From Prescottella soli (GTDB taxonomy: Bacteria; Actinomycetota; Actinomycetes; Mycobacteriales; Mycobacteriaceae): a stretch of DNA of 64,000 bases. A program made the position numbers and the translations under genes. Under the pieces are notes generated by a model. The model made no database searches and had not been told where the DNA came from. It saw only the letters and a program-made list of their open reading frames with translations. Positions within the stretch are counted from its first letter, which is position 1; each line of letters starts with the position of its first letter. The DNA lies in NCBI RefSeq assembly GCF_040024445.1, contig NZ_CP157276.1, positions 3,906,001 to 3,970,000 of the forward strand, written 5' to 3'. Shown piece by piece: positions 1-64,000 of the stretch.

Positions 1-99
1 GTGCGGGGCTCGTGTGAGCCGCTTTCGCGTGACTGGAGCTTCCTTCGGTACCCTGTCGTGTCACTTGGACCGCGATCTTGGCTCGAAACGAGGAACCCG

Positions 100-939
100 A
101 TGTCCTGCACCAGGACCACGCCCCCGAACCTTTTCAAGCAGCGACTCATGGCCGGCGAGCAACAGATCGGGTTGTGGTCGGTCCTGGCGAACGGGTACAC
201 GGCCGAACTGCTGGCGGGGAGCGGCTATGACTGGCTGCTGATCGACGCCGAGCACGGACCGAACGACCTGCGCTCGGTTCTGCAGCAGTTGCAGGGCATC
301 GCCGCCGCCGGGGCCGTGCTGGGCACCGACATCGCGGAGCTGTCGCAACCGGTCGTGCGACTGCCGCACGGTGACACCGTGCTCATCAAGCAGTACCTCG
401 AGATCGGTGTCCGCAATCTCATGATCCCGATGGTCGACACCCCGGAACAGGCGGCCGCCTTGGTCCACGCCGTGCGCTATCCGCCGCACGGCGTGCGCGG
501 GATGGGCAGCGCTCTCGGCCGCTCGTCGCGGTGGGGGCGGCTGAACGACTACGTCGAAGCATCGGACGAGAACGTCTGTCTCATAGTGCAGGTGGAGACA
601 CGAAGGGCGCTCGACAACGTCGAGGCCATCGCGGCACTCGACGGCGTGGACGGCATCCTGCTCGGCCCGGCCGACCTCGCCGCCGACCTCGGATACCGCG
701 ACCAGCGCGAACACCCGGAGGTCATCGCGGCGCTGCGGTGCGCCATCGAAGCGATCCGGCGGGCCGGTAAGCCCGCCGGCATCATGCTCACCGATGTCGA
801 GGCCACGCAGGAATGGCTCCGCCAGGGAATCACTTTCGCCGGTGTCGGCGTCGACTCCTCGCTCCTGGTCCGCGCTGCGGACGACCTGCTCCACCGGTTC
901 CGTCCGGCTCGTGCAGGTGCCCCCGCCGCGGCGTACTGA
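100..939 (+). CDS. HpcH/HpaI-family aldolase (2-oxo-acid aldolase)
   Basis: Predicted 279-residue class II (metal-dependent) pyruvate aldolase of the HpcH/HpaI family, which cleaves 4-hydroxy-2-oxo acids such as 4-hydroxy-2-oxoheptanedioate to pyruvate plus an aldehyde in aromatic catabolism. Visible family blocks are LLIDAEHGPND near residue 45, the loop SALGRSSRWGRL, VQVETRRALDN (metal-ligand Glu) and GPADLAADLG (metal-ligand Asp), followed by VGVDSSLL. Length matches the family (250-270). The reading frame is open from base 1, but the ATG at 100 is preferred because GAGGAA lies at 90-95 and homology begins just after it. The 3' end meets a truncated monooxygenase gene head-on within a few bases. 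Substrate is not determinable from sequence. Confidence 0.85.
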   Translation: MSCTRTTPPNLFKQRLMAGEQQIGLWSVLANGYTAELLAGSGYDWLLIDAEHGPNDLRSVLQQLQGIAAAGAVLGTDIAELSQPVVRLPHGDTVLIKQYLEIGVRNLMIPMVDTPEQAAALVHAVRYPPHGVRGMGSALGRSSRWGRLNDYVEASDENVCLIVQVETRRALDNVEAIAALDGVDGILLGPADLAADLGYRDQREHPEVIAALRCAIEAIRRAGKPAGIMLTDVEATQEWLRQGITFAGVGVDSSLLVRAADDLLHRFRPARAGAPAAAY

Positions 940-942
940 ACC

Positions 943-2316
943 GACGTCGGCCACCCAGTCGACGTGCAGTTCGGAGTGCAGCACCATGTTCGCCAGCACC
1001 GACGGGCTGCCCGGTCCGGTGAGGTTGAAGAAGTTCGGGAAGCCGTCGATGCCGAGACCGAGGTAGGTCTCCGGACCCGCGGCCCACTTGTCCTTGAGGC
1101 TGCGCCCGCCGCGTCCGACGATGTCGAGCTTCTCGAGCGAGCCGGTCATCGCGTCGAATCCGGTTGCCAGGACGATCGCGTCGAGGTCGTAGTGCGCGGC
1201 GGTGGTGTTGATGCCGGTCTCGTCCATGCCGACGATCGGCGCGGCCTTGAGGTTGACCAGTTCGACGTTGTCGCGGTTGTAGGTCTCGTAGTAGCCGCTG
1301 TCGGTGACGATGCGCTTGGCGCCGATCGCGTGATCGCTCGGGATCAGCAGCTCCGCGACGGCCGGATCGTCGATGACGGCGCGGACCTTCTCCTCCCAGA
1401 ACTCGCGGGCGGTGTCGTTCGCGGCCTGGTCGGTGAGCTGGTCGGGGAAGGTCTTGGAGTAGAGGACACCGCCGAGCTTCCAGCGCTCCTCGTACGCGGC
1501 GCGGCGCTCCTCCTCGGACGCCTCGAGCGTGCTCTTGGGGTAGGTGCGGTGCGGCGAGCCGCCGCCGCTCTGCCACGACAGCTCTCGACGCTCGGCGTAG
1601 GTGGCCTTCTGCTCGGCGCGGGTCGCGTCGTCGAGCGCGGCGTTGCCGGCCGGGACGCTGTAGTTCGCGGAGCGCTGGAAGACGAACAGCTTGTCGGCCT
1701 GCTCCGCGATGAACGGGATCGACTGGATGCCGGACGACCCGGTGCCGATCACGCCGACGCGCTTGCCGGTGAAATCGACGCCACCGTGCGGCCACTGCGC
1801 GGTGTGGTAGACGTTGCCGGCGAAGCTGTCCAGGCCGTCGAACGCGGGGGTGTTCGCGTTCGACAGCGGCCCGGCGGCGACGACGAAGAAGCGTGCGGAG
1901 ACGACGTCGCCGCGGTCGGTGCGCACGGTCCACCGGAGGGTGTCCTCGTCGAGCGTCGCCGAGGTGACGCGGGTGTCGAACTGGATGTCGCGACGCAGGT
2001 CGAAGCGGTCGGCGACGTGGTTGATGTAGCGGAGGATCTCCGGCTGCGTCGCGTACTTCTCGCTCCAGTCCCATTCCTGCTCGAGCTCGGGGGAGAAGGA
2101 GTACGAGTAGTCGACGGACTCGACGTCGCACCGGGCGCCCGGGTAGCGGTTCCAGTACCACACACCGCCCACGCCGCTGGCGGCCTCGAAGGCGCGGACC
2201 GTCAGGCCCTGCTGACGAAACCGGTGCACCGCGTAGACGCCGGCGACACCGGCGCCGACCACGACGACGTCGTACGAGGCGGTGATGTCGGCGGCCGACG
2301 AATCCTGTCCGTTCAC
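943..2316 (-). pseudogene. 3'-truncated Baeyer-Villiger monooxygenase
   Basis: N-terminal about 458 residues of a flavin-dependent Baeyer-Villiger monooxygenase of the cyclohexanone-monooxygenase type, which inserts oxygen next to a ketone using FAD and NADPH. Seen: FAD Rossmann motif VVGAGVAG at about residue 20, the BVMO fingerprint FAGNVYHTAQWP at about 165-176, and a second NADPH Rossmann motif GTGSSG just after. Homology stops at the LHVDWVAD segment near base 945; the usual last 80-100 residues, including the conserved late NIPGK-type motif, are missing. The frame does not stop there but runs on antisense through the neighbouring aldolase to a stop at 61-63, giving a theoretical 751-residue chimera. 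GTG 2316 is chosen over GTG 2331 because GAAGGA sits 6 nt upstream. Probably inactive; a chimeric product cannot be excluded. Confidence 0.75.
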
Positions 2317-2567
2317 GAAATGTCCTTCCACGAGCGCGAGCTGTCCCGGCCCGGAATCGGACCAAACCTCGCGGTTCTTGCGATGAATTCACGCTATGGC
2401 GGTGTGAAGCGCGCGACAGCGGACCGTCCCGCCCAGCGGGTCGTTTCCGCGGATCCGGGACTTTCGGCGCGCGCCGAAACCCGGGTCTTGCAGGGCAGAT
2501 GGCTCTCGAATGGGGGCGGGCAGGGCTCCCACCACGAGGGACGAACCGGTCGCGTGTGGCGTCTCGG

Positions 2568-2573
2568 TAACCT
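2568..2573 (+). promoter_or_regulatory. -10 box of leaderless S4-protein promoter
   Basis: TAACCT is followed by exactly 7 nt and then the GTG at 2581, with no Shine-Dalgarno sequence. This is the spacing expected when transcription starts at the first base of the start codon. The -35 region is not clear. Confidence 0.5.
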
Positions 2574-2580
2574 GGGCGAC

Positions 2581-2958
2581 GTGACCACCCCGACCCCCGA
2601 GAGCGCCCGAGTCGACAGTTGGATGTGGGCGGTGCGTCTGTTCAAGACCCGGTCGCAGTCGGCCGACGCGTGCCGGTCCGGTCACGTGCGGGTGAACGGT
2701 GCCGCGGCGAAGGCGTCGGTGCAGGTCAAGCCCGGCGACGAGGTTCGGGTTCGGATCGCCGGATTCGAACGGGTCGTCGTGGTGGTGCGCCCGATCGCCA
2801 AGCGCGTCGGCGCGCCGGTCGCGGCCGAGTGCATGCAGGACAACAGCCCGCCGCCGCCCTCGCCCGAACTGGTGGCGTCGATTCCGCGGCGGGACCGGGG
2901 CGCCGGGCGTCCGACCAAGCGTGAGCGACGCGATATGGAGAAGTTCCGCGGCCAGTAG
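2581..2958 (+). CDS. S4-domain RNA-binding protein (Hsp15/HslR-like)
   Basis: A 125-residue protein with an N-terminal S4 RNA-binding domain (about residues 11-60; RVDSWMWAVRLFKTRS then GHVRVNG and VKPGDEVRV) and a basic tail ending in RPTKRERRDMEKFRGQ. The family includes Hsp15, a ribosome-associated protein that rescues nascent-chain-blocked 50S subunits in E. coli; the same role here is inferred. A much longer open frame extends upstream, antisense to the monooxygenase, but that part has no protein-like content. GTG 2581 is chosen because the domain starts right after it and a -10 box lies at leaderless spacing. It stands alone, followed by an exporter gene with its own promoter region. 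Confidence 0.85.
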   Translation: MTTPTPESARVDSWMWAVRLFKTRSQSADACRSGHVRVNGAAAKASVQVKPGDEVRVRIAGFERVVVVVRPIAKRVGAPVAAECMQDNSPPPPSPELVASIPRRDRGAGRPTKRERRDMEKFRGQ

Positions 2959-2985
2959 GCCGATCGAATCGTTACACCGGGACCG

Positions 2986-3019
2986 TTGACACCCCCGAGA
3001 AGGTGGAAGAGACTGTCAA
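2986..3019. promoter_or_regulatory. TTGACA / TGTCAA inverted repeat before the exporter gene
   Basis: TTGACA at 2986-2991 and its complement TGTCAA at 3014-3019 are 22 bp apart, ending 32 bp before the exporter start. TTGACA also fits a -35 hexamer. The arms could be the operator of the TetR regulator encoded downstream, which would fit autoregulation of the exporter-regulator operon. Only 6-bp arms, so this could be chance. Confidence 0.3.
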
Positions 3020-3051
3020 AAGACATGGGGCACCAATTCGGAGGTTCTCTC

Positions 3052-4635
3052 ATGATCTTGTCTCTCCATACCGATGTGGCGACGGTGTCGACGACGTCCC
3101 GGCGCTGGTGGGCACTGGCGGCCCTGTCCATCGCGGTCTTCGCCATCGGCATCGACGTGATGGTCCTGACCGTCGCGCTGCCCACCCTCGCCCGCGACCT
3201 CGGCGCGACGACGTCTGCGCTGCAATGGTTCTCGACGTCCTACACCCTGGTGCTCGCTGCCGCGCTGCTACCGGCGGGCAGCTTCGGCGACCGGATCGGC
3301 CGCCGCAAGCTGCTGCTGATGGCGCTGGCGCTGTTCGGGATCGCGTCGCTCGCGTGCGCGTACTCGCAGACCTCCGCGCAGTTGATCGGCGCCCGCGCCG
3401 TCCTGGGGTTGGCGGCGGCGGCGATCATGCCGATGTCGATGGCCGTGCTCCCGATCCTGTTCCCCGAGCGCGGCGAGCAGCAGCGGGCGCTCACCATCTG
3501 GGTCACCGCGACCGCGCTCGGGCTACCCCTGGGGCCGATCCTCGGCGGATGGCTGCTGGGCCACTTCTGGTGGGGCTCGGTGTTTCTCGTGAACGTGCCA
3601 CTGGTGTGCGTCGGACTGTGCGCGGTCGCGCTCCTCGTCCCGGAGTCCCGCAGCGCCGATCCCGGTCGATTCGACGTCCCGGGTGCCGTCCTCGCATCGA
3701 CCGGCCTGCTCGCGCTGACCTACGGATTCATCGCCGCGGGCAGCGACGGCTGGGGCGCCGCACACGTGCTGGCCTCGCTTGCGGCCGGTGTCGCGCTGCT
3801 CGGCGGATTCCTGTTGTGGGAGAAGCATTCCGACCATCCGCTCATCGACCTCCGGCTGCTCGCCGATCGCGACTACGCGGCGGGTGCGGGACTGACGACG
3901 CTGGTCAGCCTCGTGATGTTCGGCCTGCTGTTCACCCTGCCGCTGTATCTCGGGGCGGTGCTCGGCGCGGACGCCCTCGGCATCGGGGTGCGGCTGCTGC
4001 CGATGATCGCCGGCCTCGTCGTGGGGACGCGCCTCGCTGACGTGCTCGCGCGCCGGATCGGTCCGGGGGCGCTGATCGCGCTGGGGTTCGTGGCGATCGT
4101 CGCGGCGTGCCTGCTGGGGACGAGGATGACCGTCGACACCGGGTACGGCCTGCTCGCCACGTGGCTCACGATCGCCGGGCTCGGGCTCGGGCTGGTGATG
4201 CCGACCGCGATGGCCGCGGCGATCGGCGAGCTCACTCCCGAACGGGCCGGTGCAGGATCTGCTCTGGTGCAAGCGCTTCGGCAGGCCGGTGGGACGATCG
4301 GCGTCGCGGTGCTGGGGACGGTGCTGACCGCCGGCTACCACGCGCACCTGCCGAGCCTGCAGCTGCCGGAGCCGGCCGCGTCCGCCGTGTCCGACTCGGT
4401 GAGCAGCGGTGTCGCGGTGGCTCGGCAACTCGGCCTGCCCGCGCTCGAGGAGCAGGTGCAGTCGGCGTTCGTGCACGGCATGGTGTCGGCGGTGTGGGTG
4501 AGCGGGGCTCTCTCCGTCGTCGGCGCGGTGGTGGCGCTCGTCGTCCTCCCGCTCCGGCGTCGCCCCGACGACGTGGAGTCCGCCGCTGCGGAATCGGACG
4601 ATGAGGAACACTGTGCCCATGAGCACGTCGACTGA
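3052..4635 (+). CDS. DHA2-type MFS drug exporter (EmrB/QacA family)
   Basis: Proton-driven multidrug exporter of the 14-helix DHA2 branch of the major facilitator superfamily, 527 residues, in the cytoplasmic membrane. Seen: about 14 hydrophobic segments; motif A GDRIGRRK after helix 2; VLTVALPTLARDLG in helix 1 typical of this branch; and motif C GLPLGPILGGWLLG in helix 5. The tail after the last helix is charged and ends in His/Glu-rich residues. ATG 3052 has GGAGG 6 nt upstream. The 3' end overlaps the TetR gene by 17 nt, so the two are co-transcribed and the exporter is probably controlled by that regulator. The substrate is unknown. Confidence 0.9.
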   Translation: MILSLHTDVATVSTTSRRWWALAALSIAVFAIGIDVMVLTVALPTLARDLGATTSALQWFSTSYTLVLAAALLPAGSFGDRIGRRKLLLMALALFGIASLACAYSQTSAQLIGARAVLGLAAAAIMPMSMAVLPILFPERGEQQRALTIWVTATALGLPLGPILGGWLLGHFWWGSVFLVNVPLVCVGLCAVALLVPESRSADPGRFDVPGAVLASTGLLALTYGFIAAGSDGWGAAHVLASLAAGVALLGGFLLWEKHSDHPLIDLRLLADRDYAAGAGLTTLVSLVMFGLLFTLPLYLGAVLGADALGIGVRLLPMIAGLVVGTRLADVLARRIGPGALIALGFVAIVAACLLGTRMTVDTGYGLLATWLTIAGLGLGLVMPTAMAAAIGELTPERAGAGSALVQALRQAGGTIGVAVLGTVLTAGYHAHLPSLQLPEPAASAVSDSVSSGVAVARQLGLPALEEQVQSAFVHGMVSAVWVSGALSVVGAVVALVVLPLRRRPDDVESAAAESDDEEHCAHEHVD

Positions 4636-5203
4636 GCCGATGGGCCTGCGGGAACGCAAGAAGCGACGGACACGGGCGCAGATCCGTGAACACGCGATGC
4701 GGCTGTTCACCGAGCAGGGATACGCGCAGACCACCGTCGACCAGATCGCGGCCGCCGCGGACGTCTCGCCGAGCACGTTCTTCCGGTACTTCCCGAGCAA
4801 GGAACAGCTCATCCTCATCGACGACCTGGACGCGCCCATGCTCGAGGCGATCGCCGCGCAACCGCCCGACGTCCCGCCGCTGACCGCGTGCCGGCGTGCC
4901 TTCGAGGAGGTGCTGTCGTCGCTGACGCCCGAAGAGATCGTGGCCGAGCGCACCCGGCAGCGGCTGCTGTTCGGTGTGCCCGAGTTGCGTTCGGCGATGC
5001 TCGGGGAGCTCATCCGGTCGGTCGGGATCCTGGCGGACGCTATCGGGGCGCGCGTCGGGCGCCCCGCCGACGACTTCGAGGTGCGCGTGTTCGCCGGCGT
5101 ACTCGCCGGGGCGGTGCTCGGCGCCGTCGGCGAGGACCCGCCGGAACTGGCCACCTTCGTCGAGGCGATCGATTTCCTCGAGCGGGGTATGCCGCTGGGT
5201 TGA
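4619..5203 (+). CDS. TetR-family transcriptional repressor
   Basis: A 194-residue one-component repressor. The N-terminal DNA-binding domain spans about residues 10-58, with the family pattern TRAQIREHAMRLFTEQGYAQTTVDQIAAAA and the recognition helix SPSTFFRYFPSKEQL. The ligand-binding half is typical in length but undiagnostic. The ATG at 4619 has GAGGAA 10 nt before it; an upstream in-frame ATG at 4601 lacks a good ribosome site. It overlaps the preceding exporter gene, so its likely job is drug-responsive control of that exporter. The inverted repeat at 2986-3019 is the best candidate operator. Confidence 0.88.
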   Translation: MSTSTEPMGLRERKKRRTRAQIREHAMRLFTEQGYAQTTVDQIAAAADVSPSTFFRYFPSKEQLILIDDLDAPMLEAIAAQPPDVPPLTACRRAFEEVLSSLTPEEIVAERTRQRLLFGVPELRSAMLGELIRSVGILADAIGARVGRPADDFEVRVFAGVLAGAVLGAVGEDPPELATFVEAIDFLERGMPLG

Positions 5204-5238
5204 CGGTTTCAGACGGATCTCAGAATCCGGCTCTACCC

Positions 5239-5290
5239 TGAACTGTCGGCCCGACCGGACTGCCCCGACCAGATGTGTTGAACTGTCGGC
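5239..5290. repeat. 12-bp direct repeat in the leader of a membrane-anchored protein gene
   Basis: TGAACTGTCGGC occurs exactly at 5239-5250 and again at 5279-5290, 40 bp apart (about four helical turns), just after a TACCCT box (5234-5239) and before the gene starting at 5320. It may be a tandem activator or repressor site; no other copy was noticed in the window. Confidence 0.4.
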
Positions 5291-5319
5291 ACCGCCGACG
5301 GAGAGAGCAGGCTCGCACC

Positions 5320-6192
5320 ATGACGAACCCCGACGATCCCCGCACCCCGCAGGAGCGTGCGTACGACCCTGCCGAGCAGGCGTCCGACGAGACCGTCCAG
5401 TGGGCCCGCCCCGCGGACGGCCCCACCCAGCAGATCGGCCCGGCCGCGCCGGCCGACCAGCCCACCGAGCAGTACTACACGGCCGACCCGTACCAGGCGT
5501 ACGGTTCGCCGCCGCCCAATCCCACGCAGGCCTTCCCGACGTACGACCCGCGGTTCGATCCGCAGGCCGTGCCGTCCAACCCGACCCAGGCCTATCCCAC
5601 GTACTACGGCGCCGGCGGCTACCCGCCGCCCGGACAGCCGTCGGCAGGACAGCCTCCGATCGGTGAGGCCCCGGCCATCGAGGACACACCCGAGCACAAG
5701 CCTGCGCGCAAGGTGGGCCTGTGGGCGGCCGCCGCCGCGGGAATCGTGCTGTTGGCGCTCGGTCTGTTCGTCGGTTTCATGTTGAACAACGGCGGTCCGG
5801 ACAACGCCACCACGGCCGCGGCCCCGTCGACCCGCGCGTCGGCGCCGGCGGTACCGCCGCGCACGAGCACCCCGCCGTCGCAGACGGCCCCCGACACGAC
5901 GTCGCCGCTCGAGAACATCCCCGGCGGTGTCGGGGACCTGATCGGCAAGGCCGGGACCGCGATGGGCACCATCACCGTCAACGACGGCGGAACGCTGACC
6001 CTCAACGGTCTCGGCGGTTCCACGATCACCGTGCGCACCACGCCGGACACGTCGCTGATCTCGCTGACCGCGAGCAGCATCGCCGACCTGAAGCCCGGCG
6101 AGTCCGTCGTGGTCCACGGCGACAAGCTCGAGAACGGGACAGTCACGGCAAAGCTGATCATCGGCACGTCGATCCCCAACTTCGGTAACTGA
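5320..6192 (+). CDS. Membrane-anchored protein with Pro/Gln-rich N-terminus and DUF5666-like domain
   Basis: A 290-residue protein of unknown function. Residues 1-125 are low-complexity, rich in Pro, Thr, Gln and Tyr, with repeated NPTQA-type units (PPPNPTQAFPTYDP and SNPTQAYPTYYG). One transmembrane helix follows (about 130-155, GIVLLALGLFVGFML), then a Thr/Pro-rich linker and a small C-terminal beta domain (about 210-290) with the TITVNDGGTLTL...DLKPGESVVVHG pattern of DUF5666-like OB folds. The topology suggests a cytoplasmic disordered tail and an extracytoplasmic beta domain. ATG 5320 follows GGAGAGAG. Such tails are often phosphorylated in actinobacteria, but that is inference. Confidence 0.75.
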   Translation: MTNPDDPRTPQERAYDPAEQASDETVQWARPADGPTQQIGPAAPADQPTEQYYTADPYQAYGSPPPNPTQAFPTYDPRFDPQAVPSNPTQAYPTYYGAGGYPPPGQPSAGQPPIGEAPAIEDTPEHKPARKVGLWAAAAAGIVLLALGLFVGFMLNNGGPDNATTAAAPSTRASAPAVPPRTSTPPSQTAPDTTSPLENIPGGVGDLIGKAGTAMGTITVNDGGTLTLNGLGGSTITVRTTPDTSLISLTASSIADLKPGESVVVHGDKLENGTVTAKLIIGTSIPNFGN

Positions 6193-6245
6193 CGCGCGGC
6201 ACCGGATGCCCGGATCGGGCCCGAGAGTGGCTAGGCTGACCCTCG

Positions 6246-6950
6246 ATGACGGCTATGTGGTTCGGATTGGCAGTGATAGCGCTCGCGGGTGCTGTCGCCC
6301 TGCTCTATGTCGATCGGACGCGGCGCGACCAGACGGGGCGCGTCCGGCAGATCTGGGCGAAGGCGCAGGGATACACGTACAACACCTCGGACGAGCAGTT
6401 GCCGTCGCTGTGGAATCGGGCGGCGCTCGCCAAGCAGGATTACCTGGGTGCGGTCGACGTCGTGCGAGGCGTCCGCCGTGGTGAGGAGTTCGTGCTCTTC
6501 GACCTCGAGGACACGGCGACGATCGTCGCGGTGCACCGCGCGGTGGGGTCGGACGTCGACATCGATCTGCGGCTGAAGTCGACGCCGCCGCCGCGCGACA
6601 CCGACCTGAACCTGCTGGGCGCGATCGGCCCGCGCGTGGTGTTCGCGACCGACCTCGAGATCGCCCGGCGCGTGTGCGACCAGCGCATGGTCGCGTTCAC
6701 CGAGTCCGTGCCGCCGCAGCTGCAGATGCTGTGGAGCGAGGGGGAGTGGACCCTCGGCTCGCTGCCGGTGGGCAGCTCCGGCCGAGACTGGGACGCCGCG
6801 ATCGAGACGGTCGCTCGACTCTCCGGCATGCTGCGCGTGCTGCCGCCGGCCACTGACCAGGGCACGTTGCAGCCGGTCGCGCACGATCCGGGCCGCCCGA
6901 TCGCGCAGGACCCCTACGACATGGTCGACGAGCCGGAGATCTCCCGGTAG
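6246..6950 (+). CDS. Conserved membrane-anchored hypothetical protein (Rv0383c-like position)
   Basis: A 234-residue protein with one N-terminal membrane helix (residues 4-22, FGLAVIALAGAVALLYV) followed by a soluble domain with the pattern GRVRQIWAKAQGYTYNTSDEQLPSLW and a middle section RRGEEFVLFDLEDTATIVAVHRA. No enzyme motif is recognised. Its place just upstream of lemA and pyrE resembles the mycobacterial Rv0382c (pyrE)-Rv0383c arrangement, recalled from memory, which suggests a conserved mycolata protein. TAGGCT at 6232-6237 lies 8 nt before the ATG, so the mRNA may be leaderless. Function unknown. Confidence 0.75.
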   Translation: MTAMWFGLAVIALAGAVALLYVDRTRRDQTGRVRQIWAKAQGYTYNTSDEQLPSLWNRAALAKQDYLGAVDVVRGVRRGEEFVLFDLEDTATIVAVHRAVGSDVDIDLRLKSTPPPRDTDLNLLGAIGPRVVFATDLEIARRVCDQRMVAFTESVPPQLQMLWSEGEWTLGSLPVGSSGRDWDAAIETVARLSGMLRVLPPATDQGTLQPVAHDPGRPIAQDPYDMVDEPEISR

Positions 6951-7019
6951 ATCTCCGCGCCGAGCGCCGCCGCGCGCTCGAATAGCGGCGCCGTCGAGAC
7001 CCCAGTAGATTCCGATTCT

Positions 7020-7622
7020 GTGGCTGTTGTGTCGGGTGTTGTTGTTGTTCTTGCTGTGATTTGTGTGGCCTGTGCGGTCTGGGTGATGTCGGGTATCCAG
7101 CGGTTGCGCCGACTCGGGTCCAGCGTCGACTCCGCCCTCGCGCTCGTCCACGTGGAACTGGACCGCCGCTACGAGTACGTGCCCGGTCTGGTGCTGGCGG
7201 CCTCCGAGACCGTCGGACGCGACCTGGTGGCGCCGGTGACCGGCGCACGCTCCCTCGCCATGCGCGTCCGCGAGGAGGATCTCGACCTGCGCCGGCAGGC
7301 CGGTGCCGAGAAGGCCCTGTCCGAGGCCCTGCAGGCGGTGCTCGACACGGGTCGCCGCTACCCGCAGCTCGTACACGACTGGGCGTTCGTGCGCCCCGCC
7401 CACGAAATCGAGGTCACCGAGCAGCGCCTGGCCGGCGCCGTCCGGGTATACAACGAGCAGGCCCGAAGCCTGAACCGCGCGATCCGGGCGTTCCCCGGGA
7501 GTCTCGTCGCGCCCCGCCTCGGCATCGGGAAGGCGCAACTGTTCGAGGCGACGATCCTGGCATTGCCGTCGTCCGAGGCGCTCGGCGGCGCCGACGACGT
7601 CGCCCACGCCGCCGTCGCATGA
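7020..7622 (+). CDS. LemA-family membrane protein
   Basis: A 200-residue protein with an N-terminal membrane helix (about 3-24) followed by the helical LemA-like domain: QRLRRLGSSVDSALALVHVELDRRYEYVPGLVLAA matches the family pattern in which the segment after the helix reads N-x-x-v...L..R.dL.PnLv. LemA proteins are of unclear function. The start is GTG 7020, with TAGATT at 7006-7011 giving leaderless spacing. The first 25 codons are strikingly rich in GTT, CTT, ATT and TGT, unlike the GC-rich codons around them, which lowers local GC at the initiation site. It precedes pyrE by 93 bp. Confidence 0.75.
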   Translation: MAVVSGVVVVLAVICVACAVWVMSGIQRLRRLGSSVDSALALVHVELDRRYEYVPGLVLAASETVGRDLVAPVTGARSLAMRVREEDLDLRRQAGAEKALSEALQAVLDTGRRYPQLVHDWAFVRPAHEIEVTEQRLAGAVRVYNEQARSLNRAIRAFPGSLVAPRLGIGKAQLFEATILALPSSEALGGADDVAHAAVA

Positions 7623-7715
7623 GGGCCGTGGGGGTCATGGACGCTGCGACCAGGCATCCTCGCTAGGCTCGACATGACGAATTGTTGTCTGACTTTGGTG
7701 ATGGGAGAGCGGCCG

Positions 7716-8249
7716 ATGACGGATCGCGACGAGCTTGCGGCGCTGGTGCGCGAGCTGGCGGTGGTGCACGGAAAGGTGACCTTGTCCTCCGGCAAGGAAG
7801 CCGACTACTACGTGGACCTGCGCCGCGCGACGCTGCACCACCGCGCCGGCCCGCTGATCGGCAAGCTGCTGCGCGAGCTGGTCGCCGACTGGGACTTCGA
7901 CGCCGTCGGCGGACTCACCATGGGCGCCGACCCCGTCGCGATGGCCGTCATGCACGCCGAGGGCCGTCCGATCGACGCGTTCGTCGTCCGCAAGGCCGCC
8001 AAGGCGCACGGTATGCAGCGCCAGATCGAGGGCCCCGACGTCGTCGGCAAGCGTGTGCTCGTCGTCGAGGACACCACCACCACCGGTAACTCGCCGCTCA
8101 CCGCCGTCAAGGCCCTGCGTGACGTGGGCGCCATCGTCGTCGGTGTCGCCACCGTCGTCGACCGCGCCACCGGCGCCGACGCCGTCATCGCCGCCGAAGG
8201 ACTCGAGTACCGCTCGCTCCTCGGCCTCGAGGACCTCGGGCTGAACTGA
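7716..8249 (+). CDS. pyrE: Orotate phosphoribosyltransferase
   Basis: Transfers phosphoribose from PRPP to orotate, giving OMP in pyrimidine biosynthesis; cytoplasmic. The 177-residue length fits actinobacterial PyrE. Seen: TLSSGKEADYYVDLR near residue 27 (orotate/PRPP contacts), GGLTMGADPVAMAV, VVRKAAKAHGMQRQIEG (catalytic flexible-loop region with Lys), and the PRPP-binding signature VLVVEDTTTTGNS at about 113-125. ATG 7716 follows GGGAGAG and starts where homology begins; the open frame extends upstream to 7674. In M. tuberculosis the counterpart is Rv0382c. A long hairpin follows the stop codon. Confidence 0.92.
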   Translation: MTDRDELAALVRELAVVHGKVTLSSGKEADYYVDLRRATLHHRAGPLIGKLLRELVADWDFDAVGGLTMGADPVAMAVMHAEGRPIDAFVVRKAAKAHGMQRQIEGPDVVGKRVLVVEDTTTTGNSPLTAVKALRDVGAIVVGVATVVDRATGADAVIAAEGLEYRSLLGLEDLGLN

Positions 8250-8272
8250 TCAGGGTTTTCTGCCCGGTCCGA

Positions 8273-8323
8273 AGCTGAAGGGACCGTTCATGCGCTGCGA
8301 GCGCATGAACGGTCCCTTCAGCT
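8273..8323. terminator. Perfect 24-bp hairpin between convergent genes (family A, copy 1)
   Basis: Two perfectly complementary 24-nt arms (8273-8296 and 8300-8323) with a 3-nt loop GCG lie between pyrE and the convergent secreted-protein gene. There is no U-tract on either strand. The arm starts AGCTGAAGGGACCGTTCAT; a sister copy lies at 55176-55226. Likely a bidirectional terminator. Confidence 0.75.
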
Positions 8324-8337
8324 GTTGGAGAGTCCGG

Positions 8338-8847
8338 TCAGGGGACGATGAAGAAGGCGGCGACCGCCCCGTATGACGTCTGCGGGCGCAGTTCGTTGAA
8401 CCAGGGGCTGACCGGGAGGACCGACATCTCCAGCCTCGCGACTCCGGAACCGGGATTGATCTCGGTACGGACGGTCTGGCCCTGACTTGCGAACAGGTCG
8501 ATCTCCTTGAGCTGTCCAGTGTAGATACCGAGGTTCCACGCGACGGTGACCTTCACCTTGCAGACCGGGTTCTGCGCCCAGCCCGGCCCGACGCCGTTCA
8601 TCCCGCGCGGCGTGAATGCGATGGTGGCGAGACCCGGACGTGCGGGATCGGTCTCGACGACGGTGTCGATCAGACCGTTGCAGAAGTCGTTCTGCCCGAG
8701 CACCGCCAGGGTGGGGCCGTTGAACGACGTGTGCAGGATCGGCGCGGGCGCCGGCGCGGCGCTGACGGTGCCGGCGACGCCGGTGACGAGCGCGGTTGCG
8801 ACGGCCGCGGCGCCGAATGCGCGCACGGCAAAGCTACGAAGCTTCAT
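8338..8847 (-). CDS. Secreted hypothetical protein
   Basis: A 169-residue protein with a clear Sec signal peptide: basic MKLRSFAVR, hydrophobic core AAAVATALVTGVAGTV and an Ala-x-Ala cleavage site (VSA-AP) near residue 30, then a Pro/Ala linker. The mature domain of about 135 residues has two cysteines (in NDFCNGL and NPVCKVK) that could form a disulfide, and a beta-rich pattern. I do not recognise the family; comparable small secreted proteins are common in Rhodococcus and Nocardia. It is transcribed alone, divergent from galT, and ends at the shared hairpin with pyrE. Confidence 0.8.
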   Translation of the reverse strand: MKLRSFAVRAFGAAAVATALVTGVAGTVSAAPAPAPILHTSFNGPTLAVLGQNDFCNGLIDTVVETDPARPGLATIAFTPRGMNGVGPGWAQNPVCKVKVTVAWNLGIYTGQLKEIDLFASQGQTVRTEINPGSGVARLEMSVLPVSPWFNELRPQTSYGAVAAFFIVP

Positions 8848-8988
8848 GTGAATCCCCCGTTGTTTCGATGTGTTTCATAACCCCCGGCCGTCGTGACTCC
8901 GGTGACGGAGCAACAGCCTCGAGCATGCTCACACAGAAGGTCCACCCGAACCAAACCGGGTGGTATCGGACGGATCCGGGTCGTCGCA

Positions 8989-8994
8989 TATCGT
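8989..8994 (+). promoter_or_regulatory. -10 box of leaderless galT promoter
   Basis: TATCGT lies 6 nt upstream of the ATG at 9001, with no ribosome-binding site between, consistent with a leaderless galTK transcript. Confidence 0.4.
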
Positions 8995-9000
8995 GTTCCG

Positions 9001-10116
9001 ATGCCGATCCGGAAGACGCGGACACACCTGTCCGACGGGCGCGAGTTGTTCTACTTCGACGCCACCGAGCCGTATGCGAGCGGGGCCACGACGCGCGAAC
9101 TGCACGACGGTCGCGAGTTGGCGCCGGTCGAGGCGGCGTCGACGATGCGCTACGACGTCCTGACGGGGGAGTGGGTGACGCTGGCGGCGCACCGGATGAA
9201 CCGCACCTTCCTGCCCGCGGCCGACGAGTGCCCGCTGTGCCCCACCCGGCCGGGACGCCCCGCGACCGAGATCCCGGCGGACGACTACGACGTCGCGGTG
9301 TTCGAGAACCGCTTCCCGTCGCTCGGGTCGGTGGACGCTGGAATCGCCGAACTCGTTGACGGTGAGGATCTTTGGCGCCAGCGCGCTGCCGACGGCCGGT
9401 GCGAGGTGGTGTGCTTCACCAGTGACCACGACCGCAGCTTCGCCCAGCTGTCGCCCGCGCGGGTGCGGACGGTGCTCGAGGCGCTGCGGGACCGGACGCG
9501 TGAGCTGTCGGCGCTGCCGTCCGTCGCCCAGGTGTTCTGCTTCGAGAACCGCGGCGAGGAGATCGGGGTGACGCTCTCGCACCCGCACGGCCAGATCTAC
9601 GCGTACCCGACGCTGCCGCCGCGGACCACCGCACTGCTGCGCCAGGCAGAGGAGCACCGCGGCCGCACCGGGCGCTCGCTCCTGCGTGACGTCCTCGACG
9701 CCGAGCGGCGCGCCGGCACCCGTGTGGTCGTCGAGGGCGCGCACTGGACGGCGTACGTGCCGGCGGCGGCCCGCTGGCCCGTCGAACTGCACGTGGCCCC
9801 GCACCGCGACGTCGCCGACCTCACCGAACTCCACGACGCCGAACTCGACGAGCTGTCCCACCTGTACCTGGACGTGCTGGGACGGCTGGACCGCTTCTTC
9901 GACGGCGTCGACCGGCTGCCGTACATCGCCGGCTGGCACCAGGCCCCCGTCGGGGACGGACGTGAACTGGGAAGGCTGTACCTGCAGGTGTTTTCGCTGA
10001 TGCGCTCGCCGCACCGGATGAAGTTCCTGGCGGGGTCCGAGTCGGGGATGGGGGCGTGGATCAGCGACACCACGCCCGAGCGGATCGCCGCCCGGTTCCG
10101 GGAGGTGGCGCCGTGA
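9001..10116 (+). CDS. galT: Galactose-1-phosphate uridylyltransferase
   Basis: Leloir pathway enzyme that swaps UMP between UDP-glucose and galactose 1-phosphate; cytoplasmic histidine-triad-like transferase of 371 residues. Seen: zinc-site pair CPLC near residue 77, the FENRFPSL segment, FENRGEEIGVTLSHPHGQIYAYP around 180-200 containing the His-Pro-His active site whose second His is uridylylated, and the C-terminal domain ending with the GWHQAPVGDG block. The next gene, galK, starts inside its stop codon (GTGA overlap), so the two form a translationally coupled operon. Confidence 0.93.
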   Translation: MPIRKTRTHLSDGRELFYFDATEPYASGATTRELHDGRELAPVEAASTMRYDVLTGEWVTLAAHRMNRTFLPAADECPLCPTRPGRPATEIPADDYDVAVFENRFPSLGSVDAGIAELVDGEDLWRQRAADGRCEVVCFTSDHDRSFAQLSPARVRTVLEALRDRTRELSALPSVAQVFCFENRGEEIGVTLSHPHGQIYAYPTLPPRTTALLRQAEEHRGRTGRSLLRDVLDAERRAGTRVVVEGAHWTAYVPAAARWPVELHVAPHRDVADLTELHDAELDELSHLYLDVLGRLDRFFDGVDRLPYIAGWHQAPVGDGRELGRLYLQVFSLMRSPHRMKFLAGSESGMGAWISDTTPERIAARFREVAP

Positions 10117-11291
10117 CCGCGAGGTGGTTCCGGCCCGTGCCCGACGCCGAACTCGCGGACACCGCGGCCGACGTCTTCCGCCGCGCGTTCGACGCCGACC
10201 CCGACGGCGTGTGGGCGGCGCCCGGGCGGGTCAACCTGATCGGCGAGCACGTCGACTACGCGGGCGGGTTGTGCCTGCCGATCGCGTTGCCGCACAACAC
10301 CGTCGTCGCCGCGGCACCCCGTACGGACGGGCGGATCCGGCTGCGGTCGACCGACGGGGACCCGTGGGACGGCCGCCTCGACGACATCGGTCCCGGTAGA
10401 CCGGCGGGCTGGGCGTCGTACCCGGCCGGGGTGATCTGGGCGCTGCGCGAGAACGGTGTGCTCGACGGCGGTTTCGGCGGCGTCGACGCGGCGTTCGTGT
10501 CGGCGGTGCCGATCGGTGCGGGGCTGTCGAGTTCGGCGGCGCTCGAATGTTCGTTGGCGCTCGCGCTCGCCCCGGACGCGGACCGGACGGCGCTGGCGGC
10601 GGCATGCGTGCGGGCCGAGAACGAGGTGGCGTTGGCCCCCACCGGCGGCATGGACCAGGCGGCCTCGCTGCGGGCGGCGGAAGGACATGCGCTGCTGCTG
10701 GATTCGGCGTCGGGTGCGGTGTCCCAGGTGCCGTTCGATCCGGACGGCTTGTCGCTGTTGGTGATCGACACCCGTGCCCCGCACCGGCTGGTGGACGGGC
10801 AGTACGCGAAACGCCGGTCCGCGGTGGAGCGGGCGGCCCGCCGGCTCGGCGTGGACTCGCTGCGCGAACTGGCTGACGGCGGACGCGACGGCATGGACGC
10901 GGTGCGGTCGCTGAAGGACGACGTTCTGCGCCGCCGCGCGTGGCACGTGATCAGCGAGATCGCCCGCGTCCGGCTGGCGGTGCGGGCGTTGGAGTCCGGC
11001 GACGTCGCCGAGTTCGGCCGGCTGCTGTACGCGTCGCACATGTCGCTCAGCCGCGACTTCGAGGTCTCCTGCCCGGAACTCGACAACGCCGTCGAGGCCA
11101 CGATGATCGCCGGTGCGCTGGGCGCCCGGATGACCGGCGGCGGCTTCGGCGGCTCCGCGATCGCGCTGGTCCCGTCGGGCCGGGTCGACGAGGCGATCGA
11201 GACCACCCGTCGGCAGGCGGCCGAACGCGGCCTGCCTGAACCTGCCTTCGCCGTCGTCGCGGCGTCGGCCCCGGCTCGCCAACTGCGCTGA
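10113..11291 (+). CDS. galK: Galactokinase
   Basis: Phosphorylates galactose to galactose 1-phosphate with ATP; GHMP kinase of 392 residues. Seen: N-terminal galactokinase signature GRVNLIGEHVDYAGG (residues about 32-46), the ATP-binding GHMP motif PIGAGLSSSAALE (about 130-142), TGGMDQAASL with the catalytic Asp, and motif 3 ARMTGGGFGGSAIAL near residue 340. GTG 10113 overlaps the galT stop by 4 nt and has GGGAGG just upstream. No galE or transporter is next to it, so the operon is a minimal galTK pair. Confidence 0.93.
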   Translation: MTARWFRPVPDAELADTAADVFRRAFDADPDGVWAAPGRVNLIGEHVDYAGGLCLPIALPHNTVVAAAPRTDGRIRLRSTDGDPWDGRLDDIGPGRPAGWASYPAGVIWALRENGVLDGGFGGVDAAFVSAVPIGAGLSSSAALECSLALALAPDADRTALAAACVRAENEVALAPTGGMDQAASLRAAEGHALLLDSASGAVSQVPFDPDGLSLLVIDTRAPHRLVDGQYAKRRSAVERAARRLGVDSLRELADGGRDGMDAVRSLKDDVLRRRAWHVISEIARVRLAVRALESGDVAEFGRLLYASHMSLSRDFEVSCPELDNAVEATMIAGALGARMTGGGFGGSAIALVPSGRVDEAIETTRRQAAERGLPEPAFAVVAASAPARQLR

Positions 11292-11439
11292 CTCTCGCGG
11301 GTCGGGTTCCCGCCGATCGGGACGACCGGAACCGTCCCGCGGCACGGCTGCGTCATGCTCGGGGCACGACGACGAACGGAGCGCACCGTGAGCCACGAGC
11401 AGGTGCGGATGTCCGAGTTGGGGTCCGATTCGGTTTCGG

Positions 11440-12537
11440 GTGCTCCGGATCATCTCGTACTTCGACGAACTCGGTGAGTCGGCGGCCAACGCGGACACCG
11501 TCGTCCGCTCGGCGGCCCTGCTCGCCGAGTGCCCGGTCGGCGCCCGGTGGTCCTCGGGCACCGTGATCCGATACGACGCGCTGGGGGATCCGCTCGACGA
11601 GGCCGGCCCTGCGGGCGCGGTCCGTCGGGAACCGGAGGTGTGGCTCGAGCGGGGCGGTGCCGAACGCCCACTCGACTCGGTGCTGCTGGACCGGCTCCGC
11701 CACACGCTCCGGGTGGCCGCCGCGCGGTCGGCACCGACGGACGAGTTGCGCTTGGGCGATCCCGCCCTGCTCGAGGTGGTGCTCTCGGACAAGGAGCGCC
11801 GCGAGGATCGGGTCCGCGCGGTGGGGCTGCTGGGGCTGGACCCGGCGCGGGAGATCCGGGTGCTGGCGGTGTCGTCAGCGTCGAGTGTGGCTGCGGTCGA
11901 ACTGATCTCGCGAACGTGTTCGGGGCGGCTGGTCCACTCGGTTGCGGTCGGCAGCCTGACCGCGGTGCTCCTGCAGGACGGGGTGGACAACCGCATGCTC
12001 GCCGACGACCTGCACGGTGCGATCGTGGCCGAACACCCGCGTCCGACGACTCCGAGCGGCGATCGCGGCCCGTGGGTGGGGATCGGCGAACGCCTGAGTG
12101 TGTATGCGGCGCCCACGTCGTGGAAGCAGGCGCGTCGGGCGCTGCGGTTCGCGTCGTCGACCGGCTACGGCCGACGCGCGGTCGCGTACGGGCGGCTCAG
12201 TTCGCTCGAACTGCTCGCCGAGCTGCCGCTCGAACGCCTCCTCCACGATCGGGACGTCGCGCGGATCAACGCGATCGCCGCATCGGTGACCGGGGCCCAG
12301 GAGGTGGCGACGCTCGAGGCGTTCTGCGTGTTCGGTTCGCTGCGACGAACCGCCGCCGAACTGCACGTCCACCACGGCACCGTCGCCGCCCGGCTCGCGC
12401 GACTCGAGTCCGAGATGGGCTGGGACCTGGAGGATTCGATGGACCGCTTCATGGCGACGCTGGTGCTGATGATCCGTCGGATGGCGTTGTCGTCGACGGA
12501 CCTGGCGGCGTCGGAGGTGTTCGGCGCCGGGTACTGA
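11440..12537 (+). CDS. PucR-type helix-turn-helix regulator
   Basis: A 365-residue regulator. The C-terminal 65 residues (EAFCVFGSLRRTAAELHVHHGTVAARLARLESEMG) are the PucR-family HTH, which normally sits at the C-terminus. Upstream are a sensor region (RIISYFDELGESAANADTVVRSAALLAECPVG) and a linker. GTG 11440 is the first start in frame but lacks a ribosome site. Twenty residues in another frame, from GTG 11388 (preceded by ACGGAG), could be the original N-terminus, so a frameshift near 11421-11437 is possible. It lies upstream of the SnoaL-like gene in the same direction and may control it. Confidence 0.7.
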   Translation: MLRIISYFDELGESAANADTVVRSAALLAECPVGARWSSGTVIRYDALGDPLDEAGPAGAVRREPEVWLERGGAERPLDSVLLDRLRHTLRVAAARSAPTDELRLGDPALLEVVLSDKERREDRVRAVGLLGLDPAREIRVLAVSSASSVAAVELISRTCSGRLVHSVAVGSLTAVLLQDGVDNRMLADDLHGAIVAEHPRPTTPSGDRGPWVGIGERLSVYAAPTSWKQARRALRFASSTGYGRRAVAYGRLSSLELLAELPLERLLHDRDVARINAIAASVTGAQEVATLEAFCVFGSLRRTAAELHVHHGTVAARLARLESEMGWDLEDSMDRFMATLVLMIRRMALSSTDLAASEVFGAGY

Positions 12538-12600
12538 GGATCCGACACGCGTCGGGGACCCGACCCGAATCGTCCGACGCTCGTCGGGTGACCGACAGCC

Positions 12601-12614
12601 GTGACCTGGGTCAC
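12601..12614. promoter_or_regulatory. GTGAC-N4-GTCAC palindrome upstream of the SnoaL-like gene
   Basis: GTGACCTGGGTCAC, 40 bp before the start at 12655, is an inverted repeat with 5-bp arms and could be an operator for the preceding PucR-type regulator or another factor. Confidence 0.35.
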
Positions 12615-12654
12615 TATTGGTGCGAAGTTCGTTTCACCGGAAAGGAATTCGCAC

Positions 12655-13209
12655 ATGGCCGTCATCGACCCCAGCCGCACGTGGGAACTGCTCGAGCAGC
12701 GCCTCGCCACCACCACCAACGCCCGCCACCGCGTTGTTCTCGGCGCGGTGATCGAGCACATGAAGGCGGAGGCCGCACCGGACCTCGACCGCCTCATGGC
12801 CACGCTCGGTCCCACCCCCGACTACCACTTCTGGAACGGCGGCCAGGACGTCGGCCCCAAGGGCACCGAGGTGGTGAAGACGTACTACATCGACTTCCTC
12901 GCGACGCGCACCAACATCCTCGAGTACGAGCTCGACCGCCTCGTCGTCGACGACCACTGCCTGGTCACCGAGGGTTTCCTGAAGCAGATCTACCCGGGCT
13001 CGTACGCCGCGCAGATCGGGATCCCCGTCGACGACGAGTCGGCCGACTACCTCGTCGCGTTCCGGCAGCTGATCCTGTGGCCGGTGGACGAGGACGGCCT
13101 GATCCAGGGTGAGGACTCGTACCACTCGGGGCCGTCGAGCGTCACCAAGCTCTCGTTCGACGAGCTGCCGCAGGAGTACATCGACCTGGTCCACACCCCC
13201 GCCAACTGA
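12655..13209 (+). CDS. SnoaL-like / NTF2-fold protein
   Basis: A 184-residue cytoplasmic protein with an N-terminal helix pair (RTWELLEQRLATTTNARHRVVLGAVIEHMKAEA) and a cone-shaped NTF2-like fold pattern: PTPDYHFWNGGQDVGPKGTEVVKTYYIDFL then LVTEGFLKQIYPG. Proteins of this kind include polyketide cyclases and small-molecule isomerases, but catalytic residues cannot be assigned and the substrate is unknown. ATG 12655 follows AAAGGA. The palindrome at 12601-12614 and the PucR gene upstream suggest inducible expression. It ends at a long shared hairpin facing the MFS gene. Confidence 0.75.
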   Translation: MAVIDPSRTWELLEQRLATTTNARHRVVLGAVIEHMKAEAAPDLDRLMATLGPTPDYHFWNGGQDVGPKGTEVVKTYYIDFLATRTNILEYELDRLVVDDHCLVTEGFLKQIYPGSYAAQIGIPVDDESADYLVAFRQLILWPVDEDGLIQGEDSYHSGPSSVTKLSFDELPQEYIDLVHTPAN

Positions 13210-13223
13210 CCCACCCCGGACAG

Positions 13224-13283
13224 CGCTTTGCGCACTTATCGGTGGTCGGACCTCGGGGAGATCACCGATAAGTGCGCAAAGCG
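13224..13283. terminator. 21-bp-arm hairpin between convergent genes (family B, copy 1)
   Basis: Perfectly complementary 21-nt arms at 13224-13244 and 13263-13283 (left arm starts CGCTTTGCGCACTTATC) with an 18-nt loop, between the convergent SnoaL-like and MFS genes. The core TTTGCGCACTT recurs at 25093-25153. No U-tract; probably a bidirectional terminator. Confidence 0.7.
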
Positions 13284-13297
13284 GGAGAGGGAGGGCG

Positions 13298-14545
13298 TCA
13301 GTCCGCGTCGCCGACGGTAACCGCGACGGCCTCGTCGACGCTGTGCGGCTCCGGATCGTGGTCGTCGACGTGTGCCAACACCTTCCGGCCCGTGGCGAGC
13401 ACGAGGATGCCGGCGACGGTGCACGCCGCGCCCACCCAGAACGGCAGGTGGACGTTGTGCTCGCCGAGCTTGCCCGCGACGTACGGGGCGGCGGCGCCGC
13501 CGACGAACCGGACGAAGCTGTATGCGGCCGACGCGGTCGATCGCTCGACCGGCGCCGAGATCATCACCGTCTCGGTGATGAGCGTGTTGTTGACGCCGAG
13601 GAACAGACCCGCGAGGACAACGCACACGACGAGCACGGGCTTGGACTCGGTGAACAGCGCCATCGCGCCCAGGTCGAGAGCGAACAGCGTCAGCGCCGCG
13701 ATCATCATCGGCAGCGTGCCGAAGGCGCGCTGCAGGCGCGGGGCGAGGAACACCGACGAGATCGCCAGCATCAGGCCCCAGCCGAAGAAGATGAAACCGA
13801 TCGAGTACGTGCCCATGTCGAGAGGGAACGGGGTGTACGCCAGCAGCGTGAAGAAGCCGTAGTTGTACAGCAGCGCGGTGATCGCGACGGTCAGCAGGCC
13901 GCGGTGGCGCAGCGCCTGGAACGGGGCGGCGAGCGATGTGCGGTGCTGCGGCTTGGGAGCCTTCGGCAGCATCACGGTGATGAGGATGAACGCGAGGGCC
14001 ATGAGCGTCGCGACGCCGAAGAACGGTGCGCGCCAGCTGATGTTGCCCAGGACTCCGCCGACGAGCGGGCCCACGGCGATGCCGATGCCGAGCGCCGCCT
14101 CGTACAGGATGATCGCGCGGGCCACACCGCCGCTGGCGGCGCCGACGATCGCGGCGAGCGCGGTCGCGATGAACAGTGCGTTGCCCAGACCCCAGCCGGC
14201 GCGGAAGCCGACGATCTGGTCGATCGTGCTCGACGCGCCGGCGGCGGCCGCGAACACCACGATGATCGCCAGGCCCCAGAGCAGGGTCTTTTTCGCGCCG
14301 ATGCGGCTCGAGATCATGCCGGTGAAGAGCATCGCGACGCCCGTGACCAGCATGTAGCTGGTGAACAGCAGCGACACCTGGGACGGGCTGGCGTCGAGCT
14401 GTTCGGCGATCGGCTTGAGGATCGGGTCCACGAGGCCGATGCCCATGAACGCGATGATGCTGGCGAAGGCGACGGCCCACACCGCTTTCGGTTGCTGCAG
14501 GATGCTGGGTTTCGTGCTGGTGGCTGCGGCGGTCGTCGTGCTCAC
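13298..14545 (-). CDS. MFS transporter (12-helix drug/metabolite exporter)
   Basis: A 415-residue permease of the major facilitator superfamily with 12 predicted membrane helices. Seen: GIGLVDPILKPIAEQL in helix 1, motif A-like SSRIGAKKTLLWG after helix 2, and GIGIAVGPLVGGVLG (antiporter motif C) in helix 5, which marks it as an exporter. The C-terminal tail is acidic. GTG 14545 follows AAGGAGG. The MarR gene ends 28 nt upstream in the same direction, so the pair forms a regulator-exporter operon under the operator at 15033-15057. Substrate unknown. Confidence 0.88.
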   Translation of the reverse strand: MSTTTAAATSTKPSILQQPKAVWAVAFASIIAFMGIGLVDPILKPIAEQLDASPSQVSLLFTSYMLVTGVAMLFTGMISSRIGAKKTLLWGLAIIVVFAAAAGASSTIDQIVGFRAGWGLGNALFIATALAAIVGAASGGVARAIILYEAALGIGIAVGPLVGGVLGNISWRAPFFGVATLMALAFILITVMLPKAPKPQHRTSLAAPFQALRHRGLLTVAITALLYNYGFFTLLAYTPFPLDMGTYSIGFIFFGWGLMLAISSVFLAPRLQRAFGTLPMMIAALTLFALDLGAMALFTESKPVLVVCVVLAGLFLGVNNTLITETVMISAPVERSTASAAYSFVRFVGGAAAPYVAGKLGEHNVHLPFWVGAACTVAGILVLATGRKVLAHVDDHDPEPHSVDEAVAVTVGDAD

Positions 14546-14573
14546 GTATCCCTCCTTGATGATGTCGTCGTGG

Positions 14574-15020
14574 TCAGCGGTCCGCCGCGGCGGCGCGGAT
14601 GATCGCCCGGAGTTCGCCGAGTCCCTCTGCGAGCAACGCGATCTGCTCGGGTTCGAGGTGCGCGAAGTGCGGTGTGAGGACGTCGGCGAGGTTTCGTCGG
14701 CCTTCGGCGAGCCACCCCCGCCCCCTGTCGGTGATGCCGACGAGGACGGCGCGGCAGTCGTCGGGGTCCTGTTCCCGCGAGACGAAGCCCTCCTGGCCCA
14801 GCTTCTTGAGCAGCGCCGTCGCGGACGGCTGCGACGAGGAGTCGAGCCGGGCGAAGGTGCTGACCCGAAGTGGGCCCTGTTCCTCGAGCAGTGACAGCGC
14901 CCGCATCCACGACCGGGGGTGGTCGTCGGTGCCGAGCGTCGACGCGAGGCGAGTGAAGCGGTGGGCGTTGCTCACCAGGTCGACGAGTAGATCGCGGAAC
15001 TGTGGGTCGGTCGAACTCAT
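14574..15020 (-). CDS. MarR-family transcriptional regulator
   Basis: A 148-residue winged-helix regulator. The DNA-binding core is GPLRVSTFARLDSSSQPSATALLKKLGQEGFVSREQ, followed by the wing DPDDCRAVLVGITDRGRG. MarR proteins are dimers that release DNA on binding phenolic or drug ligands. The ATG at 15020 is chosen; a TTG at 15029 in the same frame is also possible. An AT-rich box (TAATTATT) and an inverted repeat lie just upstream, so it probably represses itself and the MFS exporter that follows. Confidence 0.88.
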   Translation of the reverse strand: MSSTDPQFRDLLVDLVSNAHRFTRLASTLGTDDHPRSWMRALSLLEEQGPLRVSTFARLDSSSQPSATALLKKLGQEGFVSREQDPDDCRAVLVGITDRGRGWLAEGRRNLADVLTPHFAHLEPEQIALLAEGLGELRAIIRAAAADR

Positions 15021-15032
15021 GGGAACCAATAA

Positions 15033-15057
15033 TTACATAAGCTAACTATCTATGTAA
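15033..15057. promoter_or_regulatory. MarR operator: TTACATA-N11-TATGTAA
   Basis: A perfect inverted repeat with 7-bp arms at 15033-15039 and 15051-15057, 13 bp before the MarR start and inside the likely promoter. It is a markedly AT-rich island in GC-rich surroundings, as expected for a MarR autoregulatory operator. Confidence 0.6.
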
Positions 15058-15182
15058 ACCCCTGCGTCCTGCACTCTTGTCGATCCGGGCGGTCGGTCCG
15101 GGCGCGCCCGAGCACGCGAAACGCGGGGTGCGGCGGGCTGTGGCGGTACCGTCGTGCCGAATCGGACACGAGGGAGTTGGGC

Positions 15183-15920
15183 ATGGCATTCGCGAGCATC
15201 AAGAAGTGGGGACTCGAGCACGCGGTGTTCGTCGGCGCGACCGCCGCGACGGTCTACGGCGCGGTCACCGGGCGCGAGCGGATCCAGCAGGTCGCCAAGC
15301 CGCTCATCGCGCCGGCCCTCGCGACCCGCGTGCTCCGGCGTCGCGACGACCTCGACACCGCCGACACCGCGCTGCTCGTCGCCGGCCTCGCAGCCGCCAC
15401 CGTCGGCGATGTGTTCATGATCGACCCCGACGTCGACGCCCGGCTGAAGCGTGGCGCGACCTCGTTCGGCGTCATGCAGGTGGCGTACTCGTCGCTTCTC
15501 GTCCGGCGCGGCGCTCGTCCGCGACTGGCCGCCGCGCTGCCCCGACTCGGCGCGTGGGCGGGGGCGTCGGGCCTATTGCACGCCAAGGCGCCGACGGTCG
15601 CGAAGACGCTCACCGGCTACGGCGCGCTGCTCGGCACCACCGCGACCCTCGCGGCCGATCCCGCGCTGGCGCCCGGTGCGGCCGACGTCGCGGGGCTGCC
15701 GATGCCGAACCGGCGCGACCGGCGCAGTTGGCTCGGCCTCGGCGGACTGCTCTTCACGGCCTCGGACGGGACGATCGTCGTCCGCAAGCTGTTCCTGCGT
15801 GGGGAGAAGTCGCGCGCCGCGGCGGAGGGGGCCATCCTGGCGTCGTACGCGGCCGCGCAGCTGCTGCTGGTGGAGGGGATGATCGCGCTCGGAAGCGGCG
15901 CGAAGAAGCGGAACGGCTAG
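15183..15920 (+). CDS. Lysoplasmalogenase (YhhN/TMEM86 family)
   Basis: A 245-residue polytopic membrane protein with about 7-8 helices. The YhhN family hydrolyses the vinyl-ether bond of lysoplasmalogens in characterised members; a lipid role here is inferred. Seen: TALLVAGLAAATVGDVFMI, where the family has a conserved G-D at the helix end, then a second Asp-containing helix LGGLLFTASDGTIVVRK; these two Asp positions are thought to form the active site. ATG 15183 follows GGGAG. Its stop codon overlaps the stop codon of the convergent gene (CTAG). Confidence 0.75.
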   Translation: MAFASIKKWGLEHAVFVGATAATVYGAVTGRERIQQVAKPLIAPALATRVLRRRDDLDTADTALLVAGLAAATVGDVFMIDPDVDARLKRGATSFGVMQVAYSSLLVRRGARPRLAAALPRLGAWAGASGLLHAKAPTVAKTLTGYGALLGTTATLAADPALAPGAADVAGLPMPNRRDRRSWLGLGGLLFTASDGTIVVRKLFLRGEKSRAAAEGAILASYAAAQLLLVEGMIALGSGAKKRNG

Positions 15921-16363
15921 GGGCAGATCAGGATTCGGTCGCGGTTACGTGGGTCGACCCGGATCGAGATGGTCTCGCCGGCGACGAACCGCGACCGGTT
16001 CTCGGGCAGCACCTCGTAGAGGACGCGGCCCTTGTACGACTCCGAGCCCGGCACGGTGAGGTCGAGGTCCAGTTCGGTGAGTTCGCCGTTGTCGACCGTG
16101 CGCCGGATCCGTTGCGTGCGGCGGATCCGCGCCCATCCCTCGATGCCGTGCTTGGCGAGCTTGCGTTCGGCGTGGGTGGGGCGGTCGGCCCACATCATGC
16201 CGAGCCCGAGCGCGGAGCCGTAGGCGGCGAGCAACCCGCCGACCTGGTACGGGATGGTGCCCTCAGGGGTGTGCTCGATCAGCCATCCCAGCCAGATCGC
16301 GAGAACGATGACGTAGCTGACGGTGATGAAGCAGACGGTGCGGACGATGCGGGGATGATTCAT
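15917..16363 (-). CDS. Small two-helix membrane protein
   Basis: A 148-residue protein with two N-terminal membrane helices (about 10-30 and 40-58), then a soluble beta-rich domain (EGWARIRRTQRIRRTVDNGELTELDLDLTVPG and GRVLYEVLPENRSRFVAGETISIRVDP) resembling a small OB/DUF3592-like fold. Function unknown. It ends on the overlapping CTAG with the lysoplasmalogenase gene and lies 27 bp downstream of the TetR gene, so the two are probably co-transcribed. Confidence 0.7.
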   Translation of the reverse strand: MNHPRIVRTVCFITVSYVIVLAIWLGWLIEHTPEGTIPYQVGGLLAAYGSALGLGMMWADRPTHAERKLAKHGIEGWARIRRTQRIRRTVDNGELTELDLDLTVPGSESYKGRVLYEVLPENRSRFVAGETISIRVDPRNRDRILICP

Positions 16364-16390
16364 GGCATTCTTCTCGTGACGCCACCCAGC

Positions 16391-17017
16391 CTAGTCGCCC
16401 GTTGCTGACGCGGCCGAGGTGTATCCGGGCTGCGCGACGATCGCCGGCGCGAGCCATCGTCGCAGGTAGCGGCGTAGTTCGACGTCGGTGCGCTGCGGGC
16501 TGCCGGGGGAGACGAAGAACGACTGCATCGTCCGCAGCAGGTGCTCGACGAGTTCGCTCAGCGCGGTGTCGTCGTAGCCGTGCCGCTCCCAGTCGACGTC
16601 GAAACGTCGGATCATGGTCATGCCGAAGGCCTGTGCCTCCTCCGACGTGATCCCGTCGGTGTGGGACGGCGTGCCCAGCATGATGCCCAGGTGCGGGGTG
16701 CGGCGGACGTCGTCGAGCGTGTAGATCACGCCCTCGACCAGGGCGTCCGCGGGGTTGTCGAGGCCCTGCACGTGTTCGGTGAGCCGGTCGAGGAATGCGC
16801 CGACCGACGCGATCGCGGACGCCCGCATGAGCTCGTCGGCGCTGGGGAAGTAGCGGTACACCGTCTGCCGGATCACGCCCAGGGATTCGGCGACGTCCGC
16901 GATGCTGACCGCCGATCCGGTGCGGGCGATCGTCTCCACCGCGGCCGCGACGATCCGCCGCGCGGCCTCCTCGTCGTCGACCGGCGGCTTGCCGCCCCAT
17001 CCGCGTCTGCGTGCCAC
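16391..17017 (-). CDS. TetR-family transcriptional regulator
   Basis: A 208-residue regulator. The N-terminal HTH domain spans about residues 14-60 (DDEEAARRIVAAAVETIARTG, then ADVAESLGVIRQTVYRYFPS). The open frame extends to 17386, but GTG 17017 is preferred because TetR homology begins right after it and TACGGT (17024-17029 on this strand) lies 6 nt upstream, suggesting a leaderless message. It is divergent from the hydrolase/membrane protein/SDR group and probably binds the inverted repeat at 17081-17110 between them. Confidence 0.85.
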   Translation of the reverse strand: MARRRGWGGKPPVDDEEAARRIVAAAVETIARTGSAVSIADVAESLGVIRQTVYRYFPSADELMRASAIASVGAFLDRLTEHVQGLDNPADALVEGVIYTLDDVRRTPHLGIMLGTPSHTDGITSEEAQAFGMTMIRRFDVDWERHGYDDTALSELVEHLLRTMQSFFVSPGSPQRTDVELRRYLRRWLAPAIVAQPGYTSAASATGD

Positions 17018-17080
17018 GGGCGGACCGTACCAGCCGTGCGGCAGGTTCCCGCGCAGGTGGCGGCAGTTTCGTCGAAACCA

Positions 17081-17110
17081 ATCATACAAACGAATACTCG
17101 ATCGTATGAT
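17081..17110. promoter_or_regulatory. ATCATAC-N16-GTATGAT inverted repeat, likely TetR operator
   Basis: Perfect 7-bp arms at 17081-17087 and 17104-17110 lie in the AT-rich space between the divergent TetR gene (start 17017) and the hydrolase gene (start 17175). The site is suited to controlling both transcripts. Confidence 0.55.
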
Positions 17111-17174
17111 GACGGCGATCGTGGCCCCCGCCTGCCCGGACGGGCCCGCACCGACGACGAACGAGGTAGTGCGC

Positions 17175-18104
17175 ATGACGGATCTCAAGCCCCGGAAGAT
17201 GGACTTCGGGTTCGACGACGGGGACGTCCCGTTCCTGTGGAACCCCGACAACCCGGCCTGGTCGAGCATGTCGAACGCGGTGTCGTTCCTGGCCATCGGC
17301 TTCGAGAAGATGATCGTGAAGCTGATCCTGCAGGCCAAGCCCCTCATCACCGACCCCGAGGTCGCGGAGGAGGCGGTCGCGTTCATGCGGCAGGAGGGCC
17401 ACCACTCGACCGCGCACCGCCAGCACGTGAACGGGCTGATCCGGAGCTACCCGGGCCTGCAGAACACGCTCGACGCGGTGATCGGCGAGTTCGACCTGCT
17501 GACCGAGCGCACCTCGATCGACTACCGACTCGCGTACACCGCCGACCTCGAGGCCACGTTCACGCCGGTGTTCAAGCTCATGCTCGACAACGAGGCGACG
17601 CTGTTCCGCCCGGGCGACGACCGTGTCGCGTCGCTGTTCCTCTGGCACTTCGTCGAGGAGGTCGAGCACCGCAGCTCGGCGCTGGTCATCTACAACTCGG
17701 TCGTCGGCAACGAGCTGTACCGGATGCGGATGGCGGCGTCGGTCTTCGCGCACGTGATGAAGTCGATCCGGATCGCGTGCGCCGGCTTCAACCAGCACGT
17801 TCCGCTGTCCGAGCGGAAGGTCGACTCGCTGTCGATGTTCGCCCGGCACCGGGCCAAGCAGAGGGTGCTCACCGCCTTCGCTCCATACCTGACCAAGGGG
17901 CCGATGCCGCGTGCGTTCGACGGTCTCCCGATCGGCGAGCAGCTCACCGCGCTGCGCGGCGCCGTCCGCAGCCAGATGCCCGGGCACAACCCGACCCACG
18001 AGAAGCTGCCGGTCCTCGCCGACGCGTGGTTCACGCGCTATGACGCCGGCTACGACTGCACCCGCTGGTACACGGCCGAGCCGGTGTCGTCGGGGGTGAA
18101 CTGA
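17175..18104 (+). CDS. Putative metal-dependent hydrolase (PF10118-like)
   Basis: A 309-residue protein resembling the bacterial metal-dependent hydrolase family PF10118. Helical bundle with repeated metal-ligand-like motifs: FMRQEGHHSTAHRQHVN near residue 80, DNEATLFRPGDDR, and WHFVEEVEHRSSALVIYN around 160. The E..H and EE.EH.. motifs recall diiron/ferritin-like proteins, and some members are annotated as such. ATG 17175 follows GAGG at ideal spacing; an in-frame ATG at 17106 lies inside the operator and is less likely. It overlaps the next gene by 1 nt (TGATG), so the two are translationally coupled. Substrate unknown. Confidence 0.75.
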   Translation: MTDLKPRKMDFGFDDGDVPFLWNPDNPAWSSMSNAVSFLAIGFEKMIVKLILQAKPLITDPEVAEEAVAFMRQEGHHSTAHRQHVNGLIRSYPGLQNTLDAVIGEFDLLTERTSIDYRLAYTADLEATFTPVFKLMLDNEATLFRPGDDRVASLFLWHFVEEVEHRSSALVIYNSVVGNELYRMRMAASVFAHVMKSIRIACAGFNQHVPLSERKVDSLSMFARHRAKQRVLTAFAPYLTKGPMPRAFDGLPIGEQLTALRGAVRSQMPGHNPTHEKLPVLADAWFTRYDAGYDCTRWYTAEPVSSGVN

Positions 18105-19261
18105 TGTCGGATCACTGTTCGCCCACGTTCGAGGTCCTGGCCACCAGGCTCGGCTTCTCGTGCGACGAGGCCGGGGGACTGTTGGAGGTCCGCAGTCCGT
18201 TCGCGTTGGAGAACTTGACGCTGCCGGTCCTCGAGGTCACGATCGTGCTGGGCGCGGTGCTCGCGCTCGTCTACGCGATTGTGCGGTTGCGCCGCCACGG
18301 CGACCCCACCAACCTCGTTCTGTGGTTCGGCGCCACCGCATTCCTGTTCGTGATCGAACCGCCGATCTACTTCCCGGCCGCGTTCGGCACCGAGGACTAC
18401 CTGGGCACGATGTTCGCGCACAACGTGTTCACCGTGGATTTCCTGTGGGGTCGCCTCCCGCTGTACATCGTCGCGATCTATCCGTTGATGGCGACGCTCG
18501 CGTTCGAGATCGTTCGGATGCTCGGCGTGTTCCGGCGCTACGGGGTGTTTCTCGGTGCGGTGTGTGTCGGCTTCGTCCACCACGCGTTCTACGAGATCTT
18601 CGACCAGCTCGGGCCGCAGCTGAGGTGGTGGGAGTGGACGCTCGACAACAAGGTCAACCAGCCGTTCTTCGATTCGGTGCCGCTGCCGAGCGTCGTGGTG
18701 TTCGCCGCGCTGTGGCCGATGTCGCTGGCGCTGTGCGTCCAGTTCTTCGTCGGCCGCTACGTCGATCGGGGCCGGCACTTCTCCGGGCTCGAGTTGGTCT
18801 GGCGCACAGTCGTTATCGGTCTCACCGCGTCCGTCGGCGTGTTCGTCCTGCCGCTCCCGGCGACGGTCTTCGGGATGGGCAGCGACACGGCCCGAGGAGT
18901 CCTCTATGCGGCCGAACTCGTCGCCGTCACGGTCGTCGCGATTCCGCTCCTGCTCAAGCAGTGGTCGCGGTTGCGCGCGGGAACGTCCGACGTCCCCGCC
19001 TACTCGAACGACTTCGTCCGGATCTATGGCGTCGTGTACATCGCGGTGATGGCCGTGCTGTGGGCGACGGCGTTGCCGGACTTCTTCGGCGCCGTCGACG
19101 GCGTGACCGACAACGGTGACCCGATCGGGAACCTGTGGTACACGCTCGCGTGCTTCGCGGTCGCGATCCTGTCGGTGGCCGCGACATTCACCGTGCCGCG
19201 GGCGGACGCCGTCGAGGTGCCGCCGAACGCCGCCGGAAAGGTCACCCGGGGCCTAGCCTGA
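18104..19261 (+). CDS. Polytopic membrane protein of unknown function
   Basis: A 385-residue protein with about 8-9 membrane helices. Conserved-looking polar clusters include FGATAFLFVIEPPIYFP, MFAHNVFTVDFLWGRLPLY and VGFVHHAFYEIFDQLGPQLRWWEW, with buried His, Glu and Asp that could be an active site or cofactor site. I do not recognise the family. The start codon overlaps the stop of the hydrolase gene, and an SDR gene follows 5 bp later, suggesting the three work on one lipid-like or terpenoid substrate, which is inference from operon structure only. Confidence 0.75.
   Translation: MSDHCSPTFEVLATRLGFSCDEAGGLLEVRSPFALENLTLPVLEVTIVLGAVLALVYAIVRLRRHGDPTNLVLWFGATAFLFVIEPPIYFPAAFGTEDYLGTMFAHNVFTVDFLWGRLPLYIVAIYPLMATLAFEIVRMLGVFRRYGVFLGAVCVGFVHHAFYEIFDQLGPQLRWWEWTLDNKVNQPFFDSVPLPSVVVFAALWPMSLALCVQFFVGRYVDRGRHFSGLELVWRTVVIGLTASVGVFVLPLPATVFGMGSDTARGVLYAAELVAVTVVAIPLLLKQWSRLRAGTSDVPAYSNDFVRIYGVVYIAVMAVLWATALPDFFGAVDGVTDNGDPIGNLWYTLACFAVAILSVAATFTVPRADAVEVPPNAAGKVTRGLA
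19254..19259 (+). promoter_or_regulatory. -10 box of internal leaderless SDR promoter
   Basis: TAGCCT, ending on the first base of the preceding gene's stop codon, is followed by exactly 7 nt and the ATG at 19267. It could give a separate leaderless SDR message within the operon. Confidence 0.45.
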
Positions 19262-19266
19262 CCGGC

Positions 19267-20070
19267 ATGGCGCTGACACCCGGATCCACTGTGTTCATCA
19301 CCGGCGCGGCCGCGGGGATCGGCCGCGCAACCGCGCTGGCCTTCGCCCGCCGCGGCTGCGTCGTCGGTGCCCACGACGTCGACGAGGAGGGCCTCGAGTC
19401 GCTGCGCGAGGAGATCGTCGCCCGCGGCGGACGGGTGCGGACCGGCCTGCTGGATGTCACCGACCTCGACCAGTGGCACACGAGGCTGGCGGAGTTCGCG
19501 TCCGGCGGCCGACTCGACGTCCTGGTCAACAACGCCGGCGTGCTGTCGTCGGGTCGCTTCGAGGACATCCCGGCCGACGCCCACAGACGGATGCTCGACA
19601 TCAACGTGGGCGGCACGATCAACGGCCTGCTCGCGGCGTTCCTCTACCTGAAGGAGACGCCGGGGGCGCAGGTGGTGAACCTGGGGTCGGCGTCGGCGAT
19701 CTACGGCCAGCCCGAACTGGCGACGTACGGCGCGACCAAGTTCGCGGTGCGCGGACTGACCGAGGCGCTCGATCTGGAGTGGGCAGCCGACGACATCCGG
19801 GTGATCGACATGTGGCCGCTGTTCGTGCGGACCGGGATGGTCCGGGGCATGTCGACGGGCAGCACCCGCTCGCTCGGTATCCGCCTCACCGCGCAGGACG
19901 TGGCGGACGCGATCGTCGCGGCGACCGAGCACCGGGGCCGCATCCCGAAGGTGCACTTCCCGGTGGGCGTGCAGGCTCGGGCGCTCGCGGCGGTCGCCGG
20001 CGTCACCCCGGCGTGGCTCGCCCGAACCACCAACCGGCTGCTCAGCCGCAGCGGCGGGCGGGCCTCTTAG
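19267..20070 (+). CDS. Short-chain dehydrogenase/reductase
   Basis: A 267-residue classical SDR, an NAD(P)-dependent oxidoreductase. Seen: cofactor loop TGAAAGIGRAT (residues 11-21), NNAG at about 92, catalytic Ser in GSASAIYG, and YGATK catalytic Tyr/Lys at about 155-159. Acidic residue D after beta-2 (HDVDEEG) suggests NAD preference. The C-terminus (residues about 235-267) is basic and hydrophobic, as in SDRs that touch the membrane. It is the third gene of the operon controlled by the divergent TetR. Substrate unknown. Confidence 0.9.
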   Translation: MALTPGSTVFITGAAAGIGRATALAFARRGCVVGAHDVDEEGLESLREEIVARGGRVRTGLLDVTDLDQWHTRLAEFASGGRLDVLVNNAGVLSSGRFEDIPADAHRRMLDINVGGTINGLLAAFLYLKETPGAQVVNLGSASAIYGQPELATYGATKFAVRGLTEALDLEWAADDIRVIDMWPLFVRTGMVRGMSTGSTRSLGIRLTAQDVADAIVAATEHRGRIPKVHFPVGVQARALAAVAGVTPAWLARTTNRLLSRSGGRAS

Positions 20071-20079
20071 GCCGCGACG

Positions 20080-20429
20080 GTGGAGAAGACTGCAACCGTC
20101 GCCGCATTGCGGAGTCGTTTCTATCCGCTGCTCAGGCGGGAAGGCTTCGTCAGAAGGGGCGATGTCGCCCGTCGGTTGGCGCATCCTGTGGCGCACGTCG
20201 TCGAGGTTGTTCACTCGTCCCGATCCCGTGAGTTCACGGGGGACTCGGCGTCCACGCCGCGCAGATTCCGAAGTGGGCGCGCGTCGCGGGTCTCGCCGGC
20301 GATCTCGACCTCGCTCGGGCGCTCGCCGATAAGGCCCTCCCGGACGTCCCCGAGCGCGCTACCTTGCTCCGCGCAGACCTCGAGGCGATCAGTAGTGACC
20401 CCCGCACAGCGATCCCGACACTGACGTGA
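20080..20429 (+). pseudogene. Frameshifted DUF4304-like small protein
   Basis: Two protein-like reading frames abut. From GTG 20080: SRFYPLLRREGFVRRGDVARR then HPVAHVVEVVHSSRSREFT, the pattern of DUF4304-like proteins. After about base 20240 the protein-like sequence continues one frame over as GLGVHAAQIPKWARVAGLAG, then LDLARALADKALPDVPERATLL, ending at TGA 20427-20429. A single-base deletion at or near the G-run 20238-20242 would explain the switch. Intact length would be about 116 residues. It follows the SDR gene by 9 nt. Either a recent pseudogene or a sequencing error. Confidence 0.55.
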
Positions 20430-20547
20430 CTCCGCACGCCCCAGGATTCGGCGGAGCCTCCGGCGACTAGAGTTCAGCGTCGACCTGTCGGCGTGTGAAT
20501 GTGGAGGAATGGGCTGTGGCTCCGGGACCGATGCGGGGGTCGACGCG

Positions 20548-21270
20548 GTGAGCGACCCGAAGATGCATACGCCGCCCCGGGACGACGTCGCCGACGTGGA
20601 CCACGCGGACGCCGTCGACGCCCCCGGCCCCACCGAATGGGGCGAGCACCCGTACGGCGTCGGACCGTGGGCCGAGGAGCACGGCACGCCGCTGCCCGAC
20701 GATCCGCGCTACGACCCGCAACTCCTGGCGGAGGGGGACCGGCGCAACGTCGTCGACGCGTACCGCTACTGGACGCGGGAGGCGATCGTCGCCGACATCG
20801 ACGGCCGCCGGCACCCGCTGCACGTCGCGATCGAGAACTTCGGCCACGACTCGAACATCGGCACGGTGGTGCGGACGGCGAACGCGTTCGCGGCGGCCGC
20901 GGTGCACATCGTGGGGCGCCGTCGCTGGAACCGACGCGGTGCCATGGTCACCGACCGCTACCAGCACCTGGTGCATCACGCCGACCTCGACGAGCTCGCG
21001 GAGTTCGCCCGCGAGAACGGGCTGACGGTCGTCGCCGTCGACAACACCCCGGGCTCGGTCCCGATCGAGACGGTGGACCTGCCGCGCGACTGCCTCCTGC
21101 TGTTCGGACAGGAGGGACCGGGCGTGACCGAACAGGGCCATGCGGTCGCGTCGATGACGGTGTCGATCGCCCAGTTCGGGTCCACCCGCAGCATCAATGC
21201 GGGCGTGGCGGCGGGGATCGCGATGCACGCCTGGGTGCGGCAACACGCCGATCTCGGCCGCGCTTGGTAG
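20548..21270 (+). CDS. SpoU/TrmH-family RNA 2'-O-methyltransferase
   Basis: SPOUT-fold methyltransferase of 240 residues that would transfer a methyl group from S-adenosylmethionine to a ribose 2'-OH of tRNA or rRNA. All three knot motifs are present: motif 1 NFGHDSNIGTVVRTANAF (about residues 98-115), motif 2 LLLFGQEGPGVTEQ (about 185-198) and motif 3 SIAQFGSTRSINAGVAAGIA (about 210-229). The N-terminal 40 residues are acidic and variable. GTG 20548 is preferred; ATG 20509 is in frame but abuts its purine-rich stretch. M. tuberculosis Rv0380c is the likely counterpart. Exact target unknown. Confidence 0.82.
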   Translation: MSDPKMHTPPRDDVADVDHADAVDAPGPTEWGEHPYGVGPWAEEHGTPLPDDPRYDPQLLAEGDRRNVVDAYRYWTREAIVADIDGRRHPLHVAIENFGHDSNIGTVVRTANAFAAAAVHIVGRRRWNRRGAMVTDRYQHLVHHADLDELAEFARENGLTVVAVDNTPGSVPIETVDLPRDCLLLFGQEGPGVTEQGHAVASMTVSIAQFGSTRSINAGVAAGIAMHAWVRQHADLGRAW

Positions 21271-21304
21271 CGGAAGACTCCGCACCCAGGCAAGATCGGT
21301 AGGC

Positions 21305-22426
21305 ATGCAGCGCGAATGGTCTGCCCGAGCGGATGCCGCCGAGAACGCGGTGATCACTCGGCACATTCGCCGCGTCTGGGGGATGCCCGGCACTGCCATG
21401 GCAGTTGTCGCCTGGCCCGCGGTGCGGCGGGAGCGGGTGTTCGTGAACTGGCACTACTGGTGGCAGGCGAATCTCATCAACTGCACCGTGGACGCCGCCG
21501 AACGGAACCCGACCGCGAAACGACGCCGACGGCTCGTGAAACTCATTCGCGGCCACCGGTTCCGCAACATCTCGGGCTGGACCAACAACTACTACGACGA
21601 CATGGCGTGGCTCGGGATGGCGCTCGAGCGGGCCGAACGGATGCAGCTGATCGGTAACCGCAAGGCGCTCGCGGCCCTCGAGGCCGAGCTGTTCGACGCG
21701 TGGTCGCCGGACTCGGGCGGCGGCATCCCGTGGCGCAGGCATTCGGACTTCTTCAACACCCCGGCGAACGGTCCGGCGGGCGTCGTGCTGGCGCGGATCG
21801 GGCGGCTGTGGCGCGCACAGGCCATGGCGGACTGGATCGACGACACCCTCCGCGACCCGGAGACCGGCCTCATCTTCGACGGCATCCGGCGGGACGGGAC
21901 CGTCGAACGCAACATCTACACGTACTGCCAGGGCGTGGTGCTCGCGCTCGAGACGGAGCTCGCGGTCCGGATGGGCGCCGAGCGGCACCGCCTGCGGGTG
22001 CATCGCCTGGTCGACGCCGTCGACGAGCGGCTCGCGAAGGGCGGCGTCATCCGCGGCGGTGGCGGCGGCGACGGCGGATTGTTCAACGGCCTGCTCGCCC
22101 GGCATCTCGCTCTCGTCGCGTTGAGGTTGCCCGGCGACGCCCCGGAGGACGTGCGGGCGCGACGGATCGCGGCGCAACTGGTGCTCGGCTCGGCCGAGGC
22201 GGCATGGGAGAACCGGCTGCAGGTCGAGGAGCTGCCGCTGTTCGGGCGGGACTGGAGCCTGCCCGCGCAGCTGCCCGGGCTGGGCGGGGAGATCGCGAGC
22301 GTCTCCGGCGGGTCGGTGCGGTCGTCCGAGATCGCGGAGCGCGACCTGTCGGTACAGCTCAGCGGCTGGCTGCTGATGGAGTCCGCCTACCTGGTGTCGG
22401 CGGCGGGCTATCCGAAGCGTCGGTGA
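21305..22426 (+). CDS. GH76-like alpha-1,6-mannanase family protein
   Basis: A 373-residue protein of the (alpha/alpha)6-barrel GH76 type. Seen: WTNNYYDDMAWLGMALERA around residue 100, where the Asp-Asp pair matches the catalytic pair of GH76, and GGGIPWRRHSDFFNTPANGPA, then IYTYCQGVVLALETEL. No signal peptide is visible, so it may be cytoplasmic, unlike typical fungal GH76 enzymes. From memory M. tuberculosis Rv0365c, next to dedA and fba, is the counterpart. A role in mannose-containing glycolipid turnover is a guess from family and phylum. Confidence 0.75.
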   Translation: MQREWSARADAAENAVITRHIRRVWGMPGTAMAVVAWPAVRRERVFVNWHYWWQANLINCTVDAAERNPTAKRRRRLVKLIRGHRFRNISGWTNNYYDDMAWLGMALERAERMQLIGNRKALAALEAELFDAWSPDSGGGIPWRRHSDFFNTPANGPAGVVLARIGRLWRAQAMADWIDDTLRDPETGLIFDGIRRDGTVERNIYTYCQGVVLALETELAVRMGAERHRLRVHRLVDAVDERLAKGGVIRGGGGGDGGLFNGLLARHLALVALRLPGDAPEDVRARRIAAQLVLGSAEAAWENRLQVEELPLFGRDWSLPAQLPGLGGEIASVSGGSVRSSEIAERDLSVQLSGWLLMESAYLVSAAGYPKRR

Positions 22427-22433
22427 CGGGCGG

Positions 22434-23102
22434 TCAGTCGACCATCTCGTCGACGAGGACGTCCTGCGCCGGCCTCGCCATCTCGCGGCGATAGCTCCGC
22501 AGGCCCAGCACGGTACCGACCACCAACGCCGTCACCATGCCCCCGAGCACGACGGGCATCACCCACGGCACTCGCTCGAGCAGTGATCCGCAGTAGAAGC
22601 CGACGAGGAGCAGGACCGGAGCCCACACGACGGCGCCGATGGTGCTTGCGATCGTGAAGCGGCGGTGGTCCATCTCCGCGGCCCCTGCGACCATCGGGCA
22701 CAGCGTGCGGACCCACGGAATCCAGCGCGCCACCAGGACTGCCCAGAATCCGTGTCGATCGAGCAGGCCGTTGACCTTGTGGAGGTTCTCCGTGTTGACG
22801 TACTTGCCGTTGCGGCGGGCGACGAGGTGGTGGCCGCCGCGCCTGCCGATCGCGTACCCCACCTGGTTGCCCGCGACGGCGGCGCCCATCGCGCCCGCCG
22901 CCAGCGCCCACGTGTGGCCAGGGCCCGCCTCGTGGGCGGCCATGACGATCCCCGCAGTGACGAGCATCGAGTCGCCGGGCAGGAACAGTCCGACGATCAG
23001 CGCGCACTCGAAGAAGACGAAGGTGAGCACCACCAGCCACACGAGCGCGGGGCCGGCGGACTCGAGCGGCCCGAAGGTTCCGGCCGCGAGGGTCGTCGTC
23101 AA
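22434..23102 (-). CDS. DedA-family membrane protein
   Basis: A 222-residue membrane protein of the DedA/VTT superfamily, members of which flip lipid carriers such as undecaprenyl phosphate. Seen: FFECALIVGLFLPGDSMLVTAG (entry helix with the conserved E and PGD), GNQVGYAIGRRGG and the re-entrant motif FWAVLVARWIPWVRTLCPMVAGAAEM. It starts with TTG 23102, overlapping the stop of the upstream DedA gene by 4 nt (TTGA), so translation is coupled. It converges on the GH76-like gene with a 7-bp gap. Confidence 0.85.
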   Translation of the reverse strand: MTTTLAAGTFGPLESAGPALVWLVVLTFVFFECALIVGLFLPGDSMLVTAGIVMAAHEAGPGHTWALAAGAMGAAVAGNQVGYAIGRRGGHHLVARRNGKYVNTENLHKVNGLLDRHGFWAVLVARWIPWVRTLCPMVAGAAEMDHRRFTIASTIGAVVWAPVLLLVGFYCGSLLERVPWVMPVVLGGMVTALVVGTVLGLRSYRREMARPAQDVLVDEMVD

Positions 23103-23836
23103 ACGGTCGGATCGTTCGGCGTGGTGACGGTCTCGGCGCCGTCGGCGATCGCGGTCCCGCCCGACTTACGCGAGGCGAGGTAGCGCTTGCCGACCTCGAC
23201 GATGATCGGGATCACCGAGACCAGGACGATGAGGATGAAGATCAGGTCGATGTTGTCGGCGATGAACTGGATCTGGCCGAGGAAGTAACCGAGCAGCGTC
23301 ACGCCGGCACCCCACACGACGCCGCCGATGATGTTGTAGGTGATGAAGACGGAGTACTTCATCTTCGACGCACCGGCGACCAGCGGCGCGTACGTACGGA
23401 CGATCGGTACGAAGCGGGCCAGGAAGATCGTGATGGGGCCGTGCTTCGTGAAGAACGCCTGGGATTCGTCGATGTAGCTCTTCTTGAAGAGCTTGGCGTC
23501 GTTCGACTTGAACAGCGACGCACCACCCTTCACACCGATGAAGTAGCCCACCTGGTCGCCGAGGACCGCAGCGATCGGGATGGTCACCATCAGCACCCAC
23601 AGCGGGGCGAAGGGCTCGACCTCCGCGGACTTGGACGCCGCGATCAGACCGGCGGTGAACAGCAGCGAATCGCCCGGAAGGAGCGGGAACAGCAGACCCG
23701 ACTCGATGAAGACGACGACGAGGAGTCCGATCAGCACCCACGCGCCGAACGAGTTCAGCAGGTTGACTGGATCGAGGAATCCCGGCAGCAAAGCGAGATT
23801 CGTGGTCACGGACTCCGAGGCTGCCAGCACATTCAC
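23099..23836 (-). CDS. DedA-family membrane protein (Rv0364-like)
   Basis: A 245-residue DedA/VTT protein. Seen: VVFIESGLLFPLLPGDSLLFTAG near residue 45, GDQVGYFIGVKGG, and the re-entrant loop ITIFLARFVPIVRTYAPLVAGASKM. It differs clearly from the second DedA downstream, so the pair is not a recent duplication and may act as a heteromer. The open frame extends to 24007, but GTG 23836 is chosen because TAGTCT lies exactly 7 nt upstream and family homology starts after it. It is divergent from fba, as in mycobacteria where Rv0364 neighbours Rv0363c. Confidence 0.85.
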   Translation of the reverse strand: MNVLAASESVTTNLALLPGFLDPVNLLNSFGAWVLIGLLVVVFIESGLLFPLLPGDSLLFTAGLIAASKSAEVEPFAPLWVLMVTIPIAAVLGDQVGYFIGVKGGASLFKSNDAKLFKKSYIDESQAFFTKHGPITIFLARFVPIVRTYAPLVAGASKMKYSVFITYNIIGGVVWGAGVTLLGYFLGQIQFIADNIDLIFILIVLVSVIPIIVEVGKRYLASRKSGGTAIADGAETVTTPNDPTV

Positions 23837-23843
23837 GCGCACC

Positions 23844-23849
23844 AGACTA
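23844..23849 (-). promoter_or_regulatory. -10 box of leaderless dedA-dedA promoter
   Basis: On the minus strand TAGTCT is followed by 7 nt (GGTGCGC) and the GTG start at 23836: a textbook leaderless arrangement. Confidence 0.55.
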
Positions 23850-24023
23850 CCGGCGGCCGCTGAGAGCCCGCTGAGTCCACCGGGTCCGGCGAGCCGACAG
23901 CCAGCCGACACCGAGCCGACACCAGGGGAGGCGGCAGCGCGCCCGGGTTGCCATACTGCATAGACAACCCGCGTGCCGTGAAAATCGGCCGCGCCCGAAC
24001 CCGTCACATGGAGGACAGCCGCC

Positions 24024-25058
24024 GTGCCTATCGCAACTCCCGAGGTCTACGCCGAGATGCTCGGTCGGGCCAAGGAGCACTCCTTCGCCTTCCCCGCCAT
24101 CAACTGCACGTCGTCGGAGACGATCAACGCGGCCATCAAGGGCTTCGCGGACGCCGGCAGCGACGGCATCATCCAGTTCTCGACCGGCGGCGCCGAGTTC
24201 GGTTCGGGCCTGGGTGTCAAGGACATGGTGACCGGTGCGGTCGCGCTCGCCGAGTTCGCGCACGTCGTCGCAGCCAAGTACGACGTCACGATCGCGCTGC
24301 ACACCGACCACTGCCCCAAGGACAAGCTGGACACCTTCGTCCGCCCGCTGCTCGCGATCTCGCAGGAGCGCGTGAACGCCGGCCGGAACCCGCTGTTCCA
24401 GTCGCACATGTGGGACGGCTCGGCCGTGCCGATCGACGAGAACCTCGCGATCGCGCAGGAGCTGCTGAAGCTGTCGAAGGCCGCGAACATCATCCTCGAG
24501 GTCGAGATCGGCGTCGTCGGCGGTGAAGAGGACGGCGTCGAGGCCGAGATCAACGACAAGCTGTACACGTCGCGCGAGGACTTCGAGAAGACCGTCGACG
24601 CGCTCGGTGTCGGCGAGAACGGCAAGTACCTGCTGGCCGCGACGTTCGGCAACGTCCACGGCGTCTACAAGCCGGGCAACGTCGTCCTCAAGCCGGAGGT
24701 GCTCAAGGAGGGCCAGGAGGCCGCGACCGCCAAGCTCGGCCTGGCCGCCGGCTCCCAGCCGTTCGACTTCGTCTTCCACGGCGGCTCGGGCTCGCTGAAG
24801 TCGGAGATCGAGGACTCGCTGCGCTACGGCGTCGTGAAGATGAACGTCGACACCGACACCCAGTACGCGTTCTCGCGTCCGATCGTCGGCCACATGTTCT
24901 CCAACTACGACGGCGTCCTCAAGGTCGACGGCGAGGTCGGCAACAAGAAGGTCTACGACCCGCGCAGCTACCTCAAGAAGGCCGAGGCCGGCATGACCGC
25001 TCGCGTCATCGAGGCCTGCAACGACCTCAAGTCCGCGGGCCGCTCGGTCTCCGCTTAG
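24024..25058 (+). CDS. fba: Fructose-bisphosphate aldolase, class II
   Basis: Zinc-dependent aldolase of glycolysis and gluconeogenesis, cleaving fructose 1,6-bisphosphate to DHAP and glyceraldehyde 3-phosphate; 344 residues, cytoplasmic. Seen: INCTSSETINAAIKGFADAGS near the N-terminus, the zinc motif ALHTDHCPKDK (about residues 91-101), EVEIGVVGGEEDG (about 162-174), ATFGNVHGVYKPG with a zinc His, HGGSGSLKSEIEDSLRYGVVKMNVDTDTQ in three adjoining blocks. GTG 24024 follows GGAGGAC. It is the M. tuberculosis Rv0363c counterpart and is followed by a long hairpin. Confidence 0.95.
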   Translation: MPIATPEVYAEMLGRAKEHSFAFPAINCTSSETINAAIKGFADAGSDGIIQFSTGGAEFGSGLGVKDMVTGAVALAEFAHVVAAKYDVTIALHTDHCPKDKLDTFVRPLLAISQERVNAGRNPLFQSHMWDGSAVPIDENLAIAQELLKLSKAANIILEVEIGVVGGEEDGVEAEINDKLYTSREDFEKTVDALGVGENGKYLLAATFGNVHGVYKPGNVVLKPEVLKEGQEAATAKLGLAAGSQPFDFVFHGGSGSLKSEIEDSLRYGVVKMNVDTDTQYAFSRPIVGHMFSNYDGVLKVDGEVGNKKVYDPRSYLKKAEAGMTARVIEACNDLKSAGRSVSA

Positions 25059-25092
25059 TCGAGGTCCGGCGAGGGTTTCCCTCGCACGCACT

Positions 25093-25153
25093 CACGTTTG
25101 CGCACTTGCCGCTCTTCTCCCCGTCAGGAGACAGCGGTGAGTGCGCAAACGTG
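25093..25153. terminator. Long hairpin between convergent genes (family B, copy 2)
   Basis: Arms 25093-25113 and 25133-25153 pair over 21 positions with two mismatches, and the 19-nt loop can form an inner TCTCC/GGAGA stem. It lies between fba and the convergent Rv0361-like gene. The core GTTTGCGCACTT matches the hairpin at 13224-13283. Confidence 0.7.
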
Positions 25154-25162
25154 TTTCAAGGC

Positions 25163-25699
25163 CTAGTCGGGGTTGCAGACCTTCCAGTCGCCGCCGATGT
25201 GTGACAGGTCGAACGTGCGCGGCGAGACGTCCGAGGGGTTCGCCCGCGTGTGCGCGGTGACTTGGGCGATCGCCGAATCCCCGTTGATCTGGACCGAATC
25301 GATGCTCGTGACGACGGGAATGCTGCCGCCCGCCACAGCGTCACGGTGGACGTCGGCGAACTCGACGGGCGGGATGTCGCGGTAGAAGTCGGACAGGGTG
25401 CCGCACGTCGACGACTGCAGCGTGGTCAGGTCGCCCGACTCGAGAGCCGTCACGAAGGTGTCGACGGCGTCGCGGACCTGCGATTCGGTCGCGTTCGCCG
25501 CCCCGCCGCGGGCGATCACGAACCCGGCGACACCGAGGGCCGCGAGGACTCCGACCACCGCGACGGTCGACGCGATGACCCAGCCGCGCCTGCCGCCGCG
25601 GCGGCCACCCGACTCGGGGGCCGGTGCGGCCGGTGCGATGCGCTGCGGGCCGGCGCCGGTCGGCGTAGGACTGGGCTGGATGTCGTCGGTGTCGGGCAC
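25163..25699 (-). CDS. Membrane-anchored Rv0361-like protein
   Basis: A 178-residue protein: a Pro-rich cytoplasmic N-terminus, one membrane helix (about residues 42-65, WVIASTVAVVGVLAALGVAGFVIARGG), then an extracytoplasmic NTF2/DUF4878-like domain (VRDAVDTFVTALESGDLTTLQSSTCGTLSDFYRDIP ending WKVCNPD) with a conserved Cys pair. A paralogue lies at 56921-57343. The position next to the DUF3151 gene matches Rv0361/Rv0360c. Function unknown; the domain resembles small secreted lipoprotein-like modules. Confidence 0.75.
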   Translation of the reverse strand: MPDTDDIQPSPTPTGAGPQRIAPAAPAPESGGRRGGRRGWVIASTVAVVGVLAALGVAGFVIARGGAANATESQVRDAVDTFVTALESGDLTTLQSSTCGTLSDFYRDIPPVEFADVHRDAVAGGSIPVVTSIDSVQINGDSAIAQVTAHTRANPSDVSPRTFDLSHIGGDWKVCNPD

Positions 25700-25767
25700 G
25701 TGACGCCTCTCGGTGCGGGAGCGGGATCAACTGGTGGGCAGCCTATCGGCCCCCGTACGACGCCGGG

Positions 25768-25773
25768 CACAAT
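25768..25773 (+). promoter_or_regulatory. -10-like box (CACAAT) at leaderless spacing
   Basis: CACAAT, then 7 nt, then the ATG at 25781 of the DUF3151 gene; no ribosome-binding site. The same arrangement with CACAGT precedes the VOC gene at 48897. Confidence 0.4.
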
Positions 25774-25780
25774 GGACGCC

Positions 25781-26197
25781 ATGACGTCATTCGGTGATCT
25801 TCTCGGCCCGCAGCCCACCCTGCTTCCCGGTGACGAGGAGGCGGAGTCGGCTCTGCTGAACCACGAGGACCCGGCGCAGGTCGCCGCCGACCACCCCACC
25901 GCGTCGATCGCGTGGGCGTACCTGGCGGAGGCGGCGCTCGAGCAGGGGCAGCCCATCACGGCGTACGCGTACGCGCGCACCGGCTACCACCGCGGTCTCG
26001 ACCAGCTGCGCCGCAACGGGTGGAAGGGCTTCGGCGCCGTCCCGTACAGCCACGAGCCGAACCGCGGTTTCCTCCGTTGCGTCGCCGCTCTCGCCAAGGC
26101 CGCTCAGGCGATCGGCGAGAACGACGAGTACGCGCGCTGCCTGGATCTGCTCGAGGACAGCGACCCGCGGGCCGCCGAAGCACTTGGTCTCGGCTAG
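25781..26197 (+). CDS. DUF3151 family protein (Rv0360c-like)
   Basis: A 138-residue conserved actinobacterial protein of unknown function. Helical, TPR-like: NHEDPAQVAADHPTASIAWAYLAEAAL, AYAYARTGYHRGLDQLRRNGWKGFGAVPY and RCVAALAKAAQAIGENDEYARCLDLLEDSDP. No catalytic motif is apparent. It is divergent from the Rv0361-like gene and overlaps the next gene by 14 nt. The mycobacterial counterpart, recalled as Rv0360c, has the same neighbours. Confidence 0.85.
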   Translation: MTSFGDLLGPQPTLLPGDEEAESALLNHEDPAQVAADHPTASIAWAYLAEAALEQGQPITAYAYARTGYHRGLDQLRRNGWKGFGAVPYSHEPNRGFLRCVAALAKAAQAIGENDEYARCLDLLEDSDPRAAEALGLG

Positions 26198-27329
26198 CCG
26201 CTTCGTTCCACGACCGGCAGCGGGCCGGGACCGGGTCGCGGCGGGAATCCGCCGACTGAAGGTCTCGGCGCTGCCGGTTCTGCAGTGTGGTCTGGCCGCC
26301 GGTATCGCGTGGTTCGTCGCGACGACGGTCGTCGGCCACACCCGCCCGTTCTTCGCGCCCATCGCGGCGGTGGTCTCGCTCGGGCTGTCGCTGGGCGCCC
26401 GGCTGCGTCGGTCGGTGGAACTGGTCTGCGGCGTGACGGTCGGAATCGGTGTCGGCGACTTGATCATCTCGTTCATCGGCACCGGCGCCTGGCAGATCAC
26501 GCTGGTCGTCACGTTGGCGATGGGCACCGCGGTCCTGATCGGTTCGGGTCCCATCTTCTCGATGCAGGCCGGCACGTCGGCGGTGCTGGTGGCGACGCTG
26601 CTGCCGCCCGGTGACGTGGCCGGGGTCGAGCGGATGGTCGACGCGCTCGTCGGTGGCCTAGTCGGTGTCGCCGTCGTCGCGATCGTCCCCACCCATCCCG
26701 TGCGCCGGGCCCGGCGCGACGCCGCGGGCATCCTCGCGACCGCGGGCGAGGTGCTGCAACTCGTGGCCGACGGGCTCATCGAGAACGACCCCAAGCCGAT
26801 CGAGAAGGCGCTGCGCAAGGCGCGCGAGACGCAGTCGGCGATCGATTCCCTGCGCAGCAACCTCTCGGGTGGCCGGGAGATCAGCCGGATCTCGCCGCTG
26901 TACTGGGGCAGTCGCGCCCGGTTGGCCCGGCTCACGGCGACGGCCGACCCGATCGACAACGCGATGCGCAACATCCGCGTGCTGTCGCGCCGGTCGCTCT
27001 CGCTGGTGCGCGACGACGAGATCCTCGACCCGCGTCTGGTCGACGAGATCGAGAAGCTCTCGCACGCGCTGGACGTGCTGCGGCGGATGATCCTCGCCGA
27101 ACCGGGGGAGCAGCCGGACCAGGCCGAGGCGGCCCGGGTGCTGCGGACGGTCTCGTCCGGGATGAAGCCCGAACTGGTCGAGAACGCGGGCATCTCCGCG
27201 ACGGTCGTGTTCGCGCAGATTCGCTCCCTGATCGTGGATCTGTTGCAGGTCGCGGGGCTCGGCCGGATCTCCGCGATCGCGACGCTGCCCCCGACGGTTC
27301 CCAAGCCTGCCTACCGGCCCGACCTCTGA
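26184..27329 (+). CDS. FUSC/aromatic-acid-exporter-like membrane protein
   Basis: A 381-residue protein with about 5-6 N-terminal membrane helices (residues 30-165) and a long soluble helical C-terminus, the half-size layout of the FUSC / aromatic acid exporter family. Seen: CGLAAGIAWFVATTVVGHTRPFFAPIAAVVSLGLSLG followed in blocks by LRRSVELVCGVTVGIGVGDL, the family hallmark of a glycine-rich helix after RR. It starts with TTG 26184, overlapping the DUF3151 gene by 14 nt; no better start exists nearby. Substrate unknown. Confidence 0.78.
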   Translation: MVSASRFVPRPAAGRDRVAAGIRRLKVSALPVLQCGLAAGIAWFVATTVVGHTRPFFAPIAAVVSLGLSLGARLRRSVELVCGVTVGIGVGDLIISFIGTGAWQITLVVTLAMGTAVLIGSGPIFSMQAGTSAVLVATLLPPGDVAGVERMVDALVGGLVGVAVVAIVPTHPVRRARRDAAGILATAGEVLQLVADGLIENDPKPIEKALRKARETQSAIDSLRSNLSGGREISRISPLYWGSRARLARLTATADPIDNAMRNIRVLSRRSLSLVRDDEILDPRLVDEIEKLSHALDVLRRMILAEPGEQPDQAEAARVLRTVSSGMKPELVENAGISATVVFAQIRSLIVDLLQVAGLGRISAIATLPPTVPKPAYRPDL

Positions 27330-27338
27330 CACCTTTTC

Positions 27339-27360
27339 ATATATGCGAATATATGCATAT
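27339..27360. promoter_or_regulatory. AT-rich ArsR/SmtB-type operator upstream of CDF gene
   Basis: ATATATGC occurs twice 10 bp apart (27339-27346, 27349-27356), with the second copy merging into the palindrome ATATGCATAT (27351-27360). This island, 30 bp before the cation exporter start, resembles operators of ArsR/SmtB metal sensors. No such regulator is encoded nearby. Confidence 0.5.
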
Positions 27361-27389
27361 GATGGGCCCGACTTACGAGGAGGGTGATC

Positions 27390-28316
27390 ATGGGAGCCGG
27401 TCACGGGCACAGCCACGGCAACACCGCAGCCACGAACGGGGCGGGGCCGACGCCCACGCGCATCCGCAAGATGGTGATAGCGCTCGGCATCCTCGTCGCG
27501 TTCCTGGTTCTGGAAGTGGTCGTCGGACTCGCGATCGGTTCTCTCGCGCTGCTCGCGGACGCCGGTCACATGCTCACCGACGTCGTCGGCATGTCGATGG
27601 GGCTCGTGGCGCTGCTGCTCGCGAAGCAGGGATCCAAGGCCGCCGCCCGCACCTTCGGTTGGCACCGCGCGGAGGTCCTGACCGCTATGGCCAACGCCGT
27701 CCTGCTCCTCGGCGTCGCCGCGTTCGTCATGTACGAGGCCATCGGCCGCATCGGCGACGCCCCCGAGATCCCCGGCGTCCCGCTGATGCTGACCGCCGCC
27801 GCCGGCCTGGGGGCGAACGTCGTCGTCATGCTGATGCTGCGCGGCGACGCCAAGGACTCCCTCGCGGTGCGCGGTGCGTACCTCGAGGTGCTCGCCGACG
27901 CGGTCGGCAGCGTCGGTGTCCTGATCGCCGGTGCCGCACTGGTGCTGTTCGACTGGACCTACGCGGACATCGTCGTCGGTGTGCTGATCTCGCTGTGGGT
28001 CGTGCCCCGGGCGCTCAAGCTGGCCGGGGCGGCGCTGCGGATCCTCACGCAGGCCTCACCGGCCAACGTCGACGTCGACGCCGTCCGCGCCGATCTGTGC
28101 GCGGTGCCCGGGGTGTCGGACGTCCACGACCTGCACGTGTGGACGCTGACCACCGGCATGGACGTCGCGACGGTGCACCTCACCACCGATTCCGATTCGC
28201 AGCGGGTGCTGGCGGCGGCCAAGACCGTGCTGGACTCGCACGGCCTCAGCCACGCCACCGTCCAGGTCGAGTCCGGCGTGGAGGGATCGCGGTGCCAGGA
28301 GGACCTCACCTGGTGA
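27390..28316 (+). CDS. Cation diffusion facilitator (Zn/Cd/Co exporter)
   Basis: A 308-residue CDF transporter that exports divalent metal such as zinc in exchange for protons. Seen: His-rich start GHGHSHG, six membrane helices, the metal-site motif LLADAGHMLTDV in helix 2 (H-x3-D), the partner AYLEVLADAVGS in helix 5 (here E-x3-D where zinc transporters usually have H-x3-D), and the cytoplasmic domain HDLHVWTLTTGM (about 230-241). ATG 27390 follows GAGGAGG. The AT-rich operator at 27339-27360 suggests metal-induced expression. The Glu in place of the second His may shift metal preference. Confidence 0.88.
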   Translation: MGAGHGHSHGNTAATNGAGPTPTRIRKMVIALGILVAFLVLEVVVGLAIGSLALLADAGHMLTDVVGMSMGLVALLLAKQGSKAAARTFGWHRAEVLTAMANAVLLLGVAAFVMYEAIGRIGDAPEIPGVPLMLTAAAGLGANVVVMLMLRGDAKDSLAVRGAYLEVLADAVGSVGVLIAGAALVLFDWTYADIVVGVLISLWVVPRALKLAGAALRILTQASPANVDVDAVRADLCAVPGVSDVHDLHVWTLTTGMDVATVHLTTDSDSQRVLAAAKTVLDSHGLSHATVQVESGVEGSRCQEDLTW

Positions 28317-28337
28317 CACCGCGAGGTCGGTGGACCC

Positions 28338-29261
28338 TCAGCGGTAGCCGTCGGTGTTCGCGGGCAGGTCGCGGTCCTGCACCTCGACGATGTAGCGCCA
28401 GGAGTCGGGTCGTGAGCCGTCCACGTCGGTGAAGCCGTACCGCTGCGCGAGTTGCCCGCTGGAGACGACCTGGCCGCTGTATCCACCCGCATCCGGCGCC
28501 GCGGCCAGCGCCGCGACCGCCCGGCCGACGAACGTCGGGGACTCGGAGATCGCGAAATGCGGTTCCCGTTCGAGCGCGTCGCGCCAGTTGTCCTCGGTGA
28601 CGCCGAAGATCTCCAGCATCATCTCCGACCGCAGCCAGCCCGGTGTCACCGCGACGGCGGCGCCGCCGTACGGGGCCAGTTCGTGGGCCTGCGCGGTGGT
28701 CATCCGCTGCACGGCCGCCTTGACGAGGTCATAGTAGAAGCCGACCTGGTGCCGGTAGGCGACGTTGTATTCAGCGGTGCCGTCGGTCATCTCGACGACC
28801 AGCCCGCCCGGTCGGCGGATCAGCAGGGGCAGCGCGAAGTGGCTGGTGATCGCGTGGGTGTCGATGCCCATCCGCAGCATCCGCAGGCCGCCGTCCAGGT
28901 CGTGTTCCCACAGCGTGGTGCCGAACTGCGCGTAGCGATCGCCGCCGAAGATGTCGTTGACCAGGATGTCGAGGTGACCGTGTTCGGAGTCGATCCGGTC
29001 GACCAGGGCGCGAACCTGGTCCGGTTCGAGGTGATCGACGCGCAGCGCCACGCCGCCACCGCCGGCGGCGACGATCAGTTCGCCGGTCTCCTCGATGGTT
29101 TCGGGCCGGCCGATCTCCGAACGCCCGGTCGCCCGGCTGCTGCGTCCGGTCGCGTAGACGGTGGCTCCGGCCCGGGCCAGCTCGACCGCGATGGCCCGGC
29201 CGGCGCCTCGGGTCGCACCGGCGACGAGGGCGACCTTGCCGGACAGGTCAGGGGCGTTCAC
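28338..29261 (-). CDS. Atypical short-chain dehydrogenase/reductase
   Basis: A 307-residue SDR-like oxidoreductase. The cofactor loop is AGATRGAGRAIA and the active site is YDLVKAAVQRM, but the usual NNAG motif reads NDIFGGD and the catalytic Ser region reads VEMTDGTAE, so the standard Ser is replaced. The long insert TGRSSRATGRSEIGRPETIEETG after beta-2 is typical of this SDR subgroup. Its GTG start overlaps the stop of the upstream PPOX gene (GTGA), so both are translated together. Likely NADP-dependent; substrate unknown. Confidence 0.82.
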   Translation of the reverse strand: MNAPDLSGKVALVAGATRGAGRAIAVELARAGATVYATGRSSRATGRSEIGRPETIEETGELIVAAGGGGVALRVDHLEPDQVRALVDRIDSEHGHLDILVNDIFGGDRYAQFGTTLWEHDLDGGLRMLRMGIDTHAITSHFALPLLIRRPGGLVVEMTDGTAEYNVAYRHQVGFYYDLVKAAVQRMTTAQAHELAPYGGAAVAVTPGWLRSEMMLEIFGVTEDNWRDALEREPHFAISESPTFVGRAVAALAAAPDAGGYSGQVVSSGQLAQRYGFTDVDGSRPDSWRYIVEVQDRDLPANTDGYR

Positions 29262-29722
29262 CGGCTGGTCCTGGTGACGTCGGCGCCGGGGCGCCAGAGG
29301 TCGACGTGCAGGCGATCCTCCGACACCGTGGTCAGCACCACCTCGTCGACGCCGAGTTCGAAGATGTGCGCGTCCGCGCCGGGGTTCTCCGGGTAGGAGT
29401 CGAGGATCGTCTGCTTCTCGGCGCCGGTCAGCTCGCGTGCGCGTCCGGAGATCTTGGCGTCGCCGCCCTCCATCGTGTGGTGGCCCGGGTTCGAGTGCAG
29501 CGAGTAGCGCGGATCCCGCTGCAGGTCCCGGACCTTCCGCGCGCCGGGCATCGATCCGAGGACGAGCAGTCCGCGGAAGGTCTCGACCTCCGTGCCGCTC
29601 ACCCGCGGCGAGCCGTCGGCGCGCAGCGTCGCCAGGACGTGGTGCTTGTGCGCGGTGAGCCGCGCGTGGACGGCCGCGGCCAGTGCCGGGGCCTGCTCGG
29701 TGAACTCCTGCCAGGTTGTCAT
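29258..29722 (-). CDS. F420/FMN-dependent PPOX-family protein
   Basis: A 154-residue split-barrel protein of the pyridoxamine-5'-phosphate-oxidase-like superfamily, whose actinobacterial members often use F420 to reduce diverse substrates. Seen: HKHHVLATLRADGSPRVSGTEVE (first strands), LVLGSMPGARKVRDLQRDPRYSLHS (cofactor phosphate-binding region) and DAKISGRARELT. ATG 29722 begins the domain. It heads a two-gene operon with the atypical SDR and is divergent from a WYL regulator, which probably controls it. Confidence 0.82.
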   Translation of the reverse strand: MTTWQEFTEQAPALAAAVHARLTAHKHHVLATLRADGSPRVSGTEVETFRGLLVLGSMPGARKVRDLQRDPRYSLHSNPGHHTMEGGDAKISGRARELTGAEKQTILDSYPENPGADAHIFELGVDEVVLTTVSEDRLHVDLWRPGADVTRTSR

Positions 29723-29745
29723 GACATCAGTGTGCGGCCGCATCG

Positions 29746-29762
29746 CTGACATCTTGTGTCAG
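29746..29762. promoter_or_regulatory. CTGACA-N5-TGTCAG operator between divergent genes
   Basis: Perfect 6-bp arms (29746-29751, 29757-29762) in the 62-bp space between the PPOX gene and the WYL regulator; a further TGACATC at 29722-29728 repeats part of it. Likely binding site of the WYL regulator. Confidence 0.5.
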
Positions 29763-29784
29763 TGATTTTCCGTAAGCTCCGGAC

Positions 29785-30741
29785 ATGCGCTCGAGCCGAC
29801 TCCTCGACCTGATGCTGCGTCTGCAGGGCGGTCCCGGCACCACGGCCGCGCGCCTGGCCGACCAGCTGGGGGTCTCGCTGCGGACGGTCTACCGGGACGT
29901 CGCCGCACTGCAGGCCGCGGGTGTGCCGGTGTGGACCGAGAGCGGTCCGGGTGGCGGCATCCGCCTGCTCGACGGCTGGCAGTCCAAGCTCAGTGGGATG
30001 ACCGGCGCGGAGACGTCGGCGCTCATGCTGCTGGGTATCCCGGGGCTCGCCGACGATCTGGGCCTGGCCGACGTCACCGCCCGCGCGGAGTCGAAACTGC
30101 TGGGCGCGCTGCCGCTTCCGCTGCGGACGGGCGCACTGCTGTGGCGCGAGCGCCTGCACATCGATGCTCCGGGCTGGTTCGCGAAGCCGTCGGACACGGG
30201 AGAGTTGGCCGCCGTCGCGACGGCGGTGCTCGAGGGGCGCCGGCTGCGGATCCGTTATCGCAGGGGTGCACGGGAGACGTCGCGCACGATCGACCCGCTC
30301 GGCCTGGTCGCCAAGGCCGGCGTCTGGTATCTCGTTGCGCGGCACCGGGACCGGACGCTGTCGTACCGCGTGTCGCGGATCGACGCGGCGCACCTCCTGG
30401 ACGAGCCGGCGCGGCGTCCCGAATCGTTCGACCTGGCATCCTGGTGGGCCGAATCGCAGGCGGAGTTCGATCGCGCGTTGCTGCGCTTTTCGTGCCGGGT
30501 GCGGCTGTCGCCGTACGCGTGGCGACGGCTGCCGTCGGTGGTGGGGGAGGAGGCGGCGAAGGTGACGCCTTCCGAGCCCGACGAACAGGGTTGGGTGACG
30601 GTCGATCTGATGCTCGAGGCCGAGGAGGTGGCGCTCGACCAGTTCTTCGCGCTGGGGCCGGGTATCGAGGCCCTGGAACCGTCGTCGTTGCGGGTGGCGC
30701 TGCGGGAGTCGGCGCTGCGGACCGCGCGCCTCAACGGGTGA
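29785..30741 (+). CDS. YafY/WYL-domain transcriptional regulator
   Basis: A 318-residue regulator with an N-terminal HTH_11 domain (RSSRLLDLMLRLQGGPGTTAARLADQLGVSLRTVYRDVAAL, in blocks) and a WYL ligand-sensing domain from about residue 140 (LRIRYRRGARETSRTIDPLGLVAKAGVWYLVAR, with GVWYLVA as the WYL core) plus the C-terminal WCX-like extension. TAAGCT at 29773-29778 gives leaderless spacing. Divergent from the PPOX-SDR pair, its likely target. Similar regulators often sit opposite F420-linked reductases, which is inference. Confidence 0.88.
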   Translation: MRSSRLLDLMLRLQGGPGTTAARLADQLGVSLRTVYRDVAALQAAGVPVWTESGPGGGIRLLDGWQSKLSGMTGAETSALMLLGIPGLADDLGLADVTARAESKLLGALPLPLRTGALLWRERLHIDAPGWFAKPSDTGELAAVATAVLEGRRLRIRYRRGARETSRTIDPLGLVAKAGVWYLVARHRDRTLSYRVSRIDAAHLLDEPARRPESFDLASWWAESQAEFDRALLRFSCRVRLSPYAWRRLPSVVGEEAAKVTPSEPDEQGWVTVDLMLEAEEVALDQFFALGPGIEALEPSSLRVALRESALRTARLNG

Positions 30742-30742
30742 T

Positions 30743-30761
30743 CCCCGAGCGGCACTCGGGG
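30743..30761. terminator. Short GC hairpin after the WYL regulator
   Basis: CCCCGAG and CTCGGGG (7-bp arms, 5-nt loop) directly follow the stop codon; no U-tract. Probable terminator. Confidence 0.45.
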
Positions 30762-30851
30762 GCGGGTCATCCCGGGGTATGACGTCCGGACGTCGAAACA
30801 TCGCCCGCCGAGCGGATGCGGCGCACCTGCCCGCGGTGGTGGACTCGTACC

Positions 30852-31982
30852 GTGCGTGAACAGGTCTTGTATTCGTTGCTGGTCGGTCTGGCGGTGTCGT
30901 CGGCGATCTCGCTGCCGCTCGTGGTGTGGCACTACCGTCGGTTCGGGCGCGTGTCGGCGGCGCGGATGGCGCTCGTCGGCGCCGCGGTCACCTACGGGGC
31001 CGGTGTCGTCGCGTTCACGATGTTCCCGCTGCCGGATCTCACGCCGGCCTGGTGCGAGGCCTTCGCCGCGAGTGATCCGGTGCTGCGGCCGTTCACGTTC
31101 GTCTCGGACATCCGCCGCGACACCGCCGGCATGAGCCTGGTCGCCATCCTGACCAGTACCGCGGTGATGCAGGTGGTGCTCAACGTGGTGCTGTTCGTGC
31201 CGTTCGGCGTCCTCGGACGGCTCCTGTTCGAGTGGTCGCGCACCACGACCGTGGTGGTCGCGGCGATGGTGTCGCTGGCGATCGAGCTCACGCAGTACAC
31301 GGCGGTCTGGGGGATCTTCCCGTGTGCCTATCGGATCGCCGACGTCGACGACCTGATGCTCAACACCGCGGGCGCCGTCCTCGGCGTCGCGCTGGCCGGA
31401 GTGGGCATGCGACTGGTGCCCACCCGCGAACGGTTGGCCGCGGGACGGGGTGTCCCGCGCCCGGTGACGGTGTGGCGTCGCTGGATCGGCATGATCGTCG
31501 ACGTCAGCGCGGTGGGTTTCGTGTACGCGTCGACAGTGGTGGCGGTGCATGTCGTGCTCGACGTCCTCGGTGCGAAGTCCGACGGCTTCGTGGTCGGCAA
31601 TCTCGTCGCCGCCGTCGTCTCGGGCGCGGTCGTCGTGGTGCCGGCCCTGATCGGCTCGGGCGCGTCGTTCGGGCAGCGGGCGGTATGGCTGCAGCCGGCG
31701 TGGGCGAACCCTCCGGGGGCTGCGCGGCGGCTCCTACGCGCGCTCGTTGTTCCCGGGGTGTGCGCGGTGCTGGTCACGGTCGGCGCCGCACCGCTCGCCG
31801 TGCTGTGGCTGTTCGCGGCCGTCGGGTCCGTCGCGCTCACCCGGGGCCGTCGGGGACTGTCGGGGGTTTTGACCGGGTCCGAGATCGTCGATGCAAGAGC
31901 GACATTCGAGGATACTGGGACCACTGCGGAGAAATCCGCTGTCCCGTCCGGGGATGCTTCTCTACGATCGCGCCATGGCTGA
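30852..31982 (+). CDS. VanZ-RDD membrane protein
   Basis: A 376-residue membrane protein with two recognisable parts. Residues about 5-175 are VanZ-like: VVLNVVLFVPFGVLGRLL and the signature SLAIELTQ then DVDDLMLNTAGAVLGV. Residues about 205-335 resemble an RDD domain: RRWIGMIVDVSAVGFVYAS (R and DD-like positions) and SFGQRAVWLQP. VanZ proteins are linked to low-level teicoplanin resistance; RDD domains to transport or antiport, so a cell-envelope stress role is a guess. GTG 30852 is chosen; an ATG at 30816 is possible. The 3' end overlaps the aminotransferase start by 8 nt. Confidence 0.72.
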   Translation: MREQVLYSLLVGLAVSSAISLPLVVWHYRRFGRVSAARMALVGAAVTYGAGVVAFTMFPLPDLTPAWCEAFAASDPVLRPFTFVSDIRRDTAGMSLVAILTSTAVMQVVLNVVLFVPFGVLGRLLFEWSRTTTVVVAAMVSLAIELTQYTAVWGIFPCAYRIADVDDLMLNTAGAVLGVALAGVGMRLVPTRERLAAGRGVPRPVTVWRRWIGMIVDVSAVGFVYASTVVAVHVVLDVLGAKSDGFVVGNLVAAVVSGAVVVVPALIGSGASFGQRAVWLQPAWANPPGAARRLLRALVVPGVCAVLVTVGAAPLAVLWLFAAVGSVALTRGRRGLSGVLTGSEIVDARATFEDTGTTAEKSAVPSGDASLRSRHG

Positions 31983-32889
31983 TCCGCATCCCCACGTCTA
32001 CTACCGCGACCGAGTCGTCCCCGCGCACGAGGCGACGCTCGGTGTCGCGACGTCGGCTGTCCTGTACGGACTGAGCGTGTACACGGTGTTCCCGGTCCAC
32101 GTCGACGGCGAAGCGCGCACGGCGTTCCGGCTGGCGGATCACTATCGGCGACTTGTCGAGTCGTGCAAGATCATCGGCATCGACCGCTTCGCTGACGAAT
32201 GGAGTTTCGAGCGGTTCGTCTCGGCCGCAACCGAACTCGTCGCGGCCAACGCCCCCGAGTCCGACGTCTTCGTGCGCGCCACCGTGCACGTCGACGAGTC
32301 GATCCCCGGGACCCGCGTCCGCGGCCTGCGCACCGCCGTGTCGATGTTCGTCTACGACGCGGTCCCGATCGTCCCGCAGGACGGCATGCGCCTGAAGACC
32401 AGCACGTGGCGCCGCATCCCCGACTTCGCGATCCCGTCGCGGGCCAAGGTCAACGGCGCGTACGTCAACTCGGTGCTGGCCAAGCAGGACGCGATCGACG
32501 CCGGCTACGACGACGCGATCTTCCTCGACGGCGCCGGGCACGTGTGCGAGTTGACCGCAGCGAACATCTTCCTGGTGCGCGGCGGCACGCTGATCACCCC
32601 CGACGCGTCGTGCGACATCCTCGACGGCATCAATCGGCGTACGCTGCTCACCCTCGCCGGCGAGGAGGTCATCCCGGTCGTCGAGCGGACCGTCGACCTC
32701 ACCGAGCTGTACATCGCGGACGAGGTGTTCGTCACCGGCACGTCGGCGGGCGTTGCGCCGGTGACCGAGGTCGACGGGCGGATGGTCGGGAACGGGACGC
32801 AGGGCCCGGTGTGCGAGGTTCTCCGCAAGCGGCACGCGTCGGCGCTGCGCTCCGACGAGCTGCACGGCTGGGTCACCGACCTGGGCTGA
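31975..32889 (+). CDS. Class IV (branched-chain-type) aminotransferase
   Basis: PLP-dependent fold-type IV aminotransferase of 304 residues, related to IlvE and D-amino-acid aminotransferase. Seen: HVYYRDRVVPAHEATLGV with TSAVLYGLSVYTVFPV near the start, FVRATVHVDES, the catalytic Lys in IPSRAKVNGAYVNSVLAKQDA (about residues 150-165), DDAIFLDGAGHVCELTAANIFLV (Glu of the PLP pocket) and VFVTGTSAGVAPVTEVDGR. Together these match branched-chain aminotransferases. TACGAT at 31963-31968 lies 6 nt upstream, suggesting leaderless start. The exact amino acid substrate cannot be assigned. Confidence 0.85.
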   Translation: MADPHPHVYYRDRVVPAHEATLGVATSAVLYGLSVYTVFPVHVDGEARTAFRLADHYRRLVESCKIIGIDRFADEWSFERFVSAATELVAANAPESDVFVRATVHVDESIPGTRVRGLRTAVSMFVYDAVPIVPQDGMRLKTSTWRRIPDFAIPSRAKVNGAYVNSVLAKQDAIDAGYDDAIFLDGAGHVCELTAANIFLVRGGTLITPDASCDILDGINRRTLLTLAGEEVIPVVERTVDLTELYIADEVFVTGTSAGVAPVTEVDGRMVGNGTQGPVCEVLRKRHASALRSDELHGWVTDLG

Positions 32890-32969
32890 TGGAAGGCGCG
32901 AGCGGGTGGCCGCTCCGCCGGCTCGAGATCGGGTAGTGAACTACCTACGTCCCCGCGTGGTCGCCTACC

Positions 32970-32975
32970 TAGCGT
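32970..32975 (+). promoter_or_regulatory. -10 box of leaderless chorismate mutase promoter
   Basis: TAGCGT, 7 nt, ATG 32983. The heptamer CTACCTA occurs twice just upstream (32941-32947 and about 32964-32971) and may be an activator or repressor site. Confidence 0.45.
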
Positions 32976-32982
32976 TGATGAC

Positions 32983-33288
32983 ATGACCAGCGCACAGGTA
33001 TCGAGCATGTCGACGGGACACGAGACCGACCGTCAACCGGACGTCGACATCGAGCAACTCCGTGGTGAGATCGACCGCTTGGATGAACAAATCCTCGCGG
33101 CGATCCAGCGGCGTACCGAGCTCTCCCGCCTGATCGGCGAGGTGCGCATGCTCGGCGGCGGCACCCGTTTGGTGCACACCCGAGAAATGAGGGTGCTGTC
33201 GCGTTTCGACGACCTGGGGCCAGAGGGGCACACGCTCGCGATGTTGCTGCTCAGGCTCGGGCGGGGGCGTTTGGGTCATACCATGTGA
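32983..33288 (+). CDS. Chorismate mutase, AroQ type
   Basis: A 101-residue intracellular chorismate mutase (chorismate to prephenate; Phe/Tyr synthesis). Helical AroQ pattern: DIEQLRGEIDRLDEQILAAIQRRTELSRLIGEVRM (helix 1 with catalytic Arg and Lys-like positions), GGTRLVHTREM and the C-terminal FDDLGPEGHTLAMLLLRLGRGRLG. It resembles the short AroQ-delta enzymes of actinobacteria (Rv0948c type), which need the DAHP synthase partner for full activity. No signal peptide. It ends inside a strong bidirectional hairpin facing the M50 gene. Confidence 0.83.
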   Translation: MTSAQVSSMSTGHETDRQPDVDIEQLRGEIDRLDEQILAAIQRRTELSRLIGEVRMLGGGTRLVHTREMRVLSRFDDLGPEGHTLAMLLLRLGRGRLGHTM

Positions 33289-33340
33289 CCGGTCGGCCCC
33301 GGCTGCACGACACGGCACCGGCCGGGGCCGGCGCGGTCAC
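33285..33340. terminator. Bidirectional GC-rich terminator
   Basis: Outer arms GTGACCG/CGGTCAC (33285-33291, 33334-33340) and inner arms GGCCCCGGC/GCCGGGGCC (33295-33303, 33321-33329) form a long hairpin between the convergent chorismate mutase and M50 genes; it includes the chorismate mutase stop codon. Confidence 0.6.
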
Positions 33341-33365
33341 GTCCCCGCGGATTTCCCGCGAACGT

Positions 33366-34142
33366 TCAGCGCCAGAATTGCATGAGGTAGTTGCCGAACG
33401 CCGCGTAGACGGCGGGGACACCGGAGAGCCCGAAGATCCGGTAGATCGCGTCGAAGAACGCGGTGTTGATCTGCGGCACGAACAGCAGCGCGATCAGCAG
33501 CAGCATCCCGTAGGGCTTGATCTTGTCGAGCGACGCGCGCGTGCTCGCGTTCAGGTGCGGTTCCAGCGCGCCGTAGCCGTCGAGGCCGGGAACCGGCAGC
33601 AGATTCAGGATCGTGGCCATCACCTGCAGGAACGCCAGGAAACTCAGCCCGTACCAGAAGACCCGGTGATCGCTGTCGACACCGAACAGCCGGATCACCA
33701 CCAGCAGGATCACCGCGGTGACGGCATTGACCGCCGGTCCGGCGAGGGCGACGCGCGTCTGCACCCGCGGCGGCATCGCCCAGGTCCGCAGGTACACGGC
33801 GCCGCCCGGCAGGCCGATGCCACCGAGCGCGAGGAACAGCACGGGCAGCCCGATCGAGAGCAACGGCTGGGTGTACCTGCGCGGATCGAGCGTCAGGTAA
33901 CCGCGGATGACGACGTCGTGGTCGCCGTTCCGCCACGCGACCACCGCGTGCGCGAACTCGTGGAGGCACAGGGTGACGACCCAGCCCGCGACCACGAGCA
34001 GGAACACCCCGATCCGGCCCGACGTGGCCTCGCCGGTGGCGCGCCACGCGAGCACCCCGCCCAGCACGGCGATCGCGACGATGCCGAGGAACACCGGGCT
34101 CGGCCGAACGGCCGACGCCCGGGTGCGTGAATCGGGATACAT
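33366..34142 (-). CDS. Site-2-protease-like M50 metalloprotease (Rv0359-like)
   Basis: A 258-residue intramembrane zinc protease with about six helices. Seen: zinc motif LCLHEFAHAVV (HExxH, about residue 60) and the second ligand motif NLLPVPGLDGYGAL (about 195; NPxPxxDG-like). No PDZ domain is present, so it belongs to the compact actinobacterial group recalled as Rv0359 in M. tuberculosis. Substrate unknown; relatives cleave membrane-bound regulators. ATG 34142 is preceded by GATACT at leaderless spacing. It is downstream of the Rv0358-like gene and may be co-transcribed. Confidence 0.83.
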   Translation of the reverse strand: MYPDSRTRASAVRPSPVFLGIVAIAVLGGVLAWRATGEATSGRIGVFLLVVAGWVVTLCLHEFAHAVVAWRNGDHDVVIRGYLTLDPRRYTQPLLSIGLPVLFLALGGIGLPGGAVYLRTWAMPPRVQTRVALAGPAVNAVTAVILLVVIRLFGVDSDHRVFWYGLSFLAFLQVMATILNLLPVPGLDGYGALEPHLNASTRASLDKIKPYGMLLLIALLFVPQINTAFFDAIYRIFGLSGVPAVYAAFGNYLMQFWR

Positions 34143-34168
34143 GAGTCCAGTATCCAGGCGTGTCGGGT

Positions 34169-34843
34169 TCAGGCCCCGTAGACGAGCAGCCAGTCCTGGT
34201 CGTGTCGGTAGAACGTGGAGCGCTTGACCGCGCGCGGTGTGCGGACGCCGTCGCGGGTCAGTACGGCCGACGGCGAACCGAGCTGGACCGCGCGGCCGGT
34301 GAGCCATCGGTGGCCACCGAACCAGCGGCGCTTGTCGACGGTGGCGCGCAGGCCCGGAAGCTCGGGAATGGGCACGATGCGCATGCCGGGAACGGTGCCC
34401 GAGAACAGGCGCTCGTTGTCGACGTACGCCTCACCGGTCAGTTCGCCGGCGTGTTCGGACCCATAGATGCGGGCCTCGCCGACGAGGGCGATGCCGGCGT
34501 CGTCGCGGATCAGCGGCATCGGCCGGGCGGTGCCCGAGACGGCGATCGCGGCGGCCTTGGAACCGGTTCGAAGTCCGTACGCGTGGGTGGCGTCGGTCCG
34601 CTCCTCGGGGACGTACGCGAGCTCGATGTGCAGGCGATCGGTGCGCATCAGCCTGGTCAGCGCGGCCGCGAAGGCGGCGTCGCCGCCGACGACCACCAGG
34701 CGCGGCTTCTCGACCGTCTCCAGCTTGGCGAAGGCCTCGTCGAAGTGGTCCTTCTCGGGGAGCCCGGGGACGGTGAAGAGGTCGAGCGACCGCAGCGCCA
34801 GCGGCAACGGGGCATCGCCGCACTTGAGCACTATCGGGGTCAT
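34169..34843 (-). CDS. Conserved hypothetical protein (Rv0358-like)
   Basis: A 224-residue conserved protein. Starts MTPIVLKCGDAPLPLALRS; contains PRLVVVGGDAAFAAALTRLMR, similar in flavour to the GGDGT segment of diacylglycerol-kinase-like folds, and a C-terminal beta-rich domain (ARIYGSEHAGELTGEAYVDNERLFSG, in blocks, and RAVQLGSPSAVLTRDGV). Relation to lipid kinases is uncertain. ATG 34843 follows AAGGAG. It lies between purA (divergent) and the M50 protease, as Rv0358 does in mycobacteria. Confidence 0.75.
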   Translation of the reverse strand: MTPIVLKCGDAPLPLALRSLDLFTVPGLPEKDHFDEAFAKLETVEKPRLVVVGGDAAFAAALTRLMRTDRLHIELAYVPEERTDATHAYGLRTGSKAAAIAVSGTARPMPLIRDDAGIALVGEARIYGSEHAGELTGEAYVDNERLFSGTVPGMRIVPIPELPGLRATVDKRRWFGGHRWLTGRAVQLGSPSAVLTRDGVRTPRAVKRSTFYRHDQDWLLVYGA

Positions 34844-34858
34844 GACACTCCTTGCTGA

Positions 34859-36424
<1,566 letters not shown>

Positions 36425-36440
36425 CCCACCCGTCGTGTGA

Positions 36441-36487
36441 CCGAATGTCACATGCGTCCAGTCCGACTGGGCGCATGTGACATTCGG
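36441..36487. terminator. 22-bp hairpin between convergent genes (family C, copy 1)
   Basis: Arms 36441-36462 and 36466-36487 pair fully (one G-T) around the loop CCG. The outer 16 bp CCGAATGTCACATGCG is identical to the copy at 39634-39680. It separates purA from the convergent TROVE gene. Confidence 0.75.
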
Positions 36488-36525
36488 CGTTTCGGGGGCG
36501 GAGCCAGTGGGAGAAGCGGCTTCGG

Positions 36526-38037
36526 TCAGTACCTGCCGGTCCACGGCCAGGCGGCACGACGGCCGGACTCGACGATCGGCAGCATGGCGAAGCAGGCGTC
36601 GGTCGGGTCCCCGAACGTGAATCGGTTCGGTCCGTCGCCGGTACGGCCCACCGGATCGAAGGTGTGCACCGGAATATGCTCGGGGACAACGTCACCGGGA
36701 CTGTGCGGCGCCGCATCGGTGGCGTGCGCGTCGGTCAGTATCACGACGCGGTCGTGGCCGTCGAAGAACTCCGCGGCCGCCGACGCGGTGTTCGTGCCGA
36801 CGCTGTTGAGGCATCCGGTCGGGTTCCAGCGGCCGACCGCACCCAGCAGGGGTTCGCCCGGGCGCATCGGGAACAGCGCCCCACCGGCCGTGCCGGTCGA
36901 GACGACGTCGGCCCGTTCGGCGCGCCGCGCGAGCGCAAGACCGAAGACCGTGGCCGTCGACCCTGCCGTGTCGACGAGCACCAGGGTTCGCCCGGGCAGT
37001 CGCGGGACACGGTCGAGCGACAGCTCGAGTGCCCGCTCGAGGGCTGCGGACCAACGCGGGGACCCCACCGACTCGAGGGCGGAGAGGAAGCGCAGCGGCA
37101 GCTGGCGTGATCGGGCCACCTGCTCCGGATCCTGCAGTCGGTCGGCCACTTTCGCTGCCACGTCATCCGACACCCCGGTGTCGTCGAAGTTGCGGAGGTT
37201 GTTCAGCAGCCCCATGTATCCCATCCGGGGGATGATGGCTTCCCACGTCTGCCGGTCCATCGGCGCCTGCAGCCAGTCCGCCACAGACTCCCACGTCATC
37301 GCCGCCGGCCCGAGGCGCGCGACGCCGTCGGGAGCGGTGAGCAGGAGCGGGCGCTCGGACAGCGGAACCGCCATCAGGTCGGCGCGCGCTCGTACCGACT
37401 CGAGACTCGGGGGAATCGGCCTGTCCCGCCTGTGCCGACGGTCCAGCGCGTGCTCGAACAGGTCACCCTGATACTCGGACCGCGGTGAGGGGTGCACCAG
37501 GTCGAGGACGTCACCGAACCGATAGCCGAGGGCGGGGGTGTCGTACTTGAGCAGCGCCCGCTCGGTGTACAGCCTGGCGACCGCGTCCGCGACGCCGCGC
37601 TTGATCGGTTGCGCGAGCTTGCGCCCGTACGTGGCGCGCCAGTAGGCGAGCATCTCGCCCGGTTCGTCCGCGCGTTGCAGGACGCTGCCGACGACCTGAC
37701 GGCTGTACCCGTGTTCGCCCGCGTCGAGCCGTGCACGGGTGAACTCGGCGGCTCCGACGAGGGCCGCCCAGCGCATGTTCGCGTCGGTCCGCAGCCAGCG
37801 CAGGAATCCAGCGGCCCACTCGGGGTCGCTGACGGCGAGCTGTCGGACGAGCCGGCGATACCGATCGTCGCGAGCCCCACCGTGAACCAGGCTCGTGACG
37901 GCCAGCAGGAACAGTTCGGTCCTGGGATCGCGTGGAGAGCCGGATCCGTCCTCGCGGGTGGGACCACCGGGTGCCATCTCGGTCCGCAACCGACCGGTCC
38001 CCACTGGTCGCTCGGTCGTGGCGTCGAACCTGCTCAT
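36526..38037 (-). CDS. TROVE-domain protein (bacterial Ro60/Rsr homologue)
   Basis: A 503-residue homologue of Ro60, the ring-shaped RNA-binding protein that holds Y RNAs and misfolded RNAs; in bacteria it works with exonucleases in rRNA processing and stress. Residues about 30-330 are the HEAT-repeat TROVE domain (DPRTELFLLAVTSLVHGG, EWAAGFLRWLRTDANMRWAAL, and MTWESVADWL then AIIPRMGYMGLLNNLRNFDD). The C-terminal third is vWA-like: TLVLVDTAGSTATVF sits where the metal-site DxSxS should be, with Ala replacing the first Ser, and VVILTDAHATD follows. ATG 38037 follows GAGGGGGACGAG. The long leader upstream is a candidate place for its RNA partner. Confidence 0.88.
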   Translation of the reverse strand: MSRFDATTERPVGTGRLRTEMAPGGPTREDGSGSPRDPRTELFLLAVTSLVHGGARDDRYRRLVRQLAVSDPEWAAGFLRWLRTDANMRWAALVGAAEFTRARLDAGEHGYSRQVVGSVLQRADEPGEMLAYWRATYGRKLAQPIKRGVADAVARLYTERALLKYDTPALGYRFGDVLDLVHPSPRSEYQGDLFEHALDRRHRRDRPIPPSLESVRARADLMAVPLSERPLLLTAPDGVARLGPAAMTWESVADWLQAPMDRQTWEAIIPRMGYMGLLNNLRNFDDTGVSDDVAAKVADRLQDPEQVARSRQLPLRFLSALESVGSPRWSAALERALELSLDRVPRLPGRTLVLVDTAGSTATVFGLALARRAERADVVSTGTAGGALFPMRPGEPLLGAVGRWNPTGCLNSVGTNTASAAAEFFDGHDRVVILTDAHATDAAPHSPGDVVPEHIPVHTFDPVGRTGDGPNRFTFGDPTDACFAMLPIVESGRRAAWPWTGRY

Positions 38038-38362
38038 CTCGTCCCCCTCGGCAGGAAGGCGAATTCCGCATCGCGGCGCCGGGATCGGAAGGCCCTACCG
38101 TCGAGCCGCACCCCATCCCGAGGGTCGACGGAGGAAAGGAACCCGCCGCCTCGTCGTTCGAAGGAGCCGCCATCCGTGCATCGGCGCCGCGCTGAGAAGT
38201 GCCTTCCGAGTTCACTGACCCAGGCGGACGTTCGTCCAGGCGAAAGATCCGTCTGCTGCGCACCGGAAGTGCTCGCTCAATGTAGAGGAGGCCCGGAGCA
38301 ATCCTCAGCGGAATCGACCAGATTGCCCCGAATATCCGGGATCACTCCTGCGACGTTGTCCG
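38038..38362 (-). other. Non-coding leader upstream of the TROVE gene; candidate structured RNA
   Basis: No protein-like frame is seen over 325 bp. On the TROVE strand TACATT (38279-38284) could be a -10 box. Just after it, CTTCCG (38264-38269) can pair with CGGAAG (38203-38208) to close a loop of about 55 nt that holds a GGACG-AA-CGTCC hairpin. The shape is reminiscent of a Y RNA, but no conserved Ro-binding sequence or tRNA-like module could be confirmed. It could equally be an ordinary 5' leader. Confidence 0.25.
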
Positions 38363-38992
38363 ATGGCGGCGAATGAACCCGTCGGCCCGTGCCTAGAGGC
38401 TACGGTTCCGACCCGTGTTCGTGCGCGAACACCGAAGTGGCTTCTACTGCACCGTCGCAACCTCGACGAAGATCCTCGGCAGCACCCGGTGGTATCGACC
38501 GCTGCGGAACGTCTGCTCGCGCGGGATTCCGCCGCGAATCGCACCGCCGCGGTGCGGAGTTGCACGACGGCCGTGGTGTTGCCCCAGCCTCGCCGCCCAT
38601 TCCTTCCTGCTGCGAGCGGATTCCCGCGCGGGCGGACCAAGAATGGGCGCTCAGGCCGACTGCCCACAGCATCATTGTCATCCCCAGAACCGACGACACT
38701 TGCCCTCTGCCACGCGGTGACCCGCCGGCAGCCGGCCGCCGTGCTGAGCCACCGGACGGCCGCGTGGCTGCATGGATGGACCGGCGAACCGGACGTTGCC
38801 AGGAATCGGATCGGCAACTGCACCAACTCGTTCGGGCCGTGCGGGCCTTCCCCGTCGAGTAGGCGGGAATCGCCGAGCCGGAGCCGGTGCTCACTCTCGC
38901 CGTGGCCGTAGACCATCTCGCCCCCGAGCATGGACCTGGGCTGCGGTGGATACGGCGCAGTGAGATCGTCGCCACGACTGCGGCCCGGCTCC
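38363..38992 (+). pseudogene. Decayed AbiEi-antitoxin-like gene remnant
   Basis: Protein-like fragments are scattered over several frames. From ATG 38363: MAANEPVGPCLEATVPT; then FVREHRSG one frame over (from 38418); later in the first frame CHAVTRRQPAAVLSHRTAAW (38711-38770), the hallmark of AbiEi-type antitoxin/endonuclease-like proteins (AVLSHRTAAxLHG). A third frame gives HQLVRAVRAFPVE, a TAG stop at 38860, and after it EPEPVLTLAVAVDHLAPEHG then RWIRRSEIVATTAARLRRA. Multiple frameshifts and a stop mean it is no longer functional. Assignment rests on short motifs only. Confidence 0.4.
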
Positions 38993-39004
38993 GGCGGGCG
39001 ACGT

Positions 39005-39010
39005 TACGAT
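39005..39010 (+). promoter_or_regulatory. -10 box of leaderless promoter
   Basis: TACGAT followed by exactly 7 nt (CGGCCGC) and ATG 39018, no ribosome site: a model leaderless start. Confidence 0.55.
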
Positions 39011-39017
39011 CGGCCGC

Positions 39018-39629
39018 ATGGCCATTCTGTACGCCGCGCAGCTGTCGCCCACCAAGCCCGAACTGATCGCGCACTGGCTGCCGCGAGCGTCCTATTGCGC
39101 GGGCGCACCGGCGGTTGTGGACCGGGTCGGCGCGTACCGCTTCGACGATCCCGCCGGCGAGGTCGGCATCGAGACGCATCTGGTGCGCGACGCCGCGGGA
39201 GAGATCTGCCAGGTGCCGCTGACGTACCGTTCGGCTCCGCTCGACGCGGCAACGCTCGTGGGCGAGATGGAGCATTCGGTACTCGGGCGCCGCTACGTCT
39301 ACGACGCGACCACCGACCCCGTCTACGTCCAGCAGCTACTGGCGACCATCTACGGCGGCGGCCGTGAGGTCGAGCAGTTCGTGCACGTCGACGGCGGCGA
39401 GCCGCAGCGGGTCGAGAACACCGCGGGCGTTCGAGGGAGTGGAGTGACCGGCGTCGAGGCGCCGATCGTCACCGATGTTCGCGTGGTCGTGGACGGCACC
39501 GACACCGTGATCGCCGGCGGCGGGGTGACCGTCGTGGTGCACCACCGTCCGCTCGGGGTCGAACCGAGCGGGCCGGTCTTGCGCGGCGAATGGGATGGAG
39601 GCCGAGGCGTCCTCGCCTCACTGCGCTGA
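39018..39629 (+). CDS. Maltokinase-N-cap-like (CG0192-like) protein
   Basis: A 203-residue cytoplasmic protein starting MAILYAAQLSPTKPELIAHWL. The block SYCAGAPAVVDRVGAYRFDDPAGEVGIETHLVRD (in pieces), then VPLTYRSAPLDAA and LGRRYVYDATTDPVYVQQLL resemble the N-terminal cap domain of maltokinase and the corynebacterial CG0192 group. The kinase domain itself is absent, so this is a stand-alone cap-like protein whose partner or role is unknown. It is convergent with the mscR operon and ends at a family C hairpin. Confidence 0.75.
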   Translation: MAILYAAQLSPTKPELIAHWLPRASYCAGAPAVVDRVGAYRFDDPAGEVGIETHLVRDAAGEICQVPLTYRSAPLDAATLVGEMEHSVLGRRYVYDATTDPVYVQQLLATIYGGGREVEQFVHVDGGEPQRVENTAGVRGSGVTGVEAPIVTDVRVVVDGTDTVIAGGGVTVVVHHRPLGVEPSGPVLRGEWDGGRGVLASLR

Positions 39630-39633
39630 ACGG

Positions 39634-39680
39634 CCGAATGTCACATGCGTTCAGTCCAACTGGACGCATGTGACATTCGG
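39634..39680. terminator. 22-bp hairpin between convergent genes (family C, copy 2)
   Basis: Arms 39634-39655 and 39659-39680 pair fully (one G-T) around CCA. About 44 of 47 bases match the copy at 36441-36487, 3.2 kb away, on the same orientation. Confidence 0.75.
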
Positions 39681-39693
39681 TCAGGGGGGGGGA

Positions 39694-40326
39694 TCAGTGG
39701 CCGCGCGCGATCCACTCCTCGAGGTGCGGCGCCTCGGTGCCCAGGGCGGTGTCGTCGCCGTGGCCGGTGTGGACGCGGGTCTCCGCCGGCAGCGCGAACA
39801 GCTTGTCGCGGATCGACCCGATGATCGTCGGGAAGTCCGAGAACGAGCGCCCGGTGGCACCCGGTCCACCCGAGAACAGGGTGTCTCCGGAGAACAGCTC
39901 GCCCGCCTCGGGCAGGTACAGGCAGGTCGAGCCGGGGGAGTGGCCGGGGGTGTGGATGGCCTGGATGTCGGTGCCCGCCACCGAGATCCGCTGACCGTCC
40001 TCGAGTGACAGGTGGCGGACGCCCGGGTGAGTCATCTGCCACAGCACGTCGTCGGCCGGGTTCAGGTAGATCGGGGCGTCCAGCTTCTCGGCCAACTCGG
40101 GTGCGACGGTCACGTGGTCGTTGTGGCCGTGCGTGCACACGATTCCGACCACCTTGCGGCCGCCGACGGCGTCGATGATCGGCTGCGCGGTGTGCGCGGC
40201 GTCGATCACCAGCACCTCGTCGTCGTCACCGACGAGCCAGATGTTGTTGTCGACGTCCCAGGTGCCGCCGTCGAGTTCGAACGTGCCCGACGTGACGACC
40301 CGGTCGACCCGCAGGTCGCCGCTCAC
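39694..40326 (-). CDS. Metallo-beta-lactamase-fold hydrolase linked to mscR
   Basis: A 210-residue glyoxalase-II-like hydrolase with a binuclear metal site: THGHNDH (about residues 64-70), [13 protein letters not shown] with a His ligand at about 125, [16 protein letters not shown] with the bridging Asp, and a final [10 protein letters not shown]. It would hydrolyse a thioester such as S-formylmycothiol or another mycothiol adduct. GTG 40326 overlaps the mscR stop (GTGA), so the pair is translationally coupled; the same pairing is recalled in mycobacteria (Rv2259-Rv2260). Confidence 0.87.
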
Positions 40327-41411
40327 AGGACCACCACCGAACGCAGCACCTCGCCGTGGTGCATGGTCTCGAACGCCTGCTCCACTTCCTCGAGCTTGAT
40401 GCGCTCCGTCACGAACTTCTCGAGCGGCAGACGGCCCTGCTGGTACAGGTCGACGAGCATCGGGAAGTCGCGCTCGGGCAGGCAGTCGCCGTACCACGAC
40501 GACTTGAGCGAACCACCGCGCGAGAAGAAGTCCACCAACGGCATCTCCAGCGTCATGTCCGGGGTCGGGACGCCGACCAGAACGACGGTGCCGGCGAGGT
40601 CGCGGGCGTAGAACGCCTGCTTCCACGTCTCCGGGCGGCCCACGGCGTCGACCACGACGTCGGTGCCGAAGCCGTCGGTGAGCTCCTGGATCGCCTCGAC
40701 GACGTCGTCGACCTTCGAGGCGTCGATCGTGTGGGTGGCGCCGAGCTCGACGGCCCACTCGAGCTTCTTGGGATCCCGGTCGATCGCGATGATCTTGTTG
40801 GCGCCGGCCAGGCGCGAGCCCATGATGGCGGCGTCGCCGACGCCACCGCAGCCGATGACGGCCACCGAGTCGCCGCGGGTGACGTTGCCGGTGTTCATCG
40901 CGGCACCCATGCCGGCCATGACGCCGCAGCCGAGCAGGCCGACGACGGCCGGATCGGCGGTGGGGTCGACCTTGGTGCACTGGCCCGCCGCGACCAGGGT
41001 CTTGTCGGCGAATGCGCCGATGCCCAGGGCCGGCGTCAGTTCGGTGCCGTCCTCGAGGGTCATCTTCTGCTTCGCGTTGTGCGTGTCGAAGCAGTACTGC
41101 GGGCGACCGCGCTTGCAGGCGCGACACTTTCCGCACACCGCGCGCCAGTTGAGGACCACGAAGTCGCCGACCTCGACGGTGTCGACGCCATCGCCGACGG
41201 CCTCGACGATGCCCGCGGCCTCGTGGCCGAGGAGGAACGGGAACTCGTCGTTGATGCCGCCGTCGCGGTAGGTCAGATCGGTGTGGCACACGCCGCAGGC
41301 CGCGATCGCGACGACGGCCTCACCCGGTCCGGGATCGGGGATCGTGATGTTCACGAGTTCGACGGGCGCATCCTTCGAGCGGGCGATGACGCCCCGTACC
41401 TGCTGCGGCAT
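40323..41411 (-). CDS. mscR: S-(hydroxymethyl)mycothiol dehydrogenase
   Basis: Mycothiol-dependent formaldehyde dehydrogenase, also active as S-nitrosomycothiol reductase in characterised relatives; class III-like zinc alcohol dehydrogenase of 362 residues. Seen: catalytic zinc CGVCHTD (about residues 37-43) and [12 protein letters not shown], structural zinc [15 protein letters not shown] (about 92-106), NAD site [12 protein letters not shown] (about 177-188). ATG 41411 follows GGAG. It is the first gene of an operon with the metallo-beta-lactamase-fold partner. Its presence supports a mycothiol-making actinobacterial host. Confidence 0.9.
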
Positions 41412-41548
41412 GGTTTCTCCATTCGGTCGACGTGAACGCACGGGCGCACACATGGTGAGGTGCGCATCCGACTACGAGGCTAATCAGTGTCGGACGCTCT
41501 CGGGACTGGTCGACAGACGGGGTGAACCTGGCCGAACGGTCAGGCCGG

Positions 41549-42811
41549 TCAGTGGATGGGGCGGATGCCGGCCTCGCCACCGAGCGCCGCCGCCTCCGCG
41601 CGCGTCGCGACGTCGAGCTTGCGCAGCACGCCCGCGACGTGGAACTTCACGGTGCTCTCGCTGACCCCGAGCCGTTCGGCGATCGCGCGGTTGCGCCGCC
41701 CCGCGACCAGATGGCCCAGGACCTCGAGCTCACGTGGGCCGAGGTCGGCGAGGGCGTGGTGGGTGGTCGGCGCGGTGGGGGCGTGCAGCGGCAGGGTCGC
41801 TACGACGCGCGAACCCCAGCCGGCGGTGGATTCGATTTCGACTGTGCCCGACAGTGTTTCGACGCGTGGGCGCAGCTGGTGGTCGAGGTCGGCGGGATCG
41901 ACGAGGCCACGGCCGTCGTCACGGACGTCGACGACCAGTTCCCCCTCGGGGCAGGCCCAGGCGACGCGGATGCGGGAGACGTCGGACTGCCCGGACAGCG
42001 AGAGGACCGCACCCCGAACCACGGCCCGGGCGGCGTGGGCCACCTCGCCGGGTACGGCGCGCCCGGCCGCCGCGGGCTCGACCAGGTCCAGTTCGAGGTC
42101 GCGGTGCCGCAGCAGTCCGCGCAGTTCGCCGCGCAGTCGCGCGAACGCCGTCACCAGGGATTCTTCGGCGAAGTCGCGATGCGTGTCGACCGCGGTGCGC
42201 AGTCCGATGAGGGCGGCGGACGCGGTCTCGCGGGCGGCGGACCGGGCGCGGGTGTCGTCGAGGTCGCCGGACCGCAGGGTCGCGAGCAGCGTCTCGAGTG
42301 TCGTGGCGTGGACCTCCGTGAGTTCGGCGACGGTGCGGGCCCGCTCGGCCGATGCGGCGCGGGACTCCGCCAGGTAGGCCGGGCTCGCCCCCTGGACCTG
42401 CAACTGGATGCCGGTGGCCACGATCCCGAACATCGACCGGACGGCATCGAGGGGCAGCGTCCGAGACAGCGCGCCCGTCGGCACGATCACGAGCAGCGTG
42501 TCGGTGCGGTCGAGGATCGCGTACACCTCACGCGTGCGGCCGGCGATGGTGGCTCGCCCTCGCAGGATCTGACCGTGGTCGAGATCGGCACGGAGGGAAT
42601 CCAATTCGGCGATCGTTACTCGGTCGACGATCTCCGGGTCGCCCGCGACCTTGCGGGGGCGTCCGGTGCACTCGCGCGTGAAGATCACCAGCGCCTTGTG
42701 CGGGACGGTGTCGGCGAGCAGTGTCGAGAAGCGGCGGCCGATGTCCGAGAGTCGCCCGACGAGGACGTCGCGCAGTCCGTCCAGTAGTACCTCGGGGCCC
42801 GACTCGTTCAC
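41549..42811 (-). CDS. LuxR-type regulator with histidine-kinase-like ATPase domain
   Basis: A 420-residue hybrid. The C-terminal 65 residues are a LuxR/NarL HTH (LGPRELEVLGHLVAGRRNRAIAERLGVSESTVKFHVAGVLRKLDV, in blocks). Before it, about residues 220-345, is a GHKL ATPase-like fold with DVRDDGRG (G1 box) and the end block GWGSRVVATLPLH, but the N box lacks its Asn and no phospho-acceptor His is seen. The N-terminal 200 residues may form a GAF-like sensor. Sensor, ATPase remnant and output sit in one polypeptide. GTG 42811 has TACCGT 6 nt upstream. Target unknown; the mscR operon and the Ig-protein operon are adjacent. Confidence 0.78.
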   Translation of the reverse strand: MNESGPEVLLDGLRDVLVGRLSDIGRRFSTLLADTVPHKALVIFTRECTGRPRKVAGDPEIVDRVTIAELDSLRADLDHGQILRGRATIAGRTREVYAILDRTDTLLVIVPTGALSRTLPLDAVRSMFGIVATGIQLQVQGASPAYLAESRAASAERARTVAELTEVHATTLETLLATLRSGDLDDTRARSAARETASAALIGLRTAVDTHRDFAEESLVTAFARLRGELRGLLRHRDLELDLVEPAAAGRAVPGEVAHAARAVVRGAVLSLSGQSDVSRIRVAWACPEGELVVDVRDDGRGLVDPADLDHQLRPRVETLSGTVEIESTAGWGSRVVATLPLHAPTAPTTHHALADLGPRELEVLGHLVAGRRNRAIAERLGVSESTVKFHVAGVLRKLDVATRAEAAALGGEAGIRPIH

Positions 42812-42885
42812 GAGGCCACGGTACGACGAGGCGACGGGTGGGTCGCCATCGACCCACCCGCCGTCACCCGTGCCGTGGTGTCGGG

Positions 42886-44055
42886 TCAGGACCCGAGGGG
42901 CAGTCCGAGCGATCCGAGTGACGGCAGTTCCACCGAGCCGACGGCGCTGCCGGACCCGCCGCCCTCGACGGTCACCGTCGCATCGGCCGACAGGGACGGC
43001 CGGAACGCGGCGTTGCCGACGTACCGTGCGGAAACCTTGTGCTCCCCGCCGAGGCCGAACGCATACGTGAAGGTCGCGGTGCCGTCGACGACGGGCGCCT
43101 CGCCGACCACGACGCTGTCGACCAGGAAGGCGACGTTGCCGCTGCCGGGAGCCGGGGCGACCGTAGCCGAAAGGGTCACATTCTCACCGGCTTTCGCGGT
43201 TGCGGGTGCGGTGACCTCGGTCGCGGTCACGTTGCCGGTCTGTTCACCGATCGCGATCGTGGCGAGCGGTCCGCCGCCACGGTTGAGCGGCGCCGAGTCC
43301 TCCTTGGCGTCCTTGGGCACGCACCTCGTGGGAGCCCACTGGTTGCCACCGAAGACGGCCAGGGTGAGGAAGGTGTTGTAGTTGCCCTCGTTCCCCAGAT
43401 TCGCGGCGCCACCCGCCGTGCGCAGCTTCGGCGTGATCTCTCCGCCCGCACCGGCGGTCAGCGTGACGTCGATCGCGGGCAGCTGGAACCACGTCGAGGC
43501 GTCGGCGCTCGGGGTGCCGTCCAGGTATGCCTTGGTCTTCTGGGCGACGATGCCGCCGACGCTCTTCTTGTCCGCCTTGGGGCTGTTGCCGATGACCTCG
43601 TTGTCCCCGGACAGACGAAGAATGGTGCCGTCCGGATCGGGGTCGCCGTTCTCGTTGACCAGCAGCACGTTCGCGGGGGTCCCGGAGATGCCGATGCTGC
43701 TGCCCTGGACCACCTTGGCATCGACGAACTGGGCGTTCTCCGGCAGTTGGTAGTCGAGCTTCATGCGGGACACGTTGGTGGTGGTGGCGCCGGTGTCCTT
43801 GTCCGGGTACGCCGACGGCGCCGGCTGGACGCGGTAGGTGAACGTCTCACCCGGCTCGACCCGCGCCGGCGCGTCGACGGTGAACGCGTGCTGAGCGGGC
43901 TTGTCGACGGTGAGCAGTGCCGCCGCTCGGCACTGCGCGGTGAACGGCGTCGTGGTGGTCGCTGCCGAGGCAGGGGCCCCCGACAGTACGACGCCGGCCG
44001 CGATGGCGGTGGCGCACATGGGCGTCAGATAGCGCCTGACGGACCTGTCAGTCAT
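42886..44055 (-). CDS. Secreted Ig-like-domain protein with C-terminal LPSxGSLxLPxGS motif
   Basis: A 389-residue exported protein. Signal peptide: MTDRSVRRYL, hydrophobic core, cleavage after AxA (APASA-A) near residue 31. Residues about 40-260 form a beta-rich domain with two likely disulfide Cys; residues about 275-365 are an Ig-like repeat (VTAPATAKAGENVTLSATVAP and GEHKVSARYVGNAAFRPSLSA). The last 16 residues, ending ELPSLGSLGLPLGS, match the end of the upstream paralogue. It is second in a two-gene operon (40-bp gap). Likely cell-surface or secreted; adhesion or envelope role is a guess. Confidence 0.8.
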   Translation of the reverse strand: MTDRSVRRYLTPMCATAIAAGVVLSGAPASAATTTTPFTAQCRAAALLTVDKPAQHAFTVDAPARVEPGETFTYRVQPAPSAYPDKDTGATTTNVSRMKLDYQLPENAQFVDAKVVQGSSIGISGTPANVLLVNENGDPDPDGTILRLSGDNEVIGNSPKADKKSVGGIVAQKTKAYLDGTPSADASTWFQLPAIDVTLTAGAGGEITPKLRTAGGAANLGNEGNYNTFLTLAVFGGNQWAPTRCVPKDAKEDSAPLNRGGGPLATIAIGEQTGNVTATEVTAPATAKAGENVTLSATVAPAPGSGNVAFLVDSVVVGEAPVVDGTATFTYAFGLGGEHKVSARYVGNAAFRPSLSADATVTVEGGGSGSAVGSVELPSLGSLGLPLGS

Positions 44056-44095
44056 GGTGCCTTCCTTGGTGTTCGAAGTATGTGGGGCGGTCCGG

Positions 44096-45505
44096 TCAGG
44101 ATCCGAAGGGCAGTTCGAGCGATCCGAACGACGGCAGCTGCAGCGAGCCGTTTCCGCCGTCGCCGCCGACGACGTTCACCGCCACCGGTGCCGATGTGGA
44201 CGGATTGGCGGCGATGTGGCCGCTGTAGCGGGCGGTCACCTGGAACGTCCCGGCCGCGGTGAAGGAGTGGCTGGTCGCGGCGAAGCCGTTGACCACCGGG
44301 ACCGGATCGCCGACGGGGGTGTCACCGACGTAGAACTGGACGGTGCCGCCGTAGGGCGCCGGGGCGACGGTCGCGGTCAGGGTCACCGGTACGAGTGGGA
44401 TCGTGGCGGCGGGTGCGGTGACTGTGGTGGTGGTGTCACCCGGCTGAGCGGCCGAAATGCTCAGCGGCGCAGGCGCGGACGTCGAGGAGACGAATCCGGT
44501 CCCGGTGAACACCGCCGTGACGCTGTGGTCACCTGCCTCGGGGAAGATATGCGTGGTCGTGGCCAGGCCGTTGACCACCGACACCGGCTCCCCGAGCGGG
44601 GTGGTCCCGGACAGGAACTGGACGGTGCCGACGGCCGCCAACTGCGCGGTGACGGTGGCGCTGAGCGTGACGGGCTGTCCGGCCCGGCCGTTGTTCGGCA
44701 CCAGCAGGGTCGTGCTGGTGGCCAGATCCTTGTGCTTGACCTCGAGCGGGGTCGGGGCGGAGGTGGACGGTGCGAACCCGGTGTTTCCCGAGAACGCGGC
44801 CGTGATGGTCCGGGTGCCGGCGTGCAGGAAGGTCGCCTTGATGCTCGTCGTACCGTCGGTGAGGATCGAAGTCGCGGTACCCAGCAGCTCTTCGCCGTCG
44901 TAGAAGCTCACCTTGCCGTTGGTGCGGATCGGCAGGATGTCACCGGCTTGCAGGGACACCTTGGCCTTCAGGGTGGCCTGTACGCCGGTCTCGACCACGG
45001 TGTCGCTCGGCAGGACCTCCACGACGGTGGCCACGTCCTGGTCGACGACCGAGATGGTGCCTCCCGTCTGGCTCGCCGCCGCCGTTTCGGTCACCCCGGT
45101 GAGCGTGCCGCCACCGAGGTACTGCACCGTCACGGTCGGCGTCCCGGGGGCCGTGAAGGTGTACTTGAGGGTCGCGACGCCGGTGCTGCTCGCCTTGACC
45201 TGTGCACCGACCGGGGCGCCGTCGACGAGGAACTGGACCAGGCCGCCGTTGACGCCCTTGTTCGCGTCGACGCCGAATGTCTGGGCCTTGAGGTCGATCG
45301 CGATGCCGGTCTTGATCTGCGAGGGCATCGTCAGCTCGACGCGGGTCGCGAACCCGGACGGCACGGGTTCGTCGGCGAGGAGGACCGGGGAGCCGTTCGG
45401 GCCGGCGGGGGCCGGCTCCGCGGTGGCGGTACCGGTGAAGAACAGCATGCTGCCGGCAGTGGCGGCAGCCGTGGTGAGAGCGATCCGACGCCATCGGTTC
45501 GTCAT
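44096..45505 (-). CDS. Secreted multi-Ig-repeat protein with C-terminal LPSxGSLxLPxGS motif
   Basis: A 469-residue exported protein. Signal peptide with cleavage after TATA-EP near residue 29. About four Ig-like repeats follow (Big_5/Ig_3 type), each of 85-95 residues with recurring cores such as GTVQFLSGTTPLGEPVSVVNG, GTVQFYVGDTPVGDPVPVVNG-like and FSGNTGFAPSTSAPTPL. The final residues LQLPSFGSLELPFGS mirror those of the downstream paralogue. ATG 45505 follows CAGGAG. Three perfect palindromes lie upstream (45552-45641). Probably surface-exposed beta-sandwich fibre; function unknown. Confidence 0.83.
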   Translation of the reverse strand: MTNRWRRIALTTAAATAGSMLFFTGTATAEPAPAGPNGSPVLLADEPVPSGFATRVELTMPSQIKTGIAIDLKAQTFGVDANKGVNGGLVQFLVDGAPVGAQVKASSTGVATLKYTFTAPGTPTVTVQYLGGGTLTGVTETAAASQTGGTISVVDQDVATVVEVLPSDTVVETGVQATLKAKVSLQAGDILPIRTNGKVSFYDGEELLGTATSILTDGTTSIKATFLHAGTRTITAAFSGNTGFAPSTSAPTPLEVKHKDLATSTTLLVPNNGRAGQPVTLSATVTAQLAAVGTVQFLSGTTPLGEPVSVVNGLATTTHIFPEAGDHSVTAVFTGTGFVSSTSAPAPLSISAAQPGDTTTTVTAPAATIPLVPVTLTATVAPAPYGGTVQFYVGDTPVGDPVPVVNGFAATSHSFTAAGTFQVTARYSGHIAANPSTSAPVAVNVVGGDGGNGSLQLPSFGSLELPFGS

Positions 45506-45860
45506 GGATGAGACTCCTGGATTTCGGAATGTGATTCATCGCCAGTTCGGAGTGGAACGCGTTCCACCTAACACTCCATTGGAACCGGGCATAAGCGAAA
45601 TTGACGCTTGATCGATCAAGCGGTTAGTTGGACGGCCGTCCGGACTTTTTTGGACTCAAACCTACTGTGCGCGTGGACGACTCGAGTGAATATTCGAGGC
45701 GGATGCATTCGCCTCGGAGATTCCGGCCTGGCAGGCGCCGTCGTGGTAATGGCGGCGAGAACTGGTTGCAGAATTGCCGGCGGCTCCCTGGTTTTGCGGG
45801 CGGATAAGTTACCGACCGGTTCATTTCCTTCGTTTTGTCCTGGATCGGATCGACACGCGA
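45506..45860. promoter_or_regulatory. Regulatory region with three perfect palindromes before the Ig-protein operon
   Basis: This 355-bp, lower-GC stretch has no convincing gene. It holds GTGGAACGCGTTCCAC (45552-45567, 16 bp), CGCTTGATCGATCAAGCG (45605-45622, 18 bp) and GGACGGCCGTCC (45630-45641, 12 bp), all perfect. The first resembles TetR-family operators (GAAC-N2-GTTC core). Their position 47-136 bp before the Ig-protein start suggests tight control by one or more repressors. Confidence 0.55.
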
Positions 45861-46082
45861 TCAGTCCAGTACTTCCTCGCTGGACTGATCCTTGGCATGG
45901 GCTCGGCAGGAATCGCCGACCGCCCGGTCCGGGCGTGCGTGCTCGTCGAAGATTCCCGCCAAAGGTGCTGCTGGACGGAACTGTTCGAGCCGGAACCGCT
46001 TCCGTGGCCGGTCGCGGGGCATGTACCAGTACACGAATCCGGCCAGTGCGGACATGCAGGCGAGGGTGATCACGGTACTCAT
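45861..46082 (-). CDS. Small single-helix membrane protein
   Basis: A 73-residue frame with GC-rich codon use and a credible topology: an N-terminal membrane helix (residues 3-21, VITLACMSALAGFVYWYM) and a basic then acidic soluble tail (PRDRPRKRFRLEQFRP ... KDQSSEEVLD). No family recognised and no strong ribosome site, so existence is uncertain. It is divergent from the MocR gene, 63 bp away, and could be its target; MocR regulators of the YczR type control a neighbouring membrane protein gene. Confidence 0.4.
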   Translation of the reverse strand: MSTVITLACMSALAGFVYWYMPRDRPRKRFRLEQFRPAAPLAGIFDEHARPDRAVGDSCRAHAKDQSSEEVLD

Positions 46083-46145
46083 GGTGGCCAGTCTGTCGAG
46101 CAAGTGGCCTTGAGATAAATGGCCAGAATCCGAATACTGGACCGC

Positions 46146-47618
46146 ATGATGATGCATGCGGTGGGAGCACGGGCGGTGACGCGCGACCTCGGTGGGTGGC
46201 GGGACGAGGCCGGTCGCCGCCCCGCCTACCGGGCGTTGGCCGACGGGATACGCCTGCTCGTCCACGACGGGCGGCTCCCGCTCGGCGCGGCTCTGCCCGG
46301 CGAGCGGGAACTCGCGGCGGAGCTGAGCGTCAGCCGGACCACGGTCACGACCGCGTACTCGGTGCTGCGGGAGGAGGGCTACCTGTCCAGTCGGCAGGGA
46401 TCACGCAGCACGGTCACGGTTCCCGCGGCGTCACGTGGGCGGGGGCACGGTGCGGTTCCGCGGCGGGCGTCCTCGGCGGGCGACGCCGTCGATTTGAGCT
46501 ACGCCGCGATGGTCGCTCCGGTGACGGAGGTGCAGGACGCGTACAGCGCTGCACTGCAAGCGCTTCCGCCGTTCCTCGACACGCACGGGATGGAACCGCA
46601 CGGCATCGCGGTGCTGCGGGAGGCGATCGCGGAGCGATACCGGACGCGCGGGCTAGAGACGTCGGCGGCGCAGATCATGGTGACGTCGGGTGCACAGCAC
46701 GCACTGCGACTGCTGCTCGGGGTGCTCGCCGCGCCCGGAGACCGGGTCCTCGTCGACCATCCCACCTACCCGAACGCGCTCGAGGCGATCCGACGGGTCG
46801 GCGGGCGTCCGGTACCGGTGCCGGTGCGCCCCGAGGGCGGTGCGTCCCGCGCGTGGGACCTGGGCGGAATCCGCAGTGCCGCAAGGCAGACCGCGGCCCG
46901 GATGGCCTACCTCATTCCCGACTTCCACAACCCGACCGGGCTGTGCCTCGACGACGCCGGGCGGGCCGAACTGGCCCGGATCGCGCGCGACACCAGGATG
47001 ACGCTCGTCGTCGACGAGACGATGGTCGACGTGTGGCTCGATGCGCCGCCGCCGGCCCCGGTCGCGACCCACGCCCGCGGCGCGGGGGATTCGGAGGTCG
47101 TGACCATCGGGTCCGTATCCAAGTCGCACTGGGGAGGGCTTCGGGTCGGCTGGATCCGGGCCGATCCGGAACTGATCATCCGGCTCGTCGGCTCCCGGTC
47201 CGCGCTCGACCTCGGCACACCCGTCATCGACCAGCTCGCGGCCGTGCACCTGCTCGGCGTCGGGGACGGTCCGGTCGAGGAACGACGCGAACAGCTGCGC
47301 GTTCAGCGCGCCGTGCTGCTCGACGAGTTGTCCGCGCGACTGCCGGACTGGGTGCCCACCGTCGGGACCGGCGGCATGTCGCTGTGGCTGAAGATGCCGG
47401 CGCCGGTGTCGACGGCGCTGGCGGCGACCGCCCCCAGCCACGGCGTGGTGCTGGCGGCCGGCCCCCGGTTCGGCGTCGAGGGGGCGTTCGAGCGGTACGT
47501 CCGGCTGCCGTACGCGCGGCCCACCGACGAGCTGCGACGGGCAGTGGCTGGTGTCGCCGCGGCCTACGACGCCCTCGGCGTCACCGTGGAGCCGGCCGAA
47601 CCCGCCCTCGTGTTCTGA
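46146..47618 (+). CDS. MocR-type (GntR-aminotransferase) regulator
   Basis: A 490-residue fusion of an N-terminal GntR winged helix (residues about 20-85: RRPAYRALADGIRLLVHDG, PLGAALPGERELAAELSVSRTTVTTAYSVLREEGYL in blocks) and a fold-type I aminotransferase-like sensor (about 120-490) that binds PLP. The PLP Lys lies in TIGSVSKSHWGGLRVGW near residue 330, and VTSGAQHALRLLLG and PDFHNPTGLCL match the family. Members sense PLP or amino-acid adducts. ATG 46146 (of a triple ATG) has AATACT 7 nt upstream. It is divergent from a small membrane protein. Target unknown. Confidence 0.85.
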   Translation: MMMHAVGARAVTRDLGGWRDEAGRRPAYRALADGIRLLVHDGRLPLGAALPGERELAAELSVSRTTVTTAYSVLREEGYLSSRQGSRSTVTVPAASRGRGHGAVPRRASSAGDAVDLSYAAMVAPVTEVQDAYSAALQALPPFLDTHGMEPHGIAVLREAIAERYRTRGLETSAAQIMVTSGAQHALRLLLGVLAAPGDRVLVDHPTYPNALEAIRRVGGRPVPVPVRPEGGASRAWDLGGIRSAARQTAARMAYLIPDFHNPTGLCLDDAGRAELARIARDTRMTLVVDETMVDVWLDAPPPAPVATHARGAGDSEVVTIGSVSKSHWGGLRVGWIRADPELIIRLVGSRSALDLGTPVIDQLAAVHLLGVGDGPVEERREQLRVQRAVLLDELSARLPDWVPTVGTGGMSLWLKMPAPVSTALAATAPSHGVVLAAGPRFGVEGAFERYVRLPYARPTDELRRAVAGVAAAYDALGVTVEPAEPALVF

Positions 47619-47623
47619 CACGG

Positions 47624-47659
47624 CGACGGGCCGGACACCGAGTGGTGTCCGGCCCGTCG
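47624..47659. terminator. 16-bp hairpin between convergent genes
   Basis: Perfect 16-bp arms CGACGGGCCGGACACC (47624-47639) and its complement (47644-47659) around a GAGT loop, between the MocR gene and the convergent racemase gene. Its sequence is unlike the three repeated hairpin families. Confidence 0.7.
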
Positions 47660-47669
47660 TGGAAGACGC

Positions 47670-48770
47670 TCAGCGCCAGAGTGTGTCGACGTCCGTCGCG
47701 GTGTGCGCGGGCGGCTCGGGCGTCGCGCTGGGCGTGCGCGAGAAGCGCGGTGCCGGGGCGTGCTGCGGGACGCCCTCGAGCTCGATGATGCCGCCGCGGG
47801 CCGCGATGTGCGGGTCCTGCGGCGCCTCGGCGAAGGTCAGGACCGGCGTGGCGCACGCGTCGGTGCCGTCGAAGATCTTGGTCCACTCGTCCCGGGTCTT
47901 GCTCAGGAACCGGTCGGTGAGGATCTGGCGCAGCTCGGGCCAGCGGGCCGCGTCGTGCTGGCCGGGCAGCTCGGCGGGGTCGAGCTCGAGCCCCTTCAGT
48001 AGTTCGGCGTAGAACTGGGGCTCGATCGGGCCGACCGCCATGTACTTGCCGTCGGCGGTCTCGTAGGTGTCGTAGTAGGGGGCGCCGCCGTCGAGCATGT
48101 TGACGCCGCGCTCGTCCGACCACATGCCGCTGCGGCGGAAGTTCCAGATGATGTGCGACAGCGCGAGTGTGCCGTCGACCATCGCGGCGTCGACCACCTG
48201 GCCCTTGCCCGACGACTGCCGCTCGACGAGGGCCGCGAGCAGGCCGAACACCAGGAACATCGACCCGCCGCCGAAGTCGCCGACCATGTTCAGCGGAGGC
48301 ACCGGGCGCTCACCCTTGCGGCCGACCGCGTGCAGCACGCCCGTCAGCGAGATGTAGTTGATGTCGTGGCCGGCCGAGTGCGCGAGCGGGCCCTCCTGGC
48401 CCCACCCGGTCATGCGGCCGTACACCACCCGCGGGCAGCGCTCGAGGACCACGTCGGGGCCCAGGCCCATGCGCTCCATCACGCCGGGACGGAACCCCTC
48501 GATGAGGATGTCGGCGCGGCCGAGCAGGTCGAGGATCTTCTCGACGTCCTCGGGGTTCTTCAGGTCGGCCTCGACGATCCGGCGGTTGCGCGCGGTCTGG
48601 TCGCCCACCTTGCCCTCCGGCGGGATCTGCCCCGCGCGCTGGACCCGGACCACGTCGGCGCCGAGGTCGGCGAGCAGCGTCGCGGCGTGCGGGCCCGGTC
48701 CGATTCCGGCGAACTCGACGACACGGATGCCCGCGAGCGGACCCTTCCGTTCGGCACCTGCAGCAGTCAC
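47670..48770 (-). CDS. Alpha-methylacyl-CoA racemase (CaiB/BaiF family)
   Basis: Class III CoA-transferase-fold enzyme of 366 residues; relatives interconvert R and S 2-methylacyl-CoA so that branched fatty acids and sterol side chains enter beta-oxidation. Seen: [34 protein letters not shown] (N-terminal CoA site, in blocks), [35 protein letters not shown], and [24 protein letters not shown] with the catalytic His and Asp. This matches the M. tuberculosis Mcr pattern closely. GTG 48770 follows AGGAGGAATAC. Divergent from a VOC gene across 126 bp. Confidence 0.88.
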
Positions 48771-48883
48771 GTATTCCTCCTGGATGGTCGACCTCCGTTC
48801 CTGTGACGGTAACCCCTCCCGGCGGCGGTCTGTGGTCGGGGTCACGACGTACCGACCACTTGTCTCGGACCGCGATCGGGGGG

Positions 48884-48889
48884 CACAGT
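48884..48889 (+). promoter_or_regulatory. -10-like box (CACAGT) at leaderless spacing
   Basis: CACAGT, 7 nt, ATG 48897; no ribosome site. The sequence parallels the CACAAT box at 25768. Confidence 0.35.
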
Positions 48890-48896
48890 GGATTGC

Positions 48897-49277
48897 ATGG
48901 CCTTCCCGGGAGAACTCGTAGCGTTCCTGGCCAGCACCGATCTGGACGTGTCGTCGATGTTCTACGTCGACACGCTCGGCCTGGCGGTCACCGAGCGGAC
49001 CCCGTTCGCGCTCGTCGTCGACGGCGGAGGCGGCACCGAACTGCGCATCACGCTCGTCCAGTCGAAGGTGGACACCGGCTACACGGTGCTGGGTTGGCGC
49101 ACCGAGGACCTGTCGGCGGCGGTCGAGGACCTGCGGGGCAAGGGTGTCGAGTTCCTGCGCTACCAGGGGATGGACCAGGACGAGTACGCCGCGTGGACCG
49201 CACCCGACGGCACCCGCGTCGCGTGGTTCCACGACCCGCACGGCAACGTGCTGTCGCTGCACCAGCCGCCGAGCTGA
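48897..49277 (+). CDS. VOC/glyoxalase-fold protein
   Basis: A 126-residue vicinal-oxygen-chelate protein (glyoxalase I / dioxygenase / antibiotic resistance superfamily). Pattern: [22 protein letters not shown] (first beta-alpha unit), then FVVDGG-like strand, [24 protein letters not shown], and [24 protein letters not shown] with the C-terminal metal-ligand-type HDPHGN. Two half modules make one domain. Function cannot be assigned without partners. It overlaps in operon with the alpha/beta hydrolase 4 bp downstream. Confidence 0.85.
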
Positions 49278-49281
49278 CCCG

Positions 49282-49998
49282 ATGGGATTCGTCGAAGCGG
49301 GCGGGGCGCGCCTGCACTACGAGACGTCCGGCGAGGGCGAGGCGTTGGTCCTCCTGCACGGTAACAGCGAGAACCTCGGCTACTTCGCCGCGCAGGCGCC
49401 GGCCTTCGCGGAGCGCTATCGGGTGATCGCGCTGGACACCCGCGCGCACGGGGAGTCGACGCGCGGCGACGGTCCGCTCGACTTCGCCCGCTTCGCCGAC
49501 GACGTCTGTGCGGTGCTCGATGCGCTCGGAATCGACAGCGCGCACGTCCTCGGCTACAGCGATGGCGGGAACACCGCCCTCACGTTGGCGCTGCGCCGAC
49601 CGGACCGGGTGCGCTCGCTGATCGTCAACGGCGCCAACCTCGATCCGCACGGGCTGGGATGGAAGTTCCGGGTTCCCGCGACCCTCGCCTGGCTCGCGGC
49701 CGGGCTGGTCGCTCCGCTGTCGAAGACGCTCGCGCACAAGCGCGAACTGCTGGGCCTCATGGTCCACCACCCGCACATTCCGCCGGACGACCTGGCAGCC
49801 ATCACGGTCCCGACGGTCGTGGTCGTGGGGGAGCGCGACCCGATCCCGCGCCGGCACACCGAGCTGATCGCCCACTCGATTCCCGGTGCGGAGCTGGTGA
49901 TCCTGCCCGGCGCGGGGCATGCGTGCGCGGAGGAGCGCCCCGACGTCTTCAACGCCGTAGTGCTGGACTTCCTGGCCCGTGCGGAGACGCACAGCTAG
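49282..49998 (+). CDS. Alpha/beta hydrolase
   Basis: A 238-residue alpha/beta-fold hydrolase. Seen: oxyanion HGNSENLG (residues 26-33), nucleophile elbow [11 protein letters not shown] (Ser at about 94), catalytic Asp in VVGERDPIP and catalytic His in [12 protein letters not shown] (about 214). The strand LVLLHGN and RAHGEST fit ester or C-C hydrolases of small aromatic or lipid substrates. ATG 49282 follows the VOC stop by 4 nt. The VOC-hydrolase pair may act on one compound, which is a guess. Confidence 0.88.
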
Positions 49999-50039
49999 AG
50001 AATGTCTGACAGATGTCGTGTCCGGGCGATGACGTAGCT

Positions 50040-50594
50040 CTAGGTCGCATCGGATGGACGCCCGCCTCTGTGATGTCGGCGGGTCGATCGGGCACGGGAT
50101 CCGCATCGCTCGGTGCACCAGCCCTGATTCCTTCGGCGCGGAACGAAGAACATGCCGCAACTGGGCGCGGGGCAACGGCGGACGGTGAACGTATCGGGTG
50201 CGGCTATGAGCTGCAACGTCTCTCGTGCTATTTCCGCATCGACTGGACCCCCGCTGGCGATTTGGCGGAGGAGGCCGGACTCGTCGAGTTCGAGCACCAA
50301 TGGCGCAGCGGCGGCCAGCCCGTTGATCCGTGCACGTAGGTGGGGCGACAACGTCTCCGATTTGTCTGCGGCATCGAGAGCCTCTCGCACGACACTGCGG
50401 AGCTCGACGAGCTGGTCAAGTGGTATTCGGGCCATCCGGCGATCCGTGACCCGCTCGCGCCACCGTGCCGTCAGCGCGGGATCGGTGAAGAAGTCGAGGT
50501 CCTCACTGCGGCTCGCCCCGACGATCACGGTGTTTGCCAGGTCGAGTGCGCGACCTTCCCCGATCCACGGCATCTCGTCCACGTCACGAATCAC
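50040..50594 (-). CDS. CGNR-type zinc-finger regulator (ABATE family)
   Basis: A 184-residue regulator of the putative stress-induced CGNR group. N-terminal ABATE domain: IGEGRALDLANTVIVGASRSEDLDFF; C-terminal zinc finger RRCPAPSCGMFFVPRRRNQGWCTERCGSRARS, where the hallmark CGNR reads CGSR. Four Cys are placed to bind zinc. The start is GTG 50594, preceded by TAGCAT at 7 nt on this strand, hence leaderless. Divergent from the small ABM-like gene, its probable target, via the repeats at 50621-50675. Confidence 0.8.
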   Translation of the reverse strand: MIRDVDEMPWIGEGRALDLANTVIVGASRSEDLDFFTDPALTARWRERVTDRRMARIPLDQLVELRSVVREALDAADKSETLSPHLRARINGLAAAAPLVLELDESGLLRQIASGGPVDAEIARETLQLIAAPDTFTVRRCPAPSCGMFFVPRRRNQGWCTERCGSRARSTRRHHRGGRPSDAT

Positions 50595-50620
50595 CCGTCC
50601 AATGCTAACGGATCCAGACC

Positions 50621-50675
50621 CACTAAACCGTGATACTTTGTCGCGGCATTGGAACACTAAAACCGTGACAACTTG
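50621..50675. repeat. Imperfect direct repeats, likely operators, between CGNR and ABM-like genes
   Basis: CACTAAACCGTGATACTTTG (50621-50640) recurs as CACTAAAACCGTGACAACTTG-like sequence at 50655-50675. The first copy includes GATACT, a probable -10 box for the rightward gene, so binding there would block transcription. Confidence 0.5.
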
Positions 50676-50683
50676 GTTGGAGT

Positions 50684-50983
50684 ATGAGCGTGAGCAACAC
50701 AATTGAGTACGTACGATTCGAGGCCGCCGACCCGGATGCCCTGGTAGCGGCTCGGGGACGGATGGTGGCAGTTCTCGAAGAGCGCTACGGCAGCGACTTC
50801 CTGGGTGCGCACCTCGCCCGAATCGACGACGGATCGCTGATGGACTTCCTGATCTGGGCCTCGCCGGAGGCTGCCGAGCGGGCGGCGCGGGAGATGCCTG
50901 AGGAAGGTCGCGCGCAGGAGTTCTTCCGCGAGATCGGTCACGTCCACGAGATGCGGCACGCGACCGTTCTGCACACCGCATAG
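50684..50983 (+). CDS. Small ABM-like/dimeric alpha-beta-barrel protein
   Basis: A 99-residue protein with the ferredoxin-like repeat of dimeric alpha-beta barrels (antibiotic-biosynthesis-monooxygenase-like): EYVRFEAADPDALVAARGRM, then GAHLARIDDGSLMDFLIWASPEAAERAARE, HEMRHATVLHTA. Proteins of this size beside CGNR regulators are common in actinobacteria and may detoxify a quinone or serve as a sensor partner; that is inferred. ATG 50684 has GGAG 4 nt upstream. No other gene follows closely in the operon except the AlkD-like one at 51016. Confidence 0.7.
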   Translation: MSVSNTIEYVRFEAADPDALVAARGRMVAVLEERYGSDFLGAHLARIDDGSLMDFLIWASPEAAERAAREMPEEGRAQEFFREIGHVHEMRHATVLHTA

Positions 50984-51015
50984 GTCCAGGACACGGAAGA
51001 GGGGAGTTCGGTGCC

Positions 51016-52119
51016 GTGCCCACAGCGGACGAACTGTTGAACGCGCGGACCGTCGAGGAGCTGGCCGACTGTCTGATACGAGCGCACGCGGGCCCGGTTC
51101 CACGGCTGAGCGCGTGCGGCGCCGAACTGTCCGATCGACGATTCTCGGAGCGTGTCGCGGCGATCCGTGACGCTCTCCTCGCCGACCTACCTGCAGACTT
51201 CGGCTCTTTCTCTGCGCTCCTGCATGCCGCGCTCGGCGACGAGAAATTCACAGGATGGATGATCTTCCCGGTTACCGAAGCGGTCGCTGTGCGAGGCATC
51301 GAGTTCGTCGAACCGGCACTCGGACTTCTGGCCGACCTGACGCCGCGACTGACCGCAGAGACGGCTGTTCGCCCTTTCTTGCGAGTAGCCCAGGACCGCA
51401 CACTCTCCGTGGTCGAATCCTGGACGCGTCATCCCGATGCCCATGTCCGCCGCCTCGCGAGCGAGTCCACCCGGCCTCGGTTGCCGTGGGCTGTTCGGGT
51501 TCCCGGCCTGACCGCGGATCCCCGACCGACGCTGCCGATCCTCGACGCCCTGTATCGTGACGACTCCGAGTATGTACGACGCTCGGTGGCCAACCACCTC
51601 AACGACATCAGCCACGATCACCCGGACCTGGCCGTCGCCGTCGCCACCCGCTGGGCGCACGCTCCCGACGCCTCCACCGCGTGGGTCCTCCGCCACGGAC
51701 TGCGCACGCTCGTCAAGAAGGGGCACCCGGGAGCTCTGGGGCTGTTCGGGTACTCCGCCGACACACCGGTACACGTCGCAGGACCCGTGGTGCGTACAGA
51801 GGTCGTCGCCATTGGTGGCAGCCTCGAATTCGACTGCACCATCAGGAACACGGGGCCCGGACCTGCGCCGTACCTCGTGGACTATTCCGTACATTTCCTT
51901 CGGGCCAACGGATCCCATATGGCGAAAGTGTTCAAACTCTCGACGAGAACGCTCGAAGCCGGGGCCGAGTGGTCGATCGTCCGACGCCACAGCTTCGTAC
52001 CGATCACGACGCGGCGCTACTACCCAGGAACGCACTACCTTCAGATGCAGGTCAACGGTGTGCCGCACCCGACGACCCAGTTCGAGCTCACCGCCGCCGA
52101 TTCGCCGCGTCGCACCTGA
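51016..52119 (+). CDS. AlkD-like DNA alkylation repair protein
   Basis: A 367-residue helical-repeat protein resembling the AlkD/ALKzyme glycosylase family, which removes alkylated purines with a HEAT-like superhelix. Seen: RFSERVAAIRDALLADLPADFGSFSALLHAAL, GWMIFPVTEAVAVRG (family pattern w-x2-P), and repeats WTRHPDAHVRRLASESTRPRLPWA and DDSEYVRRSVANHLNDISHDHPDL, in which the R-x-P-W pattern is diagnostic. C-terminal 100 residues form a beta extension. GTG 51016 follows GGGGAG. Function in alkylation repair is inferred from homology. Confidence 0.82.
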   Translation: MPTADELLNARTVEELADCLIRAHAGPVPRLSACGAELSDRRFSERVAAIRDALLADLPADFGSFSALLHAALGDEKFTGWMIFPVTEAVAVRGIEFVEPALGLLADLTPRLTAETAVRPFLRVAQDRTLSVVESWTRHPDAHVRRLASESTRPRLPWAVRVPGLTADPRPTLPILDALYRDDSEYVRRSVANHLNDISHDHPDLAVAVATRWAHAPDASTAWVLRHGLRTLVKKGHPGALGLFGYSADTPVHVAGPVVRTEVVAIGGSLEFDCTIRNTGPGPAPYLVDYSVHFLRANGSHMAKVFKLSTRTLEAGAEWSIVRRHSFVPITTRRYYPGTHYLQMQVNGVPHPTTQFELTAADSPRRT

Positions 52120-52232
52120 TCGGCGATCCGCCTCGACGTGACACAACAGCCGACACGGCGGGAAACCCCATTGCGCTGGCAGTATGGGCTATCGGCCGAC
52201 ACGCGCGCTACCAACGTCCTGGCCGGGTATAT

Positions 52233-52658
52233 CTAGAGGAACTGGCCGGCCGTGAAACCCCCGAGCAGCACCGCGAACGCTCCGATCTCACCGACGACCA
52301 GTGCGATCATCGACACACGCAGTGCCGCGTCCGGGCGCTCGAACTGGTTGGCGGTGTCGCGCCGGGCGCCGTGCACGATGTAGCTGCCGATGGCCGCCAC
52401 GAAGAAGAACACCAGGATCCCCGCACACGTCGCGTTCACGGCCGTCGGCCAGTCGCTGAGCTCGACGAACGCCGAAACGAGAAGCGTCGCAAACGAGTAC
52501 AGGAGTGCGGATCGGTGCGCGATGTCCACGTAGGGGTGCGCGAGGTGATCCGGCGACGTGCGCATACCGTGGTACTTCCACGCCCCGAGGATCAGGGCGA
52601 GCAGGAAGATCAGTCCGGCCGCGAACAGCGTCAGGCGAGTGTCGAGCCCCAGGGTCAT
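52233..52658 (-). CDS. Four-helix membrane protein of unknown function
   Basis: A 141-residue membrane protein with about four helices (7-27, 55-76, 81-103, 118-138). Motifs: [37 protein letters not shown] in blocks, where the [11 protein letters not shown] segment is well formed. No family recognised. ATG 52658 is chosen over a 5-codon longer frame; CATACT sits 6 nt upstream. It is divergent from purT with only 41 bp between starts, so the two promoters interlock. Confidence 0.72.
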
Positions 52659-52686
52659 CGCGCAAGTATGCATATCGGCGACCGCA

Positions 52687-52692
52687 TATAGT
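52687..52692 (+). promoter_or_regulatory. purT: -10 box of leaderless purT promoter
   Basis: TATAGT, then 7 nt (CCGACCC), then ATG 52700; no ribosome-binding site. One of the clearest leaderless promoters in the window. Confidence 0.6.
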
Positions 52693-52699
52693 CCGACCC

Positions 52700-53914
52700 A
52701 TGCGCCACGAGACCTCCGCAGACGTCCCTGCCCGGATCGGCACCCCCCTGAGCCCGAGCGCCACCCGCGTGATGCTGCTGGGCTCCGGCGAACTGGGCAA
52801 GGAGGTGATCATCGCGCTGCAGCGCCTCGGCGTCGAGGTGATCGCCGTCGACCGCTACGCCGACGCCCCCGGACACCAGGTGGCGCACCGCGCCCACACC
52901 ATCGACATGGGTGACCGCGAGCAGCTGCTGCGGCTGATCGAGGACGAGCGGCCGCATTTCGTGGTTCCCGAGATCGAGGCCATCGCCACCGAGGCGCTGG
53001 CCGAGGTCGAGGAGCGCGGGCTCGCCGTCGTCATCCCCACCGCGCGTGCGACGCAGCTGACGATGAACCGCGAGGGCATCCGTCGCCTCGCGGCGGAGGA
53101 GTTGGGGCTGCCGACGTCGCCGTACGCGTTCGCCGACTCCCTCGACGAGGTGCGCGCCGCCACCGAGCGGATCGGGTTCCCGTGCGTGATCAAGCCGGTG
53201 ATGTCGTCGTCCGGCAAGGGGCAGTCCGTGGCCCGCAGCGCCGACGATCTCGAGAAGTCTTGGGACTGCGCACTTTCCGGTGGTCGGGTGAACAAGGGGC
53301 GGGTCATCGTCGAGGGCTTCGTCGACTTCGACTACGAGATCACCCAGCTCACCGTCCGCGCCGTCGACGGCACCCACTTCTGTGAGCCGATCGGTCACCT
53401 GCAGGACTCCGGCGACTACATCGAGTCGTGGCAGCCGCAGGCCATGAGCCCGGCCGCGCTGGCGGCGGCACGCGGGGTTGCCGAGAAGGTCACGACCGCA
53501 CTCGGCGGCCGCGGCATCTTCGGCGTCGAACTGTTTGTCAAGGGCGACGACGTCTACTTCTCCGAGGTCAGCCCGCGCCCGCACGACACCGGCCTGGTGA
53601 CGCTGCGCTCGCAGCGGTTCTCGGAGTTCGAACTGCACGCCCGCGCCATCCTCGGCCTGCCCGTCGACACCACGCTCGCCGCACCGGGCGCGTCCGCCGT
53701 CATCTATGGCGGCGTCGAGTCCGCCGGGGTCGCGTTCGAGGGCGTCGCCGACGCCCTGTCGGTGCCGGAGACCGATCTGCGTCTGTTCGGCAAGCCCGAG
53801 GCGTTCACCCGTCGTCGCATGGGCGTCGCGGTGTCCACCGGACCCGACGTCGAAACCGCCCGTGAGCGCGCCCGCGAGGCGGCGTCCCGGGTGCACGTCG
53901 TCGTACCGGAGTGA
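52700..53914 (+). CDS. purT: Formate-dependent GAR transformylase
   Basis: ATP-grasp enzyme that makes formylglycinamide ribonucleotide from GAR, formate and ATP, an alternative to PurN; 404 residues. Seen: [22 protein letters not shown] (N-terminal Rossmann-like), [44 protein letters not shown] in blocks, ATP-grasp core [18 protein letters not shown] (about residues 158-175), and [15 protein letters not shown] with metal-binding Glu/His region. It is the recalled Rv0389 counterpart, but here rhodanese and metZ lie 3.5 kb further on. Confidence 0.92.
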
Positions 53915-53924
53915 GCAGCCCAGC

Positions 53925-54407
53925 GTGAGTACCGGGGTCGAGGTTCTGCTCGGCCTGGTGATGCTCGTCGGGCTGATCGGCGTCGTGGTGCCGATCCTGC
54001 CCGGCACCCTGCTGATCGCCGGGGCGCTGCTGGTGTGGGCGATCCTCGACGCCACCGCGGCCGGCTGGGCGGTGTTCGCGGTGGCCGCGCTGCTGCTCGT
54101 GGCGTCGGGCGTCGTCAAGTACACGTGGCCGGGGCGCCGGATACGCGACGCCGGCGTCCCCAACCGGTCGGTGATGTTCGGCGGCCTGGTGGGGATCGTC
54201 GGGTTCTTCGTCGTCCCCGTCGTCGGACTGCTGCTCGGCTTCCTGCTCGGCACGTACGTCGCCGAGGCCGCCCGGCACCGAACCCACCGCGACGCGTGGG
54301 TCTCGACCGTGCACGCCACCAAGGCCGTGGGGCTGTCGATCCTCGTCGAACTGTTCGGGGCACTGCTCGCCGTCGGGCTGTGGCTGGGCGCGGTGCTCGC
54401 GCTCTGA
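53925..54407 (+). CDS. DUF456 membrane protein
   Basis: A 160-residue DUF456 protein with about five helices: VEVLLGLVMLVGLIGVVVPILPGTLLIAGALLVWAI (PGTLL is typical), TWPGRRIRDAGVPNRSVMFGG, GLLLGFLLGTYVAEAARHRTHRDAW and a final helix AVGLSILVELFGALLAVG. Glycine-zipper-like helices suggest oligomerisation. Function unknown. Starts GTG 53925, 10 bp after purT in the same direction, so it is co-transcribed. Its stop is 1 bp from the stop of the convergent amidohydrolase. Confidence 0.82.
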   Translation: MSTGVEVLLGLVMLVGLIGVVVPILPGTLLIAGALLVWAILDATAAGWAVFAVAALLLVASGVVKYTWPGRRIRDAGVPNRSVMFGGLVGIVGFFVVPVVGLLLGFLLGTYVAEAARHRTHRDAWVSTVHATKAVGLSILVELFGALLAVGLWLGAVLAL

Positions 54408-54408
54408 C

Positions 54409-55164
54409 TCAGGCGGGGCAGCGATACCACTCACGCGCGTTGCCGCCGAGGACCGCCTCGAGGTCGTCACCGACCGCGTCGGCGATGACGTCGACGTCCG
54501 CGGCCTCGAACGCGCGACGGGCGCGGGTCCCGGGCAGGTCGGTGCCGAACATGAGCGCCTTCGGGTTGACGGCGTGGATCTGGCGCACGACGTCGCCGAC
54601 GTCGCCGATCGACGTGCGTCCGAAGCCGGTGGCCTTCACCTTGGCGCCGCGGTCCACGAGGTTGAGCAGGTAGCGCAGCCCGCGCGTCGACATCCCGAGG
54701 TGGTCGATGCTCACGGCCGGCAGCTTCGCGAACACCGGTTCGAGCGACAGCAGCAGCGTCGCGTCCACGTAGAACTCGGCGTGCCAGCCCACCAGTTCGT
54801 GGGCGCGCAACGCCTGCTTCGTCAGGATCCGCACGTCGGTGGCGCTGCGCCGCAGATTGAACCGCATCCCCCGCACCCCGGCCCGGTCGAGCTCGAGGAT
54901 GTCGTCGTCGGTGGCGTCGGGGTCGAGATGGGTGACGCCCACCCAGCCCTCGCCCAGTTCGCGCAGCGCGGCCAGCAGTTGCGGCCGGCCGAGGGTGCCC
55001 TGGTACGACGCGGTGACGACGGCGCCACCGTCCACGCCGAACCCCGCCATGCGGGCGCGGTAGTCGGCGATCGTGAACGGATCGGGCAGGTAGCCGTTGT
55101 TCTCCACCAGGGGGAACCGCGGGTCGATGATGTGCACGTGCGCGTCAAACACGTGTCTCATCAT
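54409..55164 (-). CDS. Amidohydrolase-related TIM-barrel protein
   Basis: A 251-residue amidohydrolase-2-type protein. Metal motif FDAHVHIIDPRFP at the N-terminus (HxH), then GVDGGAVVTASYQGT, WVGVTHLDPDATDDDILELDRAGVRGMRFNLRR in blocks, HAEFYVD, SIDHLGMSTRG and LMFGTDLPGTRARR (last Asp of the site). Members decarboxylate or hydrolyse aromatic or lactone compounds (e.g. 2-pyrone-4,6-dicarboxylate lactonase). Substrate unknown. Two adjacent ATGs; 55164 is used. Upstream lies the family A hairpin that insulates it from fprA. Confidence 0.82.
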   Translation of the reverse strand: MMRHVFDAHVHIIDPRFPLVENNGYLPDPFTIADYRARMAGFGVDGGAVVTASYQGTLGRPQLLAALRELGEGWVGVTHLDPDATDDDILELDRAGVRGMRFNLRRSATDVRILTKQALRAHELVGWHAEFYVDATLLLSLEPVFAKLPAVSIDHLGMSTRGLRYLLNLVDRGAKVKATGFGRTSIGDVGDVVRQIHAVNPKALMFGTDLPGTRARRAFEAADVDVIADAVGDDLEAVLGGNAREWYRCPA

Positions 55165-55175
55165 GCCCCGCGAAA

Positions 55176-55226
55176 AGCTGAAGGGTCCCTTCATACGCTG
55201 TCGGCGTACGAAGGGACCCTTCAGCT
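55176..55226. terminator. 23-bp hairpin between fprA and amidohydrolase genes (family A, copy 2)
   Basis: Arms 55176-55198 and 55204-55226 pair with one mismatch around TGTCG. Twenty of 23 arm bases match the copy at 8273; the substitutions at arm positions 11 and 14 are matched in the opposite arm, keeping base pairs. Confidence 0.7.
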
Positions 55227-55239
55227 GGAGGCCGGAAGA

Positions 55240-56604
55240 TCAGGCCTTGTGCGGCTCGCTGGCGCGCAGCATGTCCTCGCGCTCGACGACCTTGATGCGC
55301 TCGCGGCCCTCGGGCTCGCCGAGGGAACGCTCGTGGGCGTCGAGGCGGTACCAGCCCTGCCATGTGGTGTAGGGGACACCCTTGCCCTCGAGGAAATCGA
55401 TGACCGCGTCCTGGCCCGGCTCGGCGGCACCCGCGAAATTGGGGGCGTCCTCGAGCAGGCAGGCGATGGTCTCGTTGGCGTCGCCCTTGGTGTGGCCGAT
55501 CAGGCCGACCGGACCGCGCTTGATCCAGCCGGTGACGTACGTGCCGTCGATGTGCTTGCCGTCGTCGCCGATGACACGTCCGGCCTCGTTGGGAACGGTG
55601 CCGGCCTGGTCGTCGAACGGGATCGACGGGATGTTCTGCGACAGGTAGCCGACGGCGCGGTAGACGGCCTGGACGTCCCAGTCGTTGAACTTGCCGGTGC
55701 CGCGGACGTTGCCGGTGCCGTCCAGTTCGGTGCGCTCGGTGCGCAGGCCGACGACCTTGCCGTCCTCGCCGAGCACCTCGTGGGGGGACTCGAAGAAGTG
55801 CAGGAACAGCTTGTGCGGGCGGTCGCCCTGGTCGCGGATGGCCCAGTCCTGCAGCGTGTTCGCGACCATGTCGACCTGCTTGGACGAGCGACGAGCGATC
55901 TCGGAACCCTCGTCGTAGTCGATGTCCTCGGGGTCGACGATGACCTCGATCGTGGGGGAGTGGTCCAGCTCGCGCAGCTCGAGAGGCGTGAACTTGGCCT
56001 GCGCGGGACCGCGGCGGCCGAACACGTGCACCTCGACGGCCTTGTTGTTCTTGAGGCCCTCGTACACGTTCGCGGGGATCTCGGTCGGCAGCAGCTCGTC
56101 GCCGGTCTTGGCGAGCACGCGGGCGATGTCGAGCGCGACGTTGCCGACGCCCAGCACGGCCACCTTCTCGGCCTCGAGCGGCCACGTGCGCGGCACGTCC
56201 GGGTGGCCGTCGTACCAGGAGACGAAGTCTGCGGCGCCGTAGCTGCCGTCGAGCTCGATGCCCGGGATGTTCAGGGCGCGGTCGGCGTTGGCGCCGGTCG
56301 AGAAGATCACCGCGTCGTAGAAGCGGCGCAGGTCCTCGAGGGTGATGTCGGTGCCGTAGTCGATGTTGCCGAGCAGGCGGACGGCATCCTTGTCGAGGAC
56401 CTTGTGCAGCGCCGTGATGATGCCCTTGATGCGCGGGTGGTCCGGTGCGACGCCGTATCGGATGAGGCCGAACGGGGCCGGCATCCGCTCGAACAGGTCG
56501 ATGCTCACCTCGGTGTCGGACTTCATGAGCGCATCGGCGGCGTAGATACCGGCCGGGCCGGCGCCGACGATGGCCACGCGCAGTGGACGAGTCTGGTCAG
56601 TCAT
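55240..56604 (-). CDS. fprA: Ferredoxin/adrenodoxin NADP reductase
   Basis: Adrenodoxin-reductase-type flavoprotein passing electrons from NADPH to ferredoxins for P450s and other enzymes; 454 residues, close to M. tuberculosis FprA. Seen: FAD motif VAIVGAGPAGIYAADALMKS (residues 10-29), APFGLIRYGVAPDHPRIKG, NADP motif VAVLGVGNVALDIARVLAKT (about 150-169), RRGPAQAKFTPLELREL, and C-terminal TYVTGWIKRGPVGLIGHTKGDANET. No iron-sulfur domain is fused. Monocistronic: a hairpin lies 14 bp after the stop. Confidence 0.93.
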   Translation of the reverse strand: MTDQTRPLRVAIVGAGPAGIYAADALMKSDTEVSIDLFERMPAPFGLIRYGVAPDHPRIKGIITALHKVLDKDAVRLLGNIDYGTDITLEDLRRFYDAVIFSTGANADRALNIPGIELDGSYGAADFVSWYDGHPDVPRTWPLEAEKVAVLGVGNVALDIARVLAKTGDELLPTEIPANVYEGLKNNKAVEVHVFGRRGPAQAKFTPLELRELDHSPTIEVIVDPEDIDYDEGSEIARRSSKQVDMVANTLQDWAIRDQGDRPHKLFLHFFESPHEVLGEDGKVVGLRTERTELDGTGNVRGTGKFNDWDVQAVYRAVGYLSQNIPSIPFDDQAGTVPNEAGRVIGDDGKHIDGTYVTGWIKRGPVGLIGHTKGDANETIACLLEDAPNFAGAAEPGQDAVIDFLEGKGVPYTTWQGWYRLDAHERSLGEPEGRERIKVVEREDMLRASEPHKA

Positions 56605-56920
56605 CTGAGGCGAACTACCTTTTCGATTGGACGGACGTGCATGTGCTTGCTCGGGTGACAGCGTACGTGCGACTCCGGGTCGAACTGAGTCCTACCTAAC
56701 ACCCGGTGGTCGTCCAGCTGCCGCGGGCGGCGGATTCCCTGGAAGTAACCGTCCCCCGACTTCATGCTAGAACCCGCAGTGCGGCGGCACCCCACGGTTG
56801 CGGTGTGAGCTACCTCTGGGTACCAGGCTCTGATTTGGGGGGTCACAAATATGGTTTGTGCCCTGGGCTGTTCGGGACCCGGTCGCGGGCGACCCGCGCC
56901 TACGGGAGAAAATCGCAGGT
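56605..56920. other. Intergenic region with palindrome and divergent promoters
   Basis: 316 bp between the divergent fprA and Rv0361-paralogue genes; no convincing protein frame. It contains CACAAA-N5-TTTGTG (56844-56860, perfect 6-bp arms), just before the rightward gene, which may be an operator, and weak TAGGAC-like -10 boxes toward fprA. Nothing else recognisable was seen. Confidence 0.4.
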
Positions 56921-57343
56921 ATGACCGACCAGCACGAACCGGCCGAGGATCCTTCACGCACGACGATGAAGCCGTTTCTCCTCGCGGTGTCAATAGTCGC
57001 GATCGTGATGATCGGAATTATCATCTCGGCGCTCGTATCCCCGGCCGAGGAGAACCGGTCCGACGGCGACCGGCTGAACGCCTCGGCCACCGACTTCGTC
57101 CGCGCGGCCAACAACGACGACCCCGAGGGCGTCGACCGCATGGTGTGCGACGGCTTCGTCGCCGACCGCTCGCCGCTCGCCGGCCGCGAGGGTGAGGTGA
57201 CCGTCGAGGACGTGTCGAATGCCCAGGTCAACGGTAGCGGCGCCACCGCGGACGTGCGCATCAACGCGGACGACGGCAAGGGTGCGACGTCGTCGACGTG
57301 GCAGTTCGTCCAGGGCGACGGCCGCTGGCTCGTCTGCAACTGA
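56921..57343 (+). CDS. Membrane-anchored Rv0361 paralogue
   Basis: A 140-residue protein: short charged N-terminus, membrane helix (about residues 17-41, LAVSIVAIVMIGIIISALVS), then a DUF4878/NTF2-like extracytoplasmic domain (DRLNASATDFVRAANNDDPEGVDRMVCDGFVADRSP, in blocks, and a WQFVQGDGRWLVCN end). It shares architecture and the terminal W-x-V-C-N signature with the 25163-25699 gene, so the two are paralogues. Two conserved Cys may pair. Function unknown. Confidence 0.75.
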   Translation: MTDQHEPAEDPSRTTMKPFLLAVSIVAIVMIGIIISALVSPAEENRSDGDRLNASATDFVRAANNDDPEGVDRMVCDGFVADRSPLAGREGEVTVEDVSNAQVNGSGATADVRINADDGKGATSSTWQFVQGDGRWLVCN

Positions 57344-57441
57344 CGCGAACCCATCCGACTGACGCGCCCGGGTTGCCCGGATCTCGCGTTTCGGGACATC
57401 CGCGTGCTACGCCCGTCCGGCCCCTGTGGAAAGCTGGACCG

Positions 57442-57873
57442 GTGAGCTACGCAGGAGACATTACGCCGCAGCAAGCCTGGGAGCTGCTGCGCGAGCATCC
57501 GGACGCCGTGCTCGTGGACGTGCGGACCGACGCGGAATGGCGATACGTCGGTGTGCCCGACACGTCCTCGATCGACCGTCGGACCGTGCTCATCGAATGG
57601 GTGAGCTACCCCACGGGTGCGCGCAACGAGTCCTTCGTCGACCAGCTCGTCGAGGCCGGGATCGTCGGCGGCGCCGACGCGGAGTCCTCGCGGCCGGTCG
57701 TCTTCCTGTGTCGCTCCGGCCAGCGCTCCATCGGTGCGGCCGAGGCCGCCACCGCCGCCGGCATCGGGCCGTCGTACAACGTGCTCGACGGGTTCGAGGG
57801 CGGGCTCGGCGGGGACGGGCGCCGCGGGACCTCGGGCTGGCGGGCTGTGGGCCTGCCCTGGACGCAGTCATGA
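57442..57873 (+). CDS. Rhodanese-like sulfurtransferase
   Basis: A 143-residue single-domain rhodanese. Seen: VLVDVRTDAEWRYVGVPD near residue 25 and the active-site loop VFLCRSGQRSIGAAEAA with catalytic Cys at about 92. It overlaps metZ by 4 nt (ATGA), so the pair is translationally coupled and may deliver sulfur for sulfhydrylation of O-succinylhomoserine; the same order is recalled in M. tuberculosis (Rv0390-Rv0391). Start GTG 57442. Confidence 0.88.
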   Translation: MSYAGDITPQQAWELLREHPDAVLVDVRTDAEWRYVGVPDTSSIDRRTVLIEWVSYPTGARNESFVDQLVEAGIVGGADAESSRPVVFLCRSGQRSIGAAEAATAAGIGPSYNVLDGFEGGLGGDGRRGTSGWRAVGLPWTQS

Positions 57874-59093
57874 GCGCCATCCCGCAGGGCGGGTCGTTCC
57901 GCAAGCAACTGCCCGAGTCCGTCCGTCCGGCGACCCTCGGCGTCCGCGGCGGCACGCTGCGTTCCGGATTCGAGGAGACCTCCGAGGCGATCTACCTCAA
58001 CTCGGGCTTCGTGTACGAGTCCGCCGAGGCAGCCGAGCAGGCGTTCACCGGCGAGGTCGACCACTTCGTCTACTCCCGGTACGGCAACCCCACCGTGAAG
58101 ATGTTCGAGGAGCGGCTGCGGCTGCTCGACGGCGCCGAGGGCTGCTACGCGACCGCGTCCGGCATGTCCGCGGTGTTCACCGCGCTCGGCGCGCTGCTCG
58201 GCAAGGGCGATCGCCTGGTCGCCGCGCGCAGCCTGTTCGGCTCGTGCTTCGTGGTGTGCAACGAGATCCTGCCGCGCTGGGGCGTGGAGACCGTCTTCGT
58301 CGACGGCGAGGACCTCGACCAGTGGGAGCAGGCGCTGTCGGTGCCGACCACGGCCGTGTTCTTCGAGACGCCGTCCAACCCCATGCAGACCCTCGTCGAC
58401 GTCCGCAAGGTGTCGGAGATGGCGCACGCGGCCGGCGCGAAGGTGGTCATCGACAACGTCTTCGCCACCCCGTTGCTGCAGCGCAGCCTCGACCTGGGCG
58501 CCGACGTGATCGTGTACTCCGGCACCAAGCACATCGACGGCCAGGGCCGCGTCCTCGGCGGCGCGATCCTGGGCCCCAAGGACTACATCGACGGCCCGGT
58601 GCAGCAGCTGATCCGGCACACCGGCCCGGCGCTGAGCCCGTTCAACGCGCACACCCTGCTCAAGGGGCTCGAGACGATGCCGCTGCGGGTGGGCCACTCG
58701 GTGGACAGCGCGCTGCGTATCGCGCAGTTCCTCGAGGCCGATGCGTCGGTGCGCTGGGTGAAGTACCCGTTCCTCGAGTCGCACCCCCAGCACGAGCTGG
58801 CCAAGTCGCAGATGAGCGGCGGCGGCACGGTCGTGACGTTCGAGCTGGACGCGGCCGAGGGCGAGGGGAAGAAGCGCGCGTTCGAACTGCTGAACAAGCT
58901 GCGCGTCATCGACATCTCCAACAACCTCGGCGATTCCAAGTCGCTCATCACGCACCCGGCCACCACCACGCACCGCGCGATGGGTCCGGAGGGACGAGCC
59001 GCGATCGGCCTGTCCGACGGCGTCGTGCGCCTGTCGGTGGGTCTGGAGGATCCGGAGGATCTGCTGGAGGACCTGGCGCAGGCGCTGCGCTGA
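57870..59093 (+). CDS. metZ: O-succinylhomoserine sulfhydrylase
   Basis: PLP enzyme of the Cys/Met metabolism family (407 residues), making homocysteine from O-succinylhomoserine and sulfide. Seen: VYESAEAAEQAFTGEVDHFVYSRYGNPTVKMFEERL in blocks (Tyr of PLP site), CYATASGMSAVFTALGALL, PSNPMQTLVDV, and the PLP Lys in IVYSGTKHIDGQGRVLGGAI (about residue 218), followed by SLITHPATTTH. ATG 57870 overlaps the rhodanese stop. Functional assignment rests on family and the M. tuberculosis Rv0391 context; sulfhydrylase versus gamma-lyase cannot be proven from sequence. Confidence 0.92.
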   Translation: MSAIPQGGSFRKQLPESVRPATLGVRGGTLRSGFEETSEAIYLNSGFVYESAEAAEQAFTGEVDHFVYSRYGNPTVKMFEERLRLLDGAEGCYATASGMSAVFTALGALLGKGDRLVAARSLFGSCFVVCNEILPRWGVETVFVDGEDLDQWEQALSVPTTAVFFETPSNPMQTLVDVRKVSEMAHAAGAKVVIDNVFATPLLQRSLDLGADVIVYSGTKHIDGQGRVLGGAILGPKDYIDGPVQQLIRHTGPALSPFNAHTLLKGLETMPLRVGHSVDSALRIAQFLEADASVRWVKYPFLESHPQHELAKSQMSGGGTVVTFELDAAEGEGKKRAFELLNKLRVIDISNNLGDSKSLITHPATTTHRAMGPEGRAAIGLSDGVVRLSVGLEDPEDLLEDLAQALR

Positions 59094-59115
59094 CACTCAC
59101 GGGAGGGGTTGGGTC

Positions 59116-60477
59116 ATCGAGGTTGTACTGCTGGGCACCGGCAGTGCCGACGGGTGGCCCAACCCCTTCTGCGTGTGCGCGTCATGTCGCACCGCCGCCG
59201 CGCGCGGTGAGATCCGTGGCCAGACCGCGGCCCTGATCGACGACGTGCTGCTGCTCGACTGCGGCCCGGAGGTCCCGCGGGCGGCCGTGCGCGCCGGGCG
59301 CCCCCTCGACGCCGTCCGGCACATCCTCTTCACTCACGCCCACCCCGATCACGTGGGCCCGGCGGCCCTGCTGTTCCGCGCCTGGGTGCAGCGCGACCGA
59401 CCGCTCGACGTCGTCGGCCCGCCCGAGGCGCTCGATCTGTGCCGGGACTGGGTGGGCCCCGACGATCCGGTGCGGTTCGTTCCCGTCGTCCCCGGAGATC
59501 GAATTGTCCTGAACGGGTACGAGGTTCGGGTGCTCGAGGCCGCGCACACCGCGATCCGGGACGGCGACAGCGTGCTCTACGACATCGCCGCGTCCGGCGG
59601 CGGCCGCCTGCTGTGGGCCACCGATACCGGTCCGCTGCCGTCGTCCACCCTCGACGCCGTCCGCGATGCCCGGTACGACGCGGTGTTCCTCGAGGAGACG
59701 TTCGGCACCCGCACCGATCTCGGTGCCGGACACCACGATCTGACGACCTTCCCGCGCACCGTGGTTGCGCTGCGCGACATCGGCGCCGTCACCGATGCCA
59801 CCGACATCGTCGCCGTGCACCTGAGTCACTACAACCCGCCGACGTCCGAACTCGCGGAGCGGCTGCGGCCGTGGGGCGCGCGGGTCGTCGACGACGGCGC
59901 GGTCGTGCGGGTCGGGGAGCCGGCGCCGCGGCGGGGGACGTCGTCGCGCACGCTCGTCCTCGGCGGTGCCCGCGCCGGCAAGTCGACGTACGCCGAGGCG
60001 CTGCTGGCCGCCGAACCGCGCGTGACCTACCTCGCGACGGGCGGCATGCAGGAGGGGGACCCGGAGTGGGCCGAGCGGGTGGCGCTGCACCGCGAGCGGC
60101 GCCCGTCCGGGTGGACCACCGTCGAGACCACCGACGTCGCGGCGGCGCTCGCGGACGCGCGCGACCCCGTACTGCTGGACTGCCTCGGCACGTGGCTCAC
60201 CGGCCGCCTCGACCACCACCGGGTGTGGACCGGCGGCGACTGGGGCGCGGTCGACGCCGACGTCGCCGACCTCGTCGCGGCGTGGCGGGCGGCGCGCGTG
60301 CCGATCGTGGCGGTGAGCAACGAGGTCGGCAGTGGGGTGGTGCCGTCGACGCCGGCGGGCCGCCGCTTCCGCGACCTGCTTGGGCGGGTGAACTCCGCGG
60401 TGGTGGCCGAGTGCGAGTCCGTCGTGCTGGTGGTCGCGGGGGTGCCGACGCCGCTGCGGTCGGGTCCTACCGACTGA
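59116..60477 (+). CDS. Metallo-beta-lactamase-fold / CobU fusion for cobamide biosynthesis
   Basis: A 453-residue two-domain protein. Residues about 1-275 are an MBL/PhnP-type hydrolase: HPDH-bearing FTHAHPDHVGPA, WATDTGPLP and CxCxSC motif (CVCASC) near residue 22. Residues about 280-453 are CobU (adenosylcobinamide kinase / phosphate guanylyltransferase): TLVLGGARAGKSTYAE P-loop with A for S, GGMQEGDPEWAERVALHRERRP, LDCLGTWLTGRL and VSNEVGSGVVPSTPAGRRFRDLLG. No canonical start precedes the conserved LLGTGSADGWPNPF; ATC 59116, 7 nt after GGGAGGGG, fits best, and the first GTG (59173) would remove strand 1. Confidence 0.8.
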   Translation: MEVVLLGTGSADGWPNPFCVCASCRTAAARGEIRGQTAALIDDVLLLDCGPEVPRAAVRAGRPLDAVRHILFTHAHPDHVGPAALLFRAWVQRDRPLDVVGPPEALDLCRDWVGPDDPVRFVPVVPGDRIVLNGYEVRVLEAAHTAIRDGDSVLYDIAASGGGRLLWATDTGPLPSSTLDAVRDARYDAVFLEETFGTRTDLGAGHHDLTTFPRTVVALRDIGAVTDATDIVAVHLSHYNPPTSELAERLRPWGARVVDDGAVVRVGEPAPRRGTSSRTLVLGGARAGKSTYAEALLAAEPRVTYLATGGMQEGDPEWAERVALHRERRPSGWTTVETTDVAAALADARDPVLLDCLGTWLTGRLDHHRVWTGGDWGAVDADVADLVAAWRAARVPIVAVSNEVGSGVVPSTPAGRRFRDLLGRVNSAVVAECESVVLVVAGVPTPLRSGPTD

Positions 60478-60483
60478 TCCCTC

Positions 60484-61869
60484 TCATGCCAGAGTGCGTA
60501 CGACCTGACCGACGTGCAGGACTCCGCGCGGGTCGAGGTCGTTCGCCAGCGCACCGAGCCAGTGCCAGGTGTCCTCGTCGTAGGACCGGGCGATCCGTTC
60601 CGGGTCGGCGCTGGCGGCGAAATTGGGCAGGGCACCTCCGGTGACCCATGTGGCCACGGCCTGTGCGACGACGCGGGCGTGCTCGACGACCGCCTCGGCG
60701 AGGGGCGGAGCGAGGACGCCCACGACCATCAGCGCGAACGAGGCGCCGCGGTGGCAGAAGGCGCTGCGATGGCGGGGCTCGCGGGCCAGTGCACCACCGA
60801 GCAGTCGGAGTTCGATCACCGTCTGCGGCGATCCGGAACCCGGTCCGGCGACCGCGAGCAGGGCGTCGACGGCGTCGTGTGACAACGGATGGGTGAGGGC
60901 ATTGAACTCGTGGGTCGGCATCGGGTCGACCGGATCGGCGTGGATCGCGGACAGCGCCGCGTACGGCATCGGGCCCACGGAGTCGATCAGCGGCGTCGCC
61001 ACCGCACGCAGGCGCGCGATCAGGGACTCGGCCTCGGGCTCGTCTGCGACACTGGCGAATCGGACGGAAACAGTGAGCCGGCCCGCGAGCGGAGGCGGGA
61101 TCTGCGGCAGCGGAGGGAGCTGCAGGAACGCGATCGACGTCGAGCTGTGCTCGGGCAGGTCGCGGCACCAGTCGAGCCAGGCATGCGCGACCACCGCAGC
61201 GTCCGCGCCGTCGAAATAGAGAGCGCCGCCATAGATCTGGGACAGTGGCAGCAGATCGATCTCCACCGCCGTGACGATCCCCAGTGTCGCCTTTCCGCCG
61301 CGCAGGCCCCAGAACAGCTCGGCATGCTCGTCCGGTGTGACATGTAACTGCTCACCGCCACCGGTGACGACGTCGAACGCCTGCACGTGGTCGGAGGACA
61401 GCCCGTAGGTGCGCACCAGCGGACCGATGCCCGCGCCGGTGAGGAAGCCTGCCACTCCGACCGTGGCGGAGGAGCCCGTCAGCGGCGCCAAGCCGTGTGG
61501 CGCCGCTGCGTCGAGAACGTCCTGCCAGATCACGCCGGCACCGATGTGCGCGGTGCGGGTGTCGGGGTCGACGACGCACTCGTTCAGTCGCCCGGTGTGC
61601 ACCAACAGGACGTCACCGCTCACGGCAACCGCGCCGTGCCCGGTGCGCTGCACGGCAACCCGGAGTCCGTGCTGCCCGGCGAAGCGGACCGTGGTCGCGA
61701 CATCGTCCGCATTCGCAGCCGCGACGACCGCACGGGGGGTGACCGGGACAGCCAGGTTCCACGGCGTCGTCAGTTCGTATCCCGGTTGGCCGGGAAGGGC
61801 GACCGATCCGGTCAGACATGCACGGAGTGACGCGATCGTCTCGTCGCTCACCGGGGTCTGGAGGTCCAT
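60484..61869 (-). CDS. BBE-type FAD-linked oxidoreductase
   Basis: A 461-residue FAD-binding oxidase of the PCMH/berberine-bridge type. Seen: VPVTPRAVVAAANADDVATTVRFAGQHGLRVAVQRTGHGAV (FAD domain, His available for covalent flavin), GAGVIWQDVLDAAAPHGLAPLTGSSATVGVAGFLTGAGIGPLVRTYGLSSDHVQAFDVV in blocks, FWGLRGGKATLGIVTAVE, and the BBE C-terminal YDEDTWHWLGALANDLDPRGVL. ATG 61869 follows AAAGGAAG. Likely oxidises a sugar or aromatic alcohol. Convergent with the CobU fusion, 6 bp apart, and downstream of a large regulator gene on the same strand. Confidence 0.88.
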   Translation of the reverse strand: MDLQTPVSDETIASLRACLTGSVALPGQPGYELTTPWNLAVPVTPRAVVAAANADDVATTVRFAGQHGLRVAVQRTGHGAVAVSGDVLLVHTGRLNECVVDPDTRTAHIGAGVIWQDVLDAAAPHGLAPLTGSSATVGVAGFLTGAGIGPLVRTYGLSSDHVQAFDVVTGGGEQLHVTPDEHAELFWGLRGGKATLGIVTAVEIDLLPLSQIYGGALYFDGADAAVVAHAWLDWCRDLPEHSSTSIAFLQLPPLPQIPPPLAGRLTVSVRFASVADEPEAESLIARLRAVATPLIDSVGPMPYAALSAIHADPVDPMPTHEFNALTHPLSHDAVDALLAVAGPGSGSPQTVIELRLLGGALAREPRHRSAFCHRGASFALMVVGVLAPPLAEAVVEHARVVAQAVATWVTGGALPNFAASADPERIARSYDEDTWHWLGALANDLDPRGVLHVGQVVRTLA

Positions 61870-62010
61870 GGAAGCTTCCTTTCGTCGTCCGCTTTCGGGG
61901 CGTGAAAGAAAGAATGTCTGGGCCCACTTGGGCGGTTCTTGTGCACCGCGAGACCGTGGCTCCAAGTTTTCCCCAAGCGCGGGACCCGTCGATGACGCCG
62001 GGGCCCGCGC

Positions 62011-64000
62011 TCAGGCGGGCAGCGACCGTGCCTGTGCCGCCAGTCCGTGCATCCCGCGGCGTTCCGATTCCTCGGCGACCGCGGACAGTTCACCGGCGCG
62101 CCCAGCCGAGTTAGGCTCGAGCTGCGCGCGAAGCAGTCTGCACCGCAGCAGCGTCGGCGCGCCCGACGTACGGTGTGCGATCTGCTCCGCCTGCTCCAGC
62201 AGGGCTGACGCCTGATCGGTCTGCCCCAGCATGGCGTGCAAGCGTGCGGACGCCTCGGCGACCGTACCGACGACCCCCACCTGTCCCACGGTCGCGATCC
62301 GGTCCGTGAAGGGCGCGAGAAGTTCGAGGAACAGGTCGGCGTACTCGACCAGGGACAGATCGGCGACGATATGGGCGAGTAGCGTCTGGTGTCCCAGCGT
62401 GGTCCACACGTCCGGCCCCGGGCCCGACGTCCAGCGCGCGATGCCCTCGACCGCGGCCCGCCGGTCGCCCCGTGCCGCCGCGATCGCGGTACTCCATGCC
62501 CTCGGCTCGACAAAGCCGGGTGTCGTGCCAGCCAGCTCACCCTGCTCCCATCTCAAGGTGTTCTGAGCGAGGTCGGCGCTACCCGCGGTGTACAGCTCGG
62601 TTTGCAGATGGATCTGCCGTGCCGTGTCGTACTGTCGCGCAGCTTGTTCGAGGTCTCCGCGCCACTCCGCGAGCGTGCCTTCCATCCACCTGAGCTGGAC
62701 TCGAACCACGGGTAGGCGCAACAGGTCGCAGCCGATGATTCCCTGGCGCATGTGTGCGGCGGCGGCATCGACGTTCGCGAGATTCATCTGCGTCATGCTC
62801 GCGACCGTGTGCACGATGACGTCGTCGACCCGCGACTGCTGGTGCGGCAATTCGAGCAGCTCGGTCAGCAGTTCGACCGATTCCCGACCATGCCGCGCCA
62901 CTCCCGAGAAGAGGAGGATCCGACCCAGCAGTGCATCGGCGATCACGTCCGGATCACCCTGGGCCCGAGCCAGTTCGAGCGCGCGCCGGCTTATACCGTC
63001 GGGCACTGCGGAATCCGGGTGGTAGCAGTTGCCCACCGCGAGCGCGGACAGGACCCGGGAGTGCGCGACGGGATCCGACTCGACGAACGGTTCCAGTGCG
63101 TCGAGGCGTTCGAGGAGCGGCCCCGGATCCCGGCCGTACGACACCCACGGCCACCCTCCCGCGGCACGCAGGAGTGCGGCCGCCAGCCGCCCCGCGCCCG
63201 AGGTGCGTCCTTCGCGCACCGCGTCGAGCAGACCGGCACCGACGACGTCGAGAACGGTCTGCCCGCGACCGGCGCGGGCCAGTGCCTCCACCCGAGCCAC
63301 CAGCAGATCGTCACGATCGTCGGGCGACCGTTCCGACGCGGGCAGTTGGTCGAATATCTGGACGGCGGTCTCCCACCAGTGCGCGGCGGTCTCCGAACTC
63401 CATCGCTCCGTCGCCTCCCGGGCCGCGACGGTGCACGCGTCGAGCACCTCGCGCGGATCCGCCAGGGGCAGTGCGGCGCATAGGTGTTGGGCACGCCGAC
63501 TGGCACGGTCCGCATCGGAGGACTCCGCCAGGATCTCGGCGACCCGCGCGTGGATGCGCTGACGTCGCAACGCGGGCATGGCCTCGAGGACCTCGTGTCG
63601 CAGCAATCCGTGCGCGAAGACGTATCCCCGTGCCCCGGGCGCAGTCACGATGATGCGTTCGTCCGCCGCCTCGTCGAGGTAGTCGGCGAGCGCGTCCAGG
63701 TCGAGGCGAGACGCCGCCGCCAAGAGGTCGATCTCGATGGCGTCGCCGAGCACGGCCGCAACTCGCAGCACCTGCAACACCGCCGGTTCCACGGCTGCGA
63801 GTCGTCTGCCCAGCACCGACCGGACGGCCATCGGTATCTCGTCGCCGAGTCGCTCGTCGCGCGGCAGCCGCGCGTACTCCGAGACGAACAGCGGGTTACC
63901 CCCGGTTCGGTCGGTCAGGACCTGGACATGGGCCGGACCGATCCGCTCACCGGCGACGTGGCTGGCCAGCTCCTCGACCTCGGCCGGCCCCAACGGCGGC
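62011..64000 (-). CDS. Large STAND-ATPase/TPR regulator, 5' part outside window
   Basis: At least 660 residues of a regulator cut off at the window edge; the start and the N-terminal ATPase/HTH region lie beyond base 64000. Visible: the end of an AAA/STAND domain (LTDRTGGNPLFVSEYARLPRDERLGDEIPMAVRSVLGRRLAAV in blocks, then RVAAVLGDAIEIDLLAAAS) and about 450 residues of TPR-like helices (WWETAVQIFDQL, ALAVGNCYHPDSA, TMTQMNLANVDAAAAHM-type repeats). No LuxR HTH is visible at the C-terminus, so any HTH is N-terminal. It lies 141 bp upstream of the FAD oxidase and may regulate it. Confidence 0.75.
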   Translation of the reverse strand, partial: PPLGPAEVEELASHVAGERIGPAHVQVLTDRTGGNPLFVSEYARLPRDERLGDEIPMAVRSVLGRRLAAVEPAVLQVLRVAAVLGDAIEIDLLAAASRLDLDALADYLDEAADERIIVTAPGARGYVFAHGLLRHEVLEAMPALRRQRIHARVAEILAESSDADRASRRAQHLCAALPLADPREVLDACTVAAREATERWSSETAAHWWETAVQIFDQLPASERSPDDRDDLLVARVEALARAGRGQTVLDVVGAGLLDAVREGRTSGAGRLAAALLRAAGGWPWVSYGRDPGPLLERLDALEPFVESDPVAHSRVLSALAVGNCYHPDSAVPDGISRRALELARAQGDPDVIADALLGRILLFSGVARHGRESVELLTELLELPHQQSRVDDVIVHTVASMTQMNLANVDAAAAHMRQGIIGCDLLRLPVVRVQLRWMEGTLAEWRGDLEQAARQYDTARQIHLQTELYTAGSADLAQNTLRWEQGELAGTTPGFVEPRAWSTAIAAARGDRRAAVEGIARWTSGPGPDVWTTLGHQTLLAHIVADLSLVEYADLFLELLAPFTDRIATVGQVGVVGTVAEASARLHAMLGQTDQASALLEQAEQIAHRTSGAPTLLRCRLLRAQLEPNSAGRAGELSAVAEESERRGMHGLAAQARSLPA

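Follow-up and report, generated by a model that had tools for sequence, protein, structure and literature searches.

A U-tract is reportedly needed by mycobacterial RNA polymerase, as Czyz is said to have found in 2014. Termination without a U-tract in high-GC actinobacteria is disputed, and PMC12288462 cites work on both sides. According to that review, which summarises Unniraman 2001 and Ahmad 2020 on I-shaped terminators, most intrinsic terminators of mycobacteria are of the I-shaped type, without poly-U and no further than 50 bp from the stop codon; Streptomyces terminators (PMC12207403) have 3 to 4 U per 10 nt and the longest hairpins. The hairpins that we describe here resemble the mycobacterial class, as PMC12288462 sets it out, in being strong, free of poly-U, no more than 50 bp from a stop codon and actinobacterial. 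They differ from it in belonging, in many copies, to fixed sequence families, in being frequent between convergent genes and in being interchangeable at one gap.

Three groups of dispersed repeats also invite comparison. REPs and REPINs (PMC3116915) likewise form inverted doublets with a variable middle, are extragenic, occur in some direct arrays and vary in copy number; our elements, in contrast, have no associated RAYT, show no GTAG tag at their ends in the copies inspected by eye, and combine a strong gene-end bias with avoidance of divergent gaps. CGTC-tagged REPs (PMC3733652) are also short palindromic repeats with no dedicated transposase found, but no CGTC tag was seen here, and a term search of that paper's text gave no mention of Rhodococcus, Actinobacteria, Mycobacterium or Nocardia. 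The uptake sequences DUS and USS (PMC1852404) likewise build gene-end hairpins from inverted pairs of a repeated word, whereas our elements number in the tens rather than about a thousand and comprise three separate words. Judged by title, a literature search on the core letters returned nothing about bacterial repeats, and searches on repeat topics returned no description of families like these from Rhodococcus or Prescottella.

Six hairpins in three sequence families

The window, by which we mean the whole stretch of 64,000 nucleotides analysed, belongs to a 5.48-Mb genome of Prescottella (the Rhodococcus equi clade). The initial annotation had described six hairpins in it, forming three family pairs (A, B and C), and we confirmed all of them, coordinates included. 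They are listed here with one decayed site.

8273..8323, no strand: family A hairpin with a 24-bp perfect stem, between convergent genes 7674-8249 (+) and 8338-8847 (-)
13224..13283, no strand: family B hairpin, between convergent gene 12601-13209 (+) and the MFS transporter gene 13298-14545 (-)
15063..15128 (approximate bounds), no strand: family B site that has decayed, lying between divergent genes
25093..25153, no strand: family B hairpin, 3' of the fructose-bisphosphate aldolase gene 24024-25058 (+), convergent with 25163-25699 (-)
36441..36487, no strand: family C hairpin, 3' of purA 34946-36424 (+), convergent with 36526-38037 (-)
39634..39680, no strand: family C hairpin, between 39018-39629 (+) and a metallo-beta-lactamase-fold gene extending from 39694 (-)
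55176..55226, no strand: family A hairpin, between the tandem minus-strand genes 55240-56577 and 54409-55164

As had been claimed, five of the six lie between convergent genes, 55176 alone is tandem, and none has a U-tract. Among the neighboring genes, 7674-8249 encodes a phosphoribosyltransferase domain and is probably pyrE-like, purA is the adenylosuccinate synthetase gene, and 36526-38037 and 39018-39629 encode a TROVE domain and a maltokinase N-cap domain, respectively. A hairpin search of the window at a stem score of at least 12 returned seven matches, namely the six and a unique hairpin at 47624-47659, while the same search in three Markov control sequences returned 1, 1 and 0 hairpins, none scoring above 12. 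RNA folding z-scores of the six range from -10.3 to -11.7. All six are genuine and lie far beyond chance expectation. No Rfam family matched the window at the gathering score; below threshold, the six C loci gave 12 microRNA-family matches, and positions 8200-13400 gave four matches (E 0.33-0.96) with nothing useful among them.

Every family consists of an inverted pair of conserved words around a variable middle, dispersed between genes. We counted 59 loci in the genome (22 of family A, 21 of B and 16 of C), a total that excludes an A-like match inside a gene (2154998), a lone B box (457646) and a further B locus matched by the B model (4963965). Exact cores number 35 for A, 35 for B and 31 for C. 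The C core first proposed, CCGAATGTCACATGCG, proved too long; the part CCGAATGTCACA is what the genome keeps. Some B boxes stand in direct orientation, 40-42 bp apart, and over direct and inverted order together the spacing stays at 40-43 bp. Local stems at B boxes did not exceed shuffles in 78 boxes of inverted pairs (3.01, shuffles 2.89, P 0.09) and scored 4.82 in 11 boxes of direct arrays (shuffles 3.85, P 0.03) and 2.0 in 6 single boxes (shuffles 1.03, P 0.01); each of the three results is small or weak.

Gene-end position and RNA pairing

The hairpins are concentrated at the ends of genes. With genes called by a home-made codon model, the 59 loci comprise 27 in convergent gaps, 30 in tandem gaps, 1 in a divergent gap and 1 inside a called gene. 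A survey baseline of 288 gaps contains 52 convergent gaps (hairpin excess P 9e-7) and 47 divergent ones (hairpin deficit P 3e-4). By the same gene calls, the median distance from stop codon to hairpin is 15 bp over all copies fetched by a filter that missed those with more than three core mismatches, and 141 of 156 lie within 40 bp. Family B is found in divergent gaps in 5 of 112 copies. Across 364 kb searched at a stem score of at least 13, convergent gaps make up 2% of the DNA and hold 19 of 33 hairpins; with the six family hairpins set aside they still hold 14 of 27, which makes hairpins at gene ends a general feature of this genome. The first 8 nt downstream of the 44 tandem copies near a stop codon contain 0-4 T.

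In families A and C, pairing is maintained as the sequences change. For the two family A copies of the window, compensatory changes had been reported at two arm positions; compensation holds, at three pairs rather than two (columns 11/41, 14/38 and 20/32), beside one change on a single side (18/34). Over family A as a whole, six pairs have changed on both sides, a covarying-pair count reached in 59 of 500 shuffles. Covariation in family C is weak within this genome alone. Across genera, changes on both sides affect 17 of 22 pairs among 23 strong sequences and 19 of 22 among 29 sequences, in an alignment restricted to matches of exactly 47 bases and to six of this genome's 16 C copies, from which the 23-sequence set also drops the six weakest matches.

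The bias among mispairs follows the direction of transcription. In the 44 tandem copies near the upstream stop codon, the transcript carries 37 G.U against 12 A.C mispairs where gap composition predicts 48% G.U (P 1.5e-4, a value that is too small, since some orthologous copies are included); own-genome copies alone give 27 against 7, and non-family hairpins 7 against 2 (P 0.18). Against this, wobble-type mispairs are equally common in convergent (64 in 53 copies) and tandem (57 in 50 copies) settings, though mispairs of all kinds are fewer in convergent (84) than in tandem (106) copies.

Dispersal and turnover among relatives

The strongest rival reading is that these are mobile palindromes of the REPIN or MITE kind that survive best at gene ends, their arms being the ends recognized by an enzyme while the middle drifts; we regard this as possible but doubtful. 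The initial annotation had raised a MITE-like dispersed family, and dispersal has held up: there are 59 loci, one clear family switch (site 13224 carries B here and in three relatives, and A in the same gap of P. defluvii SampleD3_15, with Ca11 unmapped), and P. defluvii Ca11 has an extra family A hairpin adjoining a C hairpin. The conserved paired boxes, variable middle and occasional direct arrays recall REPs as PMC3116915 describes them. Family B also varies strongly between relatives, with 16 strand matches to the B model in SampleD3_15, 39 in the genome studied here, 62 in P. agglutinans and 78 in P. equi. In SampleD3_15, the nearest relative, 13 of this genome's B sites could be mapped: a B pair is retained at four, an A hairpin stands at one, a lone box at another, and seven have nothing; all but the last two of these regions were picked from own B positions alone. 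This low retention weighs slightly against the terminator reading and towards mobility.

We found no transposase linked to the families. The Y1 transposase domain PF01797 occurs in two of eight genomes and is missing from five of the six hairpin-rich ones, for which we reject a RAYT link; our genome's own PF01797 gene has within 1.5 kb a single A-like box with two mismatches and no paired box. No target-site duplication was seen by eye in the few empty sites aligned, one of which has a possible box remnant that would mean deletion. Orthologous copies are closer in their inner parts than copies within a genome, at 0.157 against 0.229 in family A and 0.139 against 0.249 in family C. Plasmids searched with the B and A queries and phages searched with the C query gave no match; this weighs against mobility, and we reject a plasmid or phage origin on that ground. 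In viral contigs the C pattern turned up in 15 stretches, the B pattern in 16 and the A pattern in none; 4 of these 31 have a partner arm (within 60 bp, up to three mismatches). The partner in L152 is a lone weak one, and in L155, L162 and L167 (GC 0.42-0.50) the B word recurs two or three times, each time forming an arm of a hairpin that is tighter and has another layout; we take the B word there to be probably shared by chance.

Many sites are retained in place. All mapped A (8 of 8) and C (6 of 6) sites are common with SampleD3_15, figures flattered by a choice of regions that relied partly on known hairpin matches. An A hairpin occupies 8273 in four of four mapped relatives and 55176 in four of four, and at 55176 the P. 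agglutinans copy has compensatory changes at two outer pairs. Paired B boxes are present at 25093 in five of five mapped relatives (in SampleD3_15 one box is mismatched and the hairpin finder returned none) and at 15063 in four relatives, the latter site being decayed here and in SampleD3_15. A C hairpin follows purA (36441) in five of five relatives. At 39634, SampleD3_15 and P. agglutinans likewise carry C in this gap; a C hairpin adjoins the lactamase-fold gene in AcN21-7, and in P. equi and Ca11 it is an A hairpin that stands at the end of that gene.

The families had been thought specific to the genus. By exact core this fits A and B and fails for C, whose model has strong matches in 5 of 31 genera and weak ones alone in 4 more.

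Conservation of the outer arms

The rate of change is 4.5-13 times lower in outer than in inner arms; at matched sites, base changes amount to 1-2% in outer and 9-12% in inner arms (a test to which the 55176 copy of P. agglutinans was added afterwards). The cores therefore cannot be accounted for by pairing alone. A plain terminator has no need of a fixed sequence and so fits poorly with such conservation, and neither the direct B arrays nor the B copies in divergent gaps fit it. These sequence patterns, slow outer arms and direct arrays together, point towards sequence-specific recognition of some kind.

One form that recognition could take is a dimeric protein bound to the gene-end boxes as DNA, where it might act as a transcription road-block or mark a nucleoid site. 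The slow outer arms and the constant 40-43 bp spacing of B boxes, direct and inverted, speak for it; we nevertheless judge it unlikely, as the box sequence itself varies among C copies of different genera while its pairing persists, and the G.U bias tracks transcription; a site acting purely as DNA would be expected to show neither. A DNA uptake-type signal doubling as terminator, as in Neisseria and Pasteurellaceae, is highly improbable: gene-end hairpins there also arise from inverted pairs of a short repeated word, but PMC1852404 gives generally at least 1,000 copies against the 35, 35 and 31 exact A, B and C cores here, and we reject it on this count.

DISCUSSION

The best explanation, which we hold to be reasonably likely, is that these hairpins are I-shaped, U-tract-less, two-way gene-end terminators organized in sequence families with REPIN-like spread. 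The terminator reading rests on position, pairing, covariation, in-place conservation of A and C, and the G.U bias by strand. Bidirectional termination, proposed at the outset, gains from position, near absence in divergent gaps, covariation and the G.U bias, from which we infer termination itself. The hairpins probably help to stop transcription, often from both sides. A near-perfect palindrome would yield a strong RNA hairpin from either strand, and one DNA element could in this way serve both genes of a convergent pair. RNA polymerase would stop at these hairpins, perhaps aided by NusG-type pausing. The outer arms of the three families would be held by something besides pairing, and their copies would have dispersed, disappeared and taken each other's places at the ends of genes.

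More tentatively, and with the balance leaning clearly against it, we suggest that the gene-end hairpins of the Mycobacteriaceae form old families that disperse, and that a putative sequence-specific factor reads their outer arms, as RNA or DNA. If this is true, a putative factor-dependent, two-way terminator would replace the missing U-tract and be copied between gene ends. With dozens of replicated and covarying natural examples, the hairpin families allow the constraint on the outer arms to be separated from that on pairing, and they provide a concrete route to search for a recognition factor. As family C occurs in several genera, these ideas would be testable outside Prescottella as well.

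Gene-end hairpins and their repeated families

A search of the window for hairpins with a stem score of at least 12 recovered seven: the six family hairpins, at the coordinates that the initial annotation had assigned to them, and a unique one at 47624-47659. Three Markov control sequences yielded 1, 1, and 0 hairpins at this threshold, both of them scoring 12. The unique hairpin, of 16 bp, lies between convergent genes; P. defluvii SampleD3_15 and P. agglutinans have the same stem.

Across the genome itself, a single contig of 5,475,811 bases in which the window spans positions 3906001-3970000, core searches returned 35 exact matches for A, 35 exact matches for B, and 28 matches with at most one mismatch for C, compared with 2, 0, and 0 for the reversed-pattern controls. 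Grouped into loci, these amount to 22 for A, 21 for B, and 16 for C, a 59-locus set from which a match in coding sequence and a lone box (the conserved outer-arm word) were excluded. Covariance models gave 52, 39, and 32 strand matches (~26, 20, and 16 loci), about twice the number of loci because palindromes mostly score on both strands. The boxes of B form direct arrays at 40- to 42-bp spacing as well as inverted pairs at 41 to 43.

The proposed enrichment between convergent genes is borne out, with 27 of the 59 loci in convergent gaps versus 52 of the 288 gaps in 364 kb of sampled DNA (47 of the 288 being divergent). The other loci comprise 30 in tandem gaps, 1 in a divergent gap, and 1 within a called gene; genes were called with a codon model written for this analysis rather than a standard gene finder. 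Over 112 copies, 55 of this genome and 57 of relatives, drawn from every fetched region, the median distance from stop codon to hairpin is 15 bp, with convergent copies measured on both sides. Hairpins at gene ends are a general feature of the sampled DNA: 19 of 33 with a stem score of at least 13 lie in convergent gaps, which make up 2% of the sequence, as do 14 of 27 when the six family hairpins are removed. Since most of these others are unique sequences, as judged by eye, the families are the repeated part of a wider class. Two hairpins ~1.1 kb apart in sequence record L086 (18048-18093 and 19166-19221) have the word CCTGTGCGCC(T/C)TTT in common and may constitute a fourth family.

The 20 nt past the hairpin are G-rich on the transcript strand of tandem family copies (GC skew of 0.25 for A, 0.41 for B, and 0.29 for C); downstream of 32 nonfamily hairpins, the sequence is T-rich (TA skew 0.27, GC skew 0.03). 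The word CGTTTCGGGG was found repeatedly after C hairpins, and window positions 36488-36510 provide an example of such a downstream stretch.

Constraint on pairing and on sequence

In family A, both partners have changed in 6 pairs, a count reached in 59 of 500 shuffles; compensated cells number 17 versus 9.4 in shuffles (4 of 500 equally high), and the covariation score exceeds all 500 shuffles. Within this genome, the signal for C is weak, at 3 pairs and 8 cells versus 5.2, with 45 of 500 shuffles equally high. Mispairs read on the transcript in 44 tandem copies lying at most 40 bp from the upstream stop (25 from this genome and 19 from relatives, not independent because some are orthologs) number 37 G.U versus 12 A.C; the G.U share expected from ordinary tandem gaps, which are unskewed, is 48%. 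The copies of this genome alone give 27 versus 7 (P = 4e-4), lifting the distance limit gives 39 versus 18, and the 32 nonfamily hairpins give 7 versus 2 (P = 0.18). If the hairpins worked in both directions, one-strand wobbles should be rarer at convergent sites; this is not supported for wobble-type mispairs, which number 64 in 53 convergent copies and 57 in 50 tandem ones. Mispairs of every kind total 84 and 106, respectively.

At orthologous sites, changes in A affect 4 of 364 outer-arm bases and 26 of 280 inner-arm bases; the corresponding counts for C are 3 of 312 and 32 of 260. This ortholog set leaned towards conserved cores. With one missed ortholog added, A stands at 8 of 390 outer versus 28 of 300 inner bases (P = 2e-5), and inner arms change 4.5 times as fast as outer arms in A and 12.8 times as fast in C. 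Orthologs resemble one another more closely in their inner parts than do the copies of one genome. The copies of A and C are therefore inherited at their sites, and something beyond pairing holds their outer arms, unless exchange between copies rewrites these arms.

Conservation and turnover in relatives

One window protein matched five named records, four from Prescottella and one labelled Rhodococcus hoagii, the best being P. defluvii SampleD3_15 at 91% identity. Two records that carry the name P. defluvii, L091 and L093, align with this protein at 91% and 73% identity, so that at least one of the names looks wrong.

Family hairpins of the window (start coordinate) and state of each site in relatives
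8273: family A; A in 4 of 4 mapped relatives
13224: family B; B in three relatives, A in SampleD3_15
25093: family B; paired B boxes kept in 5 of 5 mapped relatives
36441: family C; C in 5 of 5 relatives
39634: family C; C in two relatives
55176: family A; A in 4 of 4 mapped relatives

In P. equi and Ca11, the lactamase-fold gene neighbouring the 39634 site ends in an A hairpin; in AcN21-7, a C hairpin lies beside the lactamase-fold gene, and the next gene differs. Among sites mappable in SampleD3_15, the family is kept at 8 of 8 for A, 6 of 6 for C, and 4 of 13 for B, the remaining nine B sites holding an A hairpin (one), a lone decayed box (one), or no box pair (seven). At 4745485, the SampleD3_15 gap may retain a box remnant, and at 4013959, B overlaps the end of an upstream gene that runs on in SampleD3_15. 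There are also reverse cases: a B site at ~15063-15128 is decayed both here and in SampleD3_15 and has paired boxes in four other relatives, and two further B sites of P. equi have no box in the matching DNA of this genome. In this unpolarised comparison, stability is thus clearly lower for B than for the other two families. One C hairpin, at 3979300, is absent from P. agglutinans.

Adjoining the decayed B site, in a divergent gap, an inverted repeat (TTACATA, 11 bases, TATGTAA; 15033-15057) is near-identical in six genomes, the last bases of its right arm differing in P. equi and AcN21-7; it looks like an operator. A TROVE-domain (Ro60-type) gene at 36526-38037, after purA, has matching DNA in SampleD3_15 and P. 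agglutinans and is not at that position in P. equi, Ca11, or AcN21-7. This block is flanked by C hairpins on both sides.

Reach beyond the genus

Among 121 genomes of the taxonomic family, 6 of the 8 that belong to the genus, this one included, show enrichment for the exact cores of A and B. In the other two, the smaller genomes G105 and G118, the exact cores are not enriched, although weaker strand matches to the A model are present (14 and 19, respectively). The suggestion that the hairpins are specific to the genus thus fits A and B, as judged by exact-core enrichment, and fails for C, which has strong model matches in further genera.

The exact paired C core occurs in 2 of 397 genomes from the order, namely this one, the sole member of its genus in that draw, and one of another genus. 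In the 121 genomes, the C model matched 30, from 9 of 31 genera, at E ≤ 0.001. Strong matches (best E ≤ 3e-9) account for 20 genomes, of which 12 lie outside the genus; they are spread over 5 genera, with up to 44 strand matches in one genome. The other 10 genomes have best E values between 1e-7 and 7e-4, and in 4 genera all matches are of this weak kind. Hairpin strength by itself is not enough to imitate C, since in 364 kb of this genome's DNA, which contains 31 other hairpins with a stem score of at least 13, the model scored nothing above 12.7 bits besides the two C copies.

In an alignment of 29 C hairpins (9 from the genus and 20 from other genera), 19 of 22 pairs are changed on both sides, with 89 compensated cells versus 19.6 in shuffles (0 of 500 equally high) and few one-sided changes (12 cells). 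Without the six weakest, the 23 sequences retain 17 pairs and 57 cells versus 11.4 (0 of 500 equally high). Because a model that favours pairing picked these matches, the covariation leans towards structure. When 29 C sites were assigned to gaps using the Prescottella codon model, in a set that includes two near-duplicates and two sites of this genus, 16 were convergent, 9 tandem, and 1 divergent; 2 lay within called genes and 1 at an edge.

Interpretation

The hairpin features fit U-tract-less terminators, and we infer that transcription terminates at the family hairpins. According to a review, intrinsic terminators in mycobacteria are predominantly of this form (PMC12288462), Term-seq in Streptomyces describes long terminator hairpins with few U residues (PMC12207403), and Bacillus cereus shows compensated change together with stronger constraint on two-way terminators (PMC5381666). 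As far as these texts go, the families differ from the terminators described in their grouping by sequence, slow outer arms, replacement of one family by another at a fixed gap, and direct B arrays.

REPINs (PMC3116915) explain the grouping and the turnover, above all that of B, but leave the gene-end bias and the missing RAYT (the Y1 transposase tied to REPINs) unaccounted for. A single Y1 (IS200-like) transposase match is present in this genome (G000:C1:5204341-5204703), and profile matching found none in five other hairpin-rich genomes of the genus. In viral contigs L155, L162, and L167, the B word TTTTGCGCACTT is found two or three times in a stretch of ~500 bases, where it forms an arm of short hairpins that seem to precede ribosome-binding sites.

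No description of families A, B, and C was found in the literature searched, nor in the accessible text of PMC1852404, PMC2267715, PMC3116915, PMC3733652, PMC12207403, and PMC12288462, and on this basis they appear to be undescribed. The more novel part is a candidate recognition factor for the hairpin families.
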